From Alistipes sp. (GTDB lineage: Bacteria; Bacteroidota; Bacteroidia; Bacteroidales; Rikenellaceae), in NCBI GenBank assembly GCA_017937765.1, contig JAGBCY010000027.1, positions 18,422 through 82,421 of the forward strand: a stretch of DNA of 64,000 bases, given 5' to 3'. Numbering within the stretch: the stretch's first letter is position 1; each line of letters opens with the position of its first letter. Position numbers and translations under genes: made by a program. The notes under the pieces are model-generated. The model saw nothing but the letters and a program-made list of their open reading frames with translations, was not told the origin of the DNA and searched no databases. Shown here in pieces: positions 1 through 64,000 of the stretch.

Positions 1-1848
1 CAGGAGCGAGTCGACCTTGTCCTTGTGGCGTATGCGATAGTTGTGTGGCGAGGGGAATATCTCACCCTTATCCACGGCGCGACCATCGACCGTATCCTTC
101 ATCAATGGCTTGCCGATGCTCTCCAAACCCTCGGAGAACGACTCGCCCGTGTACTGCATACGTGTGTTTGTGGCCGTGAAGCCGCAACCCCACGTAGGTC
201 CGCTCTCGATCTTACGCGTGCTCTGGGCCTTATGCTTGAAGGCGAAGAGGAGCAGAACAACGGCGATAAGCACCCAGCCTGTTGCGCTCAGTGCCTCGAG
301 CGTCGGGGCGAAGTGGTTGACGGCGATTGTGTTATCAGCACCGCTGATAGCCTCGGCAATGACAGCGACGGGGCGGATGGCATACTGCGGGAGTAGACCG
401 ATAAAGAGTATGAATGCAGCGGGGATAGCCATCGCGGCAATACGCGTGTTATCCACCTCACTACTCTCGGCAACGTGTGTTGAGCGTGGTGAGCCGAGGA
501 ATACAACGCCGTAGAGCTTGGTGAAGGCCAGCACTACAACGCCACCGATGAGCGAGAGGGCGATGATGCCTGCTACCGAGTACAACACCTCGTGGCCATC
601 GCTCACGCCGTTGAACATACCGATATAGATAAGAAGCTCCGATACAAAACCATTAAGTGGCGGAAGGGCGCAGATGGCAACCGTTGCCAGGAGCATTACA
701 ATTGCCGTGATGGGCATATGCTTTGCGAGGCCGCCCATCTGGTTCATCGCCGTGGTGTGGAGCTTCGAGTAGATGTTTCCTGCGCTGAAGAAGAGCAGTG
801 TCTTGAATAGCGAGTGGTTCACGGTGTGGAGCAACGCGCCGCACAAGCCGCACATACCGATAAGCGAGCTACCCGCAGCGTGACCTACGGCAGCAATACC
901 GAGGCCGATGAGTATCACGCCCACGTTCTCGATACTCGAGTAGGCCAAAAGACGCTTGATGTCGTTCTGCATAGCGGCAAGAATGACACCCCAGAGTCCT
1001 GTGATGATACCCGAGAGTAGCACGATAAGGCCGATGGTGTAGAGCAACTCGGCGTTCTGATCGATGGCCTGCAGTAGGCGCATAATGCCGTAGACACCCG
1101 TCTTAATCATCACGCCCGACATAATGGCCGAGACGTGCGACGGAGCTGCGGGGTGAGCCTCCGGAAGCCAGATGTGCATAGGGAAGAGACCCGCCTTCAT
1201 TCCAAAGCCGATGAAGAGGATGACAAAAAGCGGCAGCGGCTGGGCTATCTTGAAGTAATCGACTATGGCTGAGAAGTTTGCCGAACCCGTGACGCTATAC
1301 GTCATAACAAAGCCAGCCACGAGGAAGATGAAGCCTATGTGCATCATCACCAAGTAGTTGAGAGCTGCACGGCGAACATCCTGACGATCCGCCTCGAACA
1401 GAATCAAGAGGAACGAGGCGATGGTCATCAGCTCCCACGAGAAGAGGAACGAGAAACCGCCGCTCGACATCACCACGAGCATCATCGCCACGACGAGCAA
1501 CACCAGCGAGGTGTAGTGAAGCGAGATGTGCGCCGGCGAGAAGCGCGAGAGGTAGCCACCGACATAACCACGCGAGTAGACCACCGTGGCTATCGAGGCC
1601 ACCGAGATGATGACCAAAAATAGCGATGATAGCTTGTCCACGGCGAAACTCTCGGCACCGAAGAATGGGGTGGTCACCTCGGCTACGGTGACGGCTGCCG
1701 TACTTGTAAAGGCTGCGATAGCCAGCGTAATAGCTGCCATTGCTGCCAGCGAGATGGCTCCCGTTGCCACCCACACCTTGTGTTTCACAGGTGCTAAAAA
1801 GATGGCTACAACGACAACCAGTGTCGCAAGTAGTGTGTAAAGATACAT
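1..1848 (-). CDS. HyfB/hydrogenase-4 component B-like proton-pumping membrane subunit (partial, C-terminus outside window)
   Basis: The frame is open from the ATG at 1848 down to base 1 with no stop (616 codons), so the gene continues past the window edge. My translation is a very hydrophobic protein with many membrane segments and the antiporter-like core of the NuoL/HyfB family: the motif LPEAHPAAPSHVSA, the segment LLAYSSIENVGVIL, and the segment NHSLFKTLLFFSAGNI with its lysine in a membrane helix. The LPxAHPAAPS signature and the overall length fit HyfB (about 670 residues) better than NuoL. By family it would couple hydrogenase or formate-hydrogenlyase-like electron transfer to proton or sodium translocation in the inner membrane. 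It lies 19 bases after rsmE, so it may share that promoter. The remaining complex subunits would be expected beyond base 1. An Ech- or Mrp-type complex is the alternative. Confidence 0.85.
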   Translation of the reverse strand, partial: MYLYTLLATLVVVVAIFLAPVKHKVWVATGAISLAAMAAITLAIAAFTSTAAVTVAEVTTPFFGAESFAVDKLSSLFLVIISVASIATVVYSRGYVGGYLSRFSPAHISLHYTSLVLLVVAMMLVVMSSGGFSFLFSWELMTIASFLLILFEADRQDVRRAALNYLVMMHIGFIFLVAGFVMTYSVTGSANFSAIVDYFKIAQPLPLFVILFIGFGMKAGLFPMHIWLPEAHPAAPSHVSAIMSGVMIKTGVYGIMRLLQAIDQNAELLYTIGLIVLLSGIITGLWGVILAAMQNDIKRLLAYSSIENVGVILIGLGIAAVGHAAGSSLIGMCGLCGALLHTVNHSLFKTLLFFSAGNIYSKLHTTAMNQMGGLAKHMPITAIVMLLATVAICALPPLNGFVSELLIYIGMFNGVSDGHEVLYSVAGIIALSLIGGVVVLAFTKLYGVVFLGSPRSTHVAESSEVDNTRIAAMAIPAAFILFIGLLPQYAIRPVAVIAEAISGADNTIAVNHFAPTLEALSATGWVLIAVVLLLFAFKHKAQSTRKIESGPTWGCGFTATNTRMQYTGESFSEGLESIGKPLMKDTVDGRAVDKGEIFPSPHNYRIRHKDKVDSLL

Positions 1849-1867
1849 AGTATGCTTATTGTTGGGT

Positions 1868-2578
1868 TTATAGCTTATTTATCGTTGCCGTAACCACGGT
1901 GGCAACCACGGCTGCCGTCTCGGTGCGGAGTCGCTCCTTACCGAGACTTATGGCCTTAAATCCGTTCTGGGCTGCAAAGGTAATCTCTTCTTCCGAAAAA
2001 TCACCCTCCGGACCTATTAAAATGAGGCTATTGCCCCCTTTTTTTATCAGCGACCCGAGATATTCGCGCTCGCCGAACGCCGAATTGCAGTGGGCGATAT
2101 ACTTCTCGCCGTCGAAATCCGAGGCTATAACCTTGCGAACATCGGTGAGCGGATGGAGTCGCGGGTGGTAGGCCTTGAGCGACTGCTTCACGGCCGAGGT
2201 GATTACCTTCTCCTCACGGTCGAACTTTATCTGTCGTCGCTCGCTGTGGTCGCACTCGATGGGGATTATCTCCGTGATGCCCACCTCGGTAGCCTTTTCC
2301 AAAAACCACTCGAAGCGATCAATATTTTTTGTGGGGGCCACGGCGAGCGTCAGCCCGTAGCTCATCTTCTCGTATTCCGCAGTGCTTTCTACGATCTCTA
2401 CTGTGCAGCGTTTTACGTTGTCATCCACCACTTTACAGCGATGCAAGGTGCCGCGGCCATCGGTCAGATGAAGCTCGTCGCCGGGCTTCATACGAAGCAC
2501 TCTTACGCAGTGTTTCGACTCCTCTTCCGAGAGCGTGTGGCGCGGAAGTGAAATTTCGGGAGCATAAAATAGTTGCAT
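1868..2578 (-). CDS. rsmE: 16S rRNA (uracil(1498)-N3)-methyltransferase RsmE
   Basis: This 236-residue protein is full length for RsmE, a SPOUT-class methyltransferase that methylates U1498 of 16S rRNA in the cytoplasm. The N-terminal PUA-like part carries EESKHCVRVLRMKPGDE (from about residue 19). The C-terminal knot that binds S-adenosylmethionine carries IGPEGDFSEEE (about 188-198) and LGKERLRTETA (about 212-222), the two family signatures. Its -7 promoter box is one half of a perfect palindrome shared with the divergent M3 peptidase gene, 24 bases upstream of the ATG. Confidence 0.95.
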   Translation of the reverse strand: MQLFYAPEISLPRHTLSEEESKHCVRVLRMKPGDELHLTDGRGTLHRCKVVDDNVKRCTVEIVESTAEYEKMSYGLTLAVAPTKNIDRFEWFLEKATEVGITEIIPIECDHSERRQIKFDREEKVITSAVKQSLKAYHPRLHPLTDVRKVIASDFDGEKYIAHCNSAFGEREYLGSLIKKGGNSLILIGPEGDFSEEEITFAAQNGFKAISLGKERLRTETAAVVATVVTATINKL

Positions 2579-2593
2579 TGGTCAATAATTTTT

Positions 2594-2611
2594 TTAACTT
2601 TGCAAAGTTAA
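2594..2611. promoter_or_regulatory. Palindromic bidirectional promoter (two abutting TAACTTTG boxes)
   Basis: The 18-bp sequence TTAACTTTGCAAAGTTAA is a perfect palindrome. It contains a -7 box TAACTTTG on the plus strand (2595-2602) and another on the minus strand (2603-2610), sharing no bases. The plus box ends 25 bases before the M3 peptidase ATG and the minus box ends 24 bases before the rsmE ATG. Promoter function is inferred from the Bacteroidetes consensus. Confidence 0.7.
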
Positions 2612-2627
2612 TTAAAAAATATTATAG

Positions 2628-4895
2628 ATGAAACGCCTTTTAACATTATCGTCATTATTGTTTGTTATGATTGTAAACATCGCTTGTAGTGGCGGCGAGA
2701 AAGCCTCTACGGGAAATCCATTGCTCGATGAGTGGAATACGGAGTTTGGTGTTCCGCCGTTCGACCTCATCCGCACCGAGCACTTCAAGCCGGCGTTCGA
2801 GGTAGCTATGCTCGAGCATAACCAGGAGATTGAGGCTATCGTTGCTAACACGGATGAGCCTACGTTTGAGAACGTTATCGTTGCGCTGGATAACTCGGGC
2901 GTGAAACTCGGTGAGTTGAACCTTATCTTCGGTATGCTCTCGGCGTCGGATTGCGACGATGCGATGCAGGCACTGATGAATGAGATTGCCCCCGTGTTGG
3001 TTGAGCACTCGAGTGCTATTATGCTTAACGACAAGCTCTTCGAGCGTGTCAAGGCTGTCTACGATAAGCGAGCGACGCTGGGCCTCGACGCGGTGCAGAT
3101 GCGCCTTGTGGAGAAGACCTACGATGACTTTGTGCGTTCGGGTGCGTTGCTTGGTGCCGAGGATAAGGCTCGCTTGATGCAGATCGAGTCGGAACTCTCA
3201 TCGCTCGGTATCCGCTTCGGTAACAACCTCCTCTCGGACAATGCGTCGTTCTACCTCGAGCTCGGTCCTGCACAGGTTGCCGATCTTCCTGAGAGTGTAC
3301 GTAATCAGGCTCAGGAGACCGCCGCAGCTATGGGTAAGAGTGGTTACGTGTTTACGTTGGCCAAGCCCAGTATGTTGCCCTTCCTTACCTACTCGTCGGA
3401 TCGTGAGCTTCGCCGTAAGCTCTACGACGGTTATACGATGCGCTGCAACAACGACAACGAGACCGACAATAAGCAGATCATCGAGGATATGACACGCCTG
3501 CGTATCGAGAAGGCGCACTTGCTCGGCTATAAGTCATACTCGGAGTACGTTACCTCAGATCAGATGGCAGGTAGCCCCGAGGCTGTCTACGCGCTCCTCG
3601 ACGAGATTTGGGAGCCTGCACTCGAGTCGGCAAAGCGCGAGTTGGAGGAGATGAAGTTGCTCTTCGATAGAGACCACCCGGGTGAGACGTTCGAGAAGTC
3701 GGATTGGTGGTACTATGCCGAGAAGGTGCGTAAGCAGAAGTATCAGCTCGACGAGGAGGCCATCCGTCAGTATCTCTCGCTGGACAACGTACGCAACGGT
3801 ATGTTCTACCTTGCTAACCGCCTCTATGGCATAACGTTCCGCCCCATCACCGTGCCTCGCTATCACGCCGAGTGCTCGGTATATGAGGTCATCGACAGCG
3901 ATGAGTCGCACATTGGTGTGCTCTATATCGACCCCTATCCCCGTAAGTCGAAGCAGGGTGGTGCTTGGTGTGGTAACTTTACGGAGCAGCGTTACGTCGA
4001 TGGTAAGCGCAAGGCTCCTGTCGTAGGTATCGTCTGCAACTTTACGCCTCCCGTGGGTAACACGCCGTCGCTCCTATCGCTCGACGAGGCTGAGACTATG
4101 TTCCACGAGTTTGGCCACGCACTCCACTTCCTCTTTGCCGATGTTCGCTATCGCGGTCTTACCGACGTTGAGGGTGACTTCGTGGAGCTCCCCTCGCAGA
4201 TTATGGAGAACTGGGCATTCGAGCCGGAGATTCTTAAGAAGTATGCAACGCACTATAAGAGCGGTGAGGTGATCCCCGATAACCTTATCGCCAAGATGCA
4301 GAAGGCGTCGCTCTTCAATCAGGGCTTCGTGACCACGGAGCTCGCGGCTGCAGCCCTCATAGATATGGATATTCACACGATGGAGACCTTCGTTGATATG
4401 GATGTCAATGCTTTCGAGAAGTATAACCTCGCACAGCGTCGTGGCCTCATTCCTGAAATTGAGCCTCGTTATCGCTACACCTACTTCTCGCACATCTTCG
4501 ACGGTGGCTACTCGTCGGGTTACTACTTCTACCTCTGGGCAGAGGTTCTCGATAAAGATGCCTTCGCAGCGTTCAAAGAGCGTCGCGACATCTGCGATCG
4601 AGAGTTGGCTACGAGCTTCCGCTACGACCTGCTTGCTCAGGGTGGCCAGCGCGCTGGTATGGATATGTATCGTGCATTCCGTGGTGCCGATCCCGATAAG
4701 ACGCCTATGCTCAAGGCCCGTGGCCTGTGGGTTGAGCCCGAACCCGAGGTCGACTCGTTGCTCTTGGAGGAGGCGGCTATCGTTGAGGAGGGCCTCACTC
4801 CTACGATTGCACCGCGCACACCCGGTGCTATGAAGAGCCCCGCGATGCAGCCCGGTAAGCCCGTGCGTCCTATCCCCACGGAGGTGAAGCGATAA
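2628..4895 (+). CDS. M3 family metallopeptidase, predicted lipoprotein (dipeptidyl carboxypeptidase/oligopeptidase A-like)
   Basis: This 755-residue zinc peptidase begins with a lipoprotein signal (hydrophobic stretch then VNIACSGG, lipidated Cys near residue 20), so it should be anchored in the periplasm or outer membrane. The catalytic HEFGH motif is at residues 493-497, with the downstream FVELPSQIMENW segment typical of M3 enzymes, whose Glu supplies the third zinc ligand. By family it degrades short peptides. The last 60 or so residues form a proline-rich extension (ending GKPVRPIPTEVKR) beyond the M3 fold. A close relative without lipobox follows 83 bases downstream, indicating tandem duplication and divergence. 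Confidence 0.92.
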   Translation: MKRLLTLSSLLFVMIVNIACSGGEKASTGNPLLDEWNTEFGVPPFDLIRTEHFKPAFEVAMLEHNQEIEAIVANTDEPTFENVIVALDNSGVKLGELNLIFGMLSASDCDDAMQALMNEIAPVLVEHSSAIMLNDKLFERVKAVYDKRATLGLDAVQMRLVEKTYDDFVRSGALLGAEDKARLMQIESELSSLGIRFGNNLLSDNASFYLELGPAQVADLPESVRNQAQETAAAMGKSGYVFTLAKPSMLPFLTYSSDRELRRKLYDGYTMRCNNDNETDNKQIIEDMTRLRIEKAHLLGYKSYSEYVTSDQMAGSPEAVYALLDEIWEPALESAKRELEEMKLLFDRDHPGETFEKSDWWYYAEKVRKQKYQLDEEAIRQYLSLDNVRNGMFYLANRLYGITFRPITVPRYHAECSVYEVIDSDESHIGVLYIDPYPRKSKQGGAWCGNFTEQRYVDGKRKAPVVGIVCNFTPPVGNTPSLLSLDEAETMFHEFGHALHFLFADVRYRGLTDVEGDFVELPSQIMENWAFEPEILKKYATHYKSGEVIPDNLIAKMQKASLFNQGFVTTELAAAALIDMDIHTMETFVDMDVNAFEKYNLAQRRGLIPEIEPRYRYTYFSHIFDGGYSSGYYFYLWAEVLDKDAFAAFKERRDICDRELATSFRYDLLAQGGQRAGMDMYRAFRGADPDKTPMLKARGLWVEPEPEVDSLLLEEAAIVEEGLTPTIAPRTPGAMKSPAMQPGKPVRPIPTEVKR

Positions 4896-4911
4896 CCATT
4901 ATAACTAATGT

Positions 4912-4930
4912 CCGCGCGTACATCGCGCGG
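4912..4930 (+). promoter_or_regulatory. GC-rich hairpin between the two M3 peptidase genes
   Basis: CCGCGCG and CGCGCGG form a perfect 7-bp stem around the loop TACAT. No U-tract follows, so a simple intrinsic terminator is unlikely. It could be an RNA-processing or stability element between two co-transcribed genes; that role is a guess. Confidence 0.35.
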
Positions 4931-4978
4931 GCACGCGTAAGACTAAACTATTAAACTAAATTTATAACTTTTAACCGT

Positions 4979-7102
4979 ATGACAACAAAATCAATCATTA
5001 TGTCAGCAGTTGCACTTGCGACCGTGGGCACTACAACACTTCAGGCCGAGGGCCTCGTGATGCCCGAGGAGCTCAAGGGTAACCCCTTTGCCCAGGAGTG
5101 GACTACACCCCACCAGACACCTCCATTCTCAGCCATCAAGGTTGAGCATTACGAGCCCGCTTTCGATTTCGCTATCGCTGAGAACCGCGCCGAGATCGAG
5201 GCTATCATCAACAACCCAGAGGCTCCCACGTTCGAGAACACTATCGTAGCTATGGCCGAGTCGGGCCAGATGCTTGGCCGCGTGTCGGGCGTATTCTTCG
5301 TGCTTAACGGTAGCTGCACGTCGGACGAGATGCAGCAGATCGCTATGAACGTTACCCCGAAGCTCACGGAGCTTTCGAACGACATATCGCTTAACCCCCA
5401 GCTCTTCGAGCGCGTGAAGGCTGTTTACGACCAGCGCGAGACGCTCGCCCTCGATAAGGAGGATATGATGCTCCTCGAGGAGACTTATAAGAGCTTTGCT
5501 CGCTCGGGTGCGTTGCTCGAGGGTGAGGCTAAGGAGCTCTATCGCCAGTACTCTACCGAGCTTTCGCAGCTCACGCTCGAGTTCGGTCAGAACGCTTTGG
5601 CTGCCACCAATGCCTTTGCGTTGAACATCACCGACGAGGCTAAGGTTGCCGAGCTTCCCGACTTCGTTAAGGAGGGTCTTGCTGCCGAGGCTGCAACTCG
5701 TGGCCAGGAGGGTTGGACCGTTACGCTCCACGCACCCAGCTACGTTCCCTTTATGACCTACTCTACGCAGCGCGACATCAAGGAGCAGCTCTACCGTGCT
5801 TACAACTCGCGCGGTGTGGGTGGCGACGTGGATAATATGGAGAACATCCGCAAGATTGCTAACCTCCGTCTTAAGATCGCCAACTTGCTTGGTTATGAGT
5901 GCTATGCCGACTACGTGTTGGAGGATCGTATGGCTGAGAGCCGTGCTACGGTTAATGGCTTCCTCCAGGAGCTCTGCGACGCTACGCTCGACTATGCAAA
6001 GAAGGATGTAGCTGCCATCACGGCCTATGCCCGCGAGAACGGCTTTGAGGGTGAGCTTCAGCCCTGGGATTTCAGCTACTACAACGAGAAACTCAAGGAG
6101 GCAAAGTACTCTATCAACGACGAGCAGATTAAGCCCTACCTGCAGCTCGAGAGCGCGAAGAACGCTGTATTTATGCTTGCTAATAAGCTCTATGGTCTCA
6201 CCTTTACCCCCGCTCCCGAGATCGAGGTTTACCACCCCGAGGCTATGGCATACGAGGTTAAGGATGAGAGCGGCAAGGTTTTGGCTGTCCTCTATATGGA
6301 CTTCTTCCCCCGCGAGTCTAAGCGTCAGGGTGCTTGGATGACCGAGTTCCGTGGTACGAGCATCGTCGATGGCGTCGAGCGTCGTCCTCTCGTGTCGCTC
6401 GTTATGAACTTCACCAAGCCCACAGCTACTACTCCCTCGCTCCTTACGTTCGATGAGTTCACTACCTTCCTCCACGAGTTTGGCCACGGTCTCCACGGCA
6501 TCCTCGCACAGGGTAAGTATGAGTCTATCAACGGTACATCTGTGAAGCGCGACTTCGTTGAGCTCCCCTCGCAGATTATGGAGAACTGGGCTACCGAGAA
6601 GGAGTATCTCGACCTTTGGGCTAAGCACTACGTAACTGGTGAGCCTATGCCTGCTGAGCTTGTCGAGAAGCTCGTCGCTGCTAAGAACTACCTCGCTGCA
6701 TACTACAATGTGCGTCAGCTCTCGTTCGGTATGCTCGATATGGCTTGGCACAGCATCACTACCCCCTACGAGGGTGACGTTATGGCCTTCGAGCTCGCAG
6801 CTCTTGAGCCAACAAAGGTTATGCCTTTCGTTGATGGTTGCGCTATGGGTCCCGCCTTCACGCACATCTTCAGCGGTGGCTACGCAACGGGTTACTACGG
6901 TTACAAGTGGGCTGAGGTTCTTGCTGCCGATGCCTTCTCATACTTCGCCGAGGAGGGTATCTTCTCTAAGGAGGTAGCCGATAAGTTCCGTCACGAGGTT
7001 CTCGAGAAGGGTGGTCACGAGCATCCTATGACTCTCTATGTTAACTTCCGTGGTCATAAGCCTCAGACGAAGGCTCTTATTGATCAGATGAACCTCGAGT
7101 AA
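4979..7102 (+). CDS. M3 family metallopeptidase, predicted periplasmic (Sec signal, no lipobox)
   Basis: This 707-residue paralogue of the preceding gene has a Sec-type signal peptide (hydrophobic stretch then TTTLQAEG) without a lipidation cysteine, so it is predicted to be soluble in the periplasm. HEFGH lies at residues 499-503, followed by DFVELPSQIMENW as in its neighbour. The two proteins align along most of their length (shared PPFSAIKVEHYEPAFDFA-type start, LFERVKAVYDQRETL, SHIF/THIF-GGY near the end), but this one lacks the proline-rich C-terminal extension. Its TAA stop is the first part of a palindromic repeat (7101-7228), which probably supplies the terminator. Confidence 0.92.
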   Translation: MTTKSIIMSAVALATVGTTTLQAEGLVMPEELKGNPFAQEWTTPHQTPPFSAIKVEHYEPAFDFAIAENRAEIEAIINNPEAPTFENTIVAMAESGQMLGRVSGVFFVLNGSCTSDEMQQIAMNVTPKLTELSNDISLNPQLFERVKAVYDQRETLALDKEDMMLLEETYKSFARSGALLEGEAKELYRQYSTELSQLTLEFGQNALAATNAFALNITDEAKVAELPDFVKEGLAAEAATRGQEGWTVTLHAPSYVPFMTYSTQRDIKEQLYRAYNSRGVGGDVDNMENIRKIANLRLKIANLLGYECYADYVLEDRMAESRATVNGFLQELCDATLDYAKKDVAAITAYARENGFEGELQPWDFSYYNEKLKEAKYSINDEQIKPYLQLESAKNAVFMLANKLYGLTFTPAPEIEVYHPEAMAYEVKDESGKVLAVLYMDFFPRESKRQGAWMTEFRGTSIVDGVERRPLVSLVMNFTKPTATTPSLLTFDEFTTFLHEFGHGLHGILAQGKYESINGTSVKRDFVELPSQIMENWATEKEYLDLWAKHYVTGEPMPAELVEKLVAAKNYLAAYYNVRQLSFGMLDMAWHSITTPYEGDVMAFELAALEPTKVMPFVDGCAMGPAFTHIFSGGYATGYYGYKWAEVLAADAFSYFAEEGIFSKEVADKFRHEVLEKGGHEHPMTLYVNFRGHKPQTKALIDQMNLE

Positions 7103-7228
7103 TTTTTGATTATAAGGCGGCATCTACTGCCGCTAACAAAAAGTCCCGACAATGAGTCGTACGCCAAGTACTACCCATCGTCGGGATTTTTGCCGAGCGT
7201 TGTATCTACTACCTTCTAATCAAAAATT
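7101..7228. repeat. Stop-codon-nested palindromic repeat, copy A
   Basis: The 128-bp element has terminal inverted arms AATTTTTGATTATAAGG and CCTTCTAATCAAAAATT (one mismatch). An inner stem TCCCGAC (7144-7150)/GTCGGGA (7180-7186) is flanked by A- and T-runs. The apical motif GTACGCCAAGTAC is at 7159-7171. The left end lies inside the TAA stop (7100-7102) of the M3 peptidase. The inner stem plus ATTTTT resembles an intrinsic terminator. Confidence 0.75.
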
Positions 7229-7357
7229 AAATTTCTCGTGATAAGCCGCAATCTGCGGCACCAAACCTCAGAGCCACGAGTGGGAAATACGCTTAAGTAT
7301 GCCCCATCAGGGGCTCTTTCATTTGGTACCACATCTAACGAGTTCTGACAAGAAATT
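7229..7357. repeat. Palindromic repeat, copy B (abuts copy A)
   Basis: The 129-bp element starts at the base after copy A. Nested arms: AATTTCTCGT with ACAAGAAATT at the ends, ACCAAA with TTTGGT, then AGAGCC with GGCTCT. The apical hairpin TGGGAAATACGCTTAAGTAT runs into GCCCCA. Arm sequences differ from copy A but keep the same nesting order and apical motif. Confidence 0.75.
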
Positions 7358-7464
7358 ATGTCTTGTGCAACCCGTCGACGATAATTTTGCCGAGTGCTGT
7401 GCTCGGTGCTTTGCAACAAGGATTCGTGTTTGCGCTCCTTTTGTCTGTTGAGACGCCCTACCAA

Positions 7465-7493
7465 ACAAAAAGAGAGCCCCTCAGGACTCTCTA
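7465..7493 (-). terminator. Intrinsic terminator downstream of purC
   Basis: Read on the minus strand, AGAGAGTCC and GGGGCTCTCT form a stem with a TGAG-containing loop, followed by a run of T. It stands beyond a heptad array that begins at the purC stop. The rest of 7358-7464 shows no feature I can support. Confidence 0.75.
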
Positions 7494-7525
7494 ATTACTA
7501 ATTACTCACTACTCACTACCAATTA
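7491..7525. repeat. Heptad repeat array at the purC stop codon
   Basis: Five consecutive 7-bp units in register: CTAATTA twice, CTCACTA twice, then CCAATTA. The last unit contains the complement of the purC TAA stop (7523-7525). The same degenerate heptads recur at six other gene ends in the window. Confidence 0.7.
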
Positions 7526-8467
7526 TAGTGTCTTGAGGTACTCAGAAACGTTGTGCTCGATGCGAGCCATCACGTCGTCAGCCTCGGCGCGAATGAACTT
7601 CTCGCCCGTAACGGCCTCGTAGAGCTCGATATAACGCTCTGTGATGCCTACCACAACCTCTTCGGTCATCTCGGGAACCTGCTGACCCTCCTGACCCTGG
7701 AAGCCGTTGTCCATAAGCCACTCGCGAACAAACTCCTTTGAGAGTTGCTTCTGCTTCTCTCCCTTAGCCAAACGCTCCTCGTAGCCCTCCATATAGAAGT
7801 AACGCGACGAGTCGGGCGTGTGGATCTCGTCCATAAGGTAGATTGTACCGTTCTTCTTGCCGAACTCATACTTCGTATCCACAAGGATAAGGCCCATCTT
7901 GGCTGCGATCTCCGTACCGCGCTGGAAGATGGCACGTGTGTATGCCTCGAGCTGCTCGTACTCCTCGCGTGAAACGAGACCCTGAGCGATGATCTCCTCC
8001 TTCGAGATATCCTCGTCGTGACCCTCGTCGGCCTTAGTTGTGGGGGTAATGATAGGCTCGGGGAACTTCTGGTTCTCGACCATACCGTCGGGCATAGCCA
8101 CACCGCAAATCACGCGCTTGCCAGCCTTATACTCTCTCCAAGCGTGACCCGAGAGATAGCCTCGGATGACCATCTCTACCTTGTAAGGCTCGCAACGGTG
8201 GCCCACGGTGACCATAGGATCGGGTACGCCGATCTTCCAGTTAGGAAGGATATCGGTTGTGGCATCGAGGAACTTAGCTGCAATCTGGTTAAGTACCTGA
8301 CCCTTAAACGGAATGCCCTTAGGAAGTACAACGTCGAATGCCGAGATACGGTCCGACACGACCATCACGAGGTAGTCGTCGTTGATGTTATACACGTCGC
8401 GCACCTTACCTACATAGTGGCCCTTCTGACCCTCGAACTGAAAATCGTTCTTTACAATAGCGTTCAT
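7523..8467 (-). CDS. purC: Phosphoribosylaminoimidazole-succinocarboxamide synthase (SAICAR synthetase)
   Basis: This 314-residue enzyme joins CAIR and aspartate using ATP in de novo purine synthesis (cytoplasm). It shows the expected blocks: the N-terminal GKVRDVYNI nucleotide-binding loop, [33 protein letters not shown] and [12 protein letters not shown]. The length matches the long Bacteroidetes-type PurC (about 310 residues) rather than the 237-residue E. coli form. The ATG at 8467 is followed directly by the conserved start of the fold. It lies 86 bases downstream of lptD on the same strand, separated by a heptad array. Confidence 0.95.
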
Positions 8468-8503
8468 AGTTATATGTTATTTTAATTAATTTCTCATATT
8501 GCC

Positions 8504-8545
8504 CCCCTCACTACTAATTACTCACTACTCATTACTCATTACTAA
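8504..8545. repeat. Heptad repeat array between lptD and purC
   Basis: Six 7-bp units in register: CCCCTCA, CTACTAA, TTACTCA, CTACTCA, TTACTCA, TTACTAA. It begins 8 bases past the lptD stop on the minus strand. No classical terminator is seen here, so lptD-purC read-through is possible. Confidence 0.65.
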
Positions 8546-8553
8546 TGGTACGT

Positions 8554-11205
8554 TTAGTACATATAGTCGTACTGCGAGTAGCTCTTGTCGTACTTCAAAT
8601 CGGCCAACGATGCCGCCTTGACGCCGATGTTAAATGCCCAGCTTCGGTGGTTACCGAAGGGTATCCACGTGAAGGACATCTGCCAGCAGTGCAGGTCGCG
8701 CGTGATGGCAATCGAGGTCATCGACATCTTACGCGCCGTGAAGTCGTAACCCGACGTTGCGGTGATCATCAACTTAGGTGTGAGCTTGACGCTGGCGTTG
8801 AAGTTAACGGTCTGTTGTATATTCTTCTTATATCCCGTGGTTCCGTTGTTCACGAATTGGGCATTATAGCTGAAACTATAATTGAAACCGAAGTTCCACG
8901 GTATCGAGAAGTCATAGTATTGGCCCGCCATCCATTGTCGTCGCATTGCGGGGTTGAGTTGGCCATAGGGGTCGGACCACGAGTTGAAGTATTCCGCCGG
9001 CAGCGACGTGATGTCGTTACCAGCCACCTGTCCCTTGTTCTCGCGCGACTTGAAGGTATAGCCGAAACTCCAGCTCGCCGTCTGTATTCGTCCCGGCAGG
9101 CCACGACTCCACATCAGCTTATTGTAGCGCACACCCTCGGGCGACACCTCATATGGATCAAGCGTGAGTGATAGGTTGAGGGCGATATTTTGGTAGATGG
9201 TGGTACGTAGCTGTATCGGGAGCGTCGAGAGGCGCATCGAGTCGGCAAGGAAGTTATACGAACCGTTGATCGAGATCTGGTCAATAATCTTCACCTTCTT
9301 GACCGTATCCTTCGTGCGCACCTTAGCCTCGAGCGACTGCGACAGACCGAACGTGAGGTTTAGCTGCTGACCGCTACCCGGCACACCATAGGCGTTATCC
9401 GTGAAGGGCGAGTAGACCTTGAACTTACCCGTAGTATCGGTCTGCACGGTCTCGTAGAAACCATACTTCTGGCGGCTAAAGTCGGGGGCATAGCTGAAAC
9501 CGACGTTAGGCGTGAGGGTGTGGCGCACGGCCTGGAGCTTGCGCTCCTTCTTTTTGGCGACGTAGGTACCGTACACGGTGGTGTTGGCCGATACCGAGGC
9601 GTTGTAGTTATACAGACGCCAGAAGCCATACTCCGGATCGAGAGTCTCGACCGTGTGGGTCTCGTCGTTCCACTGCTGGCTCACCTTCTTGAAGTACCAA
9701 CGCTCGGTGTAGTTGAACGAGGGGCTTACGTTGATGTAGTTGAAGAGCGAGAGCGACGTCGAGACGGGGATCGTGTGCTGAATACCGTTCTTCATATTTT
9801 GCAACGTCTCCTTCGTAAACATCTCATCCTCGGTGGTATTCACCGTGTTTGTCATCTTCATCGAGTAGCTCATCTTGATCTTCTCGTACCAGCGTGTCTT
9901 ACCGATGGCCTCCTTGCGCTTGAAGGGGTTGAAGCTGGCGACGTTGAAGGTAATCGTCGGTAGGGTCACGGCGATGGTTTTATTCTTCGAGTTCTGCGAC
10001 ACCGACATATTAAACGCCAGCGAGAAGGGTGTTCCCTCCCAGTTCTTCGAGTACGAGATCGAAGAGTTGGTCTGCGTGGCGAGGATGTCGTTCACGCTTG
10101 TTGCCGAGTAGCGGCTATAACCACTCGAGGTGAGGTTCACCGATGCTGAGAACGTTGAGCCGGGGTTGGCCTTAGCATCTTGCGAGTGGGTCCACTGAAT
10201 CTTGTAGTTGTTCTGCTGTACGAAGTCGGGCTCACCCTTCTCACCCGTGCGGATTGCCGAGTACTGAAGGTTGAAGTTACCGCGGAACTTATAACGCTTG
10301 ACGTACTGCGATACGGCCGACACCTCCCACGAACCGAGCGTATAGATACCACCACGGATGGCGAGGTCCATATGCTCGCCGAGGGCGAAGTAGTAACCGA
10401 TGTCGCGGATGAAGAAACCCTTAGCATCCTCACCATAGGTAGGCATAAGGATACCCGACTTCGGTCCCATATGTATAGGGAAGAAGGCCTCGGGGATACC
10501 GGGGAAGTAGATGGGCACATCCTCCATAACGAGGTAGGCATAGCCCGTCACGATCTTCTTTCCGGGGATGACCTTCGCCTGCGTCATCGCAAGGTAGAAG
10601 TGGGGGTGGTCCGTACAGTCACACGTCGTGTACATACCGTTACCGATATGGATGGTCTCGTCGGGGTGCATCTTTACGCTACTACCGATAAGCCAGCCGT
10701 CACCCTCCTGCGTGGCGATACCCTTGATCTTTGCCTTGCGCGTGTCGAGGTTGTAGGTGATGGTGTCCATCGTATAGGGTGAGCCACCGTCCGAGAACTC
10801 GGGGTGTGTCTGCGTGGGTTTGCCATCAACACTGTCGGCTGCGTAGCCGTGCGCGTAGATGTCCTTTGTCTGCATATCGACACGCATAAAGTCTGCCTTG
10901 AGGTTCATACCCTGATACGTCACATCGCCACTCTTGTAGCTATATATCATCTTGTTCGTGGCGTCGAATACCACCGAGTCCACGGCTTTACCCTCGATGA
11001 TATCGGTGAACATTGGGGCTGAAACACGCCGACGGTTCTGATTGTCGCCAGTTGTGTCCCTTACACCCTCAGTACGGTCGACGCTATCGCGGCTCTGGAA
11101 AAGACCAAAACCACCTGCACCGGCACTCGTAAGGCCCAGCGTAAGGCACATAAACACTACAACGAGCAGCGTAGACGTGAGATATTTTATAAATAAATGT
11201 CTCAA
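8554..11205 (-). CDS. lptD: LPS-assembly protein LptD, Bacteroidetes type
   Basis: This 883-residue outer-membrane protein has an N-terminal signal segment (LLVVVFMCLTLGLTSAGAG). An OstA/LptA-like beta domain follows (about residues 65-200, with repeated pieces such as YSYKSGDVTYQGMNLKAD and KIKGIATQEGDGWLIG). A long aromatic-rich beta-barrel region runs to the C-terminus, ending in alternating aromatics (KSYSQYDYMY). By family, LptD with LptE inserts lipopolysaccharide into the outer leaflet. The divergent neighbours encode an amidase and an MCE lipid-transport protein, which fits an envelope-assembly locus. Only two cysteines, close together (CDC, about residue 195), are obvious, so the disulfide pattern differs from E. 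coli LptD. Confidence 0.85.
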   Translation of the reverse strand: MRHLFIKYLTSTLLVVVFMCLTLGLTSAGAGGFGLFQSRDSVDRTEGVRDTTGDNQNRRRVSAPMFTDIIEGKAVDSVVFDATNKMIYSYKSGDVTYQGMNLKADFMRVDMQTKDIYAHGYAADSVDGKPTQTHPEFSDGGSPYTMDTITYNLDTRKAKIKGIATQEGDGWLIGSSVKMHPDETIHIGNGMYTTCDCTDHPHFYLAMTQAKVIPGKKIVTGYAYLVMEDVPIYFPGIPEAFFPIHMGPKSGILMPTYGEDAKGFFIRDIGYYFALGEHMDLAIRGGIYTLGSWEVSAVSQYVKRYKFRGNFNLQYSAIRTGEKGEPDFVQQNNYKIQWTHSQDAKANPGSTFSASVNLTSSGYSRYSATSVNDILATQTNSSISYSKNWEGTPFSLAFNMSVSQNSKNKTIAVTLPTITFNVASFNPFKRKEAIGKTRWYEKIKMSYSMKMTNTVNTTEDEMFTKETLQNMKNGIQHTIPVSTSLSLFNYINVSPSFNYTERWYFKKVSQQWNDETHTVETLDPEYGFWRLYNYNASVSANTTVYGTYVAKKKERKLQAVRHTLTPNVGFSYAPDFSRQKYGFYETVQTDTTGKFKVYSPFTDNAYGVPGSGQQLNLTFGLSQSLEAKVRTKDTVKKVKIIDQISINGSYNFLADSMRLSTLPIQLRTTIYQNIALNLSLTLDPYEVSPEGVRYNKLMWSRGLPGRIQTASWSFGYTFKSRENKGQVAGNDITSLPAEYFNSWSDPYGQLNPAMRRQWMAGQYYDFSIPWNFGFNYSFSYNAQFVNNGTTGYKKNIQQTVNFNASVKLTPKLMITATSGYDFTARKMSMTSIAITRDLHCWQMSFTWIPFGNHRSWAFNIGVKAASLADLKYDKSYSQYDYMY

Positions 11206-11222
11206 AATTCAATAATTTTTCG

Positions 11223-11244
11223 TAACTTTGCCGACGATGTCGGC
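11223..11244 (+). promoter_or_regulatory. Candidate promoter and 5' hairpin for the amidase gene
   Basis: TAACTTTG at 11223-11230 matches the -7 consensus. Immediately after it, GCCGAC-GAT-GTCGGC (11230-11244) forms a perfect hairpin that would lie at the extreme 5' end of the transcript. The leader to the ATG would be about 120 bases. No convincing -33 element is seen. Confidence 0.4.
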
Positions 11245-11319
11245 AAAACAGCCCGAGGGTAGGGGGTTAGTCTCCTTTAGTTCGGGTGGTCTCTCCGACG
11301 CCATTGCGGTTACAACTCG

Positions 11320-11327
11320 CAAAGATA
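11320..11327 (-). promoter_or_regulatory. Candidate -7 box for lptD
   Basis: On the minus strand this reads TATCTTTG. It lies about 115 bases upstream of the lptD ATG and close to the amidase start, so the two divergent transcripts would overlap at their 5' ends. The -33 region is weak. Confidence 0.4.
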
Positions 11328-11357
11328 GTAATTATTTTGCATAAAATTCACTAATTT

Positions 11358-12506
11358 ATGAGAAATCTCATAATTGCCCTATTGCTTTTAGCAATGTTCC
11401 CCATCGGGGTAAACGCCGAGGATGCCGCTTTTGTTGCGTCGCCGGAGCGAAAAAGGGTGGTTGTCATCGACCCGGGACACGGCGGTCCGCGTCCGGGTAA
11501 GGTGATGAGGGATGTCGTTGAGGCGGACTACGTGCTCGATGTCTCGAAGGAGGTGCAGAGACAGCTCGGTGAGAAGATGTCTGATTTGGAGGTATACCTC
11601 ACCCGCTCGAGCGACTCGGCATATCACGAGAATCAGGCGGCGGATAACCGTAAGCGCGCAGAATTTGCAAATAAGAAGGGGGCGGATCTCTATGTGTCGA
11701 TTCACGCTAATGCTCACAAGAAGACGACAGTTACGGGCTGCGAGGTGTGGGTGCTGACGCTCAACGACAAGCTGATGAGTCAGAATCAGGATAAGGCTGC
11801 AAGTTATGCCGATGATGGCGACTTTATCAACCTCGAGGATATCGACCGTACGTCGCAGGGTTTTATGATGGCCGTTGCGCGACAGCTTGATAACGAGCCG
11901 TTTAGTCGTTATTTTGCGGAGCTGTGCTGCGAAAATATCTCGAAGTATGGCCTTGCTAACTTGGGTGTTAAGGCGGGTCCGGTGTTTACCGTCTTGTACT
12001 ACTTTGAGGGTCCGGGTGTAATTGTCGAGTTGGGCTACCTGACCAACACAAATGATTACGACTATCTTACCTCTAAGGGTGCGAAGAAGGAGATGGCAAC
12101 GGCTATAAGCGATGCTATCGTTTGTTACTTCAAGGCTCTCGATGGTATTGCCGATGAGGAACCTGCGGTGGAGGCTGCTGAGGAGTCTGCGGGGGTGGCT
12201 GTGTCGCATAGTGTTACGGTGAATGCCGTGGAGGCTGATGCTGTGGCTGATGCTGAGCCGCTTACGGAGGGTTATACCATACAGCTCATCTCGAGCACGG
12301 TGGAGGTGCCCACGGACGACTACCAATTTAAGGGCTACAAGGGTCGTGTGGCTCAATATATGGGTACGGGACGCTATAAATATAAGTATTGTTACGGCAG
12401 CTACGCTTCGGCCGAGGAGGCAAAGGAGGATCTTGCCGAGGCTCGTAAGACCTTCAAGGATGCCTATGTGGTGCGATTCAAGGATGGAAACATCGTAACT
12501 AAATAG
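11358..12506 (+). CDS. N-acetylmuramoyl-L-alanine amidase (Amidase_3) with C-terminal SPOR-like domain
   Basis: This 382-residue protein starts with a signal peptide (residues 1-20, ending GVNA). The Amidase_3 zinc domain follows: VVVIDPGHGG with ligand His41, a glutamate in VVEADYVLDV (about residue 55), and LYVSIHANAH with the third ligand. GVIVELGYLTN carries the catalytic glutamate. By family it cleaves the MurNAc-L-alanine bond of peptidoglycan in the periplasm. An acidic Ala/Val/Glu linker (about 265-305) leads to a C-terminal region (YTIQLISS...YKYCYGSYASAEEAKEDLAEAR) that resembles a SPOR domain, which binds denuded glycan strands at the septum. An MCE gene follows 49 bases downstream. 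Confidence 0.92.
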   Translation: MRNLIIALLLLAMFPIGVNAEDAAFVASPERKRVVVIDPGHGGPRPGKVMRDVVEADYVLDVSKEVQRQLGEKMSDLEVYLTRSSDSAYHENQAADNRKRAEFANKKGADLYVSIHANAHKKTTVTGCEVWVLTLNDKLMSQNQDKAASYADDGDFINLEDIDRTSQGFMMAVARQLDNEPFSRYFAELCCENISKYGLANLGVKAGPVFTVLYYFEGPGVIVELGYLTNTNDYDYLTSKGAKKEMATAISDAIVCYFKALDGIADEEPAVEAAEESAGVAVSHSVTVNAVEADAVADAEPLTEGYTIQLISSTVEVPTDDYQFKGYKGRVAQYMGTGRYKYKYCYGSYASAEEAKEDLAEARKTFKDAYVVRFKDGNIVTK

Positions 12507-12555
12507 TGTGAAAAGATAGATCAGAGCGTAAGAAAAAATTAAAAGTTCAAAGGAT

Positions 12556-13524
12556 ATGAAACTGAGAAGAGAGTTTAAGATTGGCATATTTGCCGTTATC
12601 GTTATCGCTGTTGCGTGGTGGGGAATCAAGTGGCTCGGAGGCCAGAACATCCTGCTTCAGAGCAATATCTACTACGTCTACTACGACGATGTGTCGGGCT
12701 TACAGGAGTCCTCGCGCGTGAACCTTCGTGGCGTGGAGGTTGGTAACGTTCGCGACATCAGCCTCGAGCGAGATCGTGTTAAGGTGGAGATTGCCGTGGA
12801 GAGTAAGTATGCGGAGTATATCCCTGCAAACTCGGTGGCAGAGATTGGCTCGGCGGGCCTTATGGGTGGTGTTGAGATATGTATCATCCAGGGCGATGCG
12901 GCTGAATTCATCGAGGATGGAGCAACGATCGAGGGTCGTATCAAGCCCGATATGCTCGGCTCGCTTGCCGATCAGGGCACGGAGTTGATGACGGGACTTA
13001 CGGAGACGATTGATGGTGTGAATGCCCTCATCGGTGGCAATAGCCAGAACATTACGGATCTTGTGGCTAACCTCGAGTCTATGTCGTCGTCGATCGACGC
13101 AATCCTCACTTCATCTGCACCCAACATCAACAGTGCGATGAACGACCTCAGCGCGTTTACTGCAACACTTGCTGCGAACACCGAGCGTATCGAGTCGATG
13201 CTCTCGAATCTCGATAACTTCTCGGGCGAGCTTGCCGAGGCTGATGTTGTTAATCAGCTCACGGCTACCGTGGCGTCGCTCAATCAGTTGCTCGCCGACA
13301 TCGAGGGTGGCGAGGGCTCGGTAGGTAAGCTCCTCACCGATGACGAACTCTACAACTCGCTCACTACGGCGGGTGATAACCTCGGCTTGTTGCTCGAGGA
13401 TTTGAAGGCTAACCCGATGCGTTATGTCCACTTCTCGCTCTTCGGTCAGTCGGAGGAGAAGGCCGAGGCTAAGGCTGCGCGTAAGGCTGCAAAGGCCGAG
13501 AAGCAGGAGGGTAAGGCTGAGTAA
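12556..13524 (+). CDS. MCE/MlaD family lipid-transport protein
   Basis: This 322-residue protein has one N-terminal membrane anchor (FAVIVIAVAWWGIKWLGG, about residues 11-28). A single MCE domain follows (YYVYYDDVSGLQESSRVNLRGVEVG, then IGSAGLMGGVEICI). After it comes a long helical region rich in Asn, Ser and Leu and a lysine/alanine-rich tail. By family it forms a periplasmic ring carrying phospholipids between the membranes with an ABC transporter. The partner ATPase and permease (MlaFE) are not in the window. The gene sits in the amidase-lptD envelope locus. Confidence 0.88.
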   Translation: MKLRREFKIGIFAVIVIAVAWWGIKWLGGQNILLQSNIYYVYYDDVSGLQESSRVNLRGVEVGNVRDISLERDRVKVEIAVESKYAEYIPANSVAEIGSAGLMGGVEICIIQGDAAEFIEDGATIEGRIKPDMLGSLADQGTELMTGLTETIDGVNALIGGNSQNITDLVANLESMSSSIDAILTSSAPNINSAMNDLSAFTATLAANTERIESMLSNLDNFSGELAEADVVNQLTATVASLNQLLADIEGGEGSVGKLLTDDELYNSLTTAGDNLGLLLEDLKANPMRYVHFSLFGQSEEKAEAKAARKAAKAEKQEGKAE

Positions 13525-13612
13525 TATAGTGATAATCAGGGAGCTGTGCGCGGGTGATAGATACATCCAACGTACGGCTCTCGGTGGTAAGATAGCATAA
13601 TAGTCTAAAGAT

Positions 13613-16099
13613 ATGATATATCCGTCGAATTTCGAACAGAGGGTGGGCTTCGATCGTATCCGCGAGGCGGTGATGTCGCGCTGTACGATGGAGTCGTCGC
13701 GCGAGGTTATCCGCAGCGAGGGCTTCGCGCGCTCACGTCGCGAGGTGGAGCGCAGGCTGACTCTTGCCGACGAGATGCGACTGATGATATCTATGGAGGC
13801 GGGCGCAGCTATCGGTGAGCAGGAGGACCTGCAAAATATCGTCGATAAGGTGCGTGTCGAGGGATCGTACCTCACGGTCGAGGAGGCGGCGACGTTGTTG
13901 CGCGCCCTTAAGTCGGCGGCCGAGATCGTGGGCTTCATCCTCTCGCGTAAGGAGCGTAGCTATCCTGCGCTTAAGGCACTTAGCTCGGGCGTTACGATAT
14001 TCCCCGAGCTGCAACGCGCCATCGAGCGCGTGGTGGACGAGACGGGTGAGGTGCGCTCGAGTGCATCGCCCGAGTTACACGACATACGACGTGCCATCCG
14101 CGAGCACGAGGGGCAGGTCGCTAAGCGTCTCCAGCAGGTGTTGCAGAGGGCTAAGTCTCAAGGTATTGTCGATGCCGATGCTATGATCTCGATACGCGAT
14201 GGCCACGCCGTGATACCCGTCGCTGCTGCGAATAAGCGCAAGCTTTCGGGCTTCATCCACGACGAGTCGGCCACGGGCCGTACTTTCTATATCGAGCCTG
14301 TCGAGGTCGTCGAGCTTAACAACGAACTTAGGGAGTTGGAGTATGCCGAGAAGAGGGAGGTGGTGAGAATCCTCACCGAGCTCACGGCGGTGCTCAGGGT
14401 CGATGTCGATGGCATCGCACGTATCGAGGAGTACCTCACGGCTATTGATGCCCTGAGGGCTAAGGCACGCTGGGCCTTGGACTACGGTGCCGTGCGTCCG
14501 ATAATCTCGACCGAGGGTCGACTGTTGCTACGCAAGGCACGACATCCGCTTTTGGAACAGACACTTAGGGAGCAGGGTAAGGCTATCGTGCCGTTGGATA
14601 TGGAGCTCAATGCCGAGCGACGAATACTCGTAATCTCGGGACCCAACGCTGGTGGTAAGTCGGTCTGTTTGAAGACCACGGGAATATTGCAGTATATGGT
14701 GCAGTGCGGCTTCTTGGTGCCCGTGTTGGAGAACTCGGAGTTCCCGATGTTCGACGCGCTGATGATCGACATTGGTGACCAGCAGTCACTGGAGAACGAT
14801 CTTTCGACCTACTCGTCGCACCTTGTGAATATGAAGATGATGTTGCAGGAGGCCTCGGAGCACACGCTCATCCTCATCGACGAGTTTGGTTCGGGCACGG
14901 AGCCCACGATTGGTGGTGCGATATCCGAGTCGATACTCGAACGCTTCGTCGAGCGTCGGGCTTATGGCGTGATTACGACGCACTATGCCAACATCAAGTA
15001 CTTCGCATCGCGTAACGAGGGCGTGGTAAACGGAGCTATGTCCTTTGATGTTAAGAATATACAGCCACTCTTTAGCCTCGAGATGGGTAAGCCCGGAAGC
15101 TCGTTTGCTATCGAGGTGGCACGAAAAATAGGCCTGCCGGAGGATATTGTCCGCAAGGCTATGGACAAGGCTGGCGAGGACCATATAAACCTCGAAAAGC
15201 AGTTGAGGGAGATTGCACGCGATAAGCGTTACTGGGCCGAGAAGCGCGACAGAATCCGTGTGACGGATAGAAAGGTCGAGCAGCTCGAGCAGACCTATAC
15301 CGATAGGTTGCAGAGCATCAAGGACGAGCGTAGGGAGATACTGGATAAGGCACGTAAGGAGGCTGAAGAGCTTATCGCTGAGGCTAATCGCCAGATTGAG
15401 AATACGATACGTACCATCCGCGAGTCGCAGGCAGAGAAAGAGCTCACGCGTATGGCGCGTAAGGAGCTGGAGTCGTTTGCCGATGGGGTCGATGGTGCAA
15501 AGGGTGCTAATGACGACCGCATCGAAAGAGAGATGGAGCGTTTAGCACGTCGCCGTGAGCGACGCGAGCAGAGGGCCGAGAATCGCGAGAAGGGCATCGA
15601 GCAACCTAAGGTTGCGGAGCCTAAGCCCCAGAAGATTGAGGTGGGCACGAAGGTGAAGATGGAGGGTCAGACGGTGCCTGGCGTGGTGGAGTCTATCAAG
15701 GGTAAGCGTGCGCAGGTTACCTTCGGGAATATGCGTATGATGGTGGAGCTCGCGCGCCTGAGGGCAGTGTCGGGTGCGGAGTATCGCGAGTCTACGCGAC
15801 CTACGGCTGCACGTACCGTCGTGTCGGTCGACATCCGCGAGCGCAAGCTCAACTTCCGCGACACGATTGATGTGCGCGGTATGCGTGCGGTGGAGGCATT
15901 GGAGGCTGTCGAGGATTTGGTGGATGATGCCTTGATGGTCGGTGTCTCGAGCGTCACTATTCTCCACGGCAAGGGCACAGGTGCCCTGAAGGAGGAGATT
16001 CGTCGCTATCTGCGTACGGTGAAGGATGTGGCTACGATTGCTGATGACCACGCCGATCGTGGTGGCGCAGGTATCACGCTTGTAACGTTCAAGCAGTAG
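13613..16099 (+). CDS. mutS2: MutS2 ATPase/endonuclease with Smr domain
   Basis: This 828-residue protein has the MutS-family core without the mismatch-recognition domain. It carries Walker A SGPNAGGKSVCLKTTG (about 342-357), Walker B TLILIDEFGSGTEP and the TTHYANIK segment. A long charged coiled coil follows (about 510-660). The C-terminal Smr nuclease domain shows IDVRGMRAVEALEAVEDLVDDA and the HGKGTGALKEEIR motif. MutS2 acts on branched DNA and on collided ribosomes in other bacteria rather than in classical mismatch repair. It is 88 bases after the MCE gene and 74 bases before murF-alr, probably in one transcript. Confidence 0.95.
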   Translation: MIYPSNFEQRVGFDRIREAVMSRCTMESSREVIRSEGFARSRREVERRLTLADEMRLMISMEAGAAIGEQEDLQNIVDKVRVEGSYLTVEEAATLLRALKSAAEIVGFILSRKERSYPALKALSSGVTIFPELQRAIERVVDETGEVRSSASPELHDIRRAIREHEGQVAKRLQQVLQRAKSQGIVDADAMISIRDGHAVIPVAAANKRKLSGFIHDESATGRTFYIEPVEVVELNNELRELEYAEKREVVRILTELTAVLRVDVDGIARIEEYLTAIDALRAKARWALDYGAVRPIISTEGRLLLRKARHPLLEQTLREQGKAIVPLDMELNAERRILVISGPNAGGKSVCLKTTGILQYMVQCGFLVPVLENSEFPMFDALMIDIGDQQSLENDLSTYSSHLVNMKMMLQEASEHTLILIDEFGSGTEPTIGGAISESILERFVERRAYGVITTHYANIKYFASRNEGVVNGAMSFDVKNIQPLFSLEMGKPGSSFAIEVARKIGLPEDIVRKAMDKAGEDHINLEKQLREIARDKRYWAEKRDRIRVTDRKVEQLEQTYTDRLQSIKDERREILDKARKEAEELIAEANRQIENTIRTIRESQAEKELTRMARKELESFADGVDGAKGANDDRIEREMERLARRRERREQRAENREKGIEQPKVAEPKPQKIEVGTKVKMEGQTVPGVVESIKGKRAQVTFGNMRMMVELARLRAVSGAEYRESTRPTAARTVVSVDIRERKLNFRDTIDVRGMRAVEALEAVEDLVDDALMVGVSSVTILHGKGTGALKEEIRRYLRTVKDVATIADDHADRGGAGITLVTFKQ

Positions 16100-16173
16100 A
16101 TAAAGGCGATACCGGGGCGTTGTGAGATGTGCGCGTGGCAACGAATGTTTAAGGAAGAATAAAGCGTAAAGAT

Positions 16174-18537
16174 ATGAATTATCTATTGTCGGAGATTGCC
16201 CAGATTGTGGGCGGTGAGCTTCGGGGCACGGATCTGAGAGTCAGTGAGATGGCTACCGACTCGCGCAGTGTCGTGGCCAGCGATGGGGTGGTCTTTGCCG
16301 CCATCGACGGAAAGAACCACGACGGCCATAACTACATACGTCGTATGACGGAGCGCGGTGTCGAGGCCTTCATCGTGGAGCACGACGTCGAGCTGCCGAC
16401 AAAGGGTTGTGGTATGGTTAAGGTGGCATCTACGCTCGAGGCTCTGCAACGCCTCGCCGCGCACCACCGCAACCAGTTCAAGGGTACGGTCGTAGCTATC
16501 ACGGGCTCAAACGGCAAGACCATTGTCAAGGAGTGGGCGGCACGCTCGATGCCCGACGCGGTACGTTCGTTTGCCTCGCCTAAGAGTTATAACTCGCAGC
16601 TCGGTGTGGCTCTGTCGCTCCTTATGCTCGAAGGTACGGAGCAGGTGGCATTCATCGAGGCGGGTATCTCGGAGCCTGGCGAGATGGAGCGTCTGGAGAG
16701 GATGATACGCCCCGATATCGTGGTTGTCACTTCCATTGGTGATGCCCACTCGGCAAACTTCGCCTCGGAGGAGCAGAAGCTCGACGAGAAGCTACTCTTG
16801 GCGCGTGCGGCGCGCACGGTTATATATAGCAGGGAGTACCCGACGTTGGCCCGCCGCTTGGAGGAGTTGTATGCCGATCGCGAGCTGGTGGACTCGAGCC
16901 GTGAGACTGTCGACGATGCTATGGAGCTAAGCGACGCTCTGATGGTAGATGCCTACCACGTACAGGCCCTGATGCGTAAGTTGGGCTACGGTGTTGATAA
17001 GGCGATATTCTCGGCTAAGGTGGCTATGAGGCTCGAACTGAAGGAGGGTATCGACGACTCGATGGTTATCGACGACACCTATAACTCGGACATCAACTCC
17101 GTGGTTGCGGCACTCGATGCCCTGCACTTGCAGTCTATGGGACGTAGGCGTGTGGCCGTGATATCGGATATTCGCCAGAGCGGTATGGCTCCCGAGGAAC
17201 TGTATGGCCGTGTGGCAGAGGCGGTACGTAAGGCGTCGGTCGACCACCTTATCGGTGTGGGCGAGACGATAGCCTCGTTCCAACACCTCTTCCCTCGAGG
17301 CTCGTCGTTCTATCTCTCGACCGATGAACTTATCGAGAACTTCGCGCGTGAGCGTTGGGCTAAGTCGGTGATCCTTGTCAAGGGTAGCCGTGATAGCCGC
17401 TTTGAGCGTGTGAGTCGACTCTTGGAGCGTAGGACCCACACGACAACACTCGAGGTGGACCTCGCCGCGATGAAGAAGAACCTTAACCACTTCCGTCGTC
17501 ATCTGCCGCAGCACCACCCCGTTGTGGCTATGGTCAAGGCCTCGAGCTACGGCACGGGCGATGTCGACGTTGCGCGTATGTTGCAGCACGAGGGGGTTAG
17601 ATACCTCGCTGTTGCCTTTGCCGATGAGGGTGTTGTGCTTAGGTCAAAGGGTATCACGATGCCTATCGTCGTGCTCAATGCCGATGAGGATAGCTTCGAT
17701 GTGATGATTGCTCACGACCTCGAGCCTGAGATTTATAGCTTCCACTCGTTGGATGCCTTTCGTCGTGCCGTGCATCGTGCCCATCGCGAGGCATATCCCA
17801 TTCACATAAAGCTCGATACGGGTATGCACCGTCTGGGATTTATCGACGAGGATGTCGACCTCTTGGGCCGTGCCGTGCATCACGATGCTTCGTTGCACAT
17901 CGCCTCGATATTCTCGCACCTTAGCTCGGCTGATATGCCTGAGGAGGATGCCTTCACGCGTCAGCAGATTGCCGACTTCGACTATATGAGCCAGCAACTT
18001 ACCGAGTGGCTCGACTATAAGCCTCTGAGACATATCGCCAACTCGGCAGCTATCGTGCGCTTCCCCGAGGCGGCGTTCGATATGTGTCGCTTGGGTCTGG
18101 GTCTCTATGGCTTTGGCTTCGAACATAACGAGGAGCTTATCCCCGTGGCTACGCTCTCAACGCGCATTGTGCAGATACGCACGCACCGCGCTGGCGAGTC
18201 GGTAGGCTACGGACGCAGTGCCGTTACGGAGCGTGAGACGACTATCGCTACGATACCCGTGGGCTATGCCGATGGCCTCGACCGTCACTTGGGTGGTGGC
18301 CGCTGGGAGGTACTTGTGGGTAGCCGGCGTGCCAAGATTGTGGGACGCGTATGTATGGATAGTGCGATGATCGACCTCACGGGCATAGAGGGAGTCGCCG
18401 TAGGTGATAGGGTGACGATATTTGGCCCTACGGCGGGTAATACGCTCGAGGATATGGCCCGCGTATTGGATACCATCCCTTATGAGATAATGACCTCGAT
18501 ATCTACGCGCGTAAAACGCATATACACAGAACGATGA
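16174..18537 (+). CDS. murF-alr: Bifunctional MurF ligase / alanine racemase fusion
   Basis: This 787-residue fusion is characteristic of Bacteroidetes. Residues 1 to about 425 are MurF (UDP-MurNAc-tripeptide:D-Ala-D-Ala ligase), with the N-terminal substrate domain (ATDSRSV), ATP loop ITGSNGKT (109-116), and IDDTYNSDINS. From about 430 on is a fold-type III PLP alanine racemase: the PLP lysine is Lys455 in VAMVKASSYGTG (the usual motif is KANAYGHG-like), then KLDTGMHRLGF, PVGYADGLDRH and GRVCMDS. The fusion makes D-Ala and attaches the D-Ala-D-Ala dipeptide; the dipeptide ligase is separate. Its stop overlaps the next ATG by 4 bases, implying translational coupling. A second, membrane-linked MurF-like ligase is at 50283. 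Confidence 0.95.
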   Translation: MNYLLSEIAQIVGGELRGTDLRVSEMATDSRSVVASDGVVFAAIDGKNHDGHNYIRRMTERGVEAFIVEHDVELPTKGCGMVKVASTLEALQRLAAHHRNQFKGTVVAITGSNGKTIVKEWAARSMPDAVRSFASPKSYNSQLGVALSLLMLEGTEQVAFIEAGISEPGEMERLERMIRPDIVVVTSIGDAHSANFASEEQKLDEKLLLARAARTVIYSREYPTLARRLEELYADRELVDSSRETVDDAMELSDALMVDAYHVQALMRKLGYGVDKAIFSAKVAMRLELKEGIDDSMVIDDTYNSDINSVVAALDALHLQSMGRRRVAVISDIRQSGMAPEELYGRVAEAVRKASVDHLIGVGETIASFQHLFPRGSSFYLSTDELIENFARERWAKSVILVKGSRDSRFERVSRLLERRTHTTTLEVDLAAMKKNLNHFRRHLPQHHPVVAMVKASSYGTGDVDVARMLQHEGVRYLAVAFADEGVVLRSKGITMPIVVLNADEDSFDVMIAHDLEPEIYSFHSLDAFRRAVHRAHREAYPIHIKLDTGMHRLGFIDEDVDLLGRAVHHDASLHIASIFSHLSSADMPEEDAFTRQQIADFDYMSQQLTEWLDYKPLRHIANSAAIVRFPEAAFDMCRLGLGLYGFGFEHNEELIPVATLSTRIVQIRTHRAGESVGYGRSAVTERETTIATIPVGYADGLDRHLGGGRWEVLVGSRRAKIVGRVCMDSAMIDLTGIEGVAVGDRVTIFGPTAGNTLEDMARVLDTIPYEIMTSISTRVKRIYTER

Positions 18538-19250
18538 GTAAAGGAACGATATATATGATACCCTGCCCCATAGCCGACTCTCGTCCGTTGTGGGATGTGC
18601 TTCCGAGGGCGAACTACGATGTGATGAATGTGCTGGACTACTTCATCGTCGAGAACGTGCGCTCGGCACGCCGCTTTCTCTCGAAGGTGGGCGTCGAGCG
18701 TAGGATCGAAGAGCTGGAGTTTGTGGAGCTCAACGAGCACACCACACGCGTGGAGGAGGTGGAGCGTATGCTCAAGCCCGTGTTGGAGGGCCGCTCGGCG
18801 GGTGTTATCTCCGAGGCGGGAGTCCCTGGTGTTGCCGACCCGGGTGCCGATATTGTGGCACTGGCACACCGTCACGGCATCAGGGTGGTGCCGCTCGTAG
18901 GCCCCTCGTCGATACTTATGTCGGTGATGGCCTCGGGTCTCAATGGTCAGTCGTTTGCCTTCGTGGGTTATATCCCCGTTAAGGATGGCGAGCGTCAGCG
19001 TCGCCTCAAGGAGTTGGAGCGTAGGGCTGTGGAGGAGCGTCAGGCTCAGCTCTTTATCGAGGCTCCGTACCGTAACCTTAAGCTCTTCGAGGCGTTGTTA
19101 AAGACCTTGTCGCCGAAGATGCGCCTGACGGTTGCGGCCGATATAACAGCCCCTGAGGAGTATATCCGCACGCTGAGGGTCGAAGAGTGGCGTAAGCTCC
19201 CCGTGCCCGACATTGCCAAGCGACCGACAATATTTGTATTAGGCATATAA
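18534..19250 (+). CDS. SAM-dependent methyltransferase, RsmI/tetrapyrrole-methylase family
   Basis: This 238-residue protein starts within the stop of murF-alr (ATGA overlap). It has the tetrapyrrole-methylase fold: GTIYMIPCPIADSRP at the N-terminus (RsmI has a similar glycine-rich IGN strand), VISEAGVPGVADPGADIV, which is the RsmI SAM-binding signature, then VVPLVGPSSILMSVMASGLNGQSF and the FIEAPYRN loop. By family it would 2'-O-methylate C1402 of 16S rRNA. Bacteroidetes commonly carry this shorter relative in addition to true RsmI, so the exact target is uncertain. Confidence 0.82.
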   Translation: MSKGTIYMIPCPIADSRPLWDVLPRANYDVMNVLDYFIVENVRSARRFLSKVGVERRIEELEFVELNEHTTRVEEVERMLKPVLEGRSAGVISEAGVPGVADPGADIVALAHRHGIRVVPLVGPSSILMSVMASGLNGQSFAFVGYIPVKDGERQRRLKELERRAVEERQAQLFIEAPYRNLKLFEALLKTLSPKMRLTVAADITAPEEYIRTLRVEEWRKLPVPDIAKRPTIFVLGI

Positions 19251-19265
19251 TTTGTTCATTATAAT

Positions 19266-19874
19266 ATGAAACAATTTAATTTTAAACGATTTATGAATAA
19301 GCAAGCATCTGAGAAAGAGAGAGATATAAACGCTAAGGCTGAGAATGTGAATATGGAGGAGCCGCTGATGACGGACCTCGCTGATGACAATGTGGCAGAC
19401 GAGGAGGCTAAGGCTACTGACAATGTGTCAGTCGAGCCGTCGCTTGAGGAGCAGTTGGCCGTGTGGCGTGATAAGTACTTGCGCTTGCAGGCCGAGTTCG
19501 ATAACTTCCGTAAGCGCACGGTGAAGGAGAAGATGGAGCTCGTGGAGCGTGGCTCGGAGGGTGCTTGGAAGGCGATACTCCCCATAATCGACGATATGGA
19601 GCGCGCTATGTCAGCGTCGAGCAAGAGTACCGACGTTGAGGCATTGCGTCAGGGTGAGGAGCTCGTGATGAAGAAGTTTGAGAGCGTGCTGAGTAGCGCG
19701 GGAATCACCCCCATAGAGTGCATCGGCGAGCCCTTTAACGAGGATGAGCAGGAGGCTGTGGCCCGTTTTGCTGCGGGCGAGGATAAGCGCGGATTGGTTA
19801 TCGACTGTGTGCAGCGTGGCTATAAGATGGGCGAGCACGTGTTGCGCTATGCAAAGGTCGTGGTTGGCGAGTAA
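19266..19874 (+). CDS. grpE: GrpE nucleotide exchange factor
   Basis: This 202-residue protein has a charged N-terminal extension of about 60 residues and a long coiled coil (VWRDKYLRLQAEFDNFRKRT, the hallmark GrpE segment near residue 70). The C-terminal beta domain ends in CVQRGYKMGEHVLRYAKVVV. It releases ADP from DnaK in the cytoplasm. The order grpE-dnaJ is common in Bacteroidetes, with dnaK located elsewhere. The spacing to dnaJ is 34 bases. No CIRCE or other heat-shock operator is visible upstream; it follows the methyltransferase by 15 bases. Confidence 0.95.
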   Translation: MKQFNFKRFMNKQASEKERDINAKAENVNMEEPLMTDLADDNVADEEAKATDNVSVEPSLEEQLAVWRDKYLRLQAEFDNFRKRTVKEKMELVERGSEGAWKAILPIIDDMERAMSASSKSTDVEALRQGEELVMKKFESVLSSAGITPIECIGEPFNEDEQEAVARFAAGEDKRGLVIDCVQRGYKMGEHVLRYAKVVVGE

Positions 19875-19908
19875 GCCGTTGTAAACGAAGAAGATAAAAG
19901 ATAGATAT

Positions 19909-21075
19909 ATGGCAGAGAAGAGAGACTACTACGAGGTGTTGGGCGTCGAGCGCAATGCCGATGCCGATACGATTAAGAAGGCCTATCGTAAGGCCGCCAT
20001 CAAATATCACCCCGACAAGAACCCTGGCGATAAGGAGGCCGAGGAGAAGTTCAAGGAGGCAGCCGAGGCTTACGATGTGTTGTCGAACGACGACAAGCGT
20101 GCACGCTACGACCGCTTTGGTCACGCTGGTATGAATGGTGCTGGCAGCGGTGGCTTCGGAGGCTTTGGCGGTGCTGGTGGCTTCACAATGGATGACATAT
20201 TCGAGCAGTTTGGCGATATCTTTGGGGGCGCGTTTGGTGGCTTCGGAGGTAGTCGTGGAGGTGCTCGTCGTCAGCGTGTCAACCGTGGTAGCGATATACG
20301 TGTGACGGTTAAGCTCTCGCTCAAGGAGATCTCCGAGGGTGTAACCAAGAAACTCAAGATAAGCAAGACCATCGCTTGTGATAAGTGTGGTGGCACGGGT
20401 GCCAAGGATGGCGCGGCATATACGACCTGCCCCGATTGTAATGGCTCGGGATATGTCATCACGGTGCAAAACTCGTTCTTTGGCCGTATGCAGACACAGA
20501 GCGTCTGTCCGAAGTGTCAGGGCCAGGGTCGCATCATCAAGGATCGCTGCGACAAGTGTGGCGGCGAGGGTACTTCGCGTGGTCAGGAGGTTATCGAGGT
20601 TAAGATTCCCGCAGGTGTGCAGGAGGGTATGGCCATCCGTGTCGAGGGTCGCGGTAATGCGGCACGTCAGGGTGGCGTGAATGGCGACCTTATCGTGGTT
20701 ATCGAGGAGGAGCACGACTCGCAGTTCCGCCGCGATGGCAACGACTTAGTCTACAATCTGAATATCACGGTTACGACCGCAATCCTCGGTGGCGAGGTGG
20801 AGATTCCCACGATTGACGGTCGTGTGCGTATTAAGATTGCTCAGGGTACCCACGCGGGTAAGGTGCTGCGCCTCAGAGGCAAGGGTCTGCCCGATGTGAA
20901 TGGCTATGGCCGTGGCGATATCGTGGTTGTGGTGGATGTGACCATCCCCGATGAACTCACGAAGGAGGAGCGCAAGCTCGTCGAGCAGCTTGCCGAGCAG
21001 CCCCACTTCAAGCGCGCCGAGAATGTGGAGAACCAAAATATCTTGGAGCGTCTGAAGACTATCTTCCGTGGATAG
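19909..21075 (+). CDS. dnaJ: Chaperone DnaJ
   Basis: This 388-residue class I DnaJ has all domains in order. The J domain carries HPD at residues 34-36. A Gly/Phe-rich linker (about 75-120) is followed by four zinc-binding CxxCxGxG motifs ([32 protein letters not shown]; about 160-225) and the C-terminal substrate-binding domains. It stimulates DnaK ATPase and delivers unfolded clients. The length is typical. It ends 58 bases before the next gene. Confidence 0.97.
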
Positions 21076-21133
21076 TTTAAGCGCAGTGCTCCAGAGAGAT
21101 AATGAAACACAATAACCATAACGAAGGATTAAG

Positions 21134-21679
21134 ATGTCGTTTTTTAGACCACCTAAGACCAAGCCGCGCCAGTTCAACTATATCCCGCGCTACTACGACC
21201 CCGTGAAGGAGGAGCGTGATCGTAGACGTAGGGAACTGCACGGAACATCGGCTACGGACGATGAGCCGTATGCTCCGGGAAAGTATATCCGTACCCAGCG
21301 CGAGGCACGCGATGCCGCGAGTGGCGACAGAGGTAACTTCGCGGGTGTAGGTCGTATAGTCCTTGTGGGTATTTTGATGGTCGTGGCCATCATCTTCTTC
21401 CTGCCTCGCTTTGTGAGCTTTGCGGAGCGCGCGGCAGCAGAGAAGGAGGCTTTGCGCGTGGTTGTGGCTGAAGATGCTGTGGCCGAAGGTGATAGCGCGG
21501 ATAATGAGCGCGTGAGCATCACGCTCTACGAGAAGCACGGCGACATCGACTTCCGCGAGTTCGAGAGCCTCACGCCCGAGGCCCTGAACGAGATTGAGGA
21601 GTGGCAGAACTCCGTGGGTGAGATTACCATCTACGATGACGATGTGGAGATTGTAGATGGCCGAAGAGTAGAGGACTAA
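21134..21679 (+). CDS. Single-pass membrane protein of unknown function, conserved position next to mutL
   Basis: This 181-residue protein begins MSFFRPPKTKPRQFNYIPRY with a basic, arginine-rich cytoplasmic part (about 1-75). One transmembrane helix follows (IVLVGILMVVAIIFFLPRF, about 77-95), then an acidic C-terminal domain (about 100-181). I do not recognise a functional family. The type and place (between dnaJ and mutL) match uncharacterised Bacteroidetes proteins found before mutL. The basic N-terminus, membrane helix and acidic exterior suggest an inner-membrane protein with its C-terminus in the periplasm. Confidence 0.75.
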   Translation: MSFFRPPKTKPRQFNYIPRYYDPVKEERDRRRRELHGTSATDDEPYAPGKYIRTQREARDAASGDRGNFAGVGRIVLVGILMVVAIIFFLPRFVSFAERAAAEKEALRVVVAEDAVAEGDSADNERVSITLYEKHGDIDFREFESLTPEALNEIEEWQNSVGEITIYDDDVEIVDGRRVED

Positions 21680-21751
21680 CCCGTTAACAGGTAGCAAGAA
21701 AGAGAGGTAGTCCCTCGGGCCCTCCCGAGACGTTACAGATAAGTAATAAGG

Positions 21752-23704
21752 ATGGATAGAATAAAACTGCTTCCCGAGATTGTGGCAAATCAGATTGCCG
21801 CGGGTGAGGTGGTGAATGCCCCCTCGAATGTCGTCAAGGAGATGATGGAAAACTCGCTTGACGCAGGGGCGCAGTGTGTGCGTGTGAACTATCGCAACGG
21901 CGGTAGGGATCTGATACAGATCGTCGACGACGGCTCGGGTATGTCGGCCGTGGATGCGCGTATGGCCTTCGACCGCCACGCCACGTCGAAGATAACATCT
22001 ATCGAGGATGTCTACCAACTCCATACCTTTGGTTTTCGTGGCGAGGCGTTGGCCTCGATTGCGGCCGTTGCGGAGGTGGAGCTGCGCACACGCCGCGAGG
22101 AGGACGAGATAGGCACCGTGACCCAGATATCGGGTGGTGAGTTCCGCTCGCAGCTGCCCGTCGCCTGCTCGAAGGGTTCGCAGTTTATCGTGCGTAATTT
22201 GTTCTATAATGTGCCGTCGCGACGGAAGTTTATCGACGGCGATAATTCGCGCTTGAGTCAGCAGATTAAGAGCGAGTTCCACCGTGTGGCTCTGTGTAAT
22301 CCCGAGGTGGAGTTTCGCTTAAGTCACAACGACTTGGAGCTTCAGGTGCTGCGCCCAACCACGCGACGAGGACGTATCGTCGACGTGATCGGTAAACACA
22401 TCAAGCAGAACCTTTTGGACGTGGAGGTGTCGACCTCGGTGGTGCGTATCGAGGGTTTTGTCGGGCGACCACAGGCGGCGAAGCGTCGTAATCACGAGCA
22501 GTATCTGTTCGTCAATGGTCGCTATTTCAACTCATTAGCTATACAGCGCACAATCGTGCGTGCCTACGAGAGGCTTATACCTGAGGGGTGTATGCCCTCG
22601 TATTTTATTTATCTCACGGTCGACCCCGATAGGGTGGATGTCAATGTGCATCCGCAGAAGACTACCGTCAAGTTTGCCGACAACGACGTCATCCTCGAGA
22701 TACTTCAGGCGGCAGTGCGCGAGACTCTCGTAAAGACCGGTGCAGTGCCTATGATGGACTTCGAGTCGTCGGGCGTGGATATCCCCGTCTACGATGGCGA
22801 ACGACGTAGCTATGCCGAGCCGCGTATTGCGACAAATAGTGCGTATAACCCCTTCAACGATGAGTATATCGACCCCACGGCCCCCGTGCCTGATGTGCCG
22901 TTCACGGGCTTCGATGTGCCCTATACCGATGCGATGATAGCACCGGCTGGAGGGGCGAAACGTTCGGAGGCTCTGCCAAATACCGTGGGCGATGATCAGG
23001 AGATCTATACGCTTAGCAACTCCGAGGGTTGGGCCTCGGCCGGAAGTGTTGTGGAGTATATCGACGAGGATGAGGAGGATGAGACGCTGTTCGACATCAT
23101 CGAGTCGCGTATGGAAGTGGAGGAGCGTCGCACGTTTGGCGAGGCGATAGTGCTTCCGGGTGGTTATGCCGTGGCAACGTATGGTGGTCGCGGTGTCGTC
23201 GTTGCGTTGCAACGTGCCTACGAGGCGTTGTTGTATGAGGATATCGTGAAAGCTTTGGGCGCGGGCAGTGCACCATCGCAGCGTATGTTCTTCCCCGACG
23301 AGTTGGAGCTCTCGACCGAGGAGTATGAACTTATGGAGGGCCACGCCACGGAGTTCGCGGCTCTTGGCTTCGAGGTAGATTATCGTGGCGATGGGCGTAT
23401 CGCCGTCATTGGACGTCCCGCGATGCTCGATGCGGATGCGCCGCTTGATGAGCTGATTTATGAATTGTTGCACGGCATCGAGGGTGGCAGGCTACCACTC
23501 GATGAGGAGCGTCGACGTCTTGCGGAGCTTATGGCACGCCGCGGGGCGAGAGGCTATGGCCGTGGTATGACAAGTTGTGAGGCTATGGAGTTGTTGCACC
23601 GATTGGAGAAGTGCTCAAACCCGAGCTTCACGCCTTCGGGTGCTCCTATAATTGCCGAACTTACGGAGGATGAACTTCGCTTGAAGTTACAGAAGAAGAG
23701 TTAG
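21752..23704 (+). CDS. mutL: DNA mismatch repair protein MutL
   Basis: This 650-residue protein begins with the GHKL ATPase core: IKLLPEIVANQIAAGEVVNAP, ENSLDAGA, IVDDGSGM, and RHATSKI followed by FGFRGEAL. The transducer domain follows to about residue 330. A variable acidic linker (about 350-450) precedes the C-terminal dimerisation domain. I do not see an obvious DQHAAxExxxxE endonuclease motif in the C-terminal region (it has QRAYEALLYEDIVKAL in the corresponding stretch), so nicking activity may be absent; an alignment is needed to be sure. mutS is not in the window; the nearby mutS2 is a different function. Confidence 0.95.
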   Translation: MDRIKLLPEIVANQIAAGEVVNAPSNVVKEMMENSLDAGAQCVRVNYRNGGRDLIQIVDDGSGMSAVDARMAFDRHATSKITSIEDVYQLHTFGFRGEALASIAAVAEVELRTRREEDEIGTVTQISGGEFRSQLPVACSKGSQFIVRNLFYNVPSRRKFIDGDNSRLSQQIKSEFHRVALCNPEVEFRLSHNDLELQVLRPTTRRGRIVDVIGKHIKQNLLDVEVSTSVVRIEGFVGRPQAAKRRNHEQYLFVNGRYFNSLAIQRTIVRAYERLIPEGCMPSYFIYLTVDPDRVDVNVHPQKTTVKFADNDVILEILQAAVRETLVKTGAVPMMDFESSGVDIPVYDGERRSYAEPRIATNSAYNPFNDEYIDPTAPVPDVPFTGFDVPYTDAMIAPAGGAKRSEALPNTVGDDQEIYTLSNSEGWASAGSVVEYIDEDEEDETLFDIIESRMEVEERRTFGEAIVLPGGYAVATYGGRGVVVALQRAYEALLYEDIVKALGAGSAPSQRMFFPDELELSTEEYELMEGHATEFAALGFEVDYRGDGRIAVIGRPAMLDADAPLDELIYELLHGIEGGRLPLDEERRRLAELMARRGARGYGRGMTSCEAMELLHRLEKCSNPSFTPSGAPIIAELTEDELRLKLQKKS

Positions 23705-23759
23705 ACGAGGCGCAAATCGCGCGCTGATTTATATAGATAAACAAAGAACAGAGGATAAT

Positions 23760-24434
23760 ATGTCACCCTTTCGAACACACAATATGACACCTCCCGTGGT
23801 AATGAACCTGATGATTGCAAATGCGGTTGTCTTTCTTGCTACGGAGCTGCTCGATTTTAATATGGTGCAGTTTGCACTCTTTAATGTCGACCTTCGCCAC
23901 CTGGAGCCCGATGCTACGCTTTTCCGCATCTGGCAACCCGTGACCTATATGTTTATGCACGGCGGCTTCTCGCACCTATTCTTTAATATGTTCTCGCTCT
24001 GGATGTTCGGACGCACGCTGGAGTATGAGATGGGCTGGAAGCGATTCCTTACCTACTATATGGTCTGCGGTGTTGGTGCTGCGCTGTTCCAGATGGGCAT
24101 CGCGCAGATCGACTTGGCACAGATGGAGGTGGGCTCACCCGCGTGGTATGCCTATATGTCGACCCCTACGGTGGGTGCCTCGGGAGCCATCTTTGGTCTG
24201 TTGTTGGCCTTCGGTATGCTGCATCCCAATGCCATAATATCGCTAATCTTCCCGCCTATTGCTATGAAGGCTAAATGGTTCGTGATTGTCTATGGTGCTC
24301 TGGAGCTTATGCTCGGCGTATCGGGCACGATGGATAACGTGGCGCACTTTGCTCACCTCGGAGGTATGTTTTGGGGATGGCTGTTGTTGCTCTGGTGGAA
24401 ACACCGCGACAGAAACCGCATTTACTACTACTAA
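23760..24434 (+). CDS. Rhomboid family intramembrane serine protease
   Basis: This 224-residue membrane protein has about six transmembrane segments. The catalytic serine is Ser141 in VGASGAIFGLLLAFG. The catalytic histidine is in HFAHLGGMFWG (His199 by position). The conserved loop motif HGGFSHLFFNMFSLW is also present. Rhomboids cleave transmembrane helices within the inner membrane; the substrate cannot be predicted. It lies 55 bases after mutL and 70 bases before the next gene. Confidence 0.93.
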   Translation: MSPFRTHNMTPPVVMNLMIANAVVFLATELLDFNMVQFALFNVDLRHLEPDATLFRIWQPVTYMFMHGGFSHLFFNMFSLWMFGRTLEYEMGWKRFLTYYMVCGVGAALFQMGIAQIDLAQMEVGSPAWYAYMSTPTVGASGAIFGLLLAFGMLHPNAIISLIFPPIAMKAKWFVIVYGALELMLGVSGTMDNVAHFAHLGGMFWGWLLLLWWKHRDRNRIYYY

Positions 24435-24504
24435 CAATACACAAACTTTAAGGACACTACAATTATTAACCGAGCACCTCGGTGTTCACAAAACCCTCTA
24501 CGCT

Positions 24505-25680
24505 ATGTCTAAGAAACACGAGACCTACAACAACGAACCCTTTGGGAAACCACGACATAGAGAGAAACGAACGTTCCTCGGCGTGCTATTCGTCATCGTG
24601 CTGCTTGCCGTCACGATGTCATTCTCGATAGCCCTCGTCATTGCATACCTAACACCCTACGTGTCGCCCTCGACCTTCGGGCCGCTGACCATCGTGGGTA
24701 TCTTCGCACCTATATTATACCTGTGCGTCTTGGTGTGTATGTTGCTATGGCTGGTCACTGGCCGCTGGAAGACTGCGGGCATCGTGGCAATACTACTCAT
24801 CCCCGGACTCTTCCGCATATCTGACTTCTATAACGTTGCCTTCAACCGCGAGGTGGAGGCAAAGCCCGAGCGTCAGTCGTTCACGCTCGTTACGTATAAC
24901 GTCCGCGGCTTCTTCGACGATAGCTCGCAGAACTCGGTGTCGGGCATTGTCGATTATTTCAACCAGATGGAGAATTACGACATTGTCTGCTTCCAGGAGT
25001 TCACGCGCGATGCTCGCGGCGTGGAGCGTCTCGATTCGCTATTCGATGCTCGCGAGCTTAGCTATAAGGCTGATGCTGTGGAGTTTGGTGAAGTTGTATT
25101 ACGTACTTACAGCCGCTATCCTATCCTCAACAGCGGTGACATCTCGGGTGAGGGCCGTGGTACGTCACAGTGGCTCGATATTATGATTCGCCGCGATCTG
25201 CGCAGTGCTACCGACACGTTGCGTATCTTTAACAACCACCTCCACACGATGAGTATCTCGCCCGGCGATAGCGAGGATATATCGCGTGGAAAGATCCTTC
25301 AGGATGGCGAGCGTATGCTTAGCATCGTCGAGCGTATTGCAGATAACTCGACGATACGTGTCGACCACGTAGATACGTTACGTATGGTTATGGATGCAAC
25401 GCCCTATAAGCATATTGTCTGCGGTGACTTCAATGACACGCCTATGTCGTATGTCTATGGCGAGCTTATAGAGGGTAGAAAGGATGCCTTCGTGGAGTCG
25501 GGTAAGGGCTTCGGCTTTACGTTCCGTCCGATGTACGGTACGTTGCGTATCGACTATGTGCTCTACTCCGAGGGTATCGAGGCTCTTAAGTACGTTGCCG
25601 ACGAGAGTGCCGAGTACTCCGACCATCTACCCGTGGCCGTGACTATGAAGGTCGAGAGCAATATCGAGATCGTTCAGTAG
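24505..25680 (+). CDS. Membrane-anchored endonuclease/exonuclease/phosphatase-fold protein
   Basis: An in-frame ORF begins at 24286 inside the rhomboid gene, but the ATG at 24505 (MSKKHETYNNEPFG) clears that overlap and precedes a normal topology, so I use it (391 residues). Three hydrophobic segments fill about residues 25-115. The EEP domain follows: TLVTYNVRGFF, IVCFQEF, HIVCGDFNDTPMSYVY, RIDYVLYSEGI and YSDHLPVAVTM contain the Asn, Glu, Asp/Asn and Asp-His catalytic residues. Substrates in this fold range from DNA to phospholipids; a membrane-bound form facing the periplasm could act on lipid or nucleotide phosphates. The exact role is unknown. Confidence 0.85.
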   Translation: MSKKHETYNNEPFGKPRHREKRTFLGVLFVIVLLAVTMSFSIALVIAYLTPYVSPSTFGPLTIVGIFAPILYLCVLVCMLLWLVTGRWKTAGIVAILLIPGLFRISDFYNVAFNREVEAKPERQSFTLVTYNVRGFFDDSSQNSVSGIVDYFNQMENYDIVCFQEFTRDARGVERLDSLFDARELSYKADAVEFGEVVLRTYSRYPILNSGDISGEGRGTSQWLDIMIRRDLRSATDTLRIFNNHLHTMSISPGDSEDISRGKILQDGERMLSIVERIADNSTIRVDHVDTLRMVMDATPYKHIVCGDFNDTPMSYVYGELIEGRKDAFVESGKGFGFTFRPMYGTLRIDYVLYSEGIEALKYVADESAEYSDHLPVAVTMKVESNIEIVQ

Positions 25681-25804
25681 TCTGGATTGAGCTCAGTGTT
25701 TGCAGATGTTGTTTGGTGCCGTTAGTGCCTCGTGGGCAAAGTCTGCTCTGCGAGTGAAGAAATGGCCCCGTGAGTTGAAATCGAGTGGAAAAATTGAGAT
25801 TATT

Positions 25805-25835
25805 TTTGCAAAATAGAATATTATTCTTACCTTTG
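25805..25835 (+). promoter_or_regulatory. Promoter of rpmI-rplT
   Basis: TTTG at 25805-25808, a 19-base spacer and TACCTTTG at 25828-25835 match the Bacteroidetes sigma consensus closely. The start site would fall about 25842, giving a leader of roughly 28 bases. Confidence 0.75.
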
Positions 25836-25869
25836 CACGCTATTATTAACTAATTTAACTTTTGTAACA

Positions 25870-26064
25870 ATGCCAAAAATGAAAACAAATGCCGCTGCAA
25901 AGAAGCGTTTTTCTTTCACCGGCACAGGTAAGATCAAGCGTAAGCACGCTTATCACAGTCACATCCTGACCAAAAAGACTAACAAGCGTAAGCGTAACCT
26001 TTGCTACTCAGGTATCGTTTCACCAGCCGACGAGGCTAAGATCAAGCAGTTGCTCGTGAAGTAA
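25870..26064 (+). CDS. rpmI: 50S ribosomal protein L35
   Basis: This 64-residue basic protein starts [20 protein letters not shown] and continues [21 protein letters not shown], the complete L35 pattern. It is a component of the large ribosomal subunit. It has its own strong promoter (25805-25835), and infC, the usual first gene of infC-rpmI-rplT, is not upstream. Confidence 0.97.
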
Positions 26065-26115
26065 TTCGCGTAGCGAGGCTAAAGAGTAAGCACATTAACA
26101 AATTTTTATTAATCG

Positions 26116-26164
26116 GAGCGCAGTAGCCCCAAAGAGTGGGAGAGAATCACACCGCTACCAGCTC
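26116..26164 (+). promoter_or_regulatory. Structured leader before rplT (candidate L20 autoregulatory site)
   Basis: In the 118-base rpmI-rplT gap, GAGC (26116-26119) and GTAGC (26123-26127) pair with GCTAC (26154-26158) and GCTC (26161-26164), with an inner CCC/GGG hairpin. L20 represses its own operon through rRNA-like structures in E. coli and Bacillus. Whether this fold mimics the L20 site is not shown. Confidence 0.35.
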
Positions 26165-26182
26165 TATCAAAAACTTTAAACT

Positions 26183-26527
26183 ATGCCACGTTCAGTCAAC
26201 GCTGTTGCGTCACGCGCAAGAAGAAAGAAGGTTTTGAAACTTGCCAAGGGTAACTTTGGTTCAAGGGGAAACGTATGGACAGTTGCGAAAAATACTGTCG
26301 AGAAGGGTTTGCAGTTTGCCTATGCACACCGTCGTGAGAAGAAGAGAACATATCGTTCGTTGTGGATCGTTCGTATCAACGCTGCGGTTCGTATGCACGG
26401 TATGACCTATTCTGAGTTTATCGGCAAGATGAATGTTAAGGGTATCGCCCTCAACCGTAAGGTTTTGGCTGACCTCGCCCTCAACGAGCCTAAGGCATTT
26501 GAGGCAATCGTTAATGCAGTTAAGTAG
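26183..26527 (+). CDS. rplT: 50S ribosomal protein L20
   Basis: This 114-residue basic protein carries [42 protein letters not shown] and [24 protein letters not shown], covering all of L20. It binds 23S rRNA early in 50S assembly. An intrinsic terminator follows 20 bases after the stop. Confidence 0.97.
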
Positions 26528-26547
26528 TTTACCTATTAGATAGGAGA

Positions 26548-26581
26548 GAGCTGGTTCCATTGGGACTGGCTCTTTTTTTTG
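26548..26581 (+). terminator. Intrinsic terminator of rpmI-rplT
   Basis: GAGCTGGTTC (26548-26557) pairs with GGACTGGCTC (26563-26572), with three G-T pairs, around a 5-base loop and is followed by nine T residues. Confidence 0.85.
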
Positions 26582-26620
26582 TTGGTGTGGGACGGTAGTG
26601 TGCGGTTGTGGGAATGTGAG

Positions 26621-26730
26621 GAATTTAAGGAATTAAGGGAGTTTAAGGAGACGCGGTCTTGAAACACGCGAACATCCCTAAACTCCCTTAACTCATTAGC
26701 CTTATTAAACTCTCTACTGACTACTAATTA
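26621..26730. repeat. Long inverted repeat with heptad-like arms between convergent genes
   Basis: AATTAAGGGAGTTTAAGG (26631-26648) is the near-complement of CCTAAACTCCCTTAACT (26677-26693), with a 28-base loop containing a CGCG/CGCG pair. The flanks continue as 7-bp units (TTAGCCT, TATTAAA, CTCTCTA, CTGACTA, CTAATTA) up to the stop of the minus-strand gene at 26733. Confidence 0.65.
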
Positions 26731-26732
26731 GC

Positions 26733-27308
26733 TTAGCTCACCACCTCGGCGTTGACCTTCACGTAGTTGTAGCCCAGGCGGCGGAGCGATACCGCAACAC
26801 CCGCCTCGAACATCACCTTTGTGGTGCGTGCAAATACGTGAAATGCCATAACACTCTGAGCCTCAACTTGCTCCTTGCGGATTAGTGATAGAGCGCGCTC
26901 GGCTGTCGAGCGGATGAGGTCCTCGAGCTCCTCGGCATCCTTCGAGCCGAGAGGCATAGCGAGGAGTACCTCGGTGATGTACTCGTCCATACAATCGAAG
27001 CCGCGGGGCTCGGTGAACATCTTGTGGAAATCCTCCGTGTCGGCATATCGCTTCCACTCCTTATCCCAGAGCACTGCGGCAGCCATACCTTCGTACATCG
27101 CCCACGCTATCGCCACAAGCGGATATTTGCCAATCTCGGGCACGGCATCGGCCATATATGACGGTGCCGAGGTGCGCCACTTCTCGTTTAGCTCCTCAAC
27201 CTCCAAGAGGCGGCCATCAAGAGCCTTCTTCTCGGTGAGGTGCTTGGTGAGGGCATCGCGCAGCCCCTCTTCGTATTTGTTTAGTAATTCGTGTTGCTGT
27301 TCTGTCAT
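26733..27308 (-). CDS. Protein of unknown function, all-helical
   Basis: This 191-residue protein starts MTEQQHELLNKYEEGLRDAL. I do not recognise the family. There is no signal peptide or clear membrane helix. Composition and spacing suggest helices throughout: an acidic N-terminal coil (1-50), a moderately hydrophobic central region (KYPLVAIAWAMYEGMAAAVLW) and a C-terminal segment ending VSLRRLGYNYVKVNAEVVS. Codon use matches its neighbours, so it looks native. It is separated from the flavin reductase gene by a 17-unit heptad array and probably has its own transcript. Confidence 0.7.
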   Translation of the reverse strand: MTEQQHELLNKYEEGLRDALTKHLTEKKALDGRLLEVEELNEKWRTSAPSYMADAVPEIGKYPLVAIAWAMYEGMAAAVLWDKEWKRYADTEDFHKMFTEPRGFDCMDEYITEVLLAMPLGSKDAEELEDLIRSTAERALSLIRKEQVEAQSVMAFHVFARTTKVMFEAGVAVSLRRLGYNYVKVNAEVVS

Positions 27309-27370
27309 AAGCCTTCGACTAATATAATTAATTAGTGATTAGTAATCGTAATCTTCTTTAATTCTATCCC

Positions 27371-27489
27371 TTAATTCTCAACGCCCAATTCTCAATTCTC
27401 ACCTCTCGACGCCCAATTCTCAATTCTCACCTCTCGACGCTCAATTCTCACTTCTCGACTTCCTCCTCCTGATTCCTAATCTCTTACCT
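27371..27489. repeat. Seventeen-unit heptad repeat array
   Basis: 119 bases (17 x 7) in strict 7-bp register. Common units are TCAATTC, TCACCTC, TCGACGC and CCAATTC, with a 28-bp higher-order block repeated twice. It ends 2 bases before the flavin reductase stop complement (27491-27493). It encodes nothing on either strand. Confidence 0.8.
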
Positions 27490-27490
27490 A

Positions 27491-28078
27491 TTATTTACGT
27501 CTTTTTGTTGTCTTCTTTCGTACCGACCAGCCGAAGTGGCCGATGAGCTTGCCGAGCGTGTAGTACTCGCCGTGGGAGTAGACTATCGGCGCAGCCTTAT
27601 CGAGGTGGAACTTCCCGGTCTCGGGGTCGATATATCGCTCGTCTGCCTCGATGCCCACCACGCGTGCTATGAACATATCGTGCGTACCGAGCTCCAGCAC
27701 CTGTTCCACGCAGCAGCAAATCGAGAGTGGCGACTCGGCGACGATGGGCGCAGAGATATGGCTCGTGGCCATTGGCGTAAGGCCTGTGGCCTCCCACTTA
27801 TTGACGTCGCGACCCGACTTCACGCCACACCAATCCGTGGCGCGCGCCATAGCCTCGGTGGTGAGGTTTATGGCAAACTCACCCGTGCGGCGAATGATAT
27901 CGTAGGAGTGGCGCGACTTACGCACTGATATATAGCACATTGGCGGCTCGGTGCATATCGTCCCTGTCCAAGCTACGGTAAGGAGGTTGTACTCCTCCTC
28001 GGTGGCACCCACGCTCACCAGCACGGCGGGCAACGGGTATATCAGCGTGCCGGGCTTCCAGCTCTGTTTAGTACTCAT
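27491..28078 (-). CDS. Flavin reductase family protein (FMN-binding split barrel)
   Basis: This 195-residue protein has the flavin-reductase-like pattern: KPGTLIYPLPAVLVSVG, NLLTVAWTGTICTEPPMCYISVR, RHSYDIIRRTGEFAINL, then LELGTHDMFIARVVGI. The basic tail ends VRKKTTKRRK. By family it binds FMN and either reduces free flavin or acts as a small oxidoreductase in the cytoplasm; the partner is unknown. It follows rnhA by 21 bases on the same strand. Confidence 0.88.
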   Translation of the reverse strand: MSTKQSWKPGTLIYPLPAVLVSVGATEEEYNLLTVAWTGTICTEPPMCYISVRKSRHSYDIIRRTGEFAINLTTEAMARATDWCGVKSGRDVNKWEATGLTPMATSHISAPIVAESPLSICCCVEQVLELGTHDMFIARVVGIEADERYIDPETGKFHLDKAAPIVYSHGEYYTLGKLIGHFGWSVRKKTTKRRK

Positions 28079-28099
28079 AACGCTTTGGTGGTGTTAAGG

Positions 28100-28555
28100 T
28101 TAGTTGCCGTCGTAGCCGACGTCCTCGAGTAGTTTTGGACTCAGTGCCGCAGCCACGGCCAGCTCGTCGCAACGGTTGTTTTCGACCGTCGAGGCGTGGC
28201 CCTTGACCCATATGAAACGGACGTTATGGCGGCGATAGACGCGCAAGAAGCGCATCCACAGATCGGGGTTTTTCTTCCCAGCGAAGCCCTTGCGCTCCCA
28301 GCCAAACAGCCAGCGTTGGTTGACCGCCTCGATTACATACTTCGAGTCGGAGTATAGCGTGACGTTCGACCCCTCGAATTTGAGGGCCTCGAGTGCGACG
28401 CACACGGCAAGCAGCTCCATACGATTGTTCGTGGTGAGACGATATCCCGCCGACAGCTCCTTGCGATGCGGTCCTGAGAGGAGCACGACGCCATAGCCCC
28501 CGGGTCCGGGGTTGCCACGTGCCGAGCCATCGGTGTATATCGTTATATCTGCCAT
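28100..28555 (-). CDS. rnhA: Ribonuclease HI
   Basis: This 151-residue enzyme has the four acidic catalytic residues by motif: Asp9 in IYTDGSARGNPGPGGYG, Glu47 in TNNRMELLAV, Asp70 in LYSDSKYVIEA and Asp130 in NNRCDELA. The basic handle region WLFGWERKGFAGKKNPDLW is present. It degrades RNA in RNA-DNA hybrids. It lies between valS and the flavin reductase gene, on the minus strand. Confidence 0.96.
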   Translation of the reverse strand: MADITIYTDGSARGNPGPGGYGVVLLSGPHRKELSAGYRLTTNNRMELLAVCVALEALKFEGSNVTLYSDSKYVIEAVNQRWLFGWERKGFAGKKNPDLWMRFLRVYRRHNVRFIWVKGHASTVENNRCDELAVAAALSPKLLEDVGYDGN

Positions 28556-28624
28556 CTGCTTTTATGCGGGTATCAGTTAGCGTGCCGTAGCTATGTCGAG
28601 CTACGTCGTGGAGTAAAGGAAAAG

Positions 28625-28697
28625 CGGCCACGGGCAGGCGTGCGGGAACTTGGGTATGTGAAAACGAGAAAAACCGTAGTGGCTTGTCCCGTGGCCG
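28625..28697 (-). terminator. Long-stem hairpin downstream of valS
   Basis: CGGCCACGGG (28625-28634) and CCCGTGGCCG (28688-28697) form a perfect 10-bp stem around a 53-base loop. On the minus strand the stem is followed by CTTTTCCTTTA. It may end valS transcription, though the loop is far longer than usual and could belong to a small structured RNA. Confidence 0.4.
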
Positions 28698-28730
28698 TAT
28701 CCTTTGGGAGTTGTTGTTTCTATGTTGCTA

Positions 28731-31355
28731 TTAGCTGAGTGCCTCGATCTGAGCCTTGAGTGCTGCAATCTTTGCCTCGGCATCGGCCTGTTTAGCGCGC
28801 TCGTTAGCAACCACCTTCTCGGGTGCCGACTGCACGAAACGCTCGTTCGAGAGTTTCTTCATTACCGATGCCAAGAAGCCCTCGATATACTCAAGGTCGG
28901 CGCGGAGCTTCTCGAGCTCGGCCTCCTTGTCGATCGAACCCTCCATAGGCACAAAGTACTGCGTAGTCTTTACGATGAAGGCTGCAGCAGTGGGGTCCTT
29001 CGCCGTGGTGGTCGTCACCTCCTTGAGGTTGCCCATCTTGGTAATAACGGCCTCGAACTCCGTGGGGTAGTTATCATCGGCAATGTAGCGTAATGATAGT
29101 GCCTCTTTCTGCGCAATGTTCTTCTGCTTGCGGATGTTACGTATAGCGGTGATTACCTCCTCGGCAAGTGCAAAGCGTGCGATAATCTGCTCGTCGGCCT
29201 TACGCTCGGCCTTAGGCTCCGCAGCGATAGTGATCGAGCATACGTCCGTCTCGGGCTTCAAATCCTGCCAGATCTCCTCCGTGACGAATGGCATAAACGG
29301 ATGCAACAGACGCAGGAGCTGGTCGAAGTAGTGCTTCGTGCGAGCGATGGTCTCGGCGTCGATAGGCATCTGGTATGCTGGCTTTACCATCTCGAGATAC
29401 CAGCCGCTGAAGTCGTCCCAGAAGAGACGATAGAGCTCGGTGAAGGCCTCCGAGATACGGTACTGCTCCATATCGTGGTTGATGCGCTCGATACGCTCGA
29501 GCATAACCTCGTCGAACCACGCGATGGCCTGCTTTGCTGCTGCGGGCTGAGCGATGGTAGTGTCCACCTCCCACATATTCACGAGGCGGTAGGCGTTCCA
29601 AATCTTATTGCAGAAGTTACGTCCCTGCTCGCAGAGAGCCTCGTCGAACATAACATCGTTACCGGCTGAGGTAGACATAAGCATAGCCACGCGCATACCG
29701 TCGGCACCATACTTAGCGATGAGGTCGAGCGGGTCGGGCGAGTTGCCGAGCTGCTTAGACATCTTACGTCCGAGCTTGTCGCGCACGATACCGGTGAAGT
29801 AGACGTTCTTGAAGGGACGCTCGCTGCGCCACTCGTAGCCCGCCATAATCATACGTGCCACCCAGAAGAAGATGATATCGGGACCAGTGATAAGGTCGTT
29901 AGTGGGGTAGTAGTACTCGATCTCGGGGTTGTTGGGATAGCGGATGCCGTCGAATACCGAGATAGGCCACAACCACGACGAGAACCACGTGTCGAGCACA
30001 TCCTCGTCCTGACGAAGGTCGGCCATAGTGATTGCAGGGTCCTTCTCCTGAGCAAGACGCAGTGCCTCCTCGGCAGTCTCTGCCACAACGTAGCCACCCT
30101 TAGGCAGGTAGTACGCAGGGATGCGCTGGCCCCACCACAGCTGGCGCGAGATACACCAGTCCTTGATGTTCTCCATCCAGTGGCGGTATGTGTTCTTATA
30201 CTTTGCGGGGACGAACGAGATGATATCCTCCATCACGGCCTTCGTTGCGGGCTTGGCAAGCTCCTCCATCGAGAGGAACCACTGCATCGAGAGCTTAGGC
30301 TCGATGGCAACACCCGTACGCTCCGAGTAGCCCACGTTGTTGGTGTAGGGCTCGACCTTCTCCATAAGGCCGGCGTCGGTAAGGTCCTTCTCGATCTGCT
30401 TGCGGCAGTCGAAGCGGTCGACACCTACGTACAGGCCCACCTTGTCGTTGATGGTGCCATCGTCGTTGAAGATGTCGATAGACTCCAAGCCGAACTTCTC
30501 ACCGAGCATATAGTCGTTAACATCGTGTGCGGGCGTAACCTTCAGAGCACCGGTACCAAACTCGAGGTCGACATACTCGTCACGGATGACGGGGATTGAG
30601 CGGCCTACGAGCGGCACGATAACGCGAGCATCGGCTGCGAGGTGCTTGTAACGCTCGTCGTTGGGGTTCACGCAGAGAGCCGTATCGCCGAGGATGGTCT
30701 CGGGACGTGTTGTAGCAACGACGATGTAATCCTCCGAGCCCTCGAGCTTGTAGCGCAAGTAGTAGAGCTTGCCGTTCGACTCCTTATATATAACCTCCTC
30801 GTCCGAGAGGGCTGTCTTTGCCGATGGATCCCAGTTAACCATACGCACGCCGCGGTAGATGCGACCCTTGCGGAATAGATCGACAAATACCTTGATAACA
30901 CCCTCGGTGCGAGCCTCGTCCATAGTAAAGCAGGTGCGCTCCCAGTCACACGAAGCACCGAGCTTACGCAACTGCTTGAGGATGATGCCGCCGTGCTTCT
31001 CCTTCCACTCCCAAGCGTGACGGAGGAACTCCTCACGTGTGAGGGTCGACTTGTCAATGCCCTCCTCCTTGAGCTTAGCCACAACCTTAGCCTCGGTAGC
31101 GATTGAGGCGTGGTCGGTGCCTGGCACCCAGCAAGCATTCTTACCCTGCATACGTGCGCGACGCATAAGCACATCCTGAAGTGTGTTGTTGAGCATATGA
31201 CCCATATGCAACATACCCGTTACGTTTGGTGGCGGGATAACGATGCAATAGGGCTCTCGAGCATCGGGCTCCGAGTGGAATAGGTTTTTCTCCATCCAGA
31301 AGTCGTACCACTTCTGTTCGATGTTTTCGGGTGAATACTTATCTGCTAACTGCAT
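28731..31355 (-). CDS. valS: Valyl-tRNA synthetase
   Basis: This 874-residue class I synthetase charges tRNA-Val. The HIGH-type motif is HMGH within [19 protein letters not shown]. The editing domain contains [18 protein letters not shown]. The KMSKS motif appears as [17 protein letters not shown]-terminal coiled coil (about 805-874, [18 protein letters not shown]) is typical of ValRS. A promoter candidate lies about 165 bases upstream, giving an unusually long leader. Confidence 0.97.
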
Positions 31356-31520
31356 AGTTTATAACGTTTTAGTTTTACTCGTTGGCTATTTGCTTGTTAA
31401 TCCTTGCCGTTTGGTTTGGTGTTATCGACCTCTTGTTTTCCCTACCCTCGGCCTTGTGGTTATGGACTTATCCTCACGCCTCGAACAAGCACCGGCGTTG
31501 CGCACACGCGCATCAACGGA

Positions 31521-31552
31521 CAAAGATAATAAAATTTTTTTAAAATACGAAA
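31521..31552 (-). promoter_or_regulatory. Candidate valS promoter
   Basis: On the minus strand the -7 box reads TATCTTTG (31528 to 31521), with TTTC 20 bases upstream (31552-31549). The leader to the valS ATG would be about 160 bases. Confidence 0.55.
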
Positions 31553-31559
31553 GTAATTC

Positions 31560-32090
31560 AATATTTATAGCGAGCAATGTGTAATTTGTGCAGAGCAATT
31601 CGTAATAGCTGTATCGAGGTCGGATGTGTGTGGCTTTGGGTGGGTGATATCGGCTATGGTGATGATGGTAAAATATTGCTAAATTTACTATGTTTATCCG
31701 TGTTGAATCACTCTGTTTATGTTCCAAATTAAGTGCAAAATTCTACTCTTGTAGGTAGGTTTGTTTATGTGTAATTATAAAATATATGTACTATAATCAG
31801 AACAATATAAAAATAGAGTAGTGCAATATTCGGATGGTACTCTTTGTCTGGTTATATAACTCTTGGGTGAGAAAATCTGTCAGCCTATATCAGTTGAATA
31901 TGGTCATTATTTCCGTTGGATTATATGCTCGATGTGGCTGGTGTTGGTGGAAAGATATATCGTCGGATGCCGCCATTTTTTATATTCCATAATGCTCCTC
32001 GGGTGCTATTTAATTTCATCGCTGTTGGCGTTGTTGCCAATTGACGAAAATCTATTGCTGATGGGTATTTGGTAATTAGCACTCTTTTCT
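31560..32090. other. AT-rich gene-free stretch between valS and the OPT transporter
   Basis: This part of the 882-base intergenic region is clearly richer in A and T than the surrounding genes. Small ORFs exist (for example 31863-32075 plus, 70 codons), but they have unusual codon use, no promoter at a sensible distance and no family I recognise. I see no repeat or RNA gene that I can support. Confidence 0.5.
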
Positions 32091-32190
32091 TTTGCTAAAT
32101 GCAAAATTTTGACTATCTTTGTGTGATTTACGCGCGCAGGCGTGAATTTTATATGTGCGCACGTGCGCAGGCTTAAGTCCTCAAGCGATA
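32091..32190 (+). promoter_or_regulatory. Promoter and GC-rich leader of the OPT transporter gene
   Basis: TTTG (32091-32094), a 19-base spacer and TATCTTTG (32114-32121) form a strong consensus promoter. The leader contains GC-rich complementary stretches (ACGCGCGCAGGCGTG, GTGCGCACGTGCGC) soon after the start site, giving likely hairpins in otherwise AT-rich DNA. Confidence 0.7.
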
Positions 32191-32237
32191 AGCGAGGCTT
32201 ATGAAATGAGCAAATTAATTAACTAAAACTATAAACT

Positions 32238-34256
32238 ATGCAAGAACAACCCAAGACATCGCTTCCCGAGAACGCCTATCGCGAGCTCGCAAAGGGTGAG
32301 GAGTATCAGCCTGTTATGGGTCCGCAGGAGTCGCCTGTGGAGGTGACACCTTACTCCGTTACCTTAGGTATCCTTATGGCTGTGCTATTCTCAGCTGCAG
32401 CTGCCTACCTCGGCCTCAAGGTCGGTCAGGTATTCGAGGCAGCCATTCCCATCGCCATCATTGCCGTAGGCCTCGGCCAGATGCGTGGCAAGAAGAATAT
32501 GCTTGGCCAGAACGTCATCATCCAGTCTATCGGCGCATCGTCGGGCGTTATCGTGGCGGGTGCAATCTTTACGCTCCCTGCGCTCTATATTCTCGGTCTC
32601 GATGCACAGTTCTATCAGGTGTTCCTATCATCGCTCTTGGGCGGTGTGTTGGGCATCGTGCTCCTAATTCCGTTCCGCAAGTACTTTGTTAAGGAGATGC
32701 ACGGTAAGTACCCATTCCCCGAGGCTACGGCTACCACCGAGGTGCTCGTGTCTGGCGAGAAGGGTGGCTCGGAGGCTAAGATCCTCGTGGCCGCAGGTCT
32801 TATCGGTGGTCTCTACGACTTCGTGGTGTCGACCTTCGGTGCGTGGGTGTCGTCGCTCTCGACCTCGATGTGGGGCTGGGGTAAGGCTTTGGCCGCAAAC
32901 TTCAAACTCACCTTCGGCCTTAATACTTCGGCTGCGGTGCTCGGTCTCGGTTATATCATCGGTCTGAAGTATGCTCTTATCATTGCTGCGGGCTCAGCCC
33001 TCGTGTGGTTCTTTATTGTGCCCCTCGTAGGCTCGTTGGAGGGTGCGCTCAATGCCAGCGAGACGATCGCGCTGCTGGGTATCACCGACGCTAAGCTTCT
33101 CGCAGAGCCATCGCTTATCTTCACGCCCGAGAACCTCTATACCTACATTGGCCGTCCCATCGGTATCGGTGGCATCGCTATGGCGGGTCTTATCGGTATC
33201 GTGCGTCAGGCAGGCATCATCAAGAGTGCACTGTCGCTTGCTAAGAATGAGTTTGGCGGTAAGAAGACTGCAACGTCGGAGCCACGTACTGGTCAGGATA
33301 TCCGTATGAAGACTATCCTCTCGGTGCTTATCGCAGCTTTGGTGGCTACGCTTGTCTTCTTCCAGTTTGGTGTCTTGCACAACTGGACACAGACCATCGT
33401 GGCTCTTGCCATTGTCTTTGTCATCGCCTTCCTCTTCACCACCGTTGCGGCAAATGCTATCGCAATCGTGGGCTCGAACCCCGTGTCGGGTATGACGCTT
33501 ATGACCTTGATTCTCTCGTCGTTGGTTCTCGTATCTATCGGTCTTGAGGGTAAAAGCGGTATGGTTGCGGCGTTGGTTATCGGTGGCGTTGTATGTACTG
33601 CGTTGTCGATGGCTGGTGGATTCATCACCGACCTTAAGATCGGCTACTGGCTCGGCACAACACCCCGCAAGCAGCAGACTTGGAAGTTTGTCGGTACGTT
33701 CGTTTCGGCAGCTACCGTTGCAGGCGTTATGATCATTATGAACGAGACCTACGGCTTCACTGCAGAGGCTGCTCAGGCTCTGGGTCATAACGAGCCCCTC
33801 ATTGCGCCCCAGGCAAATGCTATGGCAGCAGTGATCCAGCCCCTGATGATGGATGGCGTTACGCCGTGGTTGCTCTACGGCATCGGCGCAGGTTTGATCC
33901 TTGTGCTTACGCTTATCGGCGTCCCCGCTCTGCCCTTCGCCCTCGGTATGTTTATCCCTATGAGCCTCAATGCTCCGCTCGTTGTGGGTGGCTTGGTATC
34001 GTGGGCTGTTAACCGTCATAAGAACCCCGCACAGGCTAAGGCAAACAACAACCGCGGTACACTCATCGCCTCGGGCTTCATCGCCGGTGGTGCGCTGATG
34101 GGCGTTGTGAGCGCGATCATTGCCTTCACGGGTGCTGACTGGATGCTCACCGAGTGGTCTAAGTCGATGGGTGCAGTATACTTGGGCATCGTTGCCTACG
34201 TAGCACTTATCGCCTACTTTATCTGGCACTCGCGTCGTGCTAAGATTGAGGAGTAG
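32238..34256 (+). CDS. OPT family oligopeptide transporter
   Basis: This 672-residue inner-membrane protein has about 14-16 transmembrane segments and OPT signatures: TLGILMAVLFSAAAAYLGLK near the N-terminus, KYPFPEATATTEVLVSGEKGG, and VGSNPVSGMTLMTLILSS. OPT proteins import small peptides or metal-siderophore complexes with protons. The next gene is pepT, a tripeptidase, 39 bases downstream, which supports peptide uptake followed by hydrolysis. Confidence 0.93.
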   Translation: MQEQPKTSLPENAYRELAKGEEYQPVMGPQESPVEVTPYSVTLGILMAVLFSAAAAYLGLKVGQVFEAAIPIAIIAVGLGQMRGKKNMLGQNVIIQSIGASSGVIVAGAIFTLPALYILGLDAQFYQVFLSSLLGGVLGIVLLIPFRKYFVKEMHGKYPFPEATATTEVLVSGEKGGSEAKILVAAGLIGGLYDFVVSTFGAWVSSLSTSMWGWGKALAANFKLTFGLNTSAAVLGLGYIIGLKYALIIAAGSALVWFFIVPLVGSLEGALNASETIALLGITDAKLLAEPSLIFTPENLYTYIGRPIGIGGIAMAGLIGIVRQAGIIKSALSLAKNEFGGKKTATSEPRTGQDIRMKTILSVLIAALVATLVFFQFGVLHNWTQTIVALAIVFVIAFLFTTVAANAIAIVGSNPVSGMTLMTLILSSLVLVSIGLEGKSGMVAALVIGGVVCTALSMAGGFITDLKIGYWLGTTPRKQQTWKFVGTFVSAATVAGVMIIMNETYGFTAEAAQALGHNEPLIAPQANAMAAVIQPLMMDGVTPWLLYGIGAGLILVLTLIGVPALPFALGMFIPMSLNAPLVVGGLVSWAVNRHKNPAQAKANNNRGTLIASGFIAGGALMGVVSAIIAFTGADWMLTEWSKSMGAVYLGIVAYVALIAYFIWHSRRAKIEE

Positions 34257-34295
34257 GGTGTGATTATTCGTTAAAAACTAAACGCTATATACACT

Positions 34296-35513
34296 ATGGA
34301 TTTAAAAGAACGCTTTTTGAAATATGTTGCATTCGACACGCAGTCGGATGAGACGAGCACGTCGTTCCCCTCGACGGATAAGCAGCTCACGCTTCTTAAG
34401 CACCTCAAGGAGGAGCTCGAGGCTATCGGCCTCGTGGAGGTGACAATGGATGAGTATGGCTACGTTATGGCCTCGCTGCCCGCAACTAAGGGCTACGAGA
34501 ATGTTCCTACCATCGGCTTTATCTCGCACGTCGACACGGCTCCCGATATGAGCGGTGCAAACATCAAGCCCCACATCGTCGATAACTACGATGGTCGCGA
34601 TATCCGCCTCGGTGGTGATGTATGGCTCCGCGTCGAGGAGTTCCCCGAGCTCTCGTTCTTCAAGGGTCATACACTGATCCACACCGACGGTACGACGCTT
34701 CTTGGTGCCGATGACAAGGCCGGCGTTGCGGAGATCGTCACCGCCATCGAGTGGCTCAAGGCTCACCCCGAGGTCCCGCACGGCAAGATTCGTGTGGGTT
34801 TTACTCCCGACGAGGAGATCGGCCGCGGTGTCGACTACTTCGACGTCAAGCGTTTCGCTGCCGACTTTGCCTATACGATGGATGGCGGTATGGAGGGCGA
34901 GCTCGAGTACGAGAACTTCAACGCCGCAGGTGCTAAGATTACCATCGCCGGCCGTAACGTCCATCCCGGTATGGCGAAGAATAAGATGATAAACGCCATC
35001 GACATCGCCTGCGAGCTCAACGCTCTGCTTCCGGCATCGGAGCGTCCTCAGCATACGGAACACTACGAGGGCTTCTTCCACTGTGTGGGTATCAAGGGTA
35101 CGGTCGAGGAGGCTGAGATTAGCTATATCATCCGCGACCACGACTCGGATAAGTTCGAGCACAAGAAGCAGCTTATGTGGGATGTCGTTAACTTCCTCCA
35201 GCGTAAGTATGGCGAGAAGGTACTGACGCTTGCTATGCGCGATCAGTACTACAATATGCGCAAGATGGTCGAGCCGCATCCTCAGGTTATCGAGAAGGCA
35301 CGCCGTGCAATGATCGAGGCCGGCGTTAAGCCTCAGGTTAAGCCCATCCGTGGTGGTACCGATGGCTCGCGTCTCTCGTTTATGGGACTCCCTTGCCCTA
35401 ACCTCTTCACCGGCGGTATGAACTTCCACGGTCGTTATGAGTATGTCTCGCTTACGACGATGCAGAAGGCTACGAATACAATTATTAACCTTGCACGCAT
35501 CTGGGCGGAGTAG
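34296..35513 (+). CDS. pepT: Peptidase T (tripeptide aminopeptidase, M20B)
   Basis: This 405-residue cytoplasmic zinc enzyme removes N-terminal residues from tripeptides. The metal and catalytic motifs are in order: ISHVDTAPDMSG, DGTTLLGADDKAG, FTPDEEIGRG, YTMDGGMEGE, GRNVHPGMAKNK and GGTDGSRLSFMGLPCPN. Length and order match E. coli PepT. It is probably in one unit with the OPT transporter. An inverted heptad repeat follows at the gene end. Confidence 0.97.
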   Translation: MDLKERFLKYVAFDTQSDETSTSFPSTDKQLTLLKHLKEELEAIGLVEVTMDEYGYVMASLPATKGYENVPTIGFISHVDTAPDMSGANIKPHIVDNYDGRDIRLGGDVWLRVEEFPELSFFKGHTLIHTDGTTLLGADDKAGVAEIVTAIEWLKAHPEVPHGKIRVGFTPDEEIGRGVDYFDVKRFAADFAYTMDGGMEGELEYENFNAAGAKITIAGRNVHPGMAKNKMINAIDIACELNALLPASERPQHTEHYEGFFHCVGIKGTVEEAEISYIIRDHDSDKFEHKKQLMWDVVNFLQRKYGEKVLTLAMRDQYYNMRKMVEPHPQVIEKARRAMIEAGVKPQVKPIRGGTDGSRLSFMGLPCPNLFTGGMNFHGRYEYVSLTTMQKATNTIINLARIWAE

Positions 35514-35520
35514 AGAACAA

Positions 35521-35622
35521 TGAGTAATGAGTAATGAGGAGTGAGTAATAAAGGTTTTTATTTTAACTAAAAATAAAAATTCCACAACTACTCACTACTC
35601 ACTCCTCGCTCCTCGCTCCTAA
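35521..35622. repeat. Inverted heptad repeat with AT hairpin core after pepT
   Basis: Left arm: TGAGTAA, TGAGTAA, TGAGGAG, TGAGTAA (35521-35548). Core: TTTTTATTTT (35555-35564), AACTA, AAAATAAAAA (35570-35579). Right arm: CTACTCA, CTACTCA, CTCCTCG, CTCCTCG, CTCCTAA (35588-35622). Arms and core are complementary, so the whole could fold into one hairpin of about 100 bases and act as a terminator. Confidence 0.75.
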
Positions 35623-35637
35623 TTAAACTTTGAAGCT

Positions 35638-37581
35638 ATGAACAATCAATATGGATATGTGAGAGTTGCGGCGGCAGTGCCTCGCGTGCATATCGCCGAT
35701 GCCCGACGCAATGCCGAGGGTGCTCTCAAGATTATGGAGGATGCCTTCAAGGAGGGTGTCGAGATTGTCGTTATGCCCGAGCTGTCGCTCGTTGGTTACA
35801 CCTGTGGCGATATGGTCCTCCAGAATAAGCTCCTCACGGATGCTGAACGCTCGTTGGCGTGGCTTATGCAGGAGACTGCCGATATCCCGACGATAGGTAT
35901 CGTTGGCCTTCCCGTAGTCTTTGCCGACCGCTTGTATAACTGTGCTGCAATCTTTGGTCAGGGTCAGCTTTGGGGTATCGTCCCCAAGTCGTACATCCCT
36001 AACTACGGCGAGTTCTCGGAGCTCCGCTGGTGGGTGTCGGGCTACGCCATCAAGGATCGTGTGATACGCTTTGCCGGTCAGGAGTGCCCCTTCGGTAGCG
36101 ATCTTATGTTCGACCTCCACGGCGTGGAGTTTGGCGTTGAGATTTGCGAGGATATGTGGGTACCCGTGCCTCCTTCGTCGATGCAGGCGGTGCAGGGCGC
36201 GAAGCTGCTGTTCAACCTCTCGGCCTCGCCCGAGTCGGTATGTAAGCACGACTACCTCATCTCGCTCATCGCCGAGCAGTCGTCGCGCACGATGTCGGCC
36301 TATGTCTACGCCTCGTCGGGTCACGGTGAGTCGTCGTCGGATCTGGTCTTTGCGGGTAATGCTGTCATTGCGGAGCTTGGCCGTGTGCTGGGCGTAAGCG
36401 AGCGTTTCGTGCGTAACGATCGTATGGTCATCGCCGATATCGACGTCGAGTATATCTCTACACGCCGTACGGCACGTAATACGTTCTACTACCCTGAGGC
36501 TCCCGAGATGCGCGTCGTCGAGGTTGAGGTTGATGACATCTGCTATCAGGGCGATGTCCGCCGCCATATCGAGCCCTTGTACTTCGTTCCTGAGAACGAG
36601 GCCGACCGTGCTATCCACTGCCGCGAGGTATTCGCTATCCAGAGCGCAGGTCTTGCCCAGCGTCTCGAGCACACCTCGTGCTCGAAGGCCGTTATCGGCA
36701 TCTCGGGTGGCTTGGACTCTACGCTTGCACTCTTGGCCGTGTGCGACACGTTCGACCTCTTGGGTCTCGACCGTAAGGGTATCATCGGCGTTACGATGCC
36801 GGGCTTCGGCACCACGGACCGTACCTATCAGAATGCCCTCACGATGATCAAGGAGCTCGGCTGTACGCTCCGCGAGATACCTATCACGGACGCCTGCACA
36901 CAGCACTTCAAGGATATCGGCCTCGATGCTGCGGAGCGTTCTGTTGCCTATGAGAACTCTCAGGCTCGCGAGCGCACACAGATCCTTATGGATGTTGCGA
37001 ATATGTGTGGCGGTATGGTTATCGGTACGGGTGATATGAGTGAGCTCGCTCTTGGCTGGGCTACGTATAACGGCGACCAGATGTCGATGTACGGCATCAA
37101 CTCGTCGGTGCCTAAGACGCTCGTTCGCTATATGGTCGAGTGGTACGCCGAAAACCGTGCCGAGGGTGCCCTGCGTGAGTCACTTTTGGATGTTGTCGCT
37201 ACACCTGTCAGCCCCGAGCTTCTTCCCGCCGATGGCAATAATATTGCCCAGAAGACCGAGGATATCGTTGGTCCCTACGACCTCCACGACTTCTTCCTCT
37301 ACTGTACTCTACGTCGCCGCTATGCTCCGTCGAAGATCGCTATGCTGGCAACTATCGCCTTTGAGGGCGTACACGATAAGGCTGCAATCATCAAGTGGCT
37401 CAAGGTATTCTTCCGCCGCTTCTTTACCCAGCAGTTCAAACGCTCGGCTATGCCCGATGGCCCGAAGGTCGGTGCCGTTGGCCTCTCGCCACGTGGCGAC
37501 CTGCATATGCCTTCGGACGCCCACGAGCGCGCTTGGTTGCAGGAGGTTGAGGATATGGAGAGGGAGCTCGACAGCCTTTAA
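35638..37581 (+). CDS. nadE: Glutamine-dependent NAD+ synthetase
   Basis: This 647-residue two-domain enzyme makes NAD from nicotinate adenine dinucleotide using glutamine nitrogen. The N-terminal nitrilase-type glutaminase has its triad in MPELSLVGYTCGDM (Glu), KSYIPNYGEF (Lys) and GVEICEDMWVP (Cys). The C-terminal synthetase has the PP-loop GISGGLDSTLALLA and GTGDMSELALGW. The length fits the Bacteroidetes form. It starts just after the inverted heptad repeat. Confidence 0.96.
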   Translation: MNNQYGYVRVAAAVPRVHIADARRNAEGALKIMEDAFKEGVEIVVMPELSLVGYTCGDMVLQNKLLTDAERSLAWLMQETADIPTIGIVGLPVVFADRLYNCAAIFGQGQLWGIVPKSYIPNYGEFSELRWWVSGYAIKDRVIRFAGQECPFGSDLMFDLHGVEFGVEICEDMWVPVPPSSMQAVQGAKLLFNLSASPESVCKHDYLISLIAEQSSRTMSAYVYASSGHGESSSDLVFAGNAVIAELGRVLGVSERFVRNDRMVIADIDVEYISTRRTARNTFYYPEAPEMRVVEVEVDDICYQGDVRRHIEPLYFVPENEADRAIHCREVFAIQSAGLAQRLEHTSCSKAVIGISGGLDSTLALLAVCDTFDLLGLDRKGIIGVTMPGFGTTDRTYQNALTMIKELGCTLREIPITDACTQHFKDIGLDAAERSVAYENSQARERTQILMDVANMCGGMVIGTGDMSELALGWATYNGDQMSMYGINSSVPKTLVRYMVEWYAENRAEGALRESLLDVVATPVSPELLPADGNNIAQKTEDIVGPYDLHDFFLYCTLRRRYAPSKIAMLATIAFEGVHDKAAIIKWLKVFFRRFFTQQFKRSAMPDGPKVGAVGLSPRGDLHMPSDAHERAWLQEVEDMERELDSL

Positions 37582-37648
37582 TCGTGGCAGACTCCCTGTG
37601 CGCTATAATTGATGATTATTGTATTTTAAACGCTTATAAATTAAGGTT

Positions 37649-38245
37649 ATGAAACGAATTATCATACTCTGCGTTGTGTTGTTCGCAACGGCAGCTAACG
37701 CCTCGGCCCAGTCGTGGTTGGACGCGCTCAAGGGTGCTGCTACGGAGCTTGTCGATGAGGTTACGGGTGGTAAGGCTACCGAGGCTCTATTGCCGGGTAA
37801 GTGGAGCTATGCGGCTCCTGCCGTGCGCCTTGTTAGCGACGATCTTATCGCCTCGACACTCTCATCGTCGGTGACCGCACCTATCGAGCAGAAGCTCCAG
37901 AAGGCCTACGACTACGCCGGTATCAAGGCTGGAAGTTGTACCTTCACGTTCAATACCGACGGTAGTTTTACGGCCGTGCTTGGCAAGAAGACGCTTGCGG
38001 GAACGTATGTCTATGCCTCTGATACACACGCTATTGAGCTTAAGTTTACGTCGACGCTCCTCAACCTCGGCTCTATGCGCGGCTATGCCTACCTCGATGG
38101 CGAGAACTTGGAGCTTGTCTTCGACTGCACAAAGCTCTTTAACTTCCTCACAAAGCTCGGCTCTAAGGTGTCGCTCCTTAGCCCCATCACGCAGCTTGTG
38201 GAGACCTACGACGGTATGATGCTCGGTTTTGGTTTTAATAAGTAA
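37649..38245 (+). CDS. DUF4923 family secreted protein, copy 1
   Basis: This 198-residue protein has a Sec signal peptide ending at ANASAQ (about residue 20). The mature part has LLPGKWSYAAPAVRLVSDD, then a beta-rich region (CTFTFNTDGSFTAVLGKKTLAGTYVY) and a hydrophobic C-terminus (YDGMMLGFGFNK). It resembles the lipocalin-like DUF4923 proteins of Bacteroidetes, whose function is unknown. The next gene is a diverged paralogue with the same layout, 10 bases after this stop. Confidence 0.8.
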   Translation: MKRIIILCVVLFATAANASAQSWLDALKGAATELVDEVTGGKATEALLPGKWSYAAPAVRLVSDDLIASTLSSSVTAPIEQKLQKAYDYAGIKAGSCTFTFNTDGSFTAVLGKKTLAGTYVYASDTHAIELKFTSTLLNLGSMRGYAYLDGENLELVFDCTKLFNFLTKLGSKVSLLSPITQLVETYDGMMLGFGFNK

Positions 38246-38255
38246 ACGTCTATCT

Positions 38256-38894
38256 ATGAAACGATTAACTATTATCGCTGTGCTCTTGGTGGCGGCTCTT
38301 GTGGGGCTGCCTGCCGAGGCATCGGCGCAGTTTGACCTCTCGCGTGCCCTCGGCGCGTTCCTCGGTGAGCCGGAGGATCCCAATGCCGAGCCGCAACCTA
38401 CGCCTTACGACCTCCTTCGTGAGAATGCTCCGCAGCCCTCGAAGCTCACGGGTGTATGGCTCTACGATGCTATGGCTCTGGAGATGCTCGCTGTAAATCC
38501 GCTTGCCGAGGCTGCTCTAAAGCAGATGGAGGGCTACCTCCAGGCCGAGCTCCGCGGTGCTGGCATAGGCCCTGGCTACTTCGGCCTCACGTTGCGCCGC
38601 AATGGTGTTGCGTTTCTGAGCCACGAGGATCTGGTCTTTGAGGGTCGCTATATATATAAGGTAGAGGATGCCTCGGTGCGTGTCGAGGCTACTATCGAAG
38701 GTGTTAGCCTCTCAATTGGCGGCTACGTCAAGATGATGAAGGGTGCGCTTGTACTCCTTCTCGATGCCAAGGATATCGTTGCTGCTACGCTCAAGCTCTA
38801 CCCCGAGTACGCTGCGGACCCAACGGTTGCGACGGCACAGGGTATGCTTCGTAGTATTGAGGGTGTCTACTTAGGTCTGAAGTTTAGGAGATAG
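38256..38894 (+). CDS. DUF4923 family secreted protein, copy 2
   Basis: The open frame reaches back to 38229 inside the preceding gene. The ATG at 38256 gives a clean signal peptide (MKRLTIIAVLLVAALVGLPAEASAQ) and is preferred; the product is then 212 residues. Its mature region parallels copy 1 position by position: KLTGVWLYDAMALEMLAVNP, GYFGLTLRRNGVAFLSHEDLVFEGRYIY, and an ending of LGLKFRR. The two are likely tandem duplicates acting together in the periplasm or outer membrane. A terminator follows. Confidence 0.78.
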   Translation: MKRLTIIAVLLVAALVGLPAEASAQFDLSRALGAFLGEPEDPNAEPQPTPYDLLRENAPQPSKLTGVWLYDAMALEMLAVNPLAEAALKQMEGYLQAELRGAGIGPGYFGLTLRRNGVAFLSHEDLVFEGRYIYKVEDASVRVEATIEGVSLSIGGYVKMMKGALVLLLDAKDIVAATLKLYPEYAADPTVATAQGMLRSIEGVYLGLKFRR

Positions 38895-38921
38895 GGCATT
38901 GCTGCCGACTATGTAAAACAG

Positions 38922-38960
38922 ATGCTGGAGTCCTTCTGGGGCTCCAGCATTGTTATTCTT
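38922..38960 (+). terminator. Terminator after the DUF4923 pair
   Basis: ATGCTGGAG (38922-38930) pairs with CTCCAGCAT (38942-38950) across an 11-base loop, followed by the T-rich TGTTATTCTT. The rest of the gap to 39044 holds nothing I can identify. Confidence 0.7.
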
Positions 38961-39043
38961 GGGTGTCTGATAGTATGGGAAGAGTATTTCCTAAATGTCA
39001 GTCTATAGGCGAAACCACTATGACGCTACCTATACCAACATTG

Positions 39044-39071
39044 TTAATTATCTATTACTCACCACTAATTA
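39044..39071. repeat. Short heptad array at the ispD stop codon
   Basis: Four 7-bp units (TTAATTA, TCTATTA, CTCACCA, CTAATTA) that include the complement of the ispD TAG stop (39065-39067). Confidence 0.5.
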
Positions 39072-39742
39072 TTTGGCTGGCTAAGCCACCATTCGGCCCA
39101 CGCCATATCCTCTGGCGTCGTGAGCTTTAGGTTCGACCTCTCGCCCTCGACAAGCGCGATACGTCCGCCTGCCATCTCTACAACCGAGGCATCGTCCGTA
39201 AATCGTGGGTCGTAGGGTAGCGCGTAGGCGCGGCGCAATAGCTCGGCACGAAATACCTGTGGTGTCTGCACGGCACGAAGCTCGCTGCGCGGCACAATGA
39301 ACGACTCCTCGCCCTCCACGCGACGAATGCTATCCGTTACATTCACTACGGGGATGACGGCATCGTGCTCGTCGGCTGCAAGCACAGTGCGCAGGATTAA
39401 CTTCTTCGATACCAGTGCCCTTACGCCATCGTGCACGGCGATGAACTCCACCTCCGACGATAGTGCCTCGATACCTCGCTTTACGGAGTCGAAACGCTCC
39501 TTGCCTCCCGCCACACACTTGTGTACCGCAACGTCGAAGCGTGCCACAAGGCTACGCCATAACTCGATGTGCTCCGCGGGAAGTACGACGACAATCTCCG
39601 CGCCGGGCAGCACCTCGGCAAAGGTGTTTATCGTGCGTGCAACGACGGGCTCGTTACCGAGTATCATAAACTGCTTGGGTAGCGACGATTGCATACGCCG
39701 CCCCGAGCCTCCTGCTACGATTATTATTCCTCGCTTCGCCAT
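39065..39742 (-). CDS. ispD: 2-C-methyl-D-erythritol 4-phosphate cytidylyltransferase
   Basis: The frame is open to 39808, but the family start MAKRGIIIVAGGSGRRM at 39742 puts the nucleotide-binding AGGSGRRM at the N-terminus and leaves a 19-base overlap with the upstream gene; the product is 225 residues. Other motifs are LPKQFMILG, VAVHDGVRALV and RAVQTPQVFRAELL. It makes CDP-methylerythritol in the non-mevalonate isoprenoid pathway, which feeds undecaprenyl phosphate for envelope polymers. It is the last gene of the minus-strand unit M23 peptidase-PNPOx-ispD. Confidence 0.94.
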   Translation of the reverse strand: MAKRGIIIVAGGSGRRMQSSLPKQFMILGNEPVVARTINTFAEVLPGAEIVVVLPAEHIELWRSLVARFDVAVHKCVAGGKERFDSVKRGIEALSSEVEFIAVHDGVRALVSKKLILRTVLAADEHDAVIPVVNVTDSIRRVEGEESFIVPRSELRAVQTPQVFRAELLRRAYALPYDPRFTDDASVVEMAGGRIALVEGERSNLKLTTPEDMAWAEWWLSQPNN

Positions 39743-40152
39743 ATCAGTTTTGTTCCAAATCCTAAGGTGTTGTCGGTAAGTTTGAGCATCGTGGGACGTA
39801 CCATCCAAAGTGTCAGTGGTGCCACGGCTGCATAGGGGAATCGCTTGATATATACACTCTTAGCCTCGCTATCGCCAGCCTCGGCAACGCCCTCGACCTG
39901 TAAACCCTCGACACGTCCCACTACGCGCGTTTCGAGTACGATTGATAGTGCCACGCGACCATCGCGAGCCATCTCGCTACCGTGGCGAGTTGTGGTGTCG
40001 GAGGTGAATACGAAGATATTGCGCTTGGGGTCGTAGGCGTAGAAGCAGTTTGCCACGTAGGGCACGCCGCTTTCTCCCACGGTTGCTACGGTGAGCACGT
40101 GGTGCTTGGCTATAAATTTAGCGAAACGCTTATCTATTAAGGTGTTACTCAT
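39724..40152 (-). CDS. PNPOx-like FMN-binding split-barrel protein (YhbP-like)
   Basis: This 142-residue protein has a pyridoxamine-phosphate-oxidase-like barrel: FIAKHHVLTVATVGESGVPYV, IFVFTSDTTTRHGSEMARDG, VALSIVLETRVVGRVEGLQVEGVAE and RFPYAAVAPLTLWMVRP. The arrangement resembles the small YhbP-type proteins of unknown substrate. It starts one base after the M23 gene stops and overlaps ispD by 19 bases, so the three are translationally linked. A role in FMN- or F420-like redox chemistry cannot be assigned. Confidence 0.8.
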   Translation of the reverse strand: MSNTLIDKRFAKFIAKHHVLTVATVGESGVPYVANCFYAYDPKRNIFVFTSDTTTRHGSEMARDGRVALSIVLETRVVGRVEGLQVEGVAEAGDSEAKSVYIKRFPYAAVAPLTLWMVRPTMLKLTDNTLGFGTKLIWRSEE

Positions 40153-40153
40153 T

Positions 40154-41497
40154 CTATTTTGCTTCGTTTTGAGTCTCTGCCGCGGGTGTGGCCTCTGTCG
40201 CGGGCTCAGCCTTTACGGGTAATATATCCTCCTCCGAGATAGGTGTGAAGCCATCGGTTTTACCCTCAAGCTCGGCAATCACGCGGTCGCGTACCGCCTC
40301 GAAGCGTGCGCGGTGCTCCTCCGAGATAGGCTCGGCAGGCTCCTGCGGTACCTTAAGCGGGTCGATGGCCGTGCCGTTCTTCCAGATGCGGTAGTCCAGA
40401 TGCGGACCTGTTGATGTTCCCGTCGAGCCGACGTAACCGATGAGCTGGCCCTGTGATACGCGAGTACCTACGCGGATGCCCTTAGCAAAGCCCTTAAGGT
40501 GGAGATATCCCGTTACGATGCTTCCTGCGTGCTGAATCTTGATGGTGTTACCGCCGCCACCGCCCCAGCCGGCGAAGATGACTACGCCATCTGCCACGGA
40601 GTGTACGTGAGTGCCCGAGGGTGCTGCGTAGTCGACACCGTGGTGCGGACGATAGACCTTGTGCACGGGGTGGAGACGCGAGTTCGAGAACTTCGAGCTA
40701 ATGCGTGTATATTTCAACGGAGCCTTCAACAGTTGCTTGCGTAGCGACTCGCCGTTAGCCTCCCAGTAGCGGAGCTTGCCCTCCTCCTGAGCGTAGGGGA
40801 TGGCGTAGTAGGTCTTACCTCCGTGGTTGAACTCTGCACCCCAGATGCGGCCGATGCCAACTGACTGATCGTCAACAAACTTCTCGTCGTAGATCACCGT
40901 GAATGAGTCGCCCGCCTGAATACCGAAGAAGTCGACGGTCCACTGATATATATCCTCGAACTCGGCAGCAAGGGCGTAGGGTAGATTCTGCTCCATAATA
41001 ACACCCCAAAGCGACGAGTTGATCACCGCCTCGCGACGCTGACGTACCACGGTCACGGGACGCTCGCCGAGGCTTACGCTTACGGAGTCGCCAACGAAGC
41101 CAAAGACCACGTAATCAATGGCATTGCGATGATATACCACATAGTCCACAACGTCGCGCTCACCGAGCGAGTCGACCTCGTGGCGTGTGAACGTTGTATA
41201 GGCATTGTCGGCGCGAATCTGGCGTAAGGGGAATACCTCCATCGCAGCCCTATCTAAGCGGTCAACCATCACGGCCGAGATACCTCGGCGGCCGAGGATT
41301 CCGCCTACGGTCTCGCCGAGGCGTACGGTGTCGTTTTCGATGGTGTAGCCCTCTATGTCAATGCCATAGAGCAACTCGGGCTCGGGCTCTGCGATAGGTT
41401 CTGGGGTCGTGTTGCTCGTATTGTCGGTCGAGCTGCCGCCACACGCCACCATCACAAGCACTACGAGGAGTGTGGTTATTCGAGTTAATAATTTCAT
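40154..41497 (-). CDS. M23 family metallopeptidase, lipoprotein
   Basis: The frame runs up to 41515, but that ATG lies inside the -7 promoter box, so the ATG at 41497 (MKLLTRITTLLVVLVMVACGG) is chosen; the product is 447 residues. It has a lipobox (VMVACGG) and a region of repeated surface residues. The C-terminal LytM domain has zinc ligands in HHGVDYAAPSGT and GPHLDYRIW, plus TGYLHLKGFAKGIRVG. M23 enzymes cut peptide cross-links of peptidoglycan; lipidation places it facing the cell wall. The leader appears to be only a few bases, so the message may be leaderless. Confidence 0.92.
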   Translation of the reverse strand: MKLLTRITTLLVVLVMVACGGSSTDNTSNTTPEPIAEPEPELLYGIDIEGYTIENDTVRLGETVGGILGRRGISAVMVDRLDRAAMEVFPLRQIRADNAYTTFTRHEVDSLGERDVVDYVVYHRNAIDYVVFGFVGDSVSVSLGERPVTVVRQRREAVINSSLWGVIMEQNLPYALAAEFEDIYQWTVDFFGIQAGDSFTVIYDEKFVDDQSVGIGRIWGAEFNHGGKTYYAIPYAQEEGKLRYWEANGESLRKQLLKAPLKYTRISSKFSNSRLHPVHKVYRPHHGVDYAAPSGTHVHSVADGVVIFAGWGGGGGNTIKIQHAGSIVTGYLHLKGFAKGIRVGTRVSQGQLIGYVGSTGTSTGPHLDYRIWKNGTAIDPLKVPQEPAEPISEEHRARFEAVRDRVIAELEGKTDGFTPISEEDILPVKAEPATEATPAAETQNEAK

Positions 41498-41503
41498 ACT
41501 CTG

Positions 41504-41511
41504 CAAAGATA
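41504..41511 (-). promoter_or_regulatory. -7 box of the M23 peptidase gene
   Basis: On the minus strand this reads TATCTTTG and ends only 6 bases before the ATG at 41497. The -33 element is weak. Confidence 0.6.
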
Positions 41512-41635
41512 ACATTTATTTTGCTTTTTACCTAATGGGCCGCTCTATTAATTTGGTCAATTTGGTTTAGTATGCTGTTTTGAGCAGATTTCTTGTTGAC
41601 ATATATAGCTGTTTAACGTCAAAACTGCGCGATTA

Positions 41636-41667
41636 TTTGGTTATTACAAAAATAAATATTACCTTTG
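41636..41667 (+). promoter_or_regulatory. Promoter of lpxK-ssb
   Basis: TTTG at about 41636-41639, a 20-base spacer and TACCTTTG at 41660-41667. The leader is about 37 bases. Confidence 0.65.
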
Positions 41668-41709
41668 ACCGAATTGTGACGCTACGCGTCTTACGAATCG
41701 CTGTGCAGT

Positions 41710-42822
41710 ATGAAGTTTTTGTTGGGCATATTCGCGTGGATATACACGATGGTGATAGCTATTCGCCATCGCCTCTACGATTGGGGTGTGTTCAAGAGCT
41801 ACTCTTTCGATATACCCATAATCTGCGTGGGCAATATCACTGTCGGTGGCACGGGTAAGACCCCAACGGTCGAGTACCTTATCTCAATCCTCAGCTCCGA
41901 CTATACCATCGCCGTGCTCTCGCGTGGCTACGGACGTCGTACCAAGGGCTACCGCGAGGTGCAGACCTCCGACTCGTATCTCGATGTGGGAGATGAGCCG
42001 TTGCAGATGAAGCTCAAGTCGCCTGGTACGGTGGTTGTGGTATCGGAGGATAGAGTTGCCGGTATCGAGCGATTACGTAAGGAGCACCCCGAGGTGTCGC
42101 TTATCATTATGGACGACGGCTTCCAGCACCGCAGAGTCAAGGCTAAGGTAAACGTCATACTCATCGACTCGACACGTCCTGTCGAGGAGGATTCGATGTT
42201 ACCGCTCGGACGCCTTCGCGATCTTAAGTCGCGACTGAAGGCTGCGCACATCTTCATCGTCACGAAGTGTAACAAGGAGATGGCACCGCTCGATAAGCGT
42301 CTGTGGACCAATAAGCTACGCTTCGTGGCCTACCAGAAGATCTATTTTTCGACTATCGAGAGCCGCCGTATATGCCCGCTCTTTAGCTTCAGCGACCGTG
42401 AGGAGGTGAACTATGGCCAGCAGGCAATCTTGCTATCGGGCATCGGCAATCCGCGACCATTTGTCCGCGAGGCGGAGGTTAGGTTCAACGTCGTCGACAA
42501 GATGCTCTTCCCCGACCATCACGACTTCTCGGCCGAGGATATGCGTGCGCTCTACGAGAAACTTAAGCGTAACCCGCGTGCGGTGATTATTATGACCGAG
42601 AAGGATGCGGTACGTTTGCGCCGCTCGAAGTTGCCCGAGCCGCTGATGCGTGCGATGTACTTCCTGCCCATACAGATGGCCTTCGTCGAGGGTCCCGATA
42701 CCGATATGAAGGGCAACCTTATCGCCGAGATAAAGTATACGTCGAAGCCCAAGAAGAGTGCTCAGGGAGCTGAGCCTACGACCGAGGCTGGCGATAACGA
42801 ACAAAAACAATTTGACATATGA
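41710..42822 (+). CDS. lpxK: Tetraacyldisaccharide 4'-kinase
   Basis: This 370-residue inner-membrane-associated kinase phosphorylates the lipid A disaccharide at the 4' position. It has an N-terminal hydrophobic helix ([16 protein letters not shown]), the ATP loop [27 protein letters not shown], and [20 protein letters not shown]. The C-terminal tail is lysine- and glutamate-rich. With lptD in the same window it shows a normal LPS pathway. The last bases overlap the ssb start codon (4 bases, ATGA). Confidence 0.95.
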
Positions 42823-43424
42823 TAAATAAGGTAATATTAGTGGGAAATGTGGGTATGGACCCCGAGGTTCGTACTCTTGAGACGGGTGTTAAGGTTGCAC
42901 GTGTGCGCTTGGCAACAACCGAGCGTATCTTCAATCGCCAGACTAACGAGACTACGGAGCATACCGAGTGGCATACCGTGACCCTCTGGCGCGGCTTGGC
43001 CGACGTTGCAGATAAGTATGTTCGCAAGGGCTCGCAGATATATGTCGAGGGCAGCCTCCGCACGCGAGAGTGGGAACGCGAGGGTGTTAAGCATTATGCT
43101 ACGGAGATCGTCGCCGATGAGATGAAGCTCCTCGGTCGTCGTCAGGATGGCCCGGTGCTGGGCGGATACTCGCAACCGGCTCAGCCTCAGGTCGAATATT
43201 CTCAGCCTCAGGGCGGATACCAGCAGCCTGCCTACCAGCAGTCGCAGGGCGGTTATGGCCAGTCGGCTCAAGGTGGTTATTCTCAGCCCGCGCAACCTCA
43301 AGGTGGTTATTCTCAGTCTCAGGGCGGCTATCAGCAGCCTGCGCAGCCGAGCTATCAGCCCCCGCAGCCTCAGCCCGTGGCTCCAGCGATTCCCACGGAG
43401 GATCCCGACGACCTCCCGTTCTAA
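42819..43424 (+). CDS. ssb: Single-stranded DNA-binding protein SSB
   Basis: This 201-residue protein has the OB fold at residues 1-108 ([50 protein letters not shown], then RTREWEREG). A linker of about 80 residues follows that is nearly all Gln, Gly, Tyr, Ser and Pro, built on [10 protein letters not shown]-like repeats. The acidic tip is DPDDLPF, which binds partner proteins. The linker DNA contains near-exact short repeats. Coupling to lpxK by a 4-base overlap is unusual in function but clear in sequence. Confidence 0.96.
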
Positions 43425-43431
43425 GCGATTC

Positions 43432-43468
43432 AGGCGGCTAACTCCGATGTTAGTCGCCTCTTTTTCCC
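43432..43468 (+). terminator. Intrinsic terminator of lpxK-ssb
   Basis: AGGCGGCTAAC (43432-43442) pairs with GTTAGTCGCCT (43449-43459), one G-T pair, loop TCCGAT, then CTTTTTCCC. Confidence 0.85.
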
Positions 43469-43611
43469 TCGGGGCCAACATCGGTACTTACCCACCCAGT
43501 AGAGTGTAGATTCGCTCCATCGCCGTGCATATTATCCCCCTCTGAGCGCGGTAAACCCAAAATGCATAGTTGCAAGTTTATTCCTAAAAAATCAATTATC
43601 GGGTGAATAAA

Positions 43612-43643
43612 TTTGTGAATCCAAATATTAATTCATATTTTTG
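43612..43643 (+). promoter_or_regulatory. Promoter of the DUF4988-like lipoprotein gene
   Basis: TTTG at 43612-43615, a 20-base spacer and TATTTTTG at 43636-43643. The leader is about 60 bases and AT-rich. Confidence 0.65.
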
Positions 43644-43711
43644 CATTTTGGTTATCTATCAATACGTTGTATTGATTGCGATAAGACAACAAACTATTTA
43701 AAAATAACTAT

Positions 43712-46534
43712 ATGAAGAAGTTTTTTATGAGTATCAAGGCTGCGGTGGCTACAATGACCACAGCAGCTATTCTGGCCTCTTCTGCGGTATCTTGTTCGTA
43801 CGACGATTCGGAGTTGTGGGGCGAGATCAACCAGATTAAGCAGGAGGTTGCCGACCTGCGCACTCAGGTCGAGAATGAGCTTAGCGCGCTCAACGAGCTC
43901 GTTAACGGCTTGGTGACTATCACCGACGTTAAGCAGCAGAGCGACGGTAGCACGCTCGTGACCCTCTCGGATGGTCGTAAGATCACGATCTATCCCAAGA
44001 ACGAGCAGAAGGTGCCCACCGACGTGATTACTACCTACGAGGAGAATGGCGTTCTCTACTGGGCTAAGTACGACGGTCTTGGCAACCCTCAGCCTATCCT
44101 TGTTAATGGTAAGAAGGTCCCCGTTGCCGATGTAGCTCCCCAGACAAAGGTTAATGCCGAGACTGGTGCTATCGAGGTATCGTTCGACGGTGGCAAGACT
44201 TGGATGACTACGGGTTATAGCGAGTCGGTTGCCGATGGCCTCTTCGCCGGTATCGAGGTTGTTTACTCTGACTGGCAGGTAGACGGCGACGGCAATCCGT
44301 TGGCTCTCTACGCCATCATCACGCTTAACGACGGCACATCTATCAAGGTGGGTATGCAGAATGGCCGCCTTATCTTGCCTATCGACTCGGTGTTTGTTGC
44401 CTACGGCGATACGACTACCATCACTGTTGAGGTTGAGGACGCTGCCGACTTTATGACTCAGGTTCCGCGTGGCTGGACTTGCGAGGTTAAGCACTCGGCT
44501 AAGGAGGCGCGTATGACCCTCGCCTACACAGCTCCCACGTACGAGAGCGTACAGGCAGGTTATGCCGATCTCGGTGGCGTATCTAAGTTGATGGTTGTAT
44601 TCAATAATGGTACATCGGCTATCGCCAGCATCAAGGTGTCGACTAACCCCGCAGCTGTATACTTCACTGAGGAGGGCGCATATATCGAGGCGAGCTTCGG
44701 TACCAACTACCTCCTTTGTGGTATCCTTCCCACTTCGAGCTTCAAGCCCGCAACGCTTGTAAGCTACTGTAATAGCATCCTCGATGGCTCGGCTACTGAT
44801 GGCAGCAACGCCAAGAAGTATGTTCGCGAGGTAGCCTTTATGGAGGAGTACTCTACGTTTATGTCGTATGCCGACCTATCGAACGCTAAGATGACGGCTG
44901 GCACGCAGTATACGTTCTGGTATGTTGTTCCTCGCACGGATGCCGAGAGCAATATGTACGTTGTTGAGAACGAGATGGTTGCTTGTCCTTACACTCACAG
45001 CGTATCATCGTTTGAGGTTACCGAGGCCAGCTTCTTCGACGTAGATATTAAGTTCAGCGCAGCAGGCTCGCTCGGCTACTTCTTGGGCTACGACCTCGCT
45101 TCAGAGTTCGATGCTTCGGAGATTGCCGCTTACTATACCGAGTACCCCGACTACCTCTACTTCAATAAGACCGAGCAGTCGTACGAGGGTTCGTTCCTCT
45201 CGCTCTTCGATCCCTATACCGCAAGCCTCGTTCCTGGCACGGAGTACACCGCTTGGTATATCACTAAGGGTTCGTCGCTCGTTATCCTCGAGGATAACGT
45301 TCGCAGCTGGAACTTCTCGACTAAGCCCTTCGTTGATGGTGGCGATGTGGAGATCATCACCTCGAACGACGTTGTAGAGTACACACGCCTCTCGACTACG
45401 CTCTCTACTACTGCTGGCCACGTTGCTATCTACTACAACATCGTGCCTTCGTATATGGCCACTGCCTACCCCGACGATACATATCGCAAGGAGATGCTTC
45501 TTACGGAGGGTACACGCGTGATTACCGATAAGAGCGTTCCCGTATCTTACGACAAGGCTAAGGCTGGCGATAAGCTCACGCTGTTTGCTATGGCTGTTGA
45601 TTCGGAGGGTAAGTTCGGTAAGATCCTTGTTAAGGAGTACACCACCAAGAACTTCGAGTATAACAACATTGAGCTCAAGCTCAACCTTACAGATTATAAG
45701 GTTGACGACACTAAGGTCGAGGTTACAGCCGAGGGTGCTGAGAAGTATGTTTACGTTTACGCTATGGTCGAGAGCGAGGAGTGGACCGAGGTATATGGCG
45801 GCACTAAGAAGAAGGCTGGCGAGTTTATGATCGCTAACCCTGCTGATAGCCGCATCTGCGATACGTCGAAGGCTGACAATGCTCTCGTTGATGGCAAGAT
45901 CCAGATTACGGGTCTCAATATGGATGAGGAGTATGTGATCGTTGTTATGGCTGTTGCAGCCGATGGTAGCTACTCGCAGCCTCAGGCCGTGTACTTCACG
46001 CCTATCGCTAACATTGGTGTCGTTGTTAAGAAGAGCGATGCTAACTGGGCAGAGGGTAAGCCCGAGCTTATCCTCGGTGCTACGCAGAACGTCGAGTTCT
46101 TCAACATCACTTGGTATATCGTGCCTCAGGAGGGCTACGATGCCTACACCGTGGCACTCCATCCCGGCAACCTCGTGAACGAGGACCTCGGCACAGCTAT
46201 CGACACTACCGAGAAACTTATCGCCTACATCGTATCACAGTGCGACACTGGTAAGACTGACCAGGGCCACAAGTGCGTATATCGCGAGGATGGTAACTAC
46301 TCACGCACTTGGAAGACTATGGAGGACTTGAATGGTGATGGTCGCTTCACCTCGGACGAGTGGGTTGAGCACACGGAGGATGGCCTTCCCGGTGTCTACA
46401 ACTTCTGCTTCTACGGTACCGAGGAGGAGACTATGCTCTTTACTACTTGGGTAGGCCCCGATGGTAACTTCCACGAGCCCTTCGTCTACAATCCTACCGA
46501 GGAGAAGGAGTTGGTTGACTGGACTCTCGAGTAA
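43712..46534 (+). CDS. Large surface lipoprotein, DUF4988-like N-terminus with Ig/Fn3-like repeats
   Basis: This 940-residue protein has a signal peptide and lipobox (SSAVSCSYDDSE, Cys near 28). A short coiled coil follows (LWGEINQIKQEVADLRTQVE), then the DUF4988-type pattern LVTLSDGRKITIYPKNE, which is frequent at the N-terminus of Bacteroidetes surface lipoproteins. The rest contains several beta-sandwich-like repeats marked by the recurring strand GTEYTAWY/GTQYTFWY and ending near VYFTPI. No catalytic motif is evident. No SusC/SusD partner is adjacent, so a nutrient-locus role is not supported. It is predicted to be exposed on the outer surface or anchored to the outer membrane. Confidence 0.8.
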   Translation: MKKFFMSIKAAVATMTTAAILASSAVSCSYDDSELWGEINQIKQEVADLRTQVENELSALNELVNGLVTITDVKQQSDGSTLVTLSDGRKITIYPKNEQKVPTDVITTYEENGVLYWAKYDGLGNPQPILVNGKKVPVADVAPQTKVNAETGAIEVSFDGGKTWMTTGYSESVADGLFAGIEVVYSDWQVDGDGNPLALYAIITLNDGTSIKVGMQNGRLILPIDSVFVAYGDTTTITVEVEDAADFMTQVPRGWTCEVKHSAKEARMTLAYTAPTYESVQAGYADLGGVSKLMVVFNNGTSAIASIKVSTNPAAVYFTEEGAYIEASFGTNYLLCGILPTSSFKPATLVSYCNSILDGSATDGSNAKKYVREVAFMEEYSTFMSYADLSNAKMTAGTQYTFWYVVPRTDAESNMYVVENEMVACPYTHSVSSFEVTEASFFDVDIKFSAAGSLGYFLGYDLASEFDASEIAAYYTEYPDYLYFNKTEQSYEGSFLSLFDPYTASLVPGTEYTAWYITKGSSLVILEDNVRSWNFSTKPFVDGGDVEIITSNDVVEYTRLSTTLSTTAGHVAIYYNIVPSYMATAYPDDTYRKEMLLTEGTRVITDKSVPVSYDKAKAGDKLTLFAMAVDSEGKFGKILVKEYTTKNFEYNNIELKLNLTDYKVDDTKVEVTAEGAEKYVYVYAMVESEEWTEVYGGTKKKAGEFMIANPADSRICDTSKADNALVDGKIQITGLNMDEEYVIVVMAVAADGSYSQPQAVYFTPIANIGVVVKKSDANWAEGKPELILGATQNVEFFNITWYIVPQEGYDAYTVALHPGNLVNEDLGTAIDTTEKLIAYIVSQCDTGKTDQGHKCVYREDGNYSRTWKTMEDLNGDGRFTSDEWVEHTEDGLPGVYNFCFYGTEEETMLFTTWVGPDGNFHEPFVYNPTEEKELVDWTLE

Positions 46535-46557
46535 TCGGTTATTGTTGACCATATAAT

Positions 46558-46594
46558 AAGAGCACCTGACGTTTATCGGGTGCTCTTGTTGTTT
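46558..46594 (+). terminator. Terminator of the DUF4988-like lipoprotein gene
   Basis: AAGAGCACC (46558-46566) pairs with GGTGCTCTT (46579-46587), followed by GTTGTTT. Confidence 0.75.
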
Positions 46595-46645
46595 ATGTGT
46601 CGAGGTTTGTTGATAGGTCTTAGATGGTATATGGCTAATTATCCG

Positions 46646-46936
46646 CTACCTAACAATTATGCTTCTCACGATATTATGTCCTGCACGTCGGTTCAGCTCC
46701 GCGGCGAGCACATCGCGCTGGTAGAAGAGCTCTTGACGCACGACGCCCGAGCGCACACCTATATATAATACGCCGCGCTCGAGGTGAAACTGTGTGGTCT
46801 CCGCAGCGATCCTCTCGCCAACAATCTCTCGCCAGTAGTCGGGTAGATGACCCTCGGCGAGCTTGCGTGCAACATAGGGGCGTTGGAAGAACTCCTCGAG
46901 TATCTCGCCTATGGTCTTTGGATGCGTTCGTTTCAT
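46646..46936 (-). CDS. DUF721/DciA-like protein
   Basis: This 96-residue protein matches the DUF721 pattern: TIGEILEEFFQRPYV at the start, LPDYWREIVGERIAAET in the middle and GVLYIGVRSGVVRQELFYQRDVLAAELNR near the end. DciA proteins load the replicative helicase DnaB in bacteria lacking DnaC. This is a short form with only the domain core. Its ATG overlaps the recF stop by 4 bases, so the two are translationally coupled, consistent with a replication/repair role. Confidence 0.85.
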   Translation of the reverse strand: MKRTHPKTIGEILEEFFQRPYVARKLAEGHLPDYWREIVGERIAAETTQFHLERGVLYIGVRSGVVRQELFYQRDVLAAELNRRAGHNIVRSIIVR

Positions 46937-48021
46937 CGTGCAACGTGGCCCTCGGTTATGTGAAATAGCTGATAGTCTGCCTGAGCCTCGCTTAGCGTGT
47001 ACTCCAGACGGTGTTTGTTGCAGTCGGTGATGAGTATCTGTCCGAAGTCGTCGCCACCTACGAGCTTGAGAAGTTGTGCCACACGGCGCATATCGAGCTT
47101 GTCGAAAAGGTCATCGAGCAGGAGCATCGGTCTCTCGCCCACGTGGTCTGCGAGGATGGTGTACTCCGCGAGCTTGAGGGCTATGAGGAACGACTTTTGT
47201 TGCCCCTGCGAGCCATACTTACGTAGCGGATGATCCGAAATGGTGAGCACCATATCATCGCGATGCACGCCCGAGGTGGTATGCTCGTTGATGAAGTCCT
47301 TTTGTCGGGCTGCCAGAAGAAGCTCCATAAGTGGTGCTGTTTGCAGCTCCGAGCGATACTCAATGCCCACCTCCTCACGATCTTCGGAAAGGAGCGAGTA
47401 GTAGCTCCTAACGAGCGGCAACATACGCTCGATAACCTCCGTGCGACGACGGAAGATAACATCAGCCGCTGCGGCAAGCATCGTGTCGTAGATGAGGAGC
47501 ATATCCTCCGCAGGCGATGTCTTTAGGAGCTTATTACGTTCCTGAAGAGCTGTGTTATAGCGCATTAGGGCTGCTAAGTAGCTACGGTCGATCTGCGAGA
47601 TGAAACGGTTGAGATAGCGTCTGCGCTCCTCGGCCGAGTCGCTGATGAGCGATGTGTCGGCGGGCGATACCACGACAATGGGGAAGTGACCCACGTGATC
47701 CGACAGTTTATCGTACTCCTTGCCGTTGCGCTTGAGGGTCTTGCCCCCGCGTCGTGCATAGGCACATACCACCTGCTCGATGCGGTCGTCGTCGTGGCGA
47801 AAGAGACCGTCGACGATGAAGCCCTCCTCGTTGTGCCTTACGCTCTGCGAGTCGGTGATGGTGTGCATCGAGCGTGCGAGGGATAGGTAGTGCACGGCGT
47901 CGAGGATGTTCGTCTTGCCGGCACCGTTGTCGCCCACGAAGCAGTTGATGCCGCGCGAGAGACGTAGCTGCTCCTCGCCTATATTCTTGAAATTGAGTAT
48001 CGAGAGTGTGTCCAGTATCAT
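46933..48021 (-). CDS. recF: DNA replication/repair protein RecF
   Basis: The frame opens at 48165, but the first 48 codons are basic, unlike RecF, and lie above the -7 box at 48089-48096. The ATG at 48021 gives the standard start MILDTLSILNFKNI and a normal 362-residue RecF. Walker A is VGDNGAGKTN. The signature and Walker B regions are YGSQGQQKSFLIALKLAEY and MLLLDDLFDKLD. RecF loads RecA at single-strand gaps with RecO and RecR. The DciA-like gene follows, overlapping by 4 bases. Confidence 0.95.
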   Translation of the reverse strand: MILDTLSILNFKNIGEEQLRLSRGINCFVGDNGAGKTNILDAVHYLSLARSMHTITDSQSVRHNEEGFIVDGLFRHDDDRIEQVVCAYARRGGKTLKRNGKEYDKLSDHVGHFPIVVVSPADTSLISDSAEERRRYLNRFISQIDRSYLAALMRYNTALQERNKLLKTSPAEDMLLIYDTMLAAAADVIFRRRTEVIERMLPLVRSYYSLLSEDREEVGIEYRSELQTAPLMELLLAARQKDFINEHTTSGVHRDDMVLTISDHPLRKYGSQGQQKSFLIALKLAEYTILADHVGERPMLLLDDLFDKLDMRRVAQLLKLVGGDDFGQILITDCNKHRLEYTLSEAQADYQLFHITEGHVAR

Positions 48022-48088
48022 AGTGTGCCAGTCGTAGAATTTCCTATAATCCCCCTCGAGGCAACGCCTTTGGGGTATCAATTTTCGA

Positions 48089-48096
48089 CAAAGATA
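48089..48096 (-). promoter_or_regulatory. -7 box of recF
   Basis: On the minus strand this reads TATCTTTG, 67 bases before the chosen recF ATG. Confidence 0.55.
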
Positions 48097-48149
48097 GGAA
48101 AAAATATCGATTTTTTTGGAGAAAGCTATGAAATTAGAAGTTTTTGTTA

Positions 48150-48157
48150 TACTTTTG
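48150..48157 (+). promoter_or_regulatory. -7 box of the TPR protein gene
   Basis: TACTTTTG, 47 bases before the ATG at 48205. The -33 element is weak. Confidence 0.45.
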
Positions 48158-48204
48158 TAGGTCAATTGCGAAAGATAAAAAATAATTAAAATATTAAACT
48201 ATTT

Positions 48205-48849
48205 ATGGCAAACAAAGTACAGACACCCGAAACCGACATTATGGTAGAGACCAAGGGTAAGTTGGAGTTATTTTTTGACAAGTATGGTAACAAGCTCCTC
48301 TGGGGTCTTGCGTGCATTACCGTTATTGCAGTAGCAGCGTATGCTTGGATCAGCATCTCGTCGAACAGCGACCTTGAGGAGGAGAACGCAGCACAGGCTG
48401 CCCTCACCGTAGCATTGACCGCCGAGACTGCCGACGTTGTAGCTTTCGAGGCTATCGTTAAGGACTACGCTGGCACTAAGGCTGCTAACACAGCTGCTTA
48501 CCTTGCCGGTGCTGAGTACCTTAAGGCTGGTGACTTGGCTAATGCTAAGGCTATGTTGGAGAAGTATGAGAATGTTGAGGGCCCCGCTGGTGAGGTTATC
48601 AACGCTCTCGTTTACACTCTCCGTGGTGATATCGCTGTTGAGGAGAACGACCTTCTCACTGCTTCGGACCTCTTCGGTAAGGCTATGGCTGCAAGCGCAG
48701 ATGAGTTCACCTATGAGACTAACGCTAAGAAGCTCGCTCTCGTTTACGAGGCTCAGGGCGATGTAGCCAAGGCTCAGCAGGTTTACAAGGACCTCGTTGA
48801 GAAGTATCCCTCGCTCAGAATCCAGTACGCTAAGTATATCCACGAGTAA
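48205..48849 (+). CDS. Membrane-anchored TPR protein, YfgM-like
   Basis: This 214-residue protein has a cytoplasmic N-terminus (about 1-27) and one transmembrane helix (LLWGLACITVIAVAAYAWISI, about 31-51). TPR-like helical repeats then face the periplasm (ANTAAYLAGAEYLKAGDLANAKAMLEKYENV and AKKLALVYEAQGDVAKAQQVYKDLVEKYP). The architecture resembles YfgM/PpiD-associated proteins that assist at the Sec translocon. Only a 52-base gap separates it from the RibH-like gene. Confidence 0.85.
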   Translation: MANKVQTPETDIMVETKGKLELFFDKYGNKLLWGLACITVIAVAAYAWISISSNSDLEEENAAQAALTVALTAETADVVAFEAIVKDYAGTKAANTAAYLAGAEYLKAGDLANAKAMLEKYENVEGPAGEVINALVYTLRGDIAVEENDLLTASDLFGKAMAASADEFTYETNAKKLALVYEAQGDVAKAQQVYKDLVEKYPSLRIQYAKYIHE

Positions 48850-48901
48850 TCGCCGCCCACAAGCAGGGAAAGGGGAGATGTAGCAGAGAGGGCAAATCCT
48901 G

Positions 48902-49330
48902 ATGACTATGATGGCCGAGGGTACAGCTTCGAATATGAAGTTTGGTATCGTTATCTCGCGTGAGATGGACTCACATAACGAGCTCTTTCTGATGCCACTT
49001 GTCGAGCGACTCTCTCAGCTGGGGTGTACAGCACAAAATATCATAGTTAAGCGCGTGCCTACAACCCACGACGTGCTGATGGCTACGCTGTTCTTGGCAG
49101 AGTACACCGACTGTGATGGCGTCATAATTTTGGCCCCGAAACAAAGTATTATGGAACACCTCCCGCTGATGAACGGCATCGTCCAGATTCAGACTCAGTG
49201 GAATATGGTTGTGGAGATTGGGGGTATCGAGTGCGCTGATAACATCGTAGAGATGATCACGCTCCAGAACGATATGGAACTTGAGGCTCCCGAGATGTTG
49301 CGCCAGCGTGGCGCAGGTAGTATCTCGTAA
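48902..49330 (+). CDS. Degenerate lumazine-synthase (RibH)-like protein, probably not catalytic
   Basis: This 142-residue protein keeps the backbone pattern of 6,7-dimethyl-8-ribityllumazine synthase: the first strand NMKFGIVISR (11-20), a helix, the second strand NIIVKRVP (46-53), then TDCDGVIILAP (69-79). The active-site pieces are altered. The PGAFE-type loop reads PTTHDV (53-58), the residue pair after strand 1 (usually a Trp/Phe followed by Asn) is RE, and the conserved G-x-x-I-x-G-x-T-x-H-x-x-Y-V stretch reads APKQSIMEHLPLM (78-90), leaving only one histidine nearby. Its place directly after the TPR gene matches where I recall ribH in related genomes. It is either a repurposed RibH or an error-prone relic kept in frame. 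Confidence 0.7.
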   Translation: MTMMAEGTASNMKFGIVISREMDSHNELFLMPLVERLSQLGCTAQNIIVKRVPTTHDVLMATLFLAEYTDCDGVIILAPKQSIMEHLPLMNGIVQIQTQWNMVVEIGGIECADNIVEMITLQNDMELEAPEMLRQRGAGSIS

Positions 49331-49350
49331 TTCGCCACCAACCAAAATTT

Positions 49351-49380
49351 AGAGCTTCCCGCGAGGGAGGCTCTTTTTTT
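49351..49380 (+). terminator. Terminator after the RibH-like gene
   Basis: AGAGCTTCCC and GGGAGGCTCT pair around the loop GCGA (one G-T mismatch), with seven T residues following. Confidence 0.85.
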
Positions 49381-49466
49381 GCGATTGTCGCAGGATGGCT
49401 CGGTACTGTCATACTATGCCGCGCACGTAGATAGAATATTTCATCACACGCTGAATAATATTTCGG

Positions 49467-49507
49467 TACTTTTGATGCCCACGATAATAATTTTTTTCGT
49501 ACCTTTG
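49467..49507 (+). promoter_or_regulatory. Tandem -7 boxes before the alpha/beta hydrolase gene
   Basis: TACTTTTG at 49467-49474 and TACCTTTG at 49500-49507. The second ends only 5 bases before the ATG at 49513, which implies a leaderless message unless the first box is used. Confidence 0.5.
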
Positions 49508-49512
49508 CATTT

Positions 49513-50277
49513 ATGGACAGACGTTATAAGTACGATGACATAGACCTCGCATATAGCATTGAGGGCGAGGGTGATACGATAATCCTGCTGCACGGCTGGG
49601 GTTGCGACCGTAGTATCTGGCAATCTACCGCCTCGATACTCTCGGCGGCCTATCGTGTCGTTTCGGTCGACTTCGCGGGCTTTGGCCAGAGCGCGGAGCC
49701 TAAGTCGGTGTGGGGTGTCGAGGAGTATACCCGCTCGCTCGAGGCTCTTGTCCACGAGCTTGGCATCGAGCGTCCTACGCTTGTGGGCCACTCGTTCGGG
49801 GGTAGGGTGTCGATACTCTACGCTTCGCGTAACGAGGTTCGCCGTGTGGTTCTTGCTGATGCTGCGGGTGTTAAGCCACGCCGCTCGTTTGGCTACTACC
49901 GTAAGGTCTATACCTTCAAGCTTATGAAACACCTGCTGCCCGTGCTTATCGGTCGCCAGAAGGCCCAGATGCTCATCGACCAGCGTCGTGCGACTTCGGG
50001 CTCGTCGGACTATAACCGCGCTACGCCTATGATGCGTGCGATACTTTCGAAGTGTGTGAACGAGGATTTGCAGCACCTGATGCCGAGCATCAAGGCTCCC
50101 GTGTTGCTCTTCTGGGGTGATAAGGATACAGCCACACCCCTTGCCGACGCCTATGTTATGGCGCGCAGGATGCCTGATACGACGATGGTCGTAGCCGAGG
50201 GTGCTGGCCACTTCGCAATGTTGGAGCAGCCCGAGTTGTGGTTCACCTCCCTTAGTTCGTTCCTAAAAAATGAGTAA
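49513..50277 (+). CDS. Alpha/beta hydrolase
   Basis: This 254-residue protein has the alpha/beta-hydrolase pattern: oxyanion strand ILLHGWGCDRSIW, nucleophile elbow VGHSFGGRVS (Ser at about residue 95), acidic residue in LFWGDKDTATP, and catalytic His in GAGHFAMLEQP. There is no signal peptide. The start at 49513 is followed at once by the family's first strand, so no later start is likely. It is 5 bases from the membrane-anchored Mur ligase gene and probably translated with it. A peptidase or esterase role on cell-wall peptides is possible but not shown. Confidence 0.88.
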   Translation: MDRRYKYDDIDLAYSIEGEGDTIILLHGWGCDRSIWQSTASILSAAYRVVSVDFAGFGQSAEPKSVWGVEEYTRSLEALVHELGIERPTLVGHSFGGRVSILYASRNEVRRVVLADAAGVKPRRSFGYYRKVYTFKLMKHLLPVLIGRQKAQMLIDQRRATSGSSDYNRATPMMRAILSKCVNEDLQHLMPSIKAPVLLFWGDKDTATPLADAYVMARRMPDTTMVVAEGAGHFAMLEQPELWFTSLSSFLKNE

Positions 50278-50282
50278 CCGCG

Positions 50283-51845
50283 ATGGATATCCTAATGCTT
50301 AAATTTCTGGGCATCGTCTACCCATTCTTCCTGATTGCCACGGTGCGCTATGCGACGCAGATGTTCCAGCAGAATAGCTACCGCGTGGAGCGTTATAACC
50401 GCTGGTTGCGACAGACGGGCGAGTGGCACTCGCGAGCCAACCTCTTGGCTCTCGTGGGTGGCGTGGCTCTGCTCTTCACGCACCACTGGGTGCTCACGCT
50501 GTTGCTGGGATTGTGGATGCTGGTCATCGCCGTTGCCGAGTTCTCGATCCAGTATAAGATTAAGCTCGCCTATACGATGCGTGTGCGTCGCCTGCTATTT
50601 ACGCGCCTTGCACTCGTTGTGGTGGCATTTGTCGTGGCTCGCTATGTCGACGAGCGTTACGAGGCATCGCTGCTTCTCTTTATGACCTTCGACTATTGGG
50701 TTATCCTTGCCAACCTTATTAACCGTCCGCTCGAGGCCGCCATTACGCGCTGGTACTACAACGATGCCAAGCGTCGCCTGCGCTCGATGCCACACTTGAG
50801 GATCATCGGTATCACGGGTAGCTTTGGCAAGACATCTACCAAGCACTTCCTCTATCGCGTGCTCTCGGAGCGATATAACGTCCTTATGACCCCGGGTAAC
50901 TTCAATACGACGCTTGGCGTTGTGCGTACCGTCCGCGAACATCTGAAGCCCCACCACGAGGTATTTATCGTGGAGATGGGTGCCAAGCAGCGTGGCGATA
51001 TTAAGGAGATATGCGACCTCGTCAAGCCCGAGATGGGTATCGTTACGTCGGTGGGCGAGATGCACCTTGAGACCTTCGGCTCGGTGGAGAATATCGCCCG
51101 CACGAAGTTTGAGCTTATAGAGGCTCTGCCCGAGGGAGGCTTCGGTGTTGTGAACATCGACTCGGAGGCGGCGTTCGACTATCTCAAGCGCGAGGGTGTT
51201 AGGGCTACGACCTACGGCGTGGATAATGCTCAGGCAGACTATCGTGCGGTGGATGTCCGCTACTCGGAACTCGAGACGAGCTTTGCGATTAAGGCGGGTG
51301 ATAGGGTAGATGAGGGCTACGCTACGCATATTCTCGGTCGTGGTAACATCCTGAATATCACGGCTGCACTGGCTGTTGCCGAGCATCTGGGCGTGAGTCT
51401 CGAAGGTCGTCGCCGTGCCGTTAAGCAGATCGAGCAGGTGGAGCACCGACTGAGTATGCGTCGCAATGGCGGCATAACCATCCTCGACGATGCCTATAAC
51501 TCGAACCCCACGGGTGCGCGTATGGCCTTGGAGGTCCTCGCGGGCTTTACTACCGAGGGCCGCAGGTATGTCGTCACGCCGGGCTTTGTGGAGATGGGTG
51601 CGAAGCAGTATGATAATAACAGGGCATTTGGCCGCGATATAGCTTCGGCAAAGCCCGATGGCGTGTGGGTCGTTAACGAGGTAAACCGCGAGGCCATTAC
51701 CCGCGGTCTCGAGGATGGAGGTTATCTCGGAGAGAAGGTGTCGTCGGTGGCATCGTTCAAGGAGGCTATGGCCGAACTGCAGCCGCGCTTGAAGGCGGGC
51801 GATGTGGTGCTCTATGAGAACGACCTGCCTGATTCGTTTAAGTAA
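50283..51845 (+). CDS. Membrane-anchored MurF-like Mur ligase
   Basis: This 520-residue protein starts with about five hydrophobic segments in the first 145 residues (for example LLALVGGVALLFTHHWVLTL). It lacks the MurF N-terminal domain that binds UDP-MurNAc-tripeptide. The Mur ligase centre follows: ATP loop GITGSFGKTSTKHF (about 175-188), MTPGNFNTTLGVVRTVRE, EMGAKQRGDIKEICDLVKPEMGIVTSVGEMHLETFGS, GRGNILNITAALAVA, EQVEHRLSMRRNGGITILDDAYNSNPTGARMALE, and a C-terminal domain. These match MurF better than MurC, D or E. The window also has the normal MurF-Alr fusion, so this is a second, differently anchored ligase, next to a D-Ala-D-Ala-type ligase. Confidence 0.88.
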   Translation: MDILMLKFLGIVYPFFLIATVRYATQMFQQNSYRVERYNRWLRQTGEWHSRANLLALVGGVALLFTHHWVLTLLLGLWMLVIAVAEFSIQYKIKLAYTMRVRRLLFTRLALVVVAFVVARYVDERYEASLLLFMTFDYWVILANLINRPLEAAITRWYYNDAKRRLRSMPHLRIIGITGSFGKTSTKHFLYRVLSERYNVLMTPGNFNTTLGVVRTVREHLKPHHEVFIVEMGAKQRGDIKEICDLVKPEMGIVTSVGEMHLETFGSVENIARTKFELIEALPEGGFGVVNIDSEAAFDYLKREGVRATTYGVDNAQADYRAVDVRYSELETSFAIKAGDRVDEGYATHILGRGNILNITAALAVAEHLGVSLEGRRRAVKQIEQVEHRLSMRRNGGITILDDAYNSNPTGARMALEVLAGFTTEGRRYVVTPGFVEMGAKQYDNNRAFGRDIASAKPDGVWVVNEVNREAITRGLEDGGYLGEKVSSVASFKEAMAELQPRLKAGDVVLYENDLPDSFK

Positions 51846-51894
51846 CAGAAAGTTACGACTGTAAAGAAGAGTAAACAAAACAAACTATAAAGCG

Positions 51895-53091
51895 ATGAAG
51901 ATTAATGTAGGTGTAATTTTTGGTGGCCGTTCGGTTGAGAATGAGATTTCGGTAATCACGGCGGCACAGACTATGGCAGCGATGAACGAGGAGAAGTATA
52001 ACATCGTGCCTATCTACATCTCAAAGGAGGGACATTGGTACACGGGCGATAAGCTCCGCCAGACGGATAACTATCGCGATATGAAGGCGTTGCTGGCCTC
52101 TGTCGACGAGGTGTATCTCCGCCCCGTGTTTGGCGATAACAACCTTTATAAGGTACATAAGTCGATGTTTTCGAGCGCGGTAGTTACCACCATCGACGTG
52201 ATTCTCCCCTGTCTGCACGGTACCTCGGGTGAGGATGGCTCGTTCCAGGGCCTTGTCGAGATGACGGGTATCCCGTACGCCTGCCCCAATACGCTGGCCT
52301 CGGCAAACGGTATGGATAAGATTACGATGAAGATGATCCTCAAGGAGAGTGGCATTCCGGTTGTCGACTATGCTTGGTTCTCGGACAAGGAGTGGCTCTC
52401 GGACCGTGAGGGCTGCATCGCACGCTCGGAGGCTCTGCGCTTCCCGCTTATCGTCAAGCCTGCTAACCTCGGCTCGAGCGTTGGTATCAAGGCTGTCCAC
52501 AACCGCGAGGAGCTTATCGCTGCTGTGGATAACGCCATCAAGTACTCGAAGCGCATCATCGTCGAGCGTCTCGTCGAGCGTCTAAAGGAGATAAACTGCT
52601 CGGTGCTCGGTGATTACTACGATTGCGAGGCCTCGGTATGTGAGGCTCCCGTGCGTAGTGGCGAGATCCTTAGCTACGAAGATAAGTACCTCGGTGGTGG
52701 CAAGAATAAGCCCTCGGAGGGTATGCACTCTACCGTGAGGGAGATTCCCGCGAAGCTGCCGGAGGAGGCTACGCGCTTCATCCGCGAGACGGCGTGCAAG
52801 ACCTTCCGCGTGCTGGCGTGTGACGGCGTGTCGCGCATCGACTTTATGATAGACGAGGCAACGGGTGATATCTTCGTTAATGAGATTAACACCATCCCCG
52901 GCTCGCTGTCGTTCTACTTGTGGGAGGCTACGGGCGTGAAGTTCGACGAGCTTGTCGACCGCCTCATCGCCATCGCCTTCAAGCGTAAGCGCGACTCGGA
53001 GTTTAAGACTACGAGCTACTCGGAAAATATCTTTGCCTATCAGGCTAAGCACGGTGCAAAGCTCGGTGGCGCAAAGGGTTCGAAACATTAA
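51895..53091 (+). CDS. D-alanine-D-alanine ligase family protein, long omega-loop form
   Basis: This 398-residue ATP-grasp ligase has GVIFGGRSVENEISVITA (substrate Glu), LPCLHGTSGEDGSFQGL, ANLGSSVGIKAVH (Ser), IIVERLVERLKEINCSVLGD, DGVSRIDFMID, and FVNEINTIPGSLSFYLWE. The omega loop reads SYEDKYLGGG, with the Tyr typical of D-Ala rather than D-Ser or D-Lac ligases, and is then extended (GKNKPSEGMHSTVREIP). The protein is about 50-70 residues longer than standard Ddl. It follows the Mur ligase by 49 bases. It may be the cell's Ddl or a second paralogue; that cannot be told from this window. Start choice MKINVGVIFGGRS is well supported. Confidence 0.9.
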   Translation: MKINVGVIFGGRSVENEISVITAAQTMAAMNEEKYNIVPIYISKEGHWYTGDKLRQTDNYRDMKALLASVDEVYLRPVFGDNNLYKVHKSMFSSAVVTTIDVILPCLHGTSGEDGSFQGLVEMTGIPYACPNTLASANGMDKITMKMILKESGIPVVDYAWFSDKEWLSDREGCIARSEALRFPLIVKPANLGSSVGIKAVHNREELIAAVDNAIKYSKRIIVERLVERLKEINCSVLGDYYDCEASVCEAPVRSGEILSYEDKYLGGGKNKPSEGMHSTVREIPAKLPEEATRFIRETACKTFRVLACDGVSRIDFMIDEATGDIFVNEINTIPGSLSFYLWEATGVKFDELVDRLIAIAFKRKRDSEFKTTSYSENIFAYQAKHGAKLGGAKGSKH

Positions 53092-53102
53092 ATTTAAACA
53101 CT

Positions 53103-53873
53103 ATGACTTCACTTTACGATAATATTATCTTTGGTCCGGTGCGTTCGCGTCGTCTGGGCTTGTCGCTGGGTGTCAATCTGTTGCCCATCGAATCGAAGCT
53201 ATGCAGTTTCGACTGCATATACTGCGAGTGCGGCTGGAATGCCGACCACCCGGGCAAGCGTCGCTTCAATGCCCGCGAGGATGTCAGCGCAATGCTCGAC
53301 GAGACCCTTGCGCGTATGGTTAAGGAGGGTACACCGCCCGATGTCATCACCTTCGCCGGCAATGGCGAGCCTACGATGCACCCCGAGTTTGAGCAGATCA
53401 TCGACGACACCATCGCCCTCAGAGATAAGCACTGCCCCGCAGCAAAGGTCTCGGTGCTCTCGAACGCTACGCAGATTCACCGCGAGGATGTATGCCGTGC
53501 GCTCCGTCGTGTGGATAATAACATCCTTAAGCTCGACTCGGCCTTCGACGCTACGGTACAGCTTGTCAATAAGCCGCAAGGTGCATATACCGTTGAGCGT
53601 ACCGTCGAGCTGCTTAAGGCCTTCGAGGGTAACCTCATCGTGCAGACGATGTTCCTCCGTGGTGAGTACGAGGGTAAGCGTGTGGATAACACTACCGACG
53701 AGGAGGTGTCGGCGTGGCTTAAGCTCATCGCCGAGATTCGTCCTAAGCAGGTTATGGTCTACTCGCTCGACCGCGACACTCCGTGCCAGACGCTCGAGAA
53801 GATCGAGAAGGATGAGCTCCGCACTATCGCTGCGCGTGTCGAGGCCCTCGGCATAGCCTGTTCGGTGGCGTAG
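53103..53873 (+). CDS. Radical SAM protein
   Basis: This 256-residue protein has the 4Fe-4S motif CSFDCIYC at Cys34, 38 and 41 (CX3CX2C). TFAGNGEPTMHPEF is the glycine-rich S-adenosylmethionine site, and VSVLSNATQ follows. KLDSAFDATVQLVN and QVMVYSLDRDTPCQTL complete a half-barrel. No auxiliary cluster domain is seen. It starts 11 bases after the ligase gene, so it belongs to the same unit. Uncharacterised radical SAM proteins with this N-terminal FGPVRSRRLGLSLGVN are widespread; the substrate is unknown. Confidence 0.87.
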   Translation: MTSLYDNIIFGPVRSRRLGLSLGVNLLPIESKLCSFDCIYCECGWNADHPGKRRFNAREDVSAMLDETLARMVKEGTPPDVITFAGNGEPTMHPEFEQIIDDTIALRDKHCPAAKVSVLSNATQIHREDVCRALRRVDNNILKLDSAFDATVQLVNKPQGAYTVERTVELLKAFEGNLIVQTMFLRGEYEGKRVDNTTDEEVSAWLKLIAEIRPKQVMVYSLDRDTPCQTLEKIEKDELRTIAARVEALGIACSVA

Positions 53874-53932
53874 TAACCGGCAAAACACTTGAACCATTAA
53901 AAAGGAAATTAACTTAACTGTAGTCTAATAAT

Positions 53933-54307
53933 ATGGAATTTGAAGGTAAGGTATTAGAGATTCTCGCTCCCGTGTCGGGTCAGTCGGCACGTGGTACGTG
54001 GGAGCGTCAGACGGTTGTCTTCGAGCAGCCGAACAAACAATATGGCAAGGAGCTCGCCGTGACCTTTATGAATAAGGGTCAGGAGGTTGCAGCCTTGCGT
54101 GTTGGCGAGAGCTATATCGTCTCGTTCGACATCGAGTCGCGTAACTATCAGGGTCGTTGGTATACCGACGTGCGTGCTTGGCGTGTGCAGCCCTTGCAGC
54201 CTCAGGCTCAGCCTCCTATGCAGGATATGCCCCCCTTTATGGAGGAGCCACAGGCTGGCTACTCGGCAGGTGCTGCGGCGGGCGTTATTGACGATATGCC
54301 ATTTTAA
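53933..54307 (+). CDS. DUF3127 protein with SSB-like acidic C-terminal tip
   Basis: This 124-residue protein has MEFEGKVLEILAPVSGQSARGTWERQTVVFE followed by VTFMNKGQEVAALRVGESYIVSFDIESRNYQGRWYTDVRAWRV, the DUF3127 pattern, which is predicted to be a small OB-like barrel. A Pro/Gln/Met-rich linker follows (QPQAQPPMQDMPPF), and the last residues are IDDMPF. This mirrors the SSB layout (OB fold, flexible linker, DDLPF tip) in the same window. A single-strand nucleic-acid-related role is an inference. The TAA stop is the left end of palindromic repeat copy C. Confidence 0.82.
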   Translation: MEFEGKVLEILAPVSGQSARGTWERQTVVFEQPNKQYGKELAVTFMNKGQEVAALRVGESYIVSFDIESRNYQGRWYTDVRAWRVQPLQPQAQPPMQDMPPFMEEPQAGYSAGAAAGVIDDMPF

Positions 54308-54463
54308 TTTCTTGTGATAAGGGGTCATCTTAGACCTATCCCTAAAAGTAGACTACCACGGGCTGTACGTCAAAGTACTATTCCGTGGTAGCCTCTTTTG
54401 TGATAGGCCAAATCTAACCCCTTCTCGCAAGAAATTGGGGTGTGCTATACCAAACGTTATATT
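54306..54463. repeat. Stop-codon-nested palindromic repeat, copy C, with tail
   Basis: The 131-bp core (54306-54436) has outer arms AATTTCTTGTGATAAGGGGT and ACCCCTTCTCGCAAGAAATT (two mismatches). An inner CTACCACGG/CCGTGGTAG stem and the apical GTACGTCAAAGTAC follow. It begins in the TAA stop (54305-54307) of the DUF3127 gene. A 25-base tail GGTGTGCTATACCAAACGTT plus ATATT (54439-54463) is shared with copy D at 23 of 25 bases. Confidence 0.8.
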
Positions 54464-54514
54464 CTCTGTTTTTCCCGAGCCAACGACGTACCCCCCCCAA
54501 AAAAAAATCCTATT

Positions 54515-54550
54515 CAAAAAATAAAGACCGACACGATTGCCGGTCTTTAT
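54515..54550 (-). terminator. Terminator of the acyl-CoA ligase gene
   Basis: ATAAAGACCG (54521-54530) and CGGTCTTTAT (54541-54550) form a perfect stem around a 10-base loop. On the minus strand it is followed by TTTTTTG. A C8A9 run lies further on (54491-54507). Confidence 0.8.
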
Positions 54551-54568
54551 TCTCTTTGCCCCTGTCGC

Positions 54569-56272
54569 TTAGCGTAGGCCGAGGCGGTCTGCGCTATAAA
54601 GGTAACGCTTGATGCTTCGCTTCGGGGTCTTGACGAACTCCTCCTTATAGATTACGATGTTCGACACCTTCTCGTAAGAGGCAACCATCGTGTTGAGCTC
54701 CTGAAGGTTCTTATCCATAATCTCCTGAAGGTTATCGAGGCTCACACCCTCGGCATTCGCCAACTCGTAGTCGGGCACAACGAGAGCCGTGAGGCGACCA
54801 TTATTCTCGATGATAAGCGACTCGCCAACCATATATAGGTTATTCAGACGCTCCTCGATCTCCTCGGGGTAGATGTTCTGTCCCGAGCCCGAGAGGATCA
54901 TCGTCTTGCAGCGGCCGCGGATATAGAGCGTGCCATCCTCATCCATAGTACACATATCGCCCGTGTGCAACCAGCCCTCGGCATCGAGCACAGCCTCCGT
55001 GGCCTTCTCGTTCTTGTAATAGCCGTTCATCACGTGCTCACCGCGTACGAGCAACTCGCCGGGGACGTTCTGCGGATCGCGCGAGCAGATCTTACCCTCC
55101 AACAGGTTCGAGGGCAGAATCTTACCACACGATCCCGACTTGAAGAGCGTCGGTAGCTCGAAACTGATGAGCGGTGCGCACTCGGTCATACCGTAGCCCA
55201 CCGTGATCGGGAACTTAATCTTTCGCAAGAAGTCCTCGGTCTCGCGGTTAAGCGCAGCACCTCCCACGATGAAAATCTCGATGCAGCCGCCAAACTGTTC
55301 CATAAGGCGTGCCTTGATTGTCGAGTAGATTGCCGCATTGATAAGCGGGATACGCATAGCGATACTCATCGGGCCCTTCTCCAGCATCGGGAGGATACTC
55401 TTTCTGTACACCTTCTCGAGGATGAGCGGCACCGAGCATACGATATTCGGGCGCGTAACCTTCATAGCCTCGATAAGAATCTTGGGCGAGGGGATGCGGC
55501 CGAGAAGCGTGATGTGAGCACCACAGGCCAAAGGCGCGAGGAAGTCGAACGTACAGCCATAGGCGTGGGCCAAGGGTAGGAACGAGAGCGTGCGGCCTCC
55601 CTTGCGGAAGAAGTGCTCGCCCGTCTCGGGGTTGACCATATCCATCGCAAAGCCTACGTTACCAGTGAGGTTGTTCACCGTGAGCATCACACCCTTCGAC
55701 GAGCCGGTTGTTCCCGACGTGTAGTTCAGCAGGCACACCTCGCTATTCGAAATCTCGGGGTACTTGATGTCGTCGACGCTGAAGCCTCGGGGGTATGCCT
55801 CGCGGTAGTGCGCAAGGATATTCTTCATATAGTCGGTGAGCTTGTTGCCCTCCTTCTCGTAAATCACGTGGAAGTCGGTGAGCGAGAATACGGCGTCGAT
55901 GGCCGGAATCTGGTCGCCCTCGATGTCGTCCCAGAAGTTATCGCCGAGGAATAGGAGCTTACTCTCCGAGTGGTTCACAATGTTGATGACATCGGTGGGG
56001 TTGAAGTCCTGAAGGATTGGGACTATGACTGCACCATATGTAATCGTTGCGATATAGCTTATGCACCAACGTGTGTTGTTTCGGCCGATGAGCGCGATCT
56101 TGTCACCCTTCTCAATGCCGGCCTCCTTGAATACGAGGTGAACCTTGGCCACCTCCTTAGCCAATTCGTAGTACGAGAAAGTCTCGCCCTTGAAGTAGTC
56201 GGTGAGTGCCGACATCTCGCGATTTTCGCGGAAACTCTTCTCGTAGATCCTTATTAAATTCCTTTCTAACAT
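54569..56272 (-). CDS. Long-chain acyl-CoA synthetase (AMP-binding)
   Basis: This 567-residue adenylating enzyme has LLNYTSGTTGSSKGVMLT (P-loop-like AMP signature, about 180-197), VGYGMTECAPLISFE, GWLHTGDMCTMDEDGTLYIRGR, and the hinge lysine region TPKRSIKRYLY near the C-terminus. FadD-type ligases activate fatty acids with CoA for lipid synthesis or breakdown. Like many Bacteroidetes relatives it has no signal peptide and would sit at the inner face of the membrane. Confidence 0.9.
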   Translation of the reverse strand: MLERNLIRIYEKSFRENREMSALTDYFKGETFSYYELAKEVAKVHLVFKEAGIEKGDKIALIGRNNTRWCISYIATITYGAVIVPILQDFNPTDVINIVNHSESKLLFLGDNFWDDIEGDQIPAIDAVFSLTDFHVIYEKEGNKLTDYMKNILAHYREAYPRGFSVDDIKYPEISNSEVCLLNYTSGTTGSSKGVMLTVNNLTGNVGFAMDMVNPETGEHFFRKGGRTLSFLPLAHAYGCTFDFLAPLACGAHITLLGRIPSPKILIEAMKVTRPNIVCSVPLILEKVYRKSILPMLEKGPMSIAMRIPLINAAIYSTIKARLMEQFGGCIEIFIVGGAALNRETEDFLRKIKFPITVGYGMTECAPLISFELPTLFKSGSCGKILPSNLLEGKICSRDPQNVPGELLVRGEHVMNGYYKNEKATEAVLDAEGWLHTGDMCTMDEDGTLYIRGRCKTMILSGSGQNIYPEEIEERLNNLYMVGESLIIENNGRLTALVVPDYELANAEGVSLDNLQEIMDKNLQELNTMVASYEKVSNIVIYKEEFVKTPKRSIKRYLYSADRLGLR

Positions 56273-56529
56273 AACGTTATCTTGGTTTTAAATGATAGTT
56301 CTTTGATGCAAATATATAACTTTTTTGTGAGTAATGAAAATATTCAACCGATTTTCTCATACTTATTTTGTGCTAATTATGCTATATTGGTAGAAAATAT
56401 ATTGAGATTCAGGAGCTTGAGCGATGTTTTAGGCTGGTGTAATTTTGGTAAAATTTTTCTACAAGTGAAGTTTGTGATGGTAAATAGATGCCAAAAAGAC
56501 CTATTTCTGATACATTTTTCGCAATAGAC

Positions 56530-56560
56530 TTGTGATTTCTTATTTTTTCTTGTATCTTTG
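56530..56560 (+). promoter_or_regulatory. Promoter of the tRNA-Arg gene
   Basis: TTG at 56530-56532, a 20-base spacer and TATCTTTG at 56553-56560. The box ends 9 bases before the mature tRNA. The rest of 56273-56529 is AT-rich with no gene that I can support. Confidence 0.65.
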
Positions 56561-56569
56561 TACCCACTT

Positions 56570-56641
56570 GGCTCTTTAGTTCAAGGGATAGAACGAAGGT
56601 TTCCTAAACCTTAAATCCGGGTTCGAGTCCCGGAGGGGCTA
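56570..56641 (+). tRNA. tRNA-Arg (anticodon CCT)
   Basis: A 72-base cloverleaf: acceptor GGCTCTT with AGGGGCT (three G-T pairs), D arm GTTC/GAAC, anticodon stem AAGGT/ACCTT with loop TTCCTAA (anticodon CCT), 4-base variable loop, T arm CCGGG-TTCGAGT-CCCGG, discriminator A. CCA is not encoded. Confidence 0.93.
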
Positions 56642-56648
56642 CGGATTA

Positions 56649-56687
56649 ATATGGGTAACTAACTGCTTGATAGTTAGTTACCTATAT
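56649..56687 (+). terminator. Long hairpin after tRNA-Arg
   Basis: ATATGGGTAACTAACT (56649-56664) pairs with AGTTAGTTACCTATAT (56672-56687) with one G-T pair and a 7-base loop. It has no U-tract, so termination or tRNA 3' processing is uncertain. Confidence 0.5.
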
Positions 56688-56714
56688 CCATAAAGTCACT
56701 CATCGCTCTGAAAA

Positions 56715-56738
56715 GGGAAATACGCTTAAGTATGTCCC
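56715..56738. repeat. Palindromic repeat relic E (apical hairpin only)
   Basis: GGGAAATACGCTTAAGTATG followed by TCCC repeats the apical hairpin of copies B and D. Outer arms are not clear here, so this looks like a partial copy. Confidence 0.6.
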
Positions 56739-56815
56739 CATCCGTGTCGAGTTCGACTTGTTGCCATATCTGCACTTCCCTGACGATTTATCATTAAGTC
56801 TCTCTCGCCATCGTA

Positions 56816-56979
56816 TGTCATTCTGAGCGATGCGAAGAATCTGATGGTTAGCACCTGCGAATCAATGGCTTACAAACAGGGAGATCCTGCCACTCCACTT
56901 CGTTCCGCTCAGTATGACAGTACAGACAGCTAAGGCATTCTGGATGATAGTGCAAGCAGCAAAGTATTCTGAATGACAG
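56816..56979. repeat. TCATTCTGAGCG-type inverted repeat cluster
   Basis: TGTCATTCTGAGCGATGCGA continuing AGAATCT (56816-56842) and AGATCCTG ... CGTTCCGCTCAGTATGACAG (56882-56920) are near-complements. More half-copies of the ATTCTGgATGA and ATTCTGAATGACAG type follow to 56979. This word family is widespread in Bacteroidetes intergenic DNA. The remaining bases to 57110 hold nothing I can identify. Confidence 0.6.
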
Positions 56980-57112
56980 CGTGTGTCACTATGCCCGAAT
57001 TCCATCAACCCATTACCACTATTTAAATCCTTGCAACCACTCTGCATACTAATTTCTCGGGGAGCGTGATAGATTTCTTCGGCCGAGATTATCTTTTATT
57101 ATAAATATGTTG

Positions 57113-57120
57113 TATATTTG
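57113..57120 (+). promoter_or_regulatory. -7 box of the zinc-ribbon membrane protein gene
   Basis: TATATTTG ends 4 bases before the ATG at 57125, implying a leaderless or nearly leaderless message. Confidence 0.5.
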
Positions 57121-57124
57121 CAGA

Positions 57125-57796
57125 ATGGCAAGATATTGTACAGAGTGTGGCGAGGCATTGACCGAGCCTATGAGACGGTGTCCGCGATGCGGTGCCGATG
57201 TTGTTGCGCGCCCTGCGGAGGAGGATGGCATCATACGTAAGTTGATGATTTTCTTGGCGGTGCTGATGGTTGTGACCACGCTCTTTGCGTGGTATTCAGT
57301 CCACCTGAGTATTGACGGCGGAGGTAGCGTGGATGCTGCGGCAAACTTCCTTACGCGCATTCTTCCGGGTTACTCGGGAGTCTCGACACCCTACGGTATT
57401 GCAACCTTCGCGCTGGCTCTTGTGCTTATCCTCGCATCGGTGGCGCGACGTCGCGTGATAACGCTTATAACCACATTGTTGGCGGTTGCTTTAGCGGTTG
57501 TGGCTATGATTGCTACGCCTGACTTTATCGCACTTAACGAGGTGCAGCCCGCTGATGGCGTTACACTTGCGGAGACGCTCGAGGGACCCTTTGGCGAGGT
57601 TATGGCAGATGAGCGTAACACGCTTCGCAAACTCTCGACGGCTATTGAGATGGCCTCGTCGTATGTCGTTGTTGACTTAAGCTATGGCCTCTATATGATG
57701 CTCCTTACGTCGATTACGGCCTTTATGTTGGCCCTATATGACCTGATGCGTGGTCGATTGGGGCGAAAAACGAGTGGCGTGACGAGAAGAGAGTAA
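57125..57796 (+). CDS. Zinc-ribbon membrane protein of unknown function
   Basis: The frame opens at 57107, but the first ATG overlaps the -7 box; the ATG at 57125 (MARYCTECGEAL) gives a 223-residue protein. The N-terminus is a zinc ribbon (CTECGEALTEPMRRCPRCGA). Three to four hydrophobic segments follow (IFLAVLMVVTTLFAWYSV, YGIATFALALVLILAS, VITLITTLLAVALAVVAMIA, YGLYMMLLTSITAFMLALYDL). I do not recognise a specific family. It precedes the Bax-inhibitor-like gene, with a 102-base gap. Confidence 0.72.
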   Translation: MARYCTECGEALTEPMRRCPRCGADVVARPAEEDGIIRKLMIFLAVLMVVTTLFAWYSVHLSIDGGGSVDAAANFLTRILPGYSGVSTPYGIATFALALVLILASVARRRVITLITTLLAVALAVVAMIATPDFIALNEVQPADGVTLAETLEGPFGEVMADERNTLRKLSTAIEMASSYVVVDLSYGLYMMLLTSITAFMLALYDLMRGRLGRKTSGVTRRE

Positions 57797-57898
57797 TAAA
57801 TCGCCCGCGGCAGAGTTAGCTATTTGAGAGGCTACGATATATGGGCGGCATAAAAGATATCAAGCGATATAAATAATAATAAAAAATAATTACAGATT

Positions 57899-58594
57899 AT
57901 GGCAAACTTTGTTTCATCCCAAACCGCTACGCAGTCGGTGGTGGCTACACTCTTCAAGAGTGTTTATATGCAGATGGCTGCGGCCCTCACGGTCACGGGC
58001 CTTGTGTCGTATTTCCTATCGCAGTCGGTCGACTTCTTGTATTTCTTGGCCGAGAACCCCTCGGTTCTCTGGATCGCCTTCTTTGCGCAGCTCGGACTCG
58101 TTATGTGGATGTCTGCGGGCATTACACGTATGTCGATGACCACGGCGACGATACTCTTCATCCTCTACTCGGTGTTGATGGGCGTCACGATGTCGTCGAT
58201 ATTTATGGTCTACACGATGGGCTCTATCGCCTCGACGTTCTTCGTCACTGCGGGCACGTTCTTCGCTATGAGTATCATCGGTTACGTCACACGCCTCGAT
58301 CTGACGAAGGTTGGCAGTATCCTGTTTATGGCACTTATCGGCCTGCTTATCGCCACGGTTGTCAACATCTTCCTCGGCTCGGAGACGCTCTACTGGGTTA
58401 TCACCTATGTTGGTGTTCTAATCTTCGTGGGCCTCACGGCTTATGATACGCAGAAGCTCAAGCAGATGTTTGCGGAGTATGGCTCGGCCGATGAGATGGG
58501 TAACAAGCTCGCACTCCTGGGTGCCCTTACGCTCTACCTCGACTTCATCAACCTCTTCTTGTTCCTCCTTCGCATCCTCGGCGACCGCCGATAG
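57899..58594 (+). CDS. Bax inhibitor-1/YccA family membrane protein
   Basis: This 231-residue protein has seven hydrophobic segments. Family features are VYMQMAAALTVTGLVSYFLS near the start, the YDTQKLKQMF motif and the acid-rich turn before the final helix (GALTLYLDFINLFLFLLRILGDRR). BI-1 relatives act as pH-sensitive calcium leak channels or interact with FtsH in other bacteria; the function here is not established. Confidence 0.92.
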   Translation: MANFVSSQTATQSVVATLFKSVYMQMAAALTVTGLVSYFLSQSVDFLYFLAENPSVLWIAFFAQLGLVMWMSAGITRMSMTTATILFILYSVLMGVTMSSIFMVYTMGSIASTFFVTAGTFFAMSIIGYVTRLDLTKVGSILFMALIGLLIATVVNIFLGSETLYWVITYVGVLIFVGLTAYDTQKLKQMFAEYGSADEMGNKLALLGALTLYLDFINLFLFLLRILGDRR

Positions 58595-58637
58595 GGTGTA
58601 GGGAGTGGCGTGTAAAATGTGCATATAGAACTATTGT

Positions 58638-58672
58638 GGGCCGGCTACACGGGTAGCTGGCCCGCTTTTTTT
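58638..58672 (+). terminator. Terminator after the Bax-inhibitor-like gene
   Basis: GGGCCGGCTAC (58638-58648) and GTAGCTGGCCC (58653-58663) pair with one G-T pair around the loop ACGG, followed by GC and seven T residues. Confidence 0.9.
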
Positions 58673-58733
58673 GTTGTGTCGTAACAAAGCTTTTGCAATG
58701 ATGTTAAGATTTTGTTACATTTAGTAAGAGCTA

Positions 58734-58764
58734 TTGTGCAATTCAAGAAATGCAGATATTTTTG
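58734..58764 (+). promoter_or_regulatory. Promoter of the Na/Pi cotransporter gene
   Basis: TTG at 58734-58736, a 20-base spacer and TATTTTTG at 58757-58764. The leader is about 35 bases. Confidence 0.65.
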
Positions 58765-58804
58765 CCATCGAAAAGATGAAAAAACTAAAACAATTTTATA
58801 AGTT

Positions 58805-60517
58805 ATGATGCAATTATTGACACTTCTTGGTGCGCTGGGTATGTTCCTCTACGGAATGAACCTGATGAGCTCGGGTCTTCAGAAGGCCGCGGGTAGTAAG
58901 ATGCGTAGCTTCCTTACGGCGATGACCTCAAACCCCTTCAAGGGTGTGATGACGGGTCTGGGTATCACCTCGGTGATACAGTCCTCTTCGGCCACTACGG
59001 TTATGACTGTGGGCTTTGTGAATGCTGGCCTGCTCACTCTTTCGCAGGCCGTGGGTGTGATTATGGGAGCAAACATCGGTACTACGGTAACGGCATGGTT
59101 GGTTGCGTGGCTTGGTTTTAAGGCAGATATCTCACTCTTTGCTGTGCCACTTATGGCAGTAGGCTTCATCTTAAGTCTCTCGAAGCAGGATAAGCGTCGC
59201 CACATCTCGGAGCTTATCGTCGGTTTCTCGCTCCTCTTCCTCGGCCTCTCGCTTATGAAGGAGTCGGTGCCCGATCTTAAGGAGACGCCCGAGGTGCTCG
59301 CCTTCATACAGGATTGGACGAGCTATGGCTTTGGCTCTGTACTTATCTTCTTGGTGTTCGGTACAATTCTCACGCTTGTCCTTCAGTCATCATCGGCCAC
59401 TATGGCACTCACGCTCATCATGGTAAACATGGGATGGATTCCGTTTGAAATGGGTGCAGCCATGGTTCTTGGTGAGAATATCGGTACGACGATTACGGCC
59501 AACATAGCAGCGTCCGTAGGTAATGCTAATGCACGCCGCGCAGCACTGGCACACACGCTGTTCAATGTCTTTGGCGTGTGCTGGGCATTGGCTCTCTTCA
59601 CCCCCTTCCTTAACCTCATCGGCGAGACAATCACCTGGATGGGCTTGCCTAATCCCGTTGATATTGTGCACTCATCAGAGATAGCTATGACTTCGGACGA
59701 GAGTATGTCGACGCTCTACGGTATCTCGATGCTCCACACGCTCTTCAACGTGTTTAATACCTTTATCCTTATCTGGTTCGTAAACGTGATCGTGAAGATC
59801 GTGACACGTGTGATTAAGGATAAGAAGGGTACGGAGGAGGATGTCGTGAAGCTCAAGTATATCAACGCTGGTCCCCTCTCTACTGCCGAGGTGGCAGTAG
59901 GCCAAGCGCGCAACGAGGTGATCCACTTCGCCGAGATATCACGCCGTGGCATAGGCTTCATTCGTCGCGCTATCGAGGCAAAGAACGACAAGGAGTTCGA
60001 GGAGGCACGCCAGAAACTCGTCAAGTATGAGGAGATTTCTGACCGCATCGAGTACGAGATTGCCGCGTTCCTAAACTCTCTTCCCGAGGATAGCATCTCG
60101 GAGCAGACACGTACCGAGACAAAGCGTATGTACAAGATTATCGGTGAGCTCGAGAGCCTCGGTGATTCGGGTGAGAGCGTAAGCCGCATCCTTGCGCGCC
60201 GCAACAGCCACAAGAAGAACTTTACCCCCGAGCAGAAGGCTAAGCTCGAGACGATGCTCGCGGCAGTGGATAAGGCCTATGGCATTATGATTGACAACCT
60301 CAAGGCTGAGATCTTTGAGCCTATCGGTCTCCGTATGGCTACCGACTGCGAGATCGAGATCAACGATCTGCGCAACAATATCCGCGAGGAGGAGATTCTC
60401 AAGATTGAGAACGATGGTGCCAACTATCAGTCGAGCGTCTACTATCTCGATACCGTATCTGAGATTGAGCGAATGGGAGATTTCATTATCAACATATCGC
60501 AGGCCCTCGATAAGTAA
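58805..60517 (+). CDS. Na/Pi cotransporter family protein with C-terminal PhoU-like domain
   Basis: This 570-residue protein has about eight transmembrane segments containing two inverted repeats with the signature QSSSATTVMTVGFVNAG (about 60-76) and QSSSATMALTLIMVNMGW. A PhoU-like helical domain occupies the C-terminal 210 residues. By family it imports or exports phosphate with sodium. The TAA stop forms the left end of palindromic repeat copy D. No phosphate-regulon box can be judged here. Confidence 0.93.
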   Translation: MMQLLTLLGALGMFLYGMNLMSSGLQKAAGSKMRSFLTAMTSNPFKGVMTGLGITSVIQSSSATTVMTVGFVNAGLLTLSQAVGVIMGANIGTTVTAWLVAWLGFKADISLFAVPLMAVGFILSLSKQDKRRHISELIVGFSLLFLGLSLMKESVPDLKETPEVLAFIQDWTSYGFGSVLIFLVFGTILTLVLQSSSATMALTLIMVNMGWIPFEMGAAMVLGENIGTTITANIAASVGNANARRAALAHTLFNVFGVCWALALFTPFLNLIGETITWMGLPNPVDIVHSSEIAMTSDESMSTLYGISMLHTLFNVFNTFILIWFVNVIVKIVTRVIKDKKGTEEDVVKLKYINAGPLSTAEVAVGQARNEVIHFAEISRRGIGFIRRAIEAKNDKEFEEARQKLVKYEEISDRIEYEIAAFLNSLPEDSISEQTRTETKRMYKIIGELESLGDSGESVSRILARRNSHKKNFTPEQKAKLETMLAAVDKAYGIMIDNLKAEIFEPIGLRMATDCEIEINDLRNNIREEEILKIENDGANYQSSVYYLDTVSEIERMGDFIINISQALDK

Positions 60518-60646
60518 TTTCTTGTGATAAGTGGCCTACTTCGGCACCTCGATCCAAAGAGCGAATGGGAAATACTTCAAGTATGTCCCATCCGCTCTTT
60601 CTCTTTATTGGCACCAAATTAGGTGTGCTATCCCGAACGTTATATT
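60516..60646. repeat. Stop-codon-nested palindromic repeat, copy D, with tail
   Basis: The 105-bp core (60516-60620) starts in the TAA stop (60515-60517) of the transporter gene with AATTTCTTGTGATAAG, identical to copy C over 16 bases. An inner stem AAAGAGCG/CGCTCTTT and inner TGGGA/TCCCA surround the apical ATACTTCAAGTAT. The right outer arm is degenerate (GCACCAAATT). A 25-base tail shared with copy C is at 60622-60646. Confidence 0.75.
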
Positions 60647-60653
60647 TCCAGTT

Positions 60654-60681
60654 ATAATTATTACTCACTACTCACTACTAA
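60654..60681. repeat. Heptad array downstream of copy D
   Basis: Four 7-bp units: ATAATTA, TTACTCA, CTACTCA, CTACTAA. After it (60690-60770) lies a possible half-copy of the TCATTCTGAGCG family (CCGAGCGAAAGCGGAGGATG). Confidence 0.55.
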
Positions 60682-60779
60682 TTGTCAAAGCGTGCCTTTC
60701 CGAGCGAAAGCGGAGGATGACAGCGCAGTGCCGCGCCTGTTCGGGATAACAAATCCTTCTCGATTTACCAGTCGTGTCA

Positions 60780-60811
60780 TTTGCATTTTTATATTTATTT
60801 GCATATATTTG
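60780..60811 (+). promoter_or_regulatory. Promoter of the BACON-like lipoprotein gene
   Basis: TTTG at 60780-60783, a 20-base spacer and TATATTTG at 60804-60811. The leader is about 63 bases. Confidence 0.65.
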
Positions 60812-60880
60812 CACGGATATACAGACATAAGTATCAGATATTGAAACACACATATTACACAATTTAACCAAATTTCTATT

Positions 60881-63301
60881 ATGAAAAACGTAAAGTTTTT
60901 ATTCGTGGCTCTGATCCTGGCTGTGGGGTTTGCATCGTGCGAGAAGGAGCCATCGCCCGAGCCCGTGAAGCCGATAATCGAGTTTGAGGCTACGGAGGTG
61001 GGCATTGATGCCTATGGTACTCCCAGTAGTCTGATATACTCAATCAAGAACATCGAGGAGGGCGTAGCCGATAAGCTCACCGCTACCTACGACGCCAGCT
61101 GGCTCAGCGTGGAGATTGGCGATGACGCCGTCACCCTCTCTGCCGAACGTAACGAGGCTGAGTCGCACCGCACGGCTGACGTCGTGTTTAGCTACAAGGG
61201 TGCTGACGATGTCACGGTACGAGTGCTTCAAGCTGGAGGTGCCGAGGAGGATATCGCAAAGGTTGAGATCGAGGTTACATCGGTGGACTCGACAATGATC
61301 ACCTTCAACGTCACGGCGTCGCATCCCGACCTCACGTGGATACCTATGGTTACGTATAGTAAGTACTGGACCGAACCTGTCAACGATGAGGAGATATATA
61401 TCTACGACCTCGAGTACTTCAAGTACTTGGCCGAGAACTACGGCGTGAGCCTCGAGGAGTTCCTCTCGGAGATGCTCGGCAAGGGTTCGCAGGAGGGTAT
61501 CGTCATCGAGCGTCTCGATCCCGAGACCGAGTATGTCATCTATGTCTATGGCCTTGCTCTCGATGGCACACGTCTTACCGATGTCGTTTGGACTACGGCG
61601 ACGACTGCCGAGGCTTATGAGGGTGATGTAACCTTCGAGTTCGATATCAAGGAAGAGAACTACGTTATGGAGTTCGTTGTGACGCCTTCGCACCTCGGTG
61701 TCGACTTCTACTATGGTGTTGCCAGCGAGGCCGAGATCGCACAGTGGAAGGCCGAGACGGGTGGCGACGATTTGGTTGCTGCAATCCAGTATGGCGATAT
61801 CGAGTACACTATGCAGCTCTTGATGGACTACAACTTCATCGACGAACGTATCGACTACTACGATATGTTCAACTGCTACAACGTTGTGGATGATGGCTGG
61901 GCCGAGGTAAATGCCGGCACGAAGTATATCCTCTACGCTGCTAAGTGGAACGAAAACTGTGAGCTTCAGGGCCCGGTATCTACCGCTGAGTACACAACAC
62001 CGCGTGCCAACCTCTCGGATAACGTCATCACGCTCGATATCACCGAGATTACCCAGTCGTCGGTATCTGTCGAGATGACCACCACGAACAACGATCCCTA
62101 TGTCGTATTGCCCGTGAGATCGGATGTCATCGAGGGTATGACCGACGAGGAGATCTATGCCTTTGTTGTGGATGAGTATAGCGTGCTTGTCAACGAGTAT
62201 ACCTTCTACGGCAACTGGTCAAAGACCTTTGGTCGTATGCGTCCGGGTACCGAATACACCATCCTTGCCTTTGGTAACCTTGCAGGTGTGCAGACCACCG
62301 ATATGATTAAGCGCGAGATCTCGACCATTGAGTCGGGTGATCCGAAGGATTGTACCTTCGAGACGCTCTGCGTTCCTGGTGCCGATAACGTATGGCTCGA
62401 GATAATCCCCTCGGATAAGGGTCACCACTACTTCTACGAGATCTATCCTGCCGACTACACCGAGGAGGATGCCAAGTCGTTCATCCGCTATGTCATCAGC
62501 GAGGACTACGAGGGTAGCGTCGCAGCCTTCTCATCGTGGCGATTGTATCAGGGCGACCTCACAACCACCGAAGAGGGTCTTACTCCCACGACCGACTATA
62601 AGCTCGGTATCATCATTATGGACTACGACACGGGTGAGTTCCTTAGTGATATGTATTTTAGCGAGGTGTTTACCACTACGGAGATGACCTATGCCGATGT
62701 CTCTATCACGGTGAATTGGGATAAGTACTACGACGCCAACGAGTTGTGCGACGCTGGCTATACGCAGTTTAACAGTAGCAAGGGCAACTGCATCGTGCCT
62801 ATATCGCTGGATATCGTGGGCGACTACTCGGAGTACTACTTCGCATTCTTCAACCGCGACCTTACCGACGAGGTGCTCTATCCCGACGACATCTTCTATC
62901 AGGAGCTCCAGAACAACGGCTTCAGCCAGAAGAACATCATCATTGACCTGCCGTATGATCAGGAGATGACGGCAACGGCCGTGGTCTACGACTTGGGATA
63001 TAAGCCCGGTAAGATATTCCGTAAGGTGGTAACCTTCACGAAGGAGGGTGCTTCGCCCGCCAGCGAGTTCGGTGGTTCGAAGCAGTCGCTGCTAATCCCG
63101 CAGTCGCTCGTCGTTGTCGAGGAGCCAGAGGTTGAGACCGTAGGCTCGGAGCGCGATGTGCAACTTTTGTACAACGACGATGAGGCTATGAAGCACGAGG
63201 CTCGTGCCTTTGTTCGCGAGCTACGTCTGGAGAAGGCTCTCGGTGAGGTTGAGCGTCGCACGGAGGATATGGATAGCTTCCGCCGCCGTATGGTGCGATA
63301 A
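60881..63301 (+). CDS. Surface lipoprotein, BACON-like N-terminal domain and repeated beta domains
   Basis: This 806-residue protein has a lipobox (AVGFASCEKEP, Cys at about 20). A BACON-like domain follows (DAYGTPSSLIYSIKN...YDASWLSVEIGDDAVTLSAERN...RTADVVFSYKGADDVTVRVLQAG, about 40-125). Several Fn3-like repeats marked by LDPETEYVIYVYGLAL, NAGTKYILYAAKWN and RPGTEYTILAFGNL come next. The last 60 residues are a charged helix (HEARAFVRELRLEKALGEVE), unusual for this kind of protein. No enzyme motif is evident. BACON proteins often bind mucin or glycans; no glycan-use gene is nearby, so the ligand is unknown. Confidence 0.82.
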   Translation: MKNVKFLFVALILAVGFASCEKEPSPEPVKPIIEFEATEVGIDAYGTPSSLIYSIKNIEEGVADKLTATYDASWLSVEIGDDAVTLSAERNEAESHRTADVVFSYKGADDVTVRVLQAGGAEEDIAKVEIEVTSVDSTMITFNVTASHPDLTWIPMVTYSKYWTEPVNDEEIYIYDLEYFKYLAENYGVSLEEFLSEMLGKGSQEGIVIERLDPETEYVIYVYGLALDGTRLTDVVWTTATTAEAYEGDVTFEFDIKEENYVMEFVVTPSHLGVDFYYGVASEAEIAQWKAETGGDDLVAAIQYGDIEYTMQLLMDYNFIDERIDYYDMFNCYNVVDDGWAEVNAGTKYILYAAKWNENCELQGPVSTAEYTTPRANLSDNVITLDITEITQSSVSVEMTTTNNDPYVVLPVRSDVIEGMTDEEIYAFVVDEYSVLVNEYTFYGNWSKTFGRMRPGTEYTILAFGNLAGVQTTDMIKREISTIESGDPKDCTFETLCVPGADNVWLEIIPSDKGHHYFYEIYPADYTEEDAKSFIRYVISEDYEGSVAAFSSWRLYQGDLTTTEEGLTPTTDYKLGIIIMDYDTGEFLSDMYFSEVFTTTEMTYADVSITVNWDKYYDANELCDAGYTQFNSSKGNCIVPISLDIVGDYSEYYFAFFNRDLTDEVLYPDDIFYQELQNNGFSQKNIIIDLPYDQEMTATAVVYDLGYKPGKIFRKVVTFTKEGASPASEFGGSKQSLLIPQSLVVVEEPEVETVGSERDVQLLYNDDEAMKHEARAFVRELRLEKALGEVERRTEDMDSFRRRMVR

Positions 63302-63323
63302 CTTCGAATATATATAATGTAGA

Positions 63324-63362
63324 TGTTACCTCGGGTTTCTTGCCCGAGGTAACATTTTTTTA
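63324..63362 (+). terminator. Terminator of the BACON-like lipoprotein gene
   Basis: TGTTACCTCGGG (63324-63335) and CCCGAGGTAACA (63343-63354) form a perfect 12-bp stem, followed by seven T residues. Confidence 0.92.
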
Positions 63363-63460
63363 TGCGTATCTCGAAATTAAATTCAGGGGTTAAAAATGCG
63401 TTAACTGATTGATTGATAAGCGATTGACTGTTTTGCTGAAAAAAAAGATTCTGAGAGGTG

Positions 63461-63513
63461 TTGTAACTGTTAAAAAATGTGTATCTTTGCAGGCCCGAAA
63501 TAGTTGTTTCGGG
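63461..63513 (+). promoter_or_regulatory. Promoter and 5' hairpin of rplM
   Basis: TTG at 63461-63463, an 18-base spacer and TATCTTTG at 63482-63489. CCCGAAA (63494-63500) and TTTCGGG (63507-63513) form a hairpin at the expected 5' end. A 9-codon ORF, 63515-63544, lies in the leader in the same frame as rplM. Confidence 0.6.
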
Positions 63514-63556
63514 AATGGATTACAATAAATTAAGTATTAACTAAACTTTTAACAAA

Positions 63557-64000
63557 GTGGATTCAAAGAGTTACAAGACAGTCTCGGTCAAGGCAGAGGA
63601 CGCTCAGAAGGAGTGGTTCGTCATTGACGCTACGAACGAGATTTTGGGACGTCTTGCATCGCAGGTGGCTAAGATCCTCCGCGGCAAGAACAAGCCCAGC
63701 TACACCCCCCACACAAACTGCGGTGACTATGTTATCGTAATCAATGCGGATAAGGTGAAGCTCACGGGCGCAAAGATGACCGATAAGGTCTACACACGTT
63801 ACACTGGCTTCCCCGGTGGTCAGCGTTTTGCTACACCTGAGGATTTCTTGACAACAGGCAAGAAGCCCCAGTTCGTTGTTGAGCACGCTGTACGTGGTAT
63901 GTTGCCTAAGACCCGTCTGGGCGAGGCAATTATGAAGAATTTGAAGGTTTATGCTGGCGCAGAGCATCCTCACGCTGCACAGAACCCCAAGGAGATTTAG
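63557..64000 (+). CDS. rplM: 50S ribosomal protein L13 (GTG start)
   Basis: This 147-residue protein carries KEWFVIDATNEILGRLASQVAKILRGK, YTPHTNCGDYVIVINADKVKLTGAK, TGFPGGQRF and VRGMLPKTRLGEAIMKNLKVYAGAEHPH, the whole L13 family pattern. The stop TAG is at 63998-64000, so it is complete. Translation starts at GTG; no in-frame ATG lies between the leader stop (63542-63544) and the L13 body. rpsI is expected just beyond the window. L13 binds 23S rRNA early in 50S assembly. Confidence 0.95.
   Translation: MDSKSYKTVSVKAEDAQKEWFVIDATNEILGRLASQVAKILRGKNKPSYTPHTNCGDYVIVINADKVKLTGAKMTDKVYTRYTGFPGGQRFATPEDFLTTGKKPQFVVEHAVRGMLPKTRLGEAIMKNLKVYAGAEHPHAAQNPKEI

Follow-up and report, generated by a model that had tools for sequence, protein, structure and literature searches.

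Integron attC sites are sequence-variable imperfect palindromes behind stop codons, of which one strand folds and recombines; their core sites read RYYYAAC and GTTRRRY. GTAG REPs are reported to provide neighbouring ORFs with their TAG stops (PMC3733652). ERIC has been proposed to destabilise upstream mRNA by refolding in a ribosome-dependent way, YPAL has its targets at or beside dyad symmetries, and target duplications are tabulated for Correia, ERIC, RUP and YPAL (PMC2229807). The dispersed pneumococcal repeat SPRITE, an 18-bp duplex with a U-rich tract, looks like a Rho-independent terminator and shows enrichment close to the 3' ends of coding sequences (PMC3049150), while the palindromic candidate HMP2_4205 (132 bp, with a predicted terminator) was found mostly in Bacteroidetes (PMC8040213). 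How small non-coding repeats come to occupy one and the same innocuous position at dozens of genes is an open question for REP- and MITE-like repeats.

Here we analysed nested-hairpin repeats of Alistipes sp., for which the literature searched, covered in part, gave no published account. In the window, the whole 64,000-nucleotide stretch of DNA under analysis, the following features were located:

4979-7102, + strand: host gene of elements A and B, peptidase family M3
7100-7229, + strand: element A, starting with the TAA stop of the M3 peptidase gene; its best-folding strand is the - strand
7229/7230-7358, + strand: element B, tandem neighbour of A
53933-54307, + strand: host gene of element C, DUF3127 protein
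54305-54437, + strand: element C, starting with the TAA stop of the DUF3127 gene
54438-54462, + strand: tail 3' of C, GGGTGTGCTAT..C..AACGTTATAT
56715-56738, + strand: apex fragment E, apex only, adjoining a tRNA gene
58805-60517, + strand: host gene of element D, Na/Pi cotransporter with PhoU domain
60515 to about 60622, + strand: element D, starting with the TAA stop of the Na/Pi cotransporter gene, without 3' outer arm
60622-60646, + strand: tail 3' of D, same as the tail of C

The sequence-only reading had proposed a repeat family here, and the repeats are real and beyond chance. Sense-strand folds of A, B, C, D and E had z-scores of -8.56, -4.78, -9.70, -3.74 and -2.97, and for each of them none of 200 dinucleotide shuffles folded as well. 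On the antisense strand, A folded at -64.2 kcal/mol (z -11.0) versus -50.2 (z -8.6) for the sense strand of a 131-nt stretch; the antisense values were -56.4 (z -6.8) for B and -69.1 (z -11.9) for C. The elements are present where they had been placed, but their true start is the T of the stop codon (7100 in A, 54305 in C), and the outer arms of A, thought to be AATTTCTTGT-like, are in fact TAATTTTTGATT/AATCAAAAATTA. The proposed layout with both outer arms does not apply to D, whose 3' outer arm was apparently lost via a deletion between two AAATTA repeats. E is an apex fragment only, a decayed or chance remnant. The tail described as common to C and D is shared by both and also follows several further genomic copies. 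At the gathering score, Rfam matched only a tRNA within the window and none of the hairpin elements; a permissive scan of 7050-7400 gave a single match, MIR447, at 21.8 bits versus a cut-off of 200.

All genome searches were performed with a sense-strand model (R1); an antisense model (R2) was built afterwards. R1 matched D at 60515-60647 (55.7 bits) and R2 matched it at 60515-60641 on the - strand (67.1 bits), while E was reported by neither. Window copy B is absent from the R2 matches, though it is part of the R2 alignment. The family is larger than first noted: the genome-wide copy search that had been suggested revealed a unit of about 126-133 bp at no fewer than 85 places in the window's own 1.92-Mb MAG (136 R1 rows at E <= 0.1, opposite-strand echoes dropped and rows merged; 150 of 514 first-look candidates scored). 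Tandem arrays of two to three copies occur. Among 200 Rikenellaceae genomes at least 71, from 3 of 22 genera, contained R1 matches. Since the searches used the sense-strand model and part of the candidates were scored, both counts probably understate the true numbers. With up to two mismatches allowed, the apex pattern matched 34 times in the own genome versus 3 times for the reversed control, and of 30 matches inspected by eye only a minority lay inside elements. Carriage by phages or plasmids was rejected as an explanation: one pattern gave no match in viral contigs, a second hit four contigs that held no true copy by eye and fold, and blastn searches with one copy each gave no match in plasmids or in phages.

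Most copies sit at a defined address. Taking as anchor gene a stop-to-stop ORF of at least 100 codons ending near the 5' side of an array, 62 of the 63 arrays in the own genome had a gene of the same orientation ending at their left (5') end. The offset to the stop codon was 0 in 44/63 arrays and within -6 to +13 in 58/63; one array lacked a 5' gene and one lay 88 nt from its gene. At the far end, a gene ended within 150 nt in 25/63 arrays, at scattered distances. For relatives, 53 of 57 fetched loci were read: 37 of the 40 further loci within the genus fell within -8 to +13 (18 at offset 0), and in two other genera 6/13 loci were at offset 0 and the other 7 elsewhere. The sequence-only reading had overlooked both anchor and orientation. 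Element ends are mostly TTTnn..nnAAA (AAAAA..TTTTT in genome G144). Of 129 copies, 111 passed the filter for a far-flank count, and 33 of these 111 carried a different left flank. Behind TAA (68 copies) the far flank begins with T in 65 and TT in 55; behind TAG (4 copies) it is CTG in two and TTG in two; behind TGA (6 copies) it is TCG in two.

We then compared the folds of the two strands. In alignment A4, for which 58 of about 144 copies were chosen and the most diverged omitted (for example L273, L280, L287 and L288), the consensus energy was -53.9 kcal/mol antisense versus -23.0 sense. The antisense strand folded better in 76/81 own copies and 61/63 copies of relatives; that is, the strand paired in the sequence-only reading is the weaker one. 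Compared by z-score, the antisense strand was again favoured (-9.08 versus -7.39; 59/81 copies, p 6e-7). The antisense fold contained 279 G-U versus 48 A-C cells and conserved U-G and G-U positions, which become A-C mismatches when read on the sense strand. Covariation, proposed beforehand as a test, was far above shuffles and slid controls (510 two-sided cells versus 141.9, score 0.625 versus 0.190), with two-sided changes in 34 of 43 consensus pairs. Inner arms vary and still pair within each copy, as first observed: cognate halves folded at -50.2 on average and swapped halves at -34.5, and in 56/81 copies the cognate halves beat all eight swaps. Many copies together with covariation thus support conservation of structure over sequence, as in REP/MITE-type elements or structured RNA. 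Exactly fixed helix lengths, suggested by two distant copies, were rejected because the commonest pattern occurred only three times over 144 copies, whereas the consensus of 43 pairs does hold.

Evidence for mobility comes from a filled/empty comparison with a clean 126-bp insertion at GCGTT^ATGC within another repeat, with neither duplication nor loss. The empty site in this one clean case belongs to a paralogous repeat instead of the matching locus of a sister strain, and the insertion is not at a stop codon. Three copies in G144 are 122-123/127 identical with unrelated flanks. Same-locus comparisons in G047 and eight larger Alistipes genomes gave no usable empty site, flanks being too diverged or both sites filled.

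We consider a non-autonomous single-strand-hairpin mobile element behind stop codons, which may double as a 3'-UTR hairpin or terminator, the best explanation (probability roughly 0.5). The mobile form would be single-stranded, namely the strand complementary to the coding strand of the host gene, in a long rod-like fold: an outer stem, short internal loops including GA/GA, an inner stem that is long, and at the tip GUAC (or AUAC) with a loop of about 4-6 nt. A trans-acting enzyme would insert it cleanly, without target duplication; most surviving insertions lie directly behind a stop codon in one orientation, and new copies landing beside old ones would give the tandem arrays. A sense transcript would there carry a hairpin with a T-rich 3' flank, usable as gene 3' end or terminator. 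At least five T within 8 nt of the inner 3' arm were found in 69/81 copies versus 33 after letter shuffling, and behind two genes most element-free species show, by eye, a GC hairpin and a T run after the stop; a simple terminator scan of A-D gave a single site, located in B. If the terminator reading is true, a mobile repeat partly supplies transcription ends in a common gut genus. Tentatively, the family might even represent a class of mobile element new among bacteria, in which a single-strand hairpin free of protein genes is inserted 3' of stop codons by an enzyme new to this role, perhaps SINE-like via RNA or attC-like via ssDNA; hosts would tolerate such directed insertion and could use the element as a replacement terminator. 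Since the address is often exact, the orientation fixed and the folded strand readable from covariation, target choice and mobile strand are testable.

Fixed orientation and stop-codon anchor would also suit a cis-acting sense-strand 3'-UTR RNA, a terminator plus a hairpin with the stop codon in its base that acts at ribosome termination, as proposed for ERIC. In many copies bases 2-3 of the stop codon are paired with the far flank (T in 65/68 copies behind TAA) and the inner arm is T-rich. But this reading is doubtful, and a sense-strand RNA as the sole selected fold was rejected: the sense strand is the poorer folder in nearly all copies, its consensus energy is weaker (-23.0 versus -53.9 kcal/mol), and the conserved wobbles are mismatches on it. 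In addition, the element is missing from this stop codon in related Alistipes whose peptidase is 77-80% identical (L151-L154, L156). Termination at the inner hairpin would leave the 3' outer arm out of the transcript, which makes an exclusively RNA-based function of the outer stem difficult to maintain. An antisense RNA intermediate, copied and inserted by a reverse transcriptase in SINE-like fashion with selection seeing the RNA fold, would explain the G-U excess and the conserved U-G/G-U positions. We regard it as unlikely: DNA parameters yield the same strand preference as RNA parameters, so that ssDNA is not separated from antisense RNA, and an unsystematic look at the far ends brought up no shared promoter.

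Template-switch correction of quasi-palindromes during replication could keep arms complementary with no selection for a fold. A perfect 47-nt left-arm snap-back (own genome, C28:7502-7548), a simple near-perfect palindrome in G047 at the site orthologous to C11:11293, inner stems that, behind orthologous genes with as much as 98.5% identity, differ largely at the stops yet stay complementary, and only 15 one-sided versus 195 two-sided change cells in helix 4 all speak for it. However, under this mechanism palindromes should be perfect and neither strand favoured, whereas we observed internal loops and wobbles conserved on one strand; the G-U/A-C imbalance argues against it as sole cause, which makes it improbable. 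With this family, selection on a fold and such correction may be told apart. Mobilisation as REPINs through a RAYT (Y1 tyrosine) transposase is highly improbable, despite the palindromic, extragenic, high-copy character and the lack of target duplication in the one clean case. The element is several times the REP length, and the suggested look-up of a REP-associated tyrosine transposase found Y1_Tnp (PF01797) in 0/31 genomes of the genus versus 5/14 control genomes, so RAYT as mover is rejected at the sensitivity of this search. A divergent HUH enzyme could exist nonetheless. In the own genome no larger autonomous element sharing this exact 5' end came up: 37/37 exact 5'-end motifs lay in recognised short elements, where the exact motif accounts for fewer than half of the 85 places and the MAG is 86% complete. 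These two negative results also count against the favoured explanation.

Compared with known systems, the Alistipes element is a known kind of repeat, but with unusual placement behind stop codons. With REP/REPIN and RAYT it shares extragenic palindromes in many copies, but REPs measure 20-40 bp with a GTAG or CGTC end tag, a hallmark absent here, and the element of about 130 bp has one gene orientation, exact stop anchoring and no Y1 transposase. It resembles ERIC/YPAL/Correia-type MITEs in size class (100-200 bp) and stable stem loops; those duplicate their target, according to the tabulation in PMC2229807, whereas the clean paralogous-repeat case here shows 0 bp, and the arms of the Alistipes element vary by covariation. 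SPRITE differs in being an 18-bp duplex with a U-rich tract, and a start at a stop codon, frequent here, does not figure in its description as far as consulted. The likeness to HMP2_4205 and other palindromic Bacteroidetes candidates is one of published description: length, palindromic form, a predicted terminator and occurrence mostly in Bacteroidetes. Like integron attC sites, the element folds better on one strand and lies behind stop codons in fixed orientation, but its aligned ends do not fit GTTRRRY/RYYYAAC and its copies are dispersed behind genes such as those of a peptidase and a transporter rather than in cassette arrays.

The nested hairpins claimed by the sequence-only reading are real in the window. 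They comprise four copies (A to D) of a ~130-bp element, which we call the stop-codon element, and one partial copy (E):

Element A: left border 7100, the stop codon of a peptidase M3 gene
Element B: directly adjoins element A
Element C: left border 54305, the stop codon of a DUF3127 gene
Element D: left border 60515, the stop codon of a Na/Pi cotransporter gene; without 3' outer arm
E: 56715-56738, an apex fragment, nothing more

A tail, GGGTGTGCTATCCCGAACGTTATAT, is found 3' of the element at window positions 54438-54462 and 60622-60646 and at several copies elsewhere in the window's own MAG (G000), so the copied unit may sometimes reach beyond the 3' outer arm. ATTACTCACTACTCATT-like simple-repeat runs also lie 3' of several elements (window about 60653-60690; loci L001, L004, L009), and an intergenic dispersed repeat of TGTCATTCTGAGCGAAGCGAAGAATC type occurs at window 56816-56850 and at about 1645-1690 of L001.

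Using a covariance model of the sense strand, i.e. the host gene's coding strand (R1, from 11 copies; two-sided changes at 23 of 42 pairs), we searched the own MAG (1,919,688 bases, 86% complete). With 150 of 514 candidates scored, 136 rows were obtained, corresponding to 85 places once both-strand echoes were merged, and these form 63 arrays of one or tandem elements (43 single, 18 double, 2 triple). Array orientation was assigned from model score, independent of genes (for the 11 training copies, orientation followed the gene), and we recorded the longest stop-to-stop ORF of at least 100 codons whose end fell at -150 to +25 relative to the array start. Such an ORF end was present at 62 of the 63 arrays and fell within -6 to +13 in 58; the outlying arrays lay at -88 (one), -15 (one) and -11 (two), and one had no ORF. 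At the opposite array end, a gene end lay within 150 nt in 25 of 63 cases, at scattered distances. The downstream neighbour gene was convergent at 31 arrays, same-strand at 30 and not seen at 2. For relatives, ORFs of at least 60 codons were used and 53 of 57 fetched loci were read (L074-L076 and L088 were left out). In other genomes of the window's genus, 37 of 40 loci fell within -8 to +13 (18 at offset 0), and in two other Rikenellaceae genera (g32, g36) 6 of 13 were at offset 0, three at +10, others at -3, -29 and -88, and one without ORF. This anchor could reflect target choice, or the tolerance of insertions that fall behind a stop codon but ahead of the terminator. Since 44 of the 63 own arrays start at offset 0 (41 TAA, 3 TAG), in our judgement selection alone is not easily its source.

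Matches were detected in 17 of 41 genomes searched (own counted), every one in the window's genus, and none of the 16 searched genomes of other families gave a match. Among 200 Rikenellaceae genomes, 71 matched; they represent 3 of 22 genera, the window's genus with 60 and the two others with 11 together. Across genomes of the window's genus, row counts ranged from 0 to 146, both-strand echoes counted. We then consider the M3 peptidase, for which 80 loci are named (titles Alistipes, Rikenellaceae bacterium or Tidjanibacter; MAGs for the most part, many of ruminant-gut origin). An antisense-strand covariance model (R2), whose training set included ten of the matching loci (all but L142), matched at the peptidase stop codon in 11 (L142-L149, L155, L157, L167; L142 partial). 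L150 appears by eye to carry a disrupted copy, with no R2 match. In the by-eye reading (L210 left out; L221 with an early stop), a GC-rich hairpin plus T run often stood 3' of the peptidase stop in element-free species.

One copy in G047 (Alistipes sp. RGIG6186, the genome that also contains L142) sits within a second palindromic repeat. An uninterrupted copy of that repeat at another G047 site serves as the reference: the insert measures 126 bp, and nothing is duplicated or lost. This second dispersed repeat (G047 L227, L242, L261) is 120 bp long (GAGGYTGAATAAAAAG...CTTTTTATTCARCCTC), has an apical module, TTTACGCCAAGTAAA, common to one stop-codon element subtype, and likewise has one strand that folds better than the other (about -46 versus -36 kcal/mol). 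Related genome G144 harbours three copies at unrelated genes, identical at 122-123 of 127 positions; one of these separates a TAG stop from a hairpin plus T run that is still present. At 15 of 27 G047 loci examined, the upstream gene is shared with a G000 element locus; copies at these orthologous stops, compared at 14 loci (the fifteenth, with 66.5% identity, was left out), often belong to different types or have unlike arm sequences or array lengths. For two genes of G145, a different, partly truncated subtype occupies the same stop in 2 of 8 other Alistipes (G199, G167) and in 1 of 8 (G167), respectively, and a hairpin plus T run was seen by eye in most remaining genomes. Snap-back palindromes built from one element arm (G000 C28:7502-7548; the G047 ortholog of C11:11293, L264) suggest template switching as one possible source of arm change.

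Across 81 full-length copies, mean fold energy was -61.3 kcal/mol for the antisense versus -50.2 for the sense strand (antisense better in 76), a difference of which shuffles attribute 4.5 kcal/mol to composition. Against dinucleotide shuffles, z was -9.08 and -7.39, respectively (antisense better in 59 of 81, p = 6e-7). The antisense strand was also the better folder in 61 of 63 relatives' copies, and with DNA parameters it was preferred in 75 of 81 own and 63 of 63 relatives' copies. We aligned 58 chosen copies with MAFFT; on this single alignment the consensus energies were -53.9 (antisense) and -23.0 (sense). The antisense structure comes from the alignment on which its pairs were then counted; 94.0% of these pairs were standard (70.3 shuffled, 39.5-48.6 slid), two-sided changes occurred at 34 of 43 pairs, and two-sided cells numbered 510 versus 142 shuffled; each of these measures was reached by 0 or 1 of 500 shuffles. 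Antisense cells comprised 279 G-U versus 48 A-C. The distant copies L061 and L268 share a rod with stems of 11, 9, 13, 15 and 4 bp and loops YAG/AUC, GA/GA, GAA/RA and UA/GU; exact helix lengths are not constant across all copies. In L005 (G000 C31:89461-89590), the apical module points the opposite way to the outer arms of that copy, as would result from a flip of the inner stem between its own inverted repeats.

A terminator or 3'-UTR role of the sense strand is plausible but weakly backed by a terminator scan tool. REP/IS200 and attC systems employ single-strand hairpins as substrates handled by an enzyme. By analogy, the stop-codon element is probably such a substrate as well, given its fixed orientation, the absence of target duplication (one clean case), its preference for one folded strand, and arms that vary while the loops are conserved. 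We assign it neither to the REP/IS200 type, as no Y1 transposase (RAYT type, PF01797) was found in 31 genomes of the genus, nor to attC sites, as its aligned ends show no attC core sites. A literature search of partial coverage found no paper on this family. A palindromic Bacteroidetes candidate of 132 bp, HMP2_4205, has been described (PMC8040213). Further prior work includes PMC2229807 and PMC4679880. GTAG REPs are reported as a source of stop codons (PMC3733652), and SPRITEs are reported to cluster close to the 3' ends of CDSs (PMC3049150).
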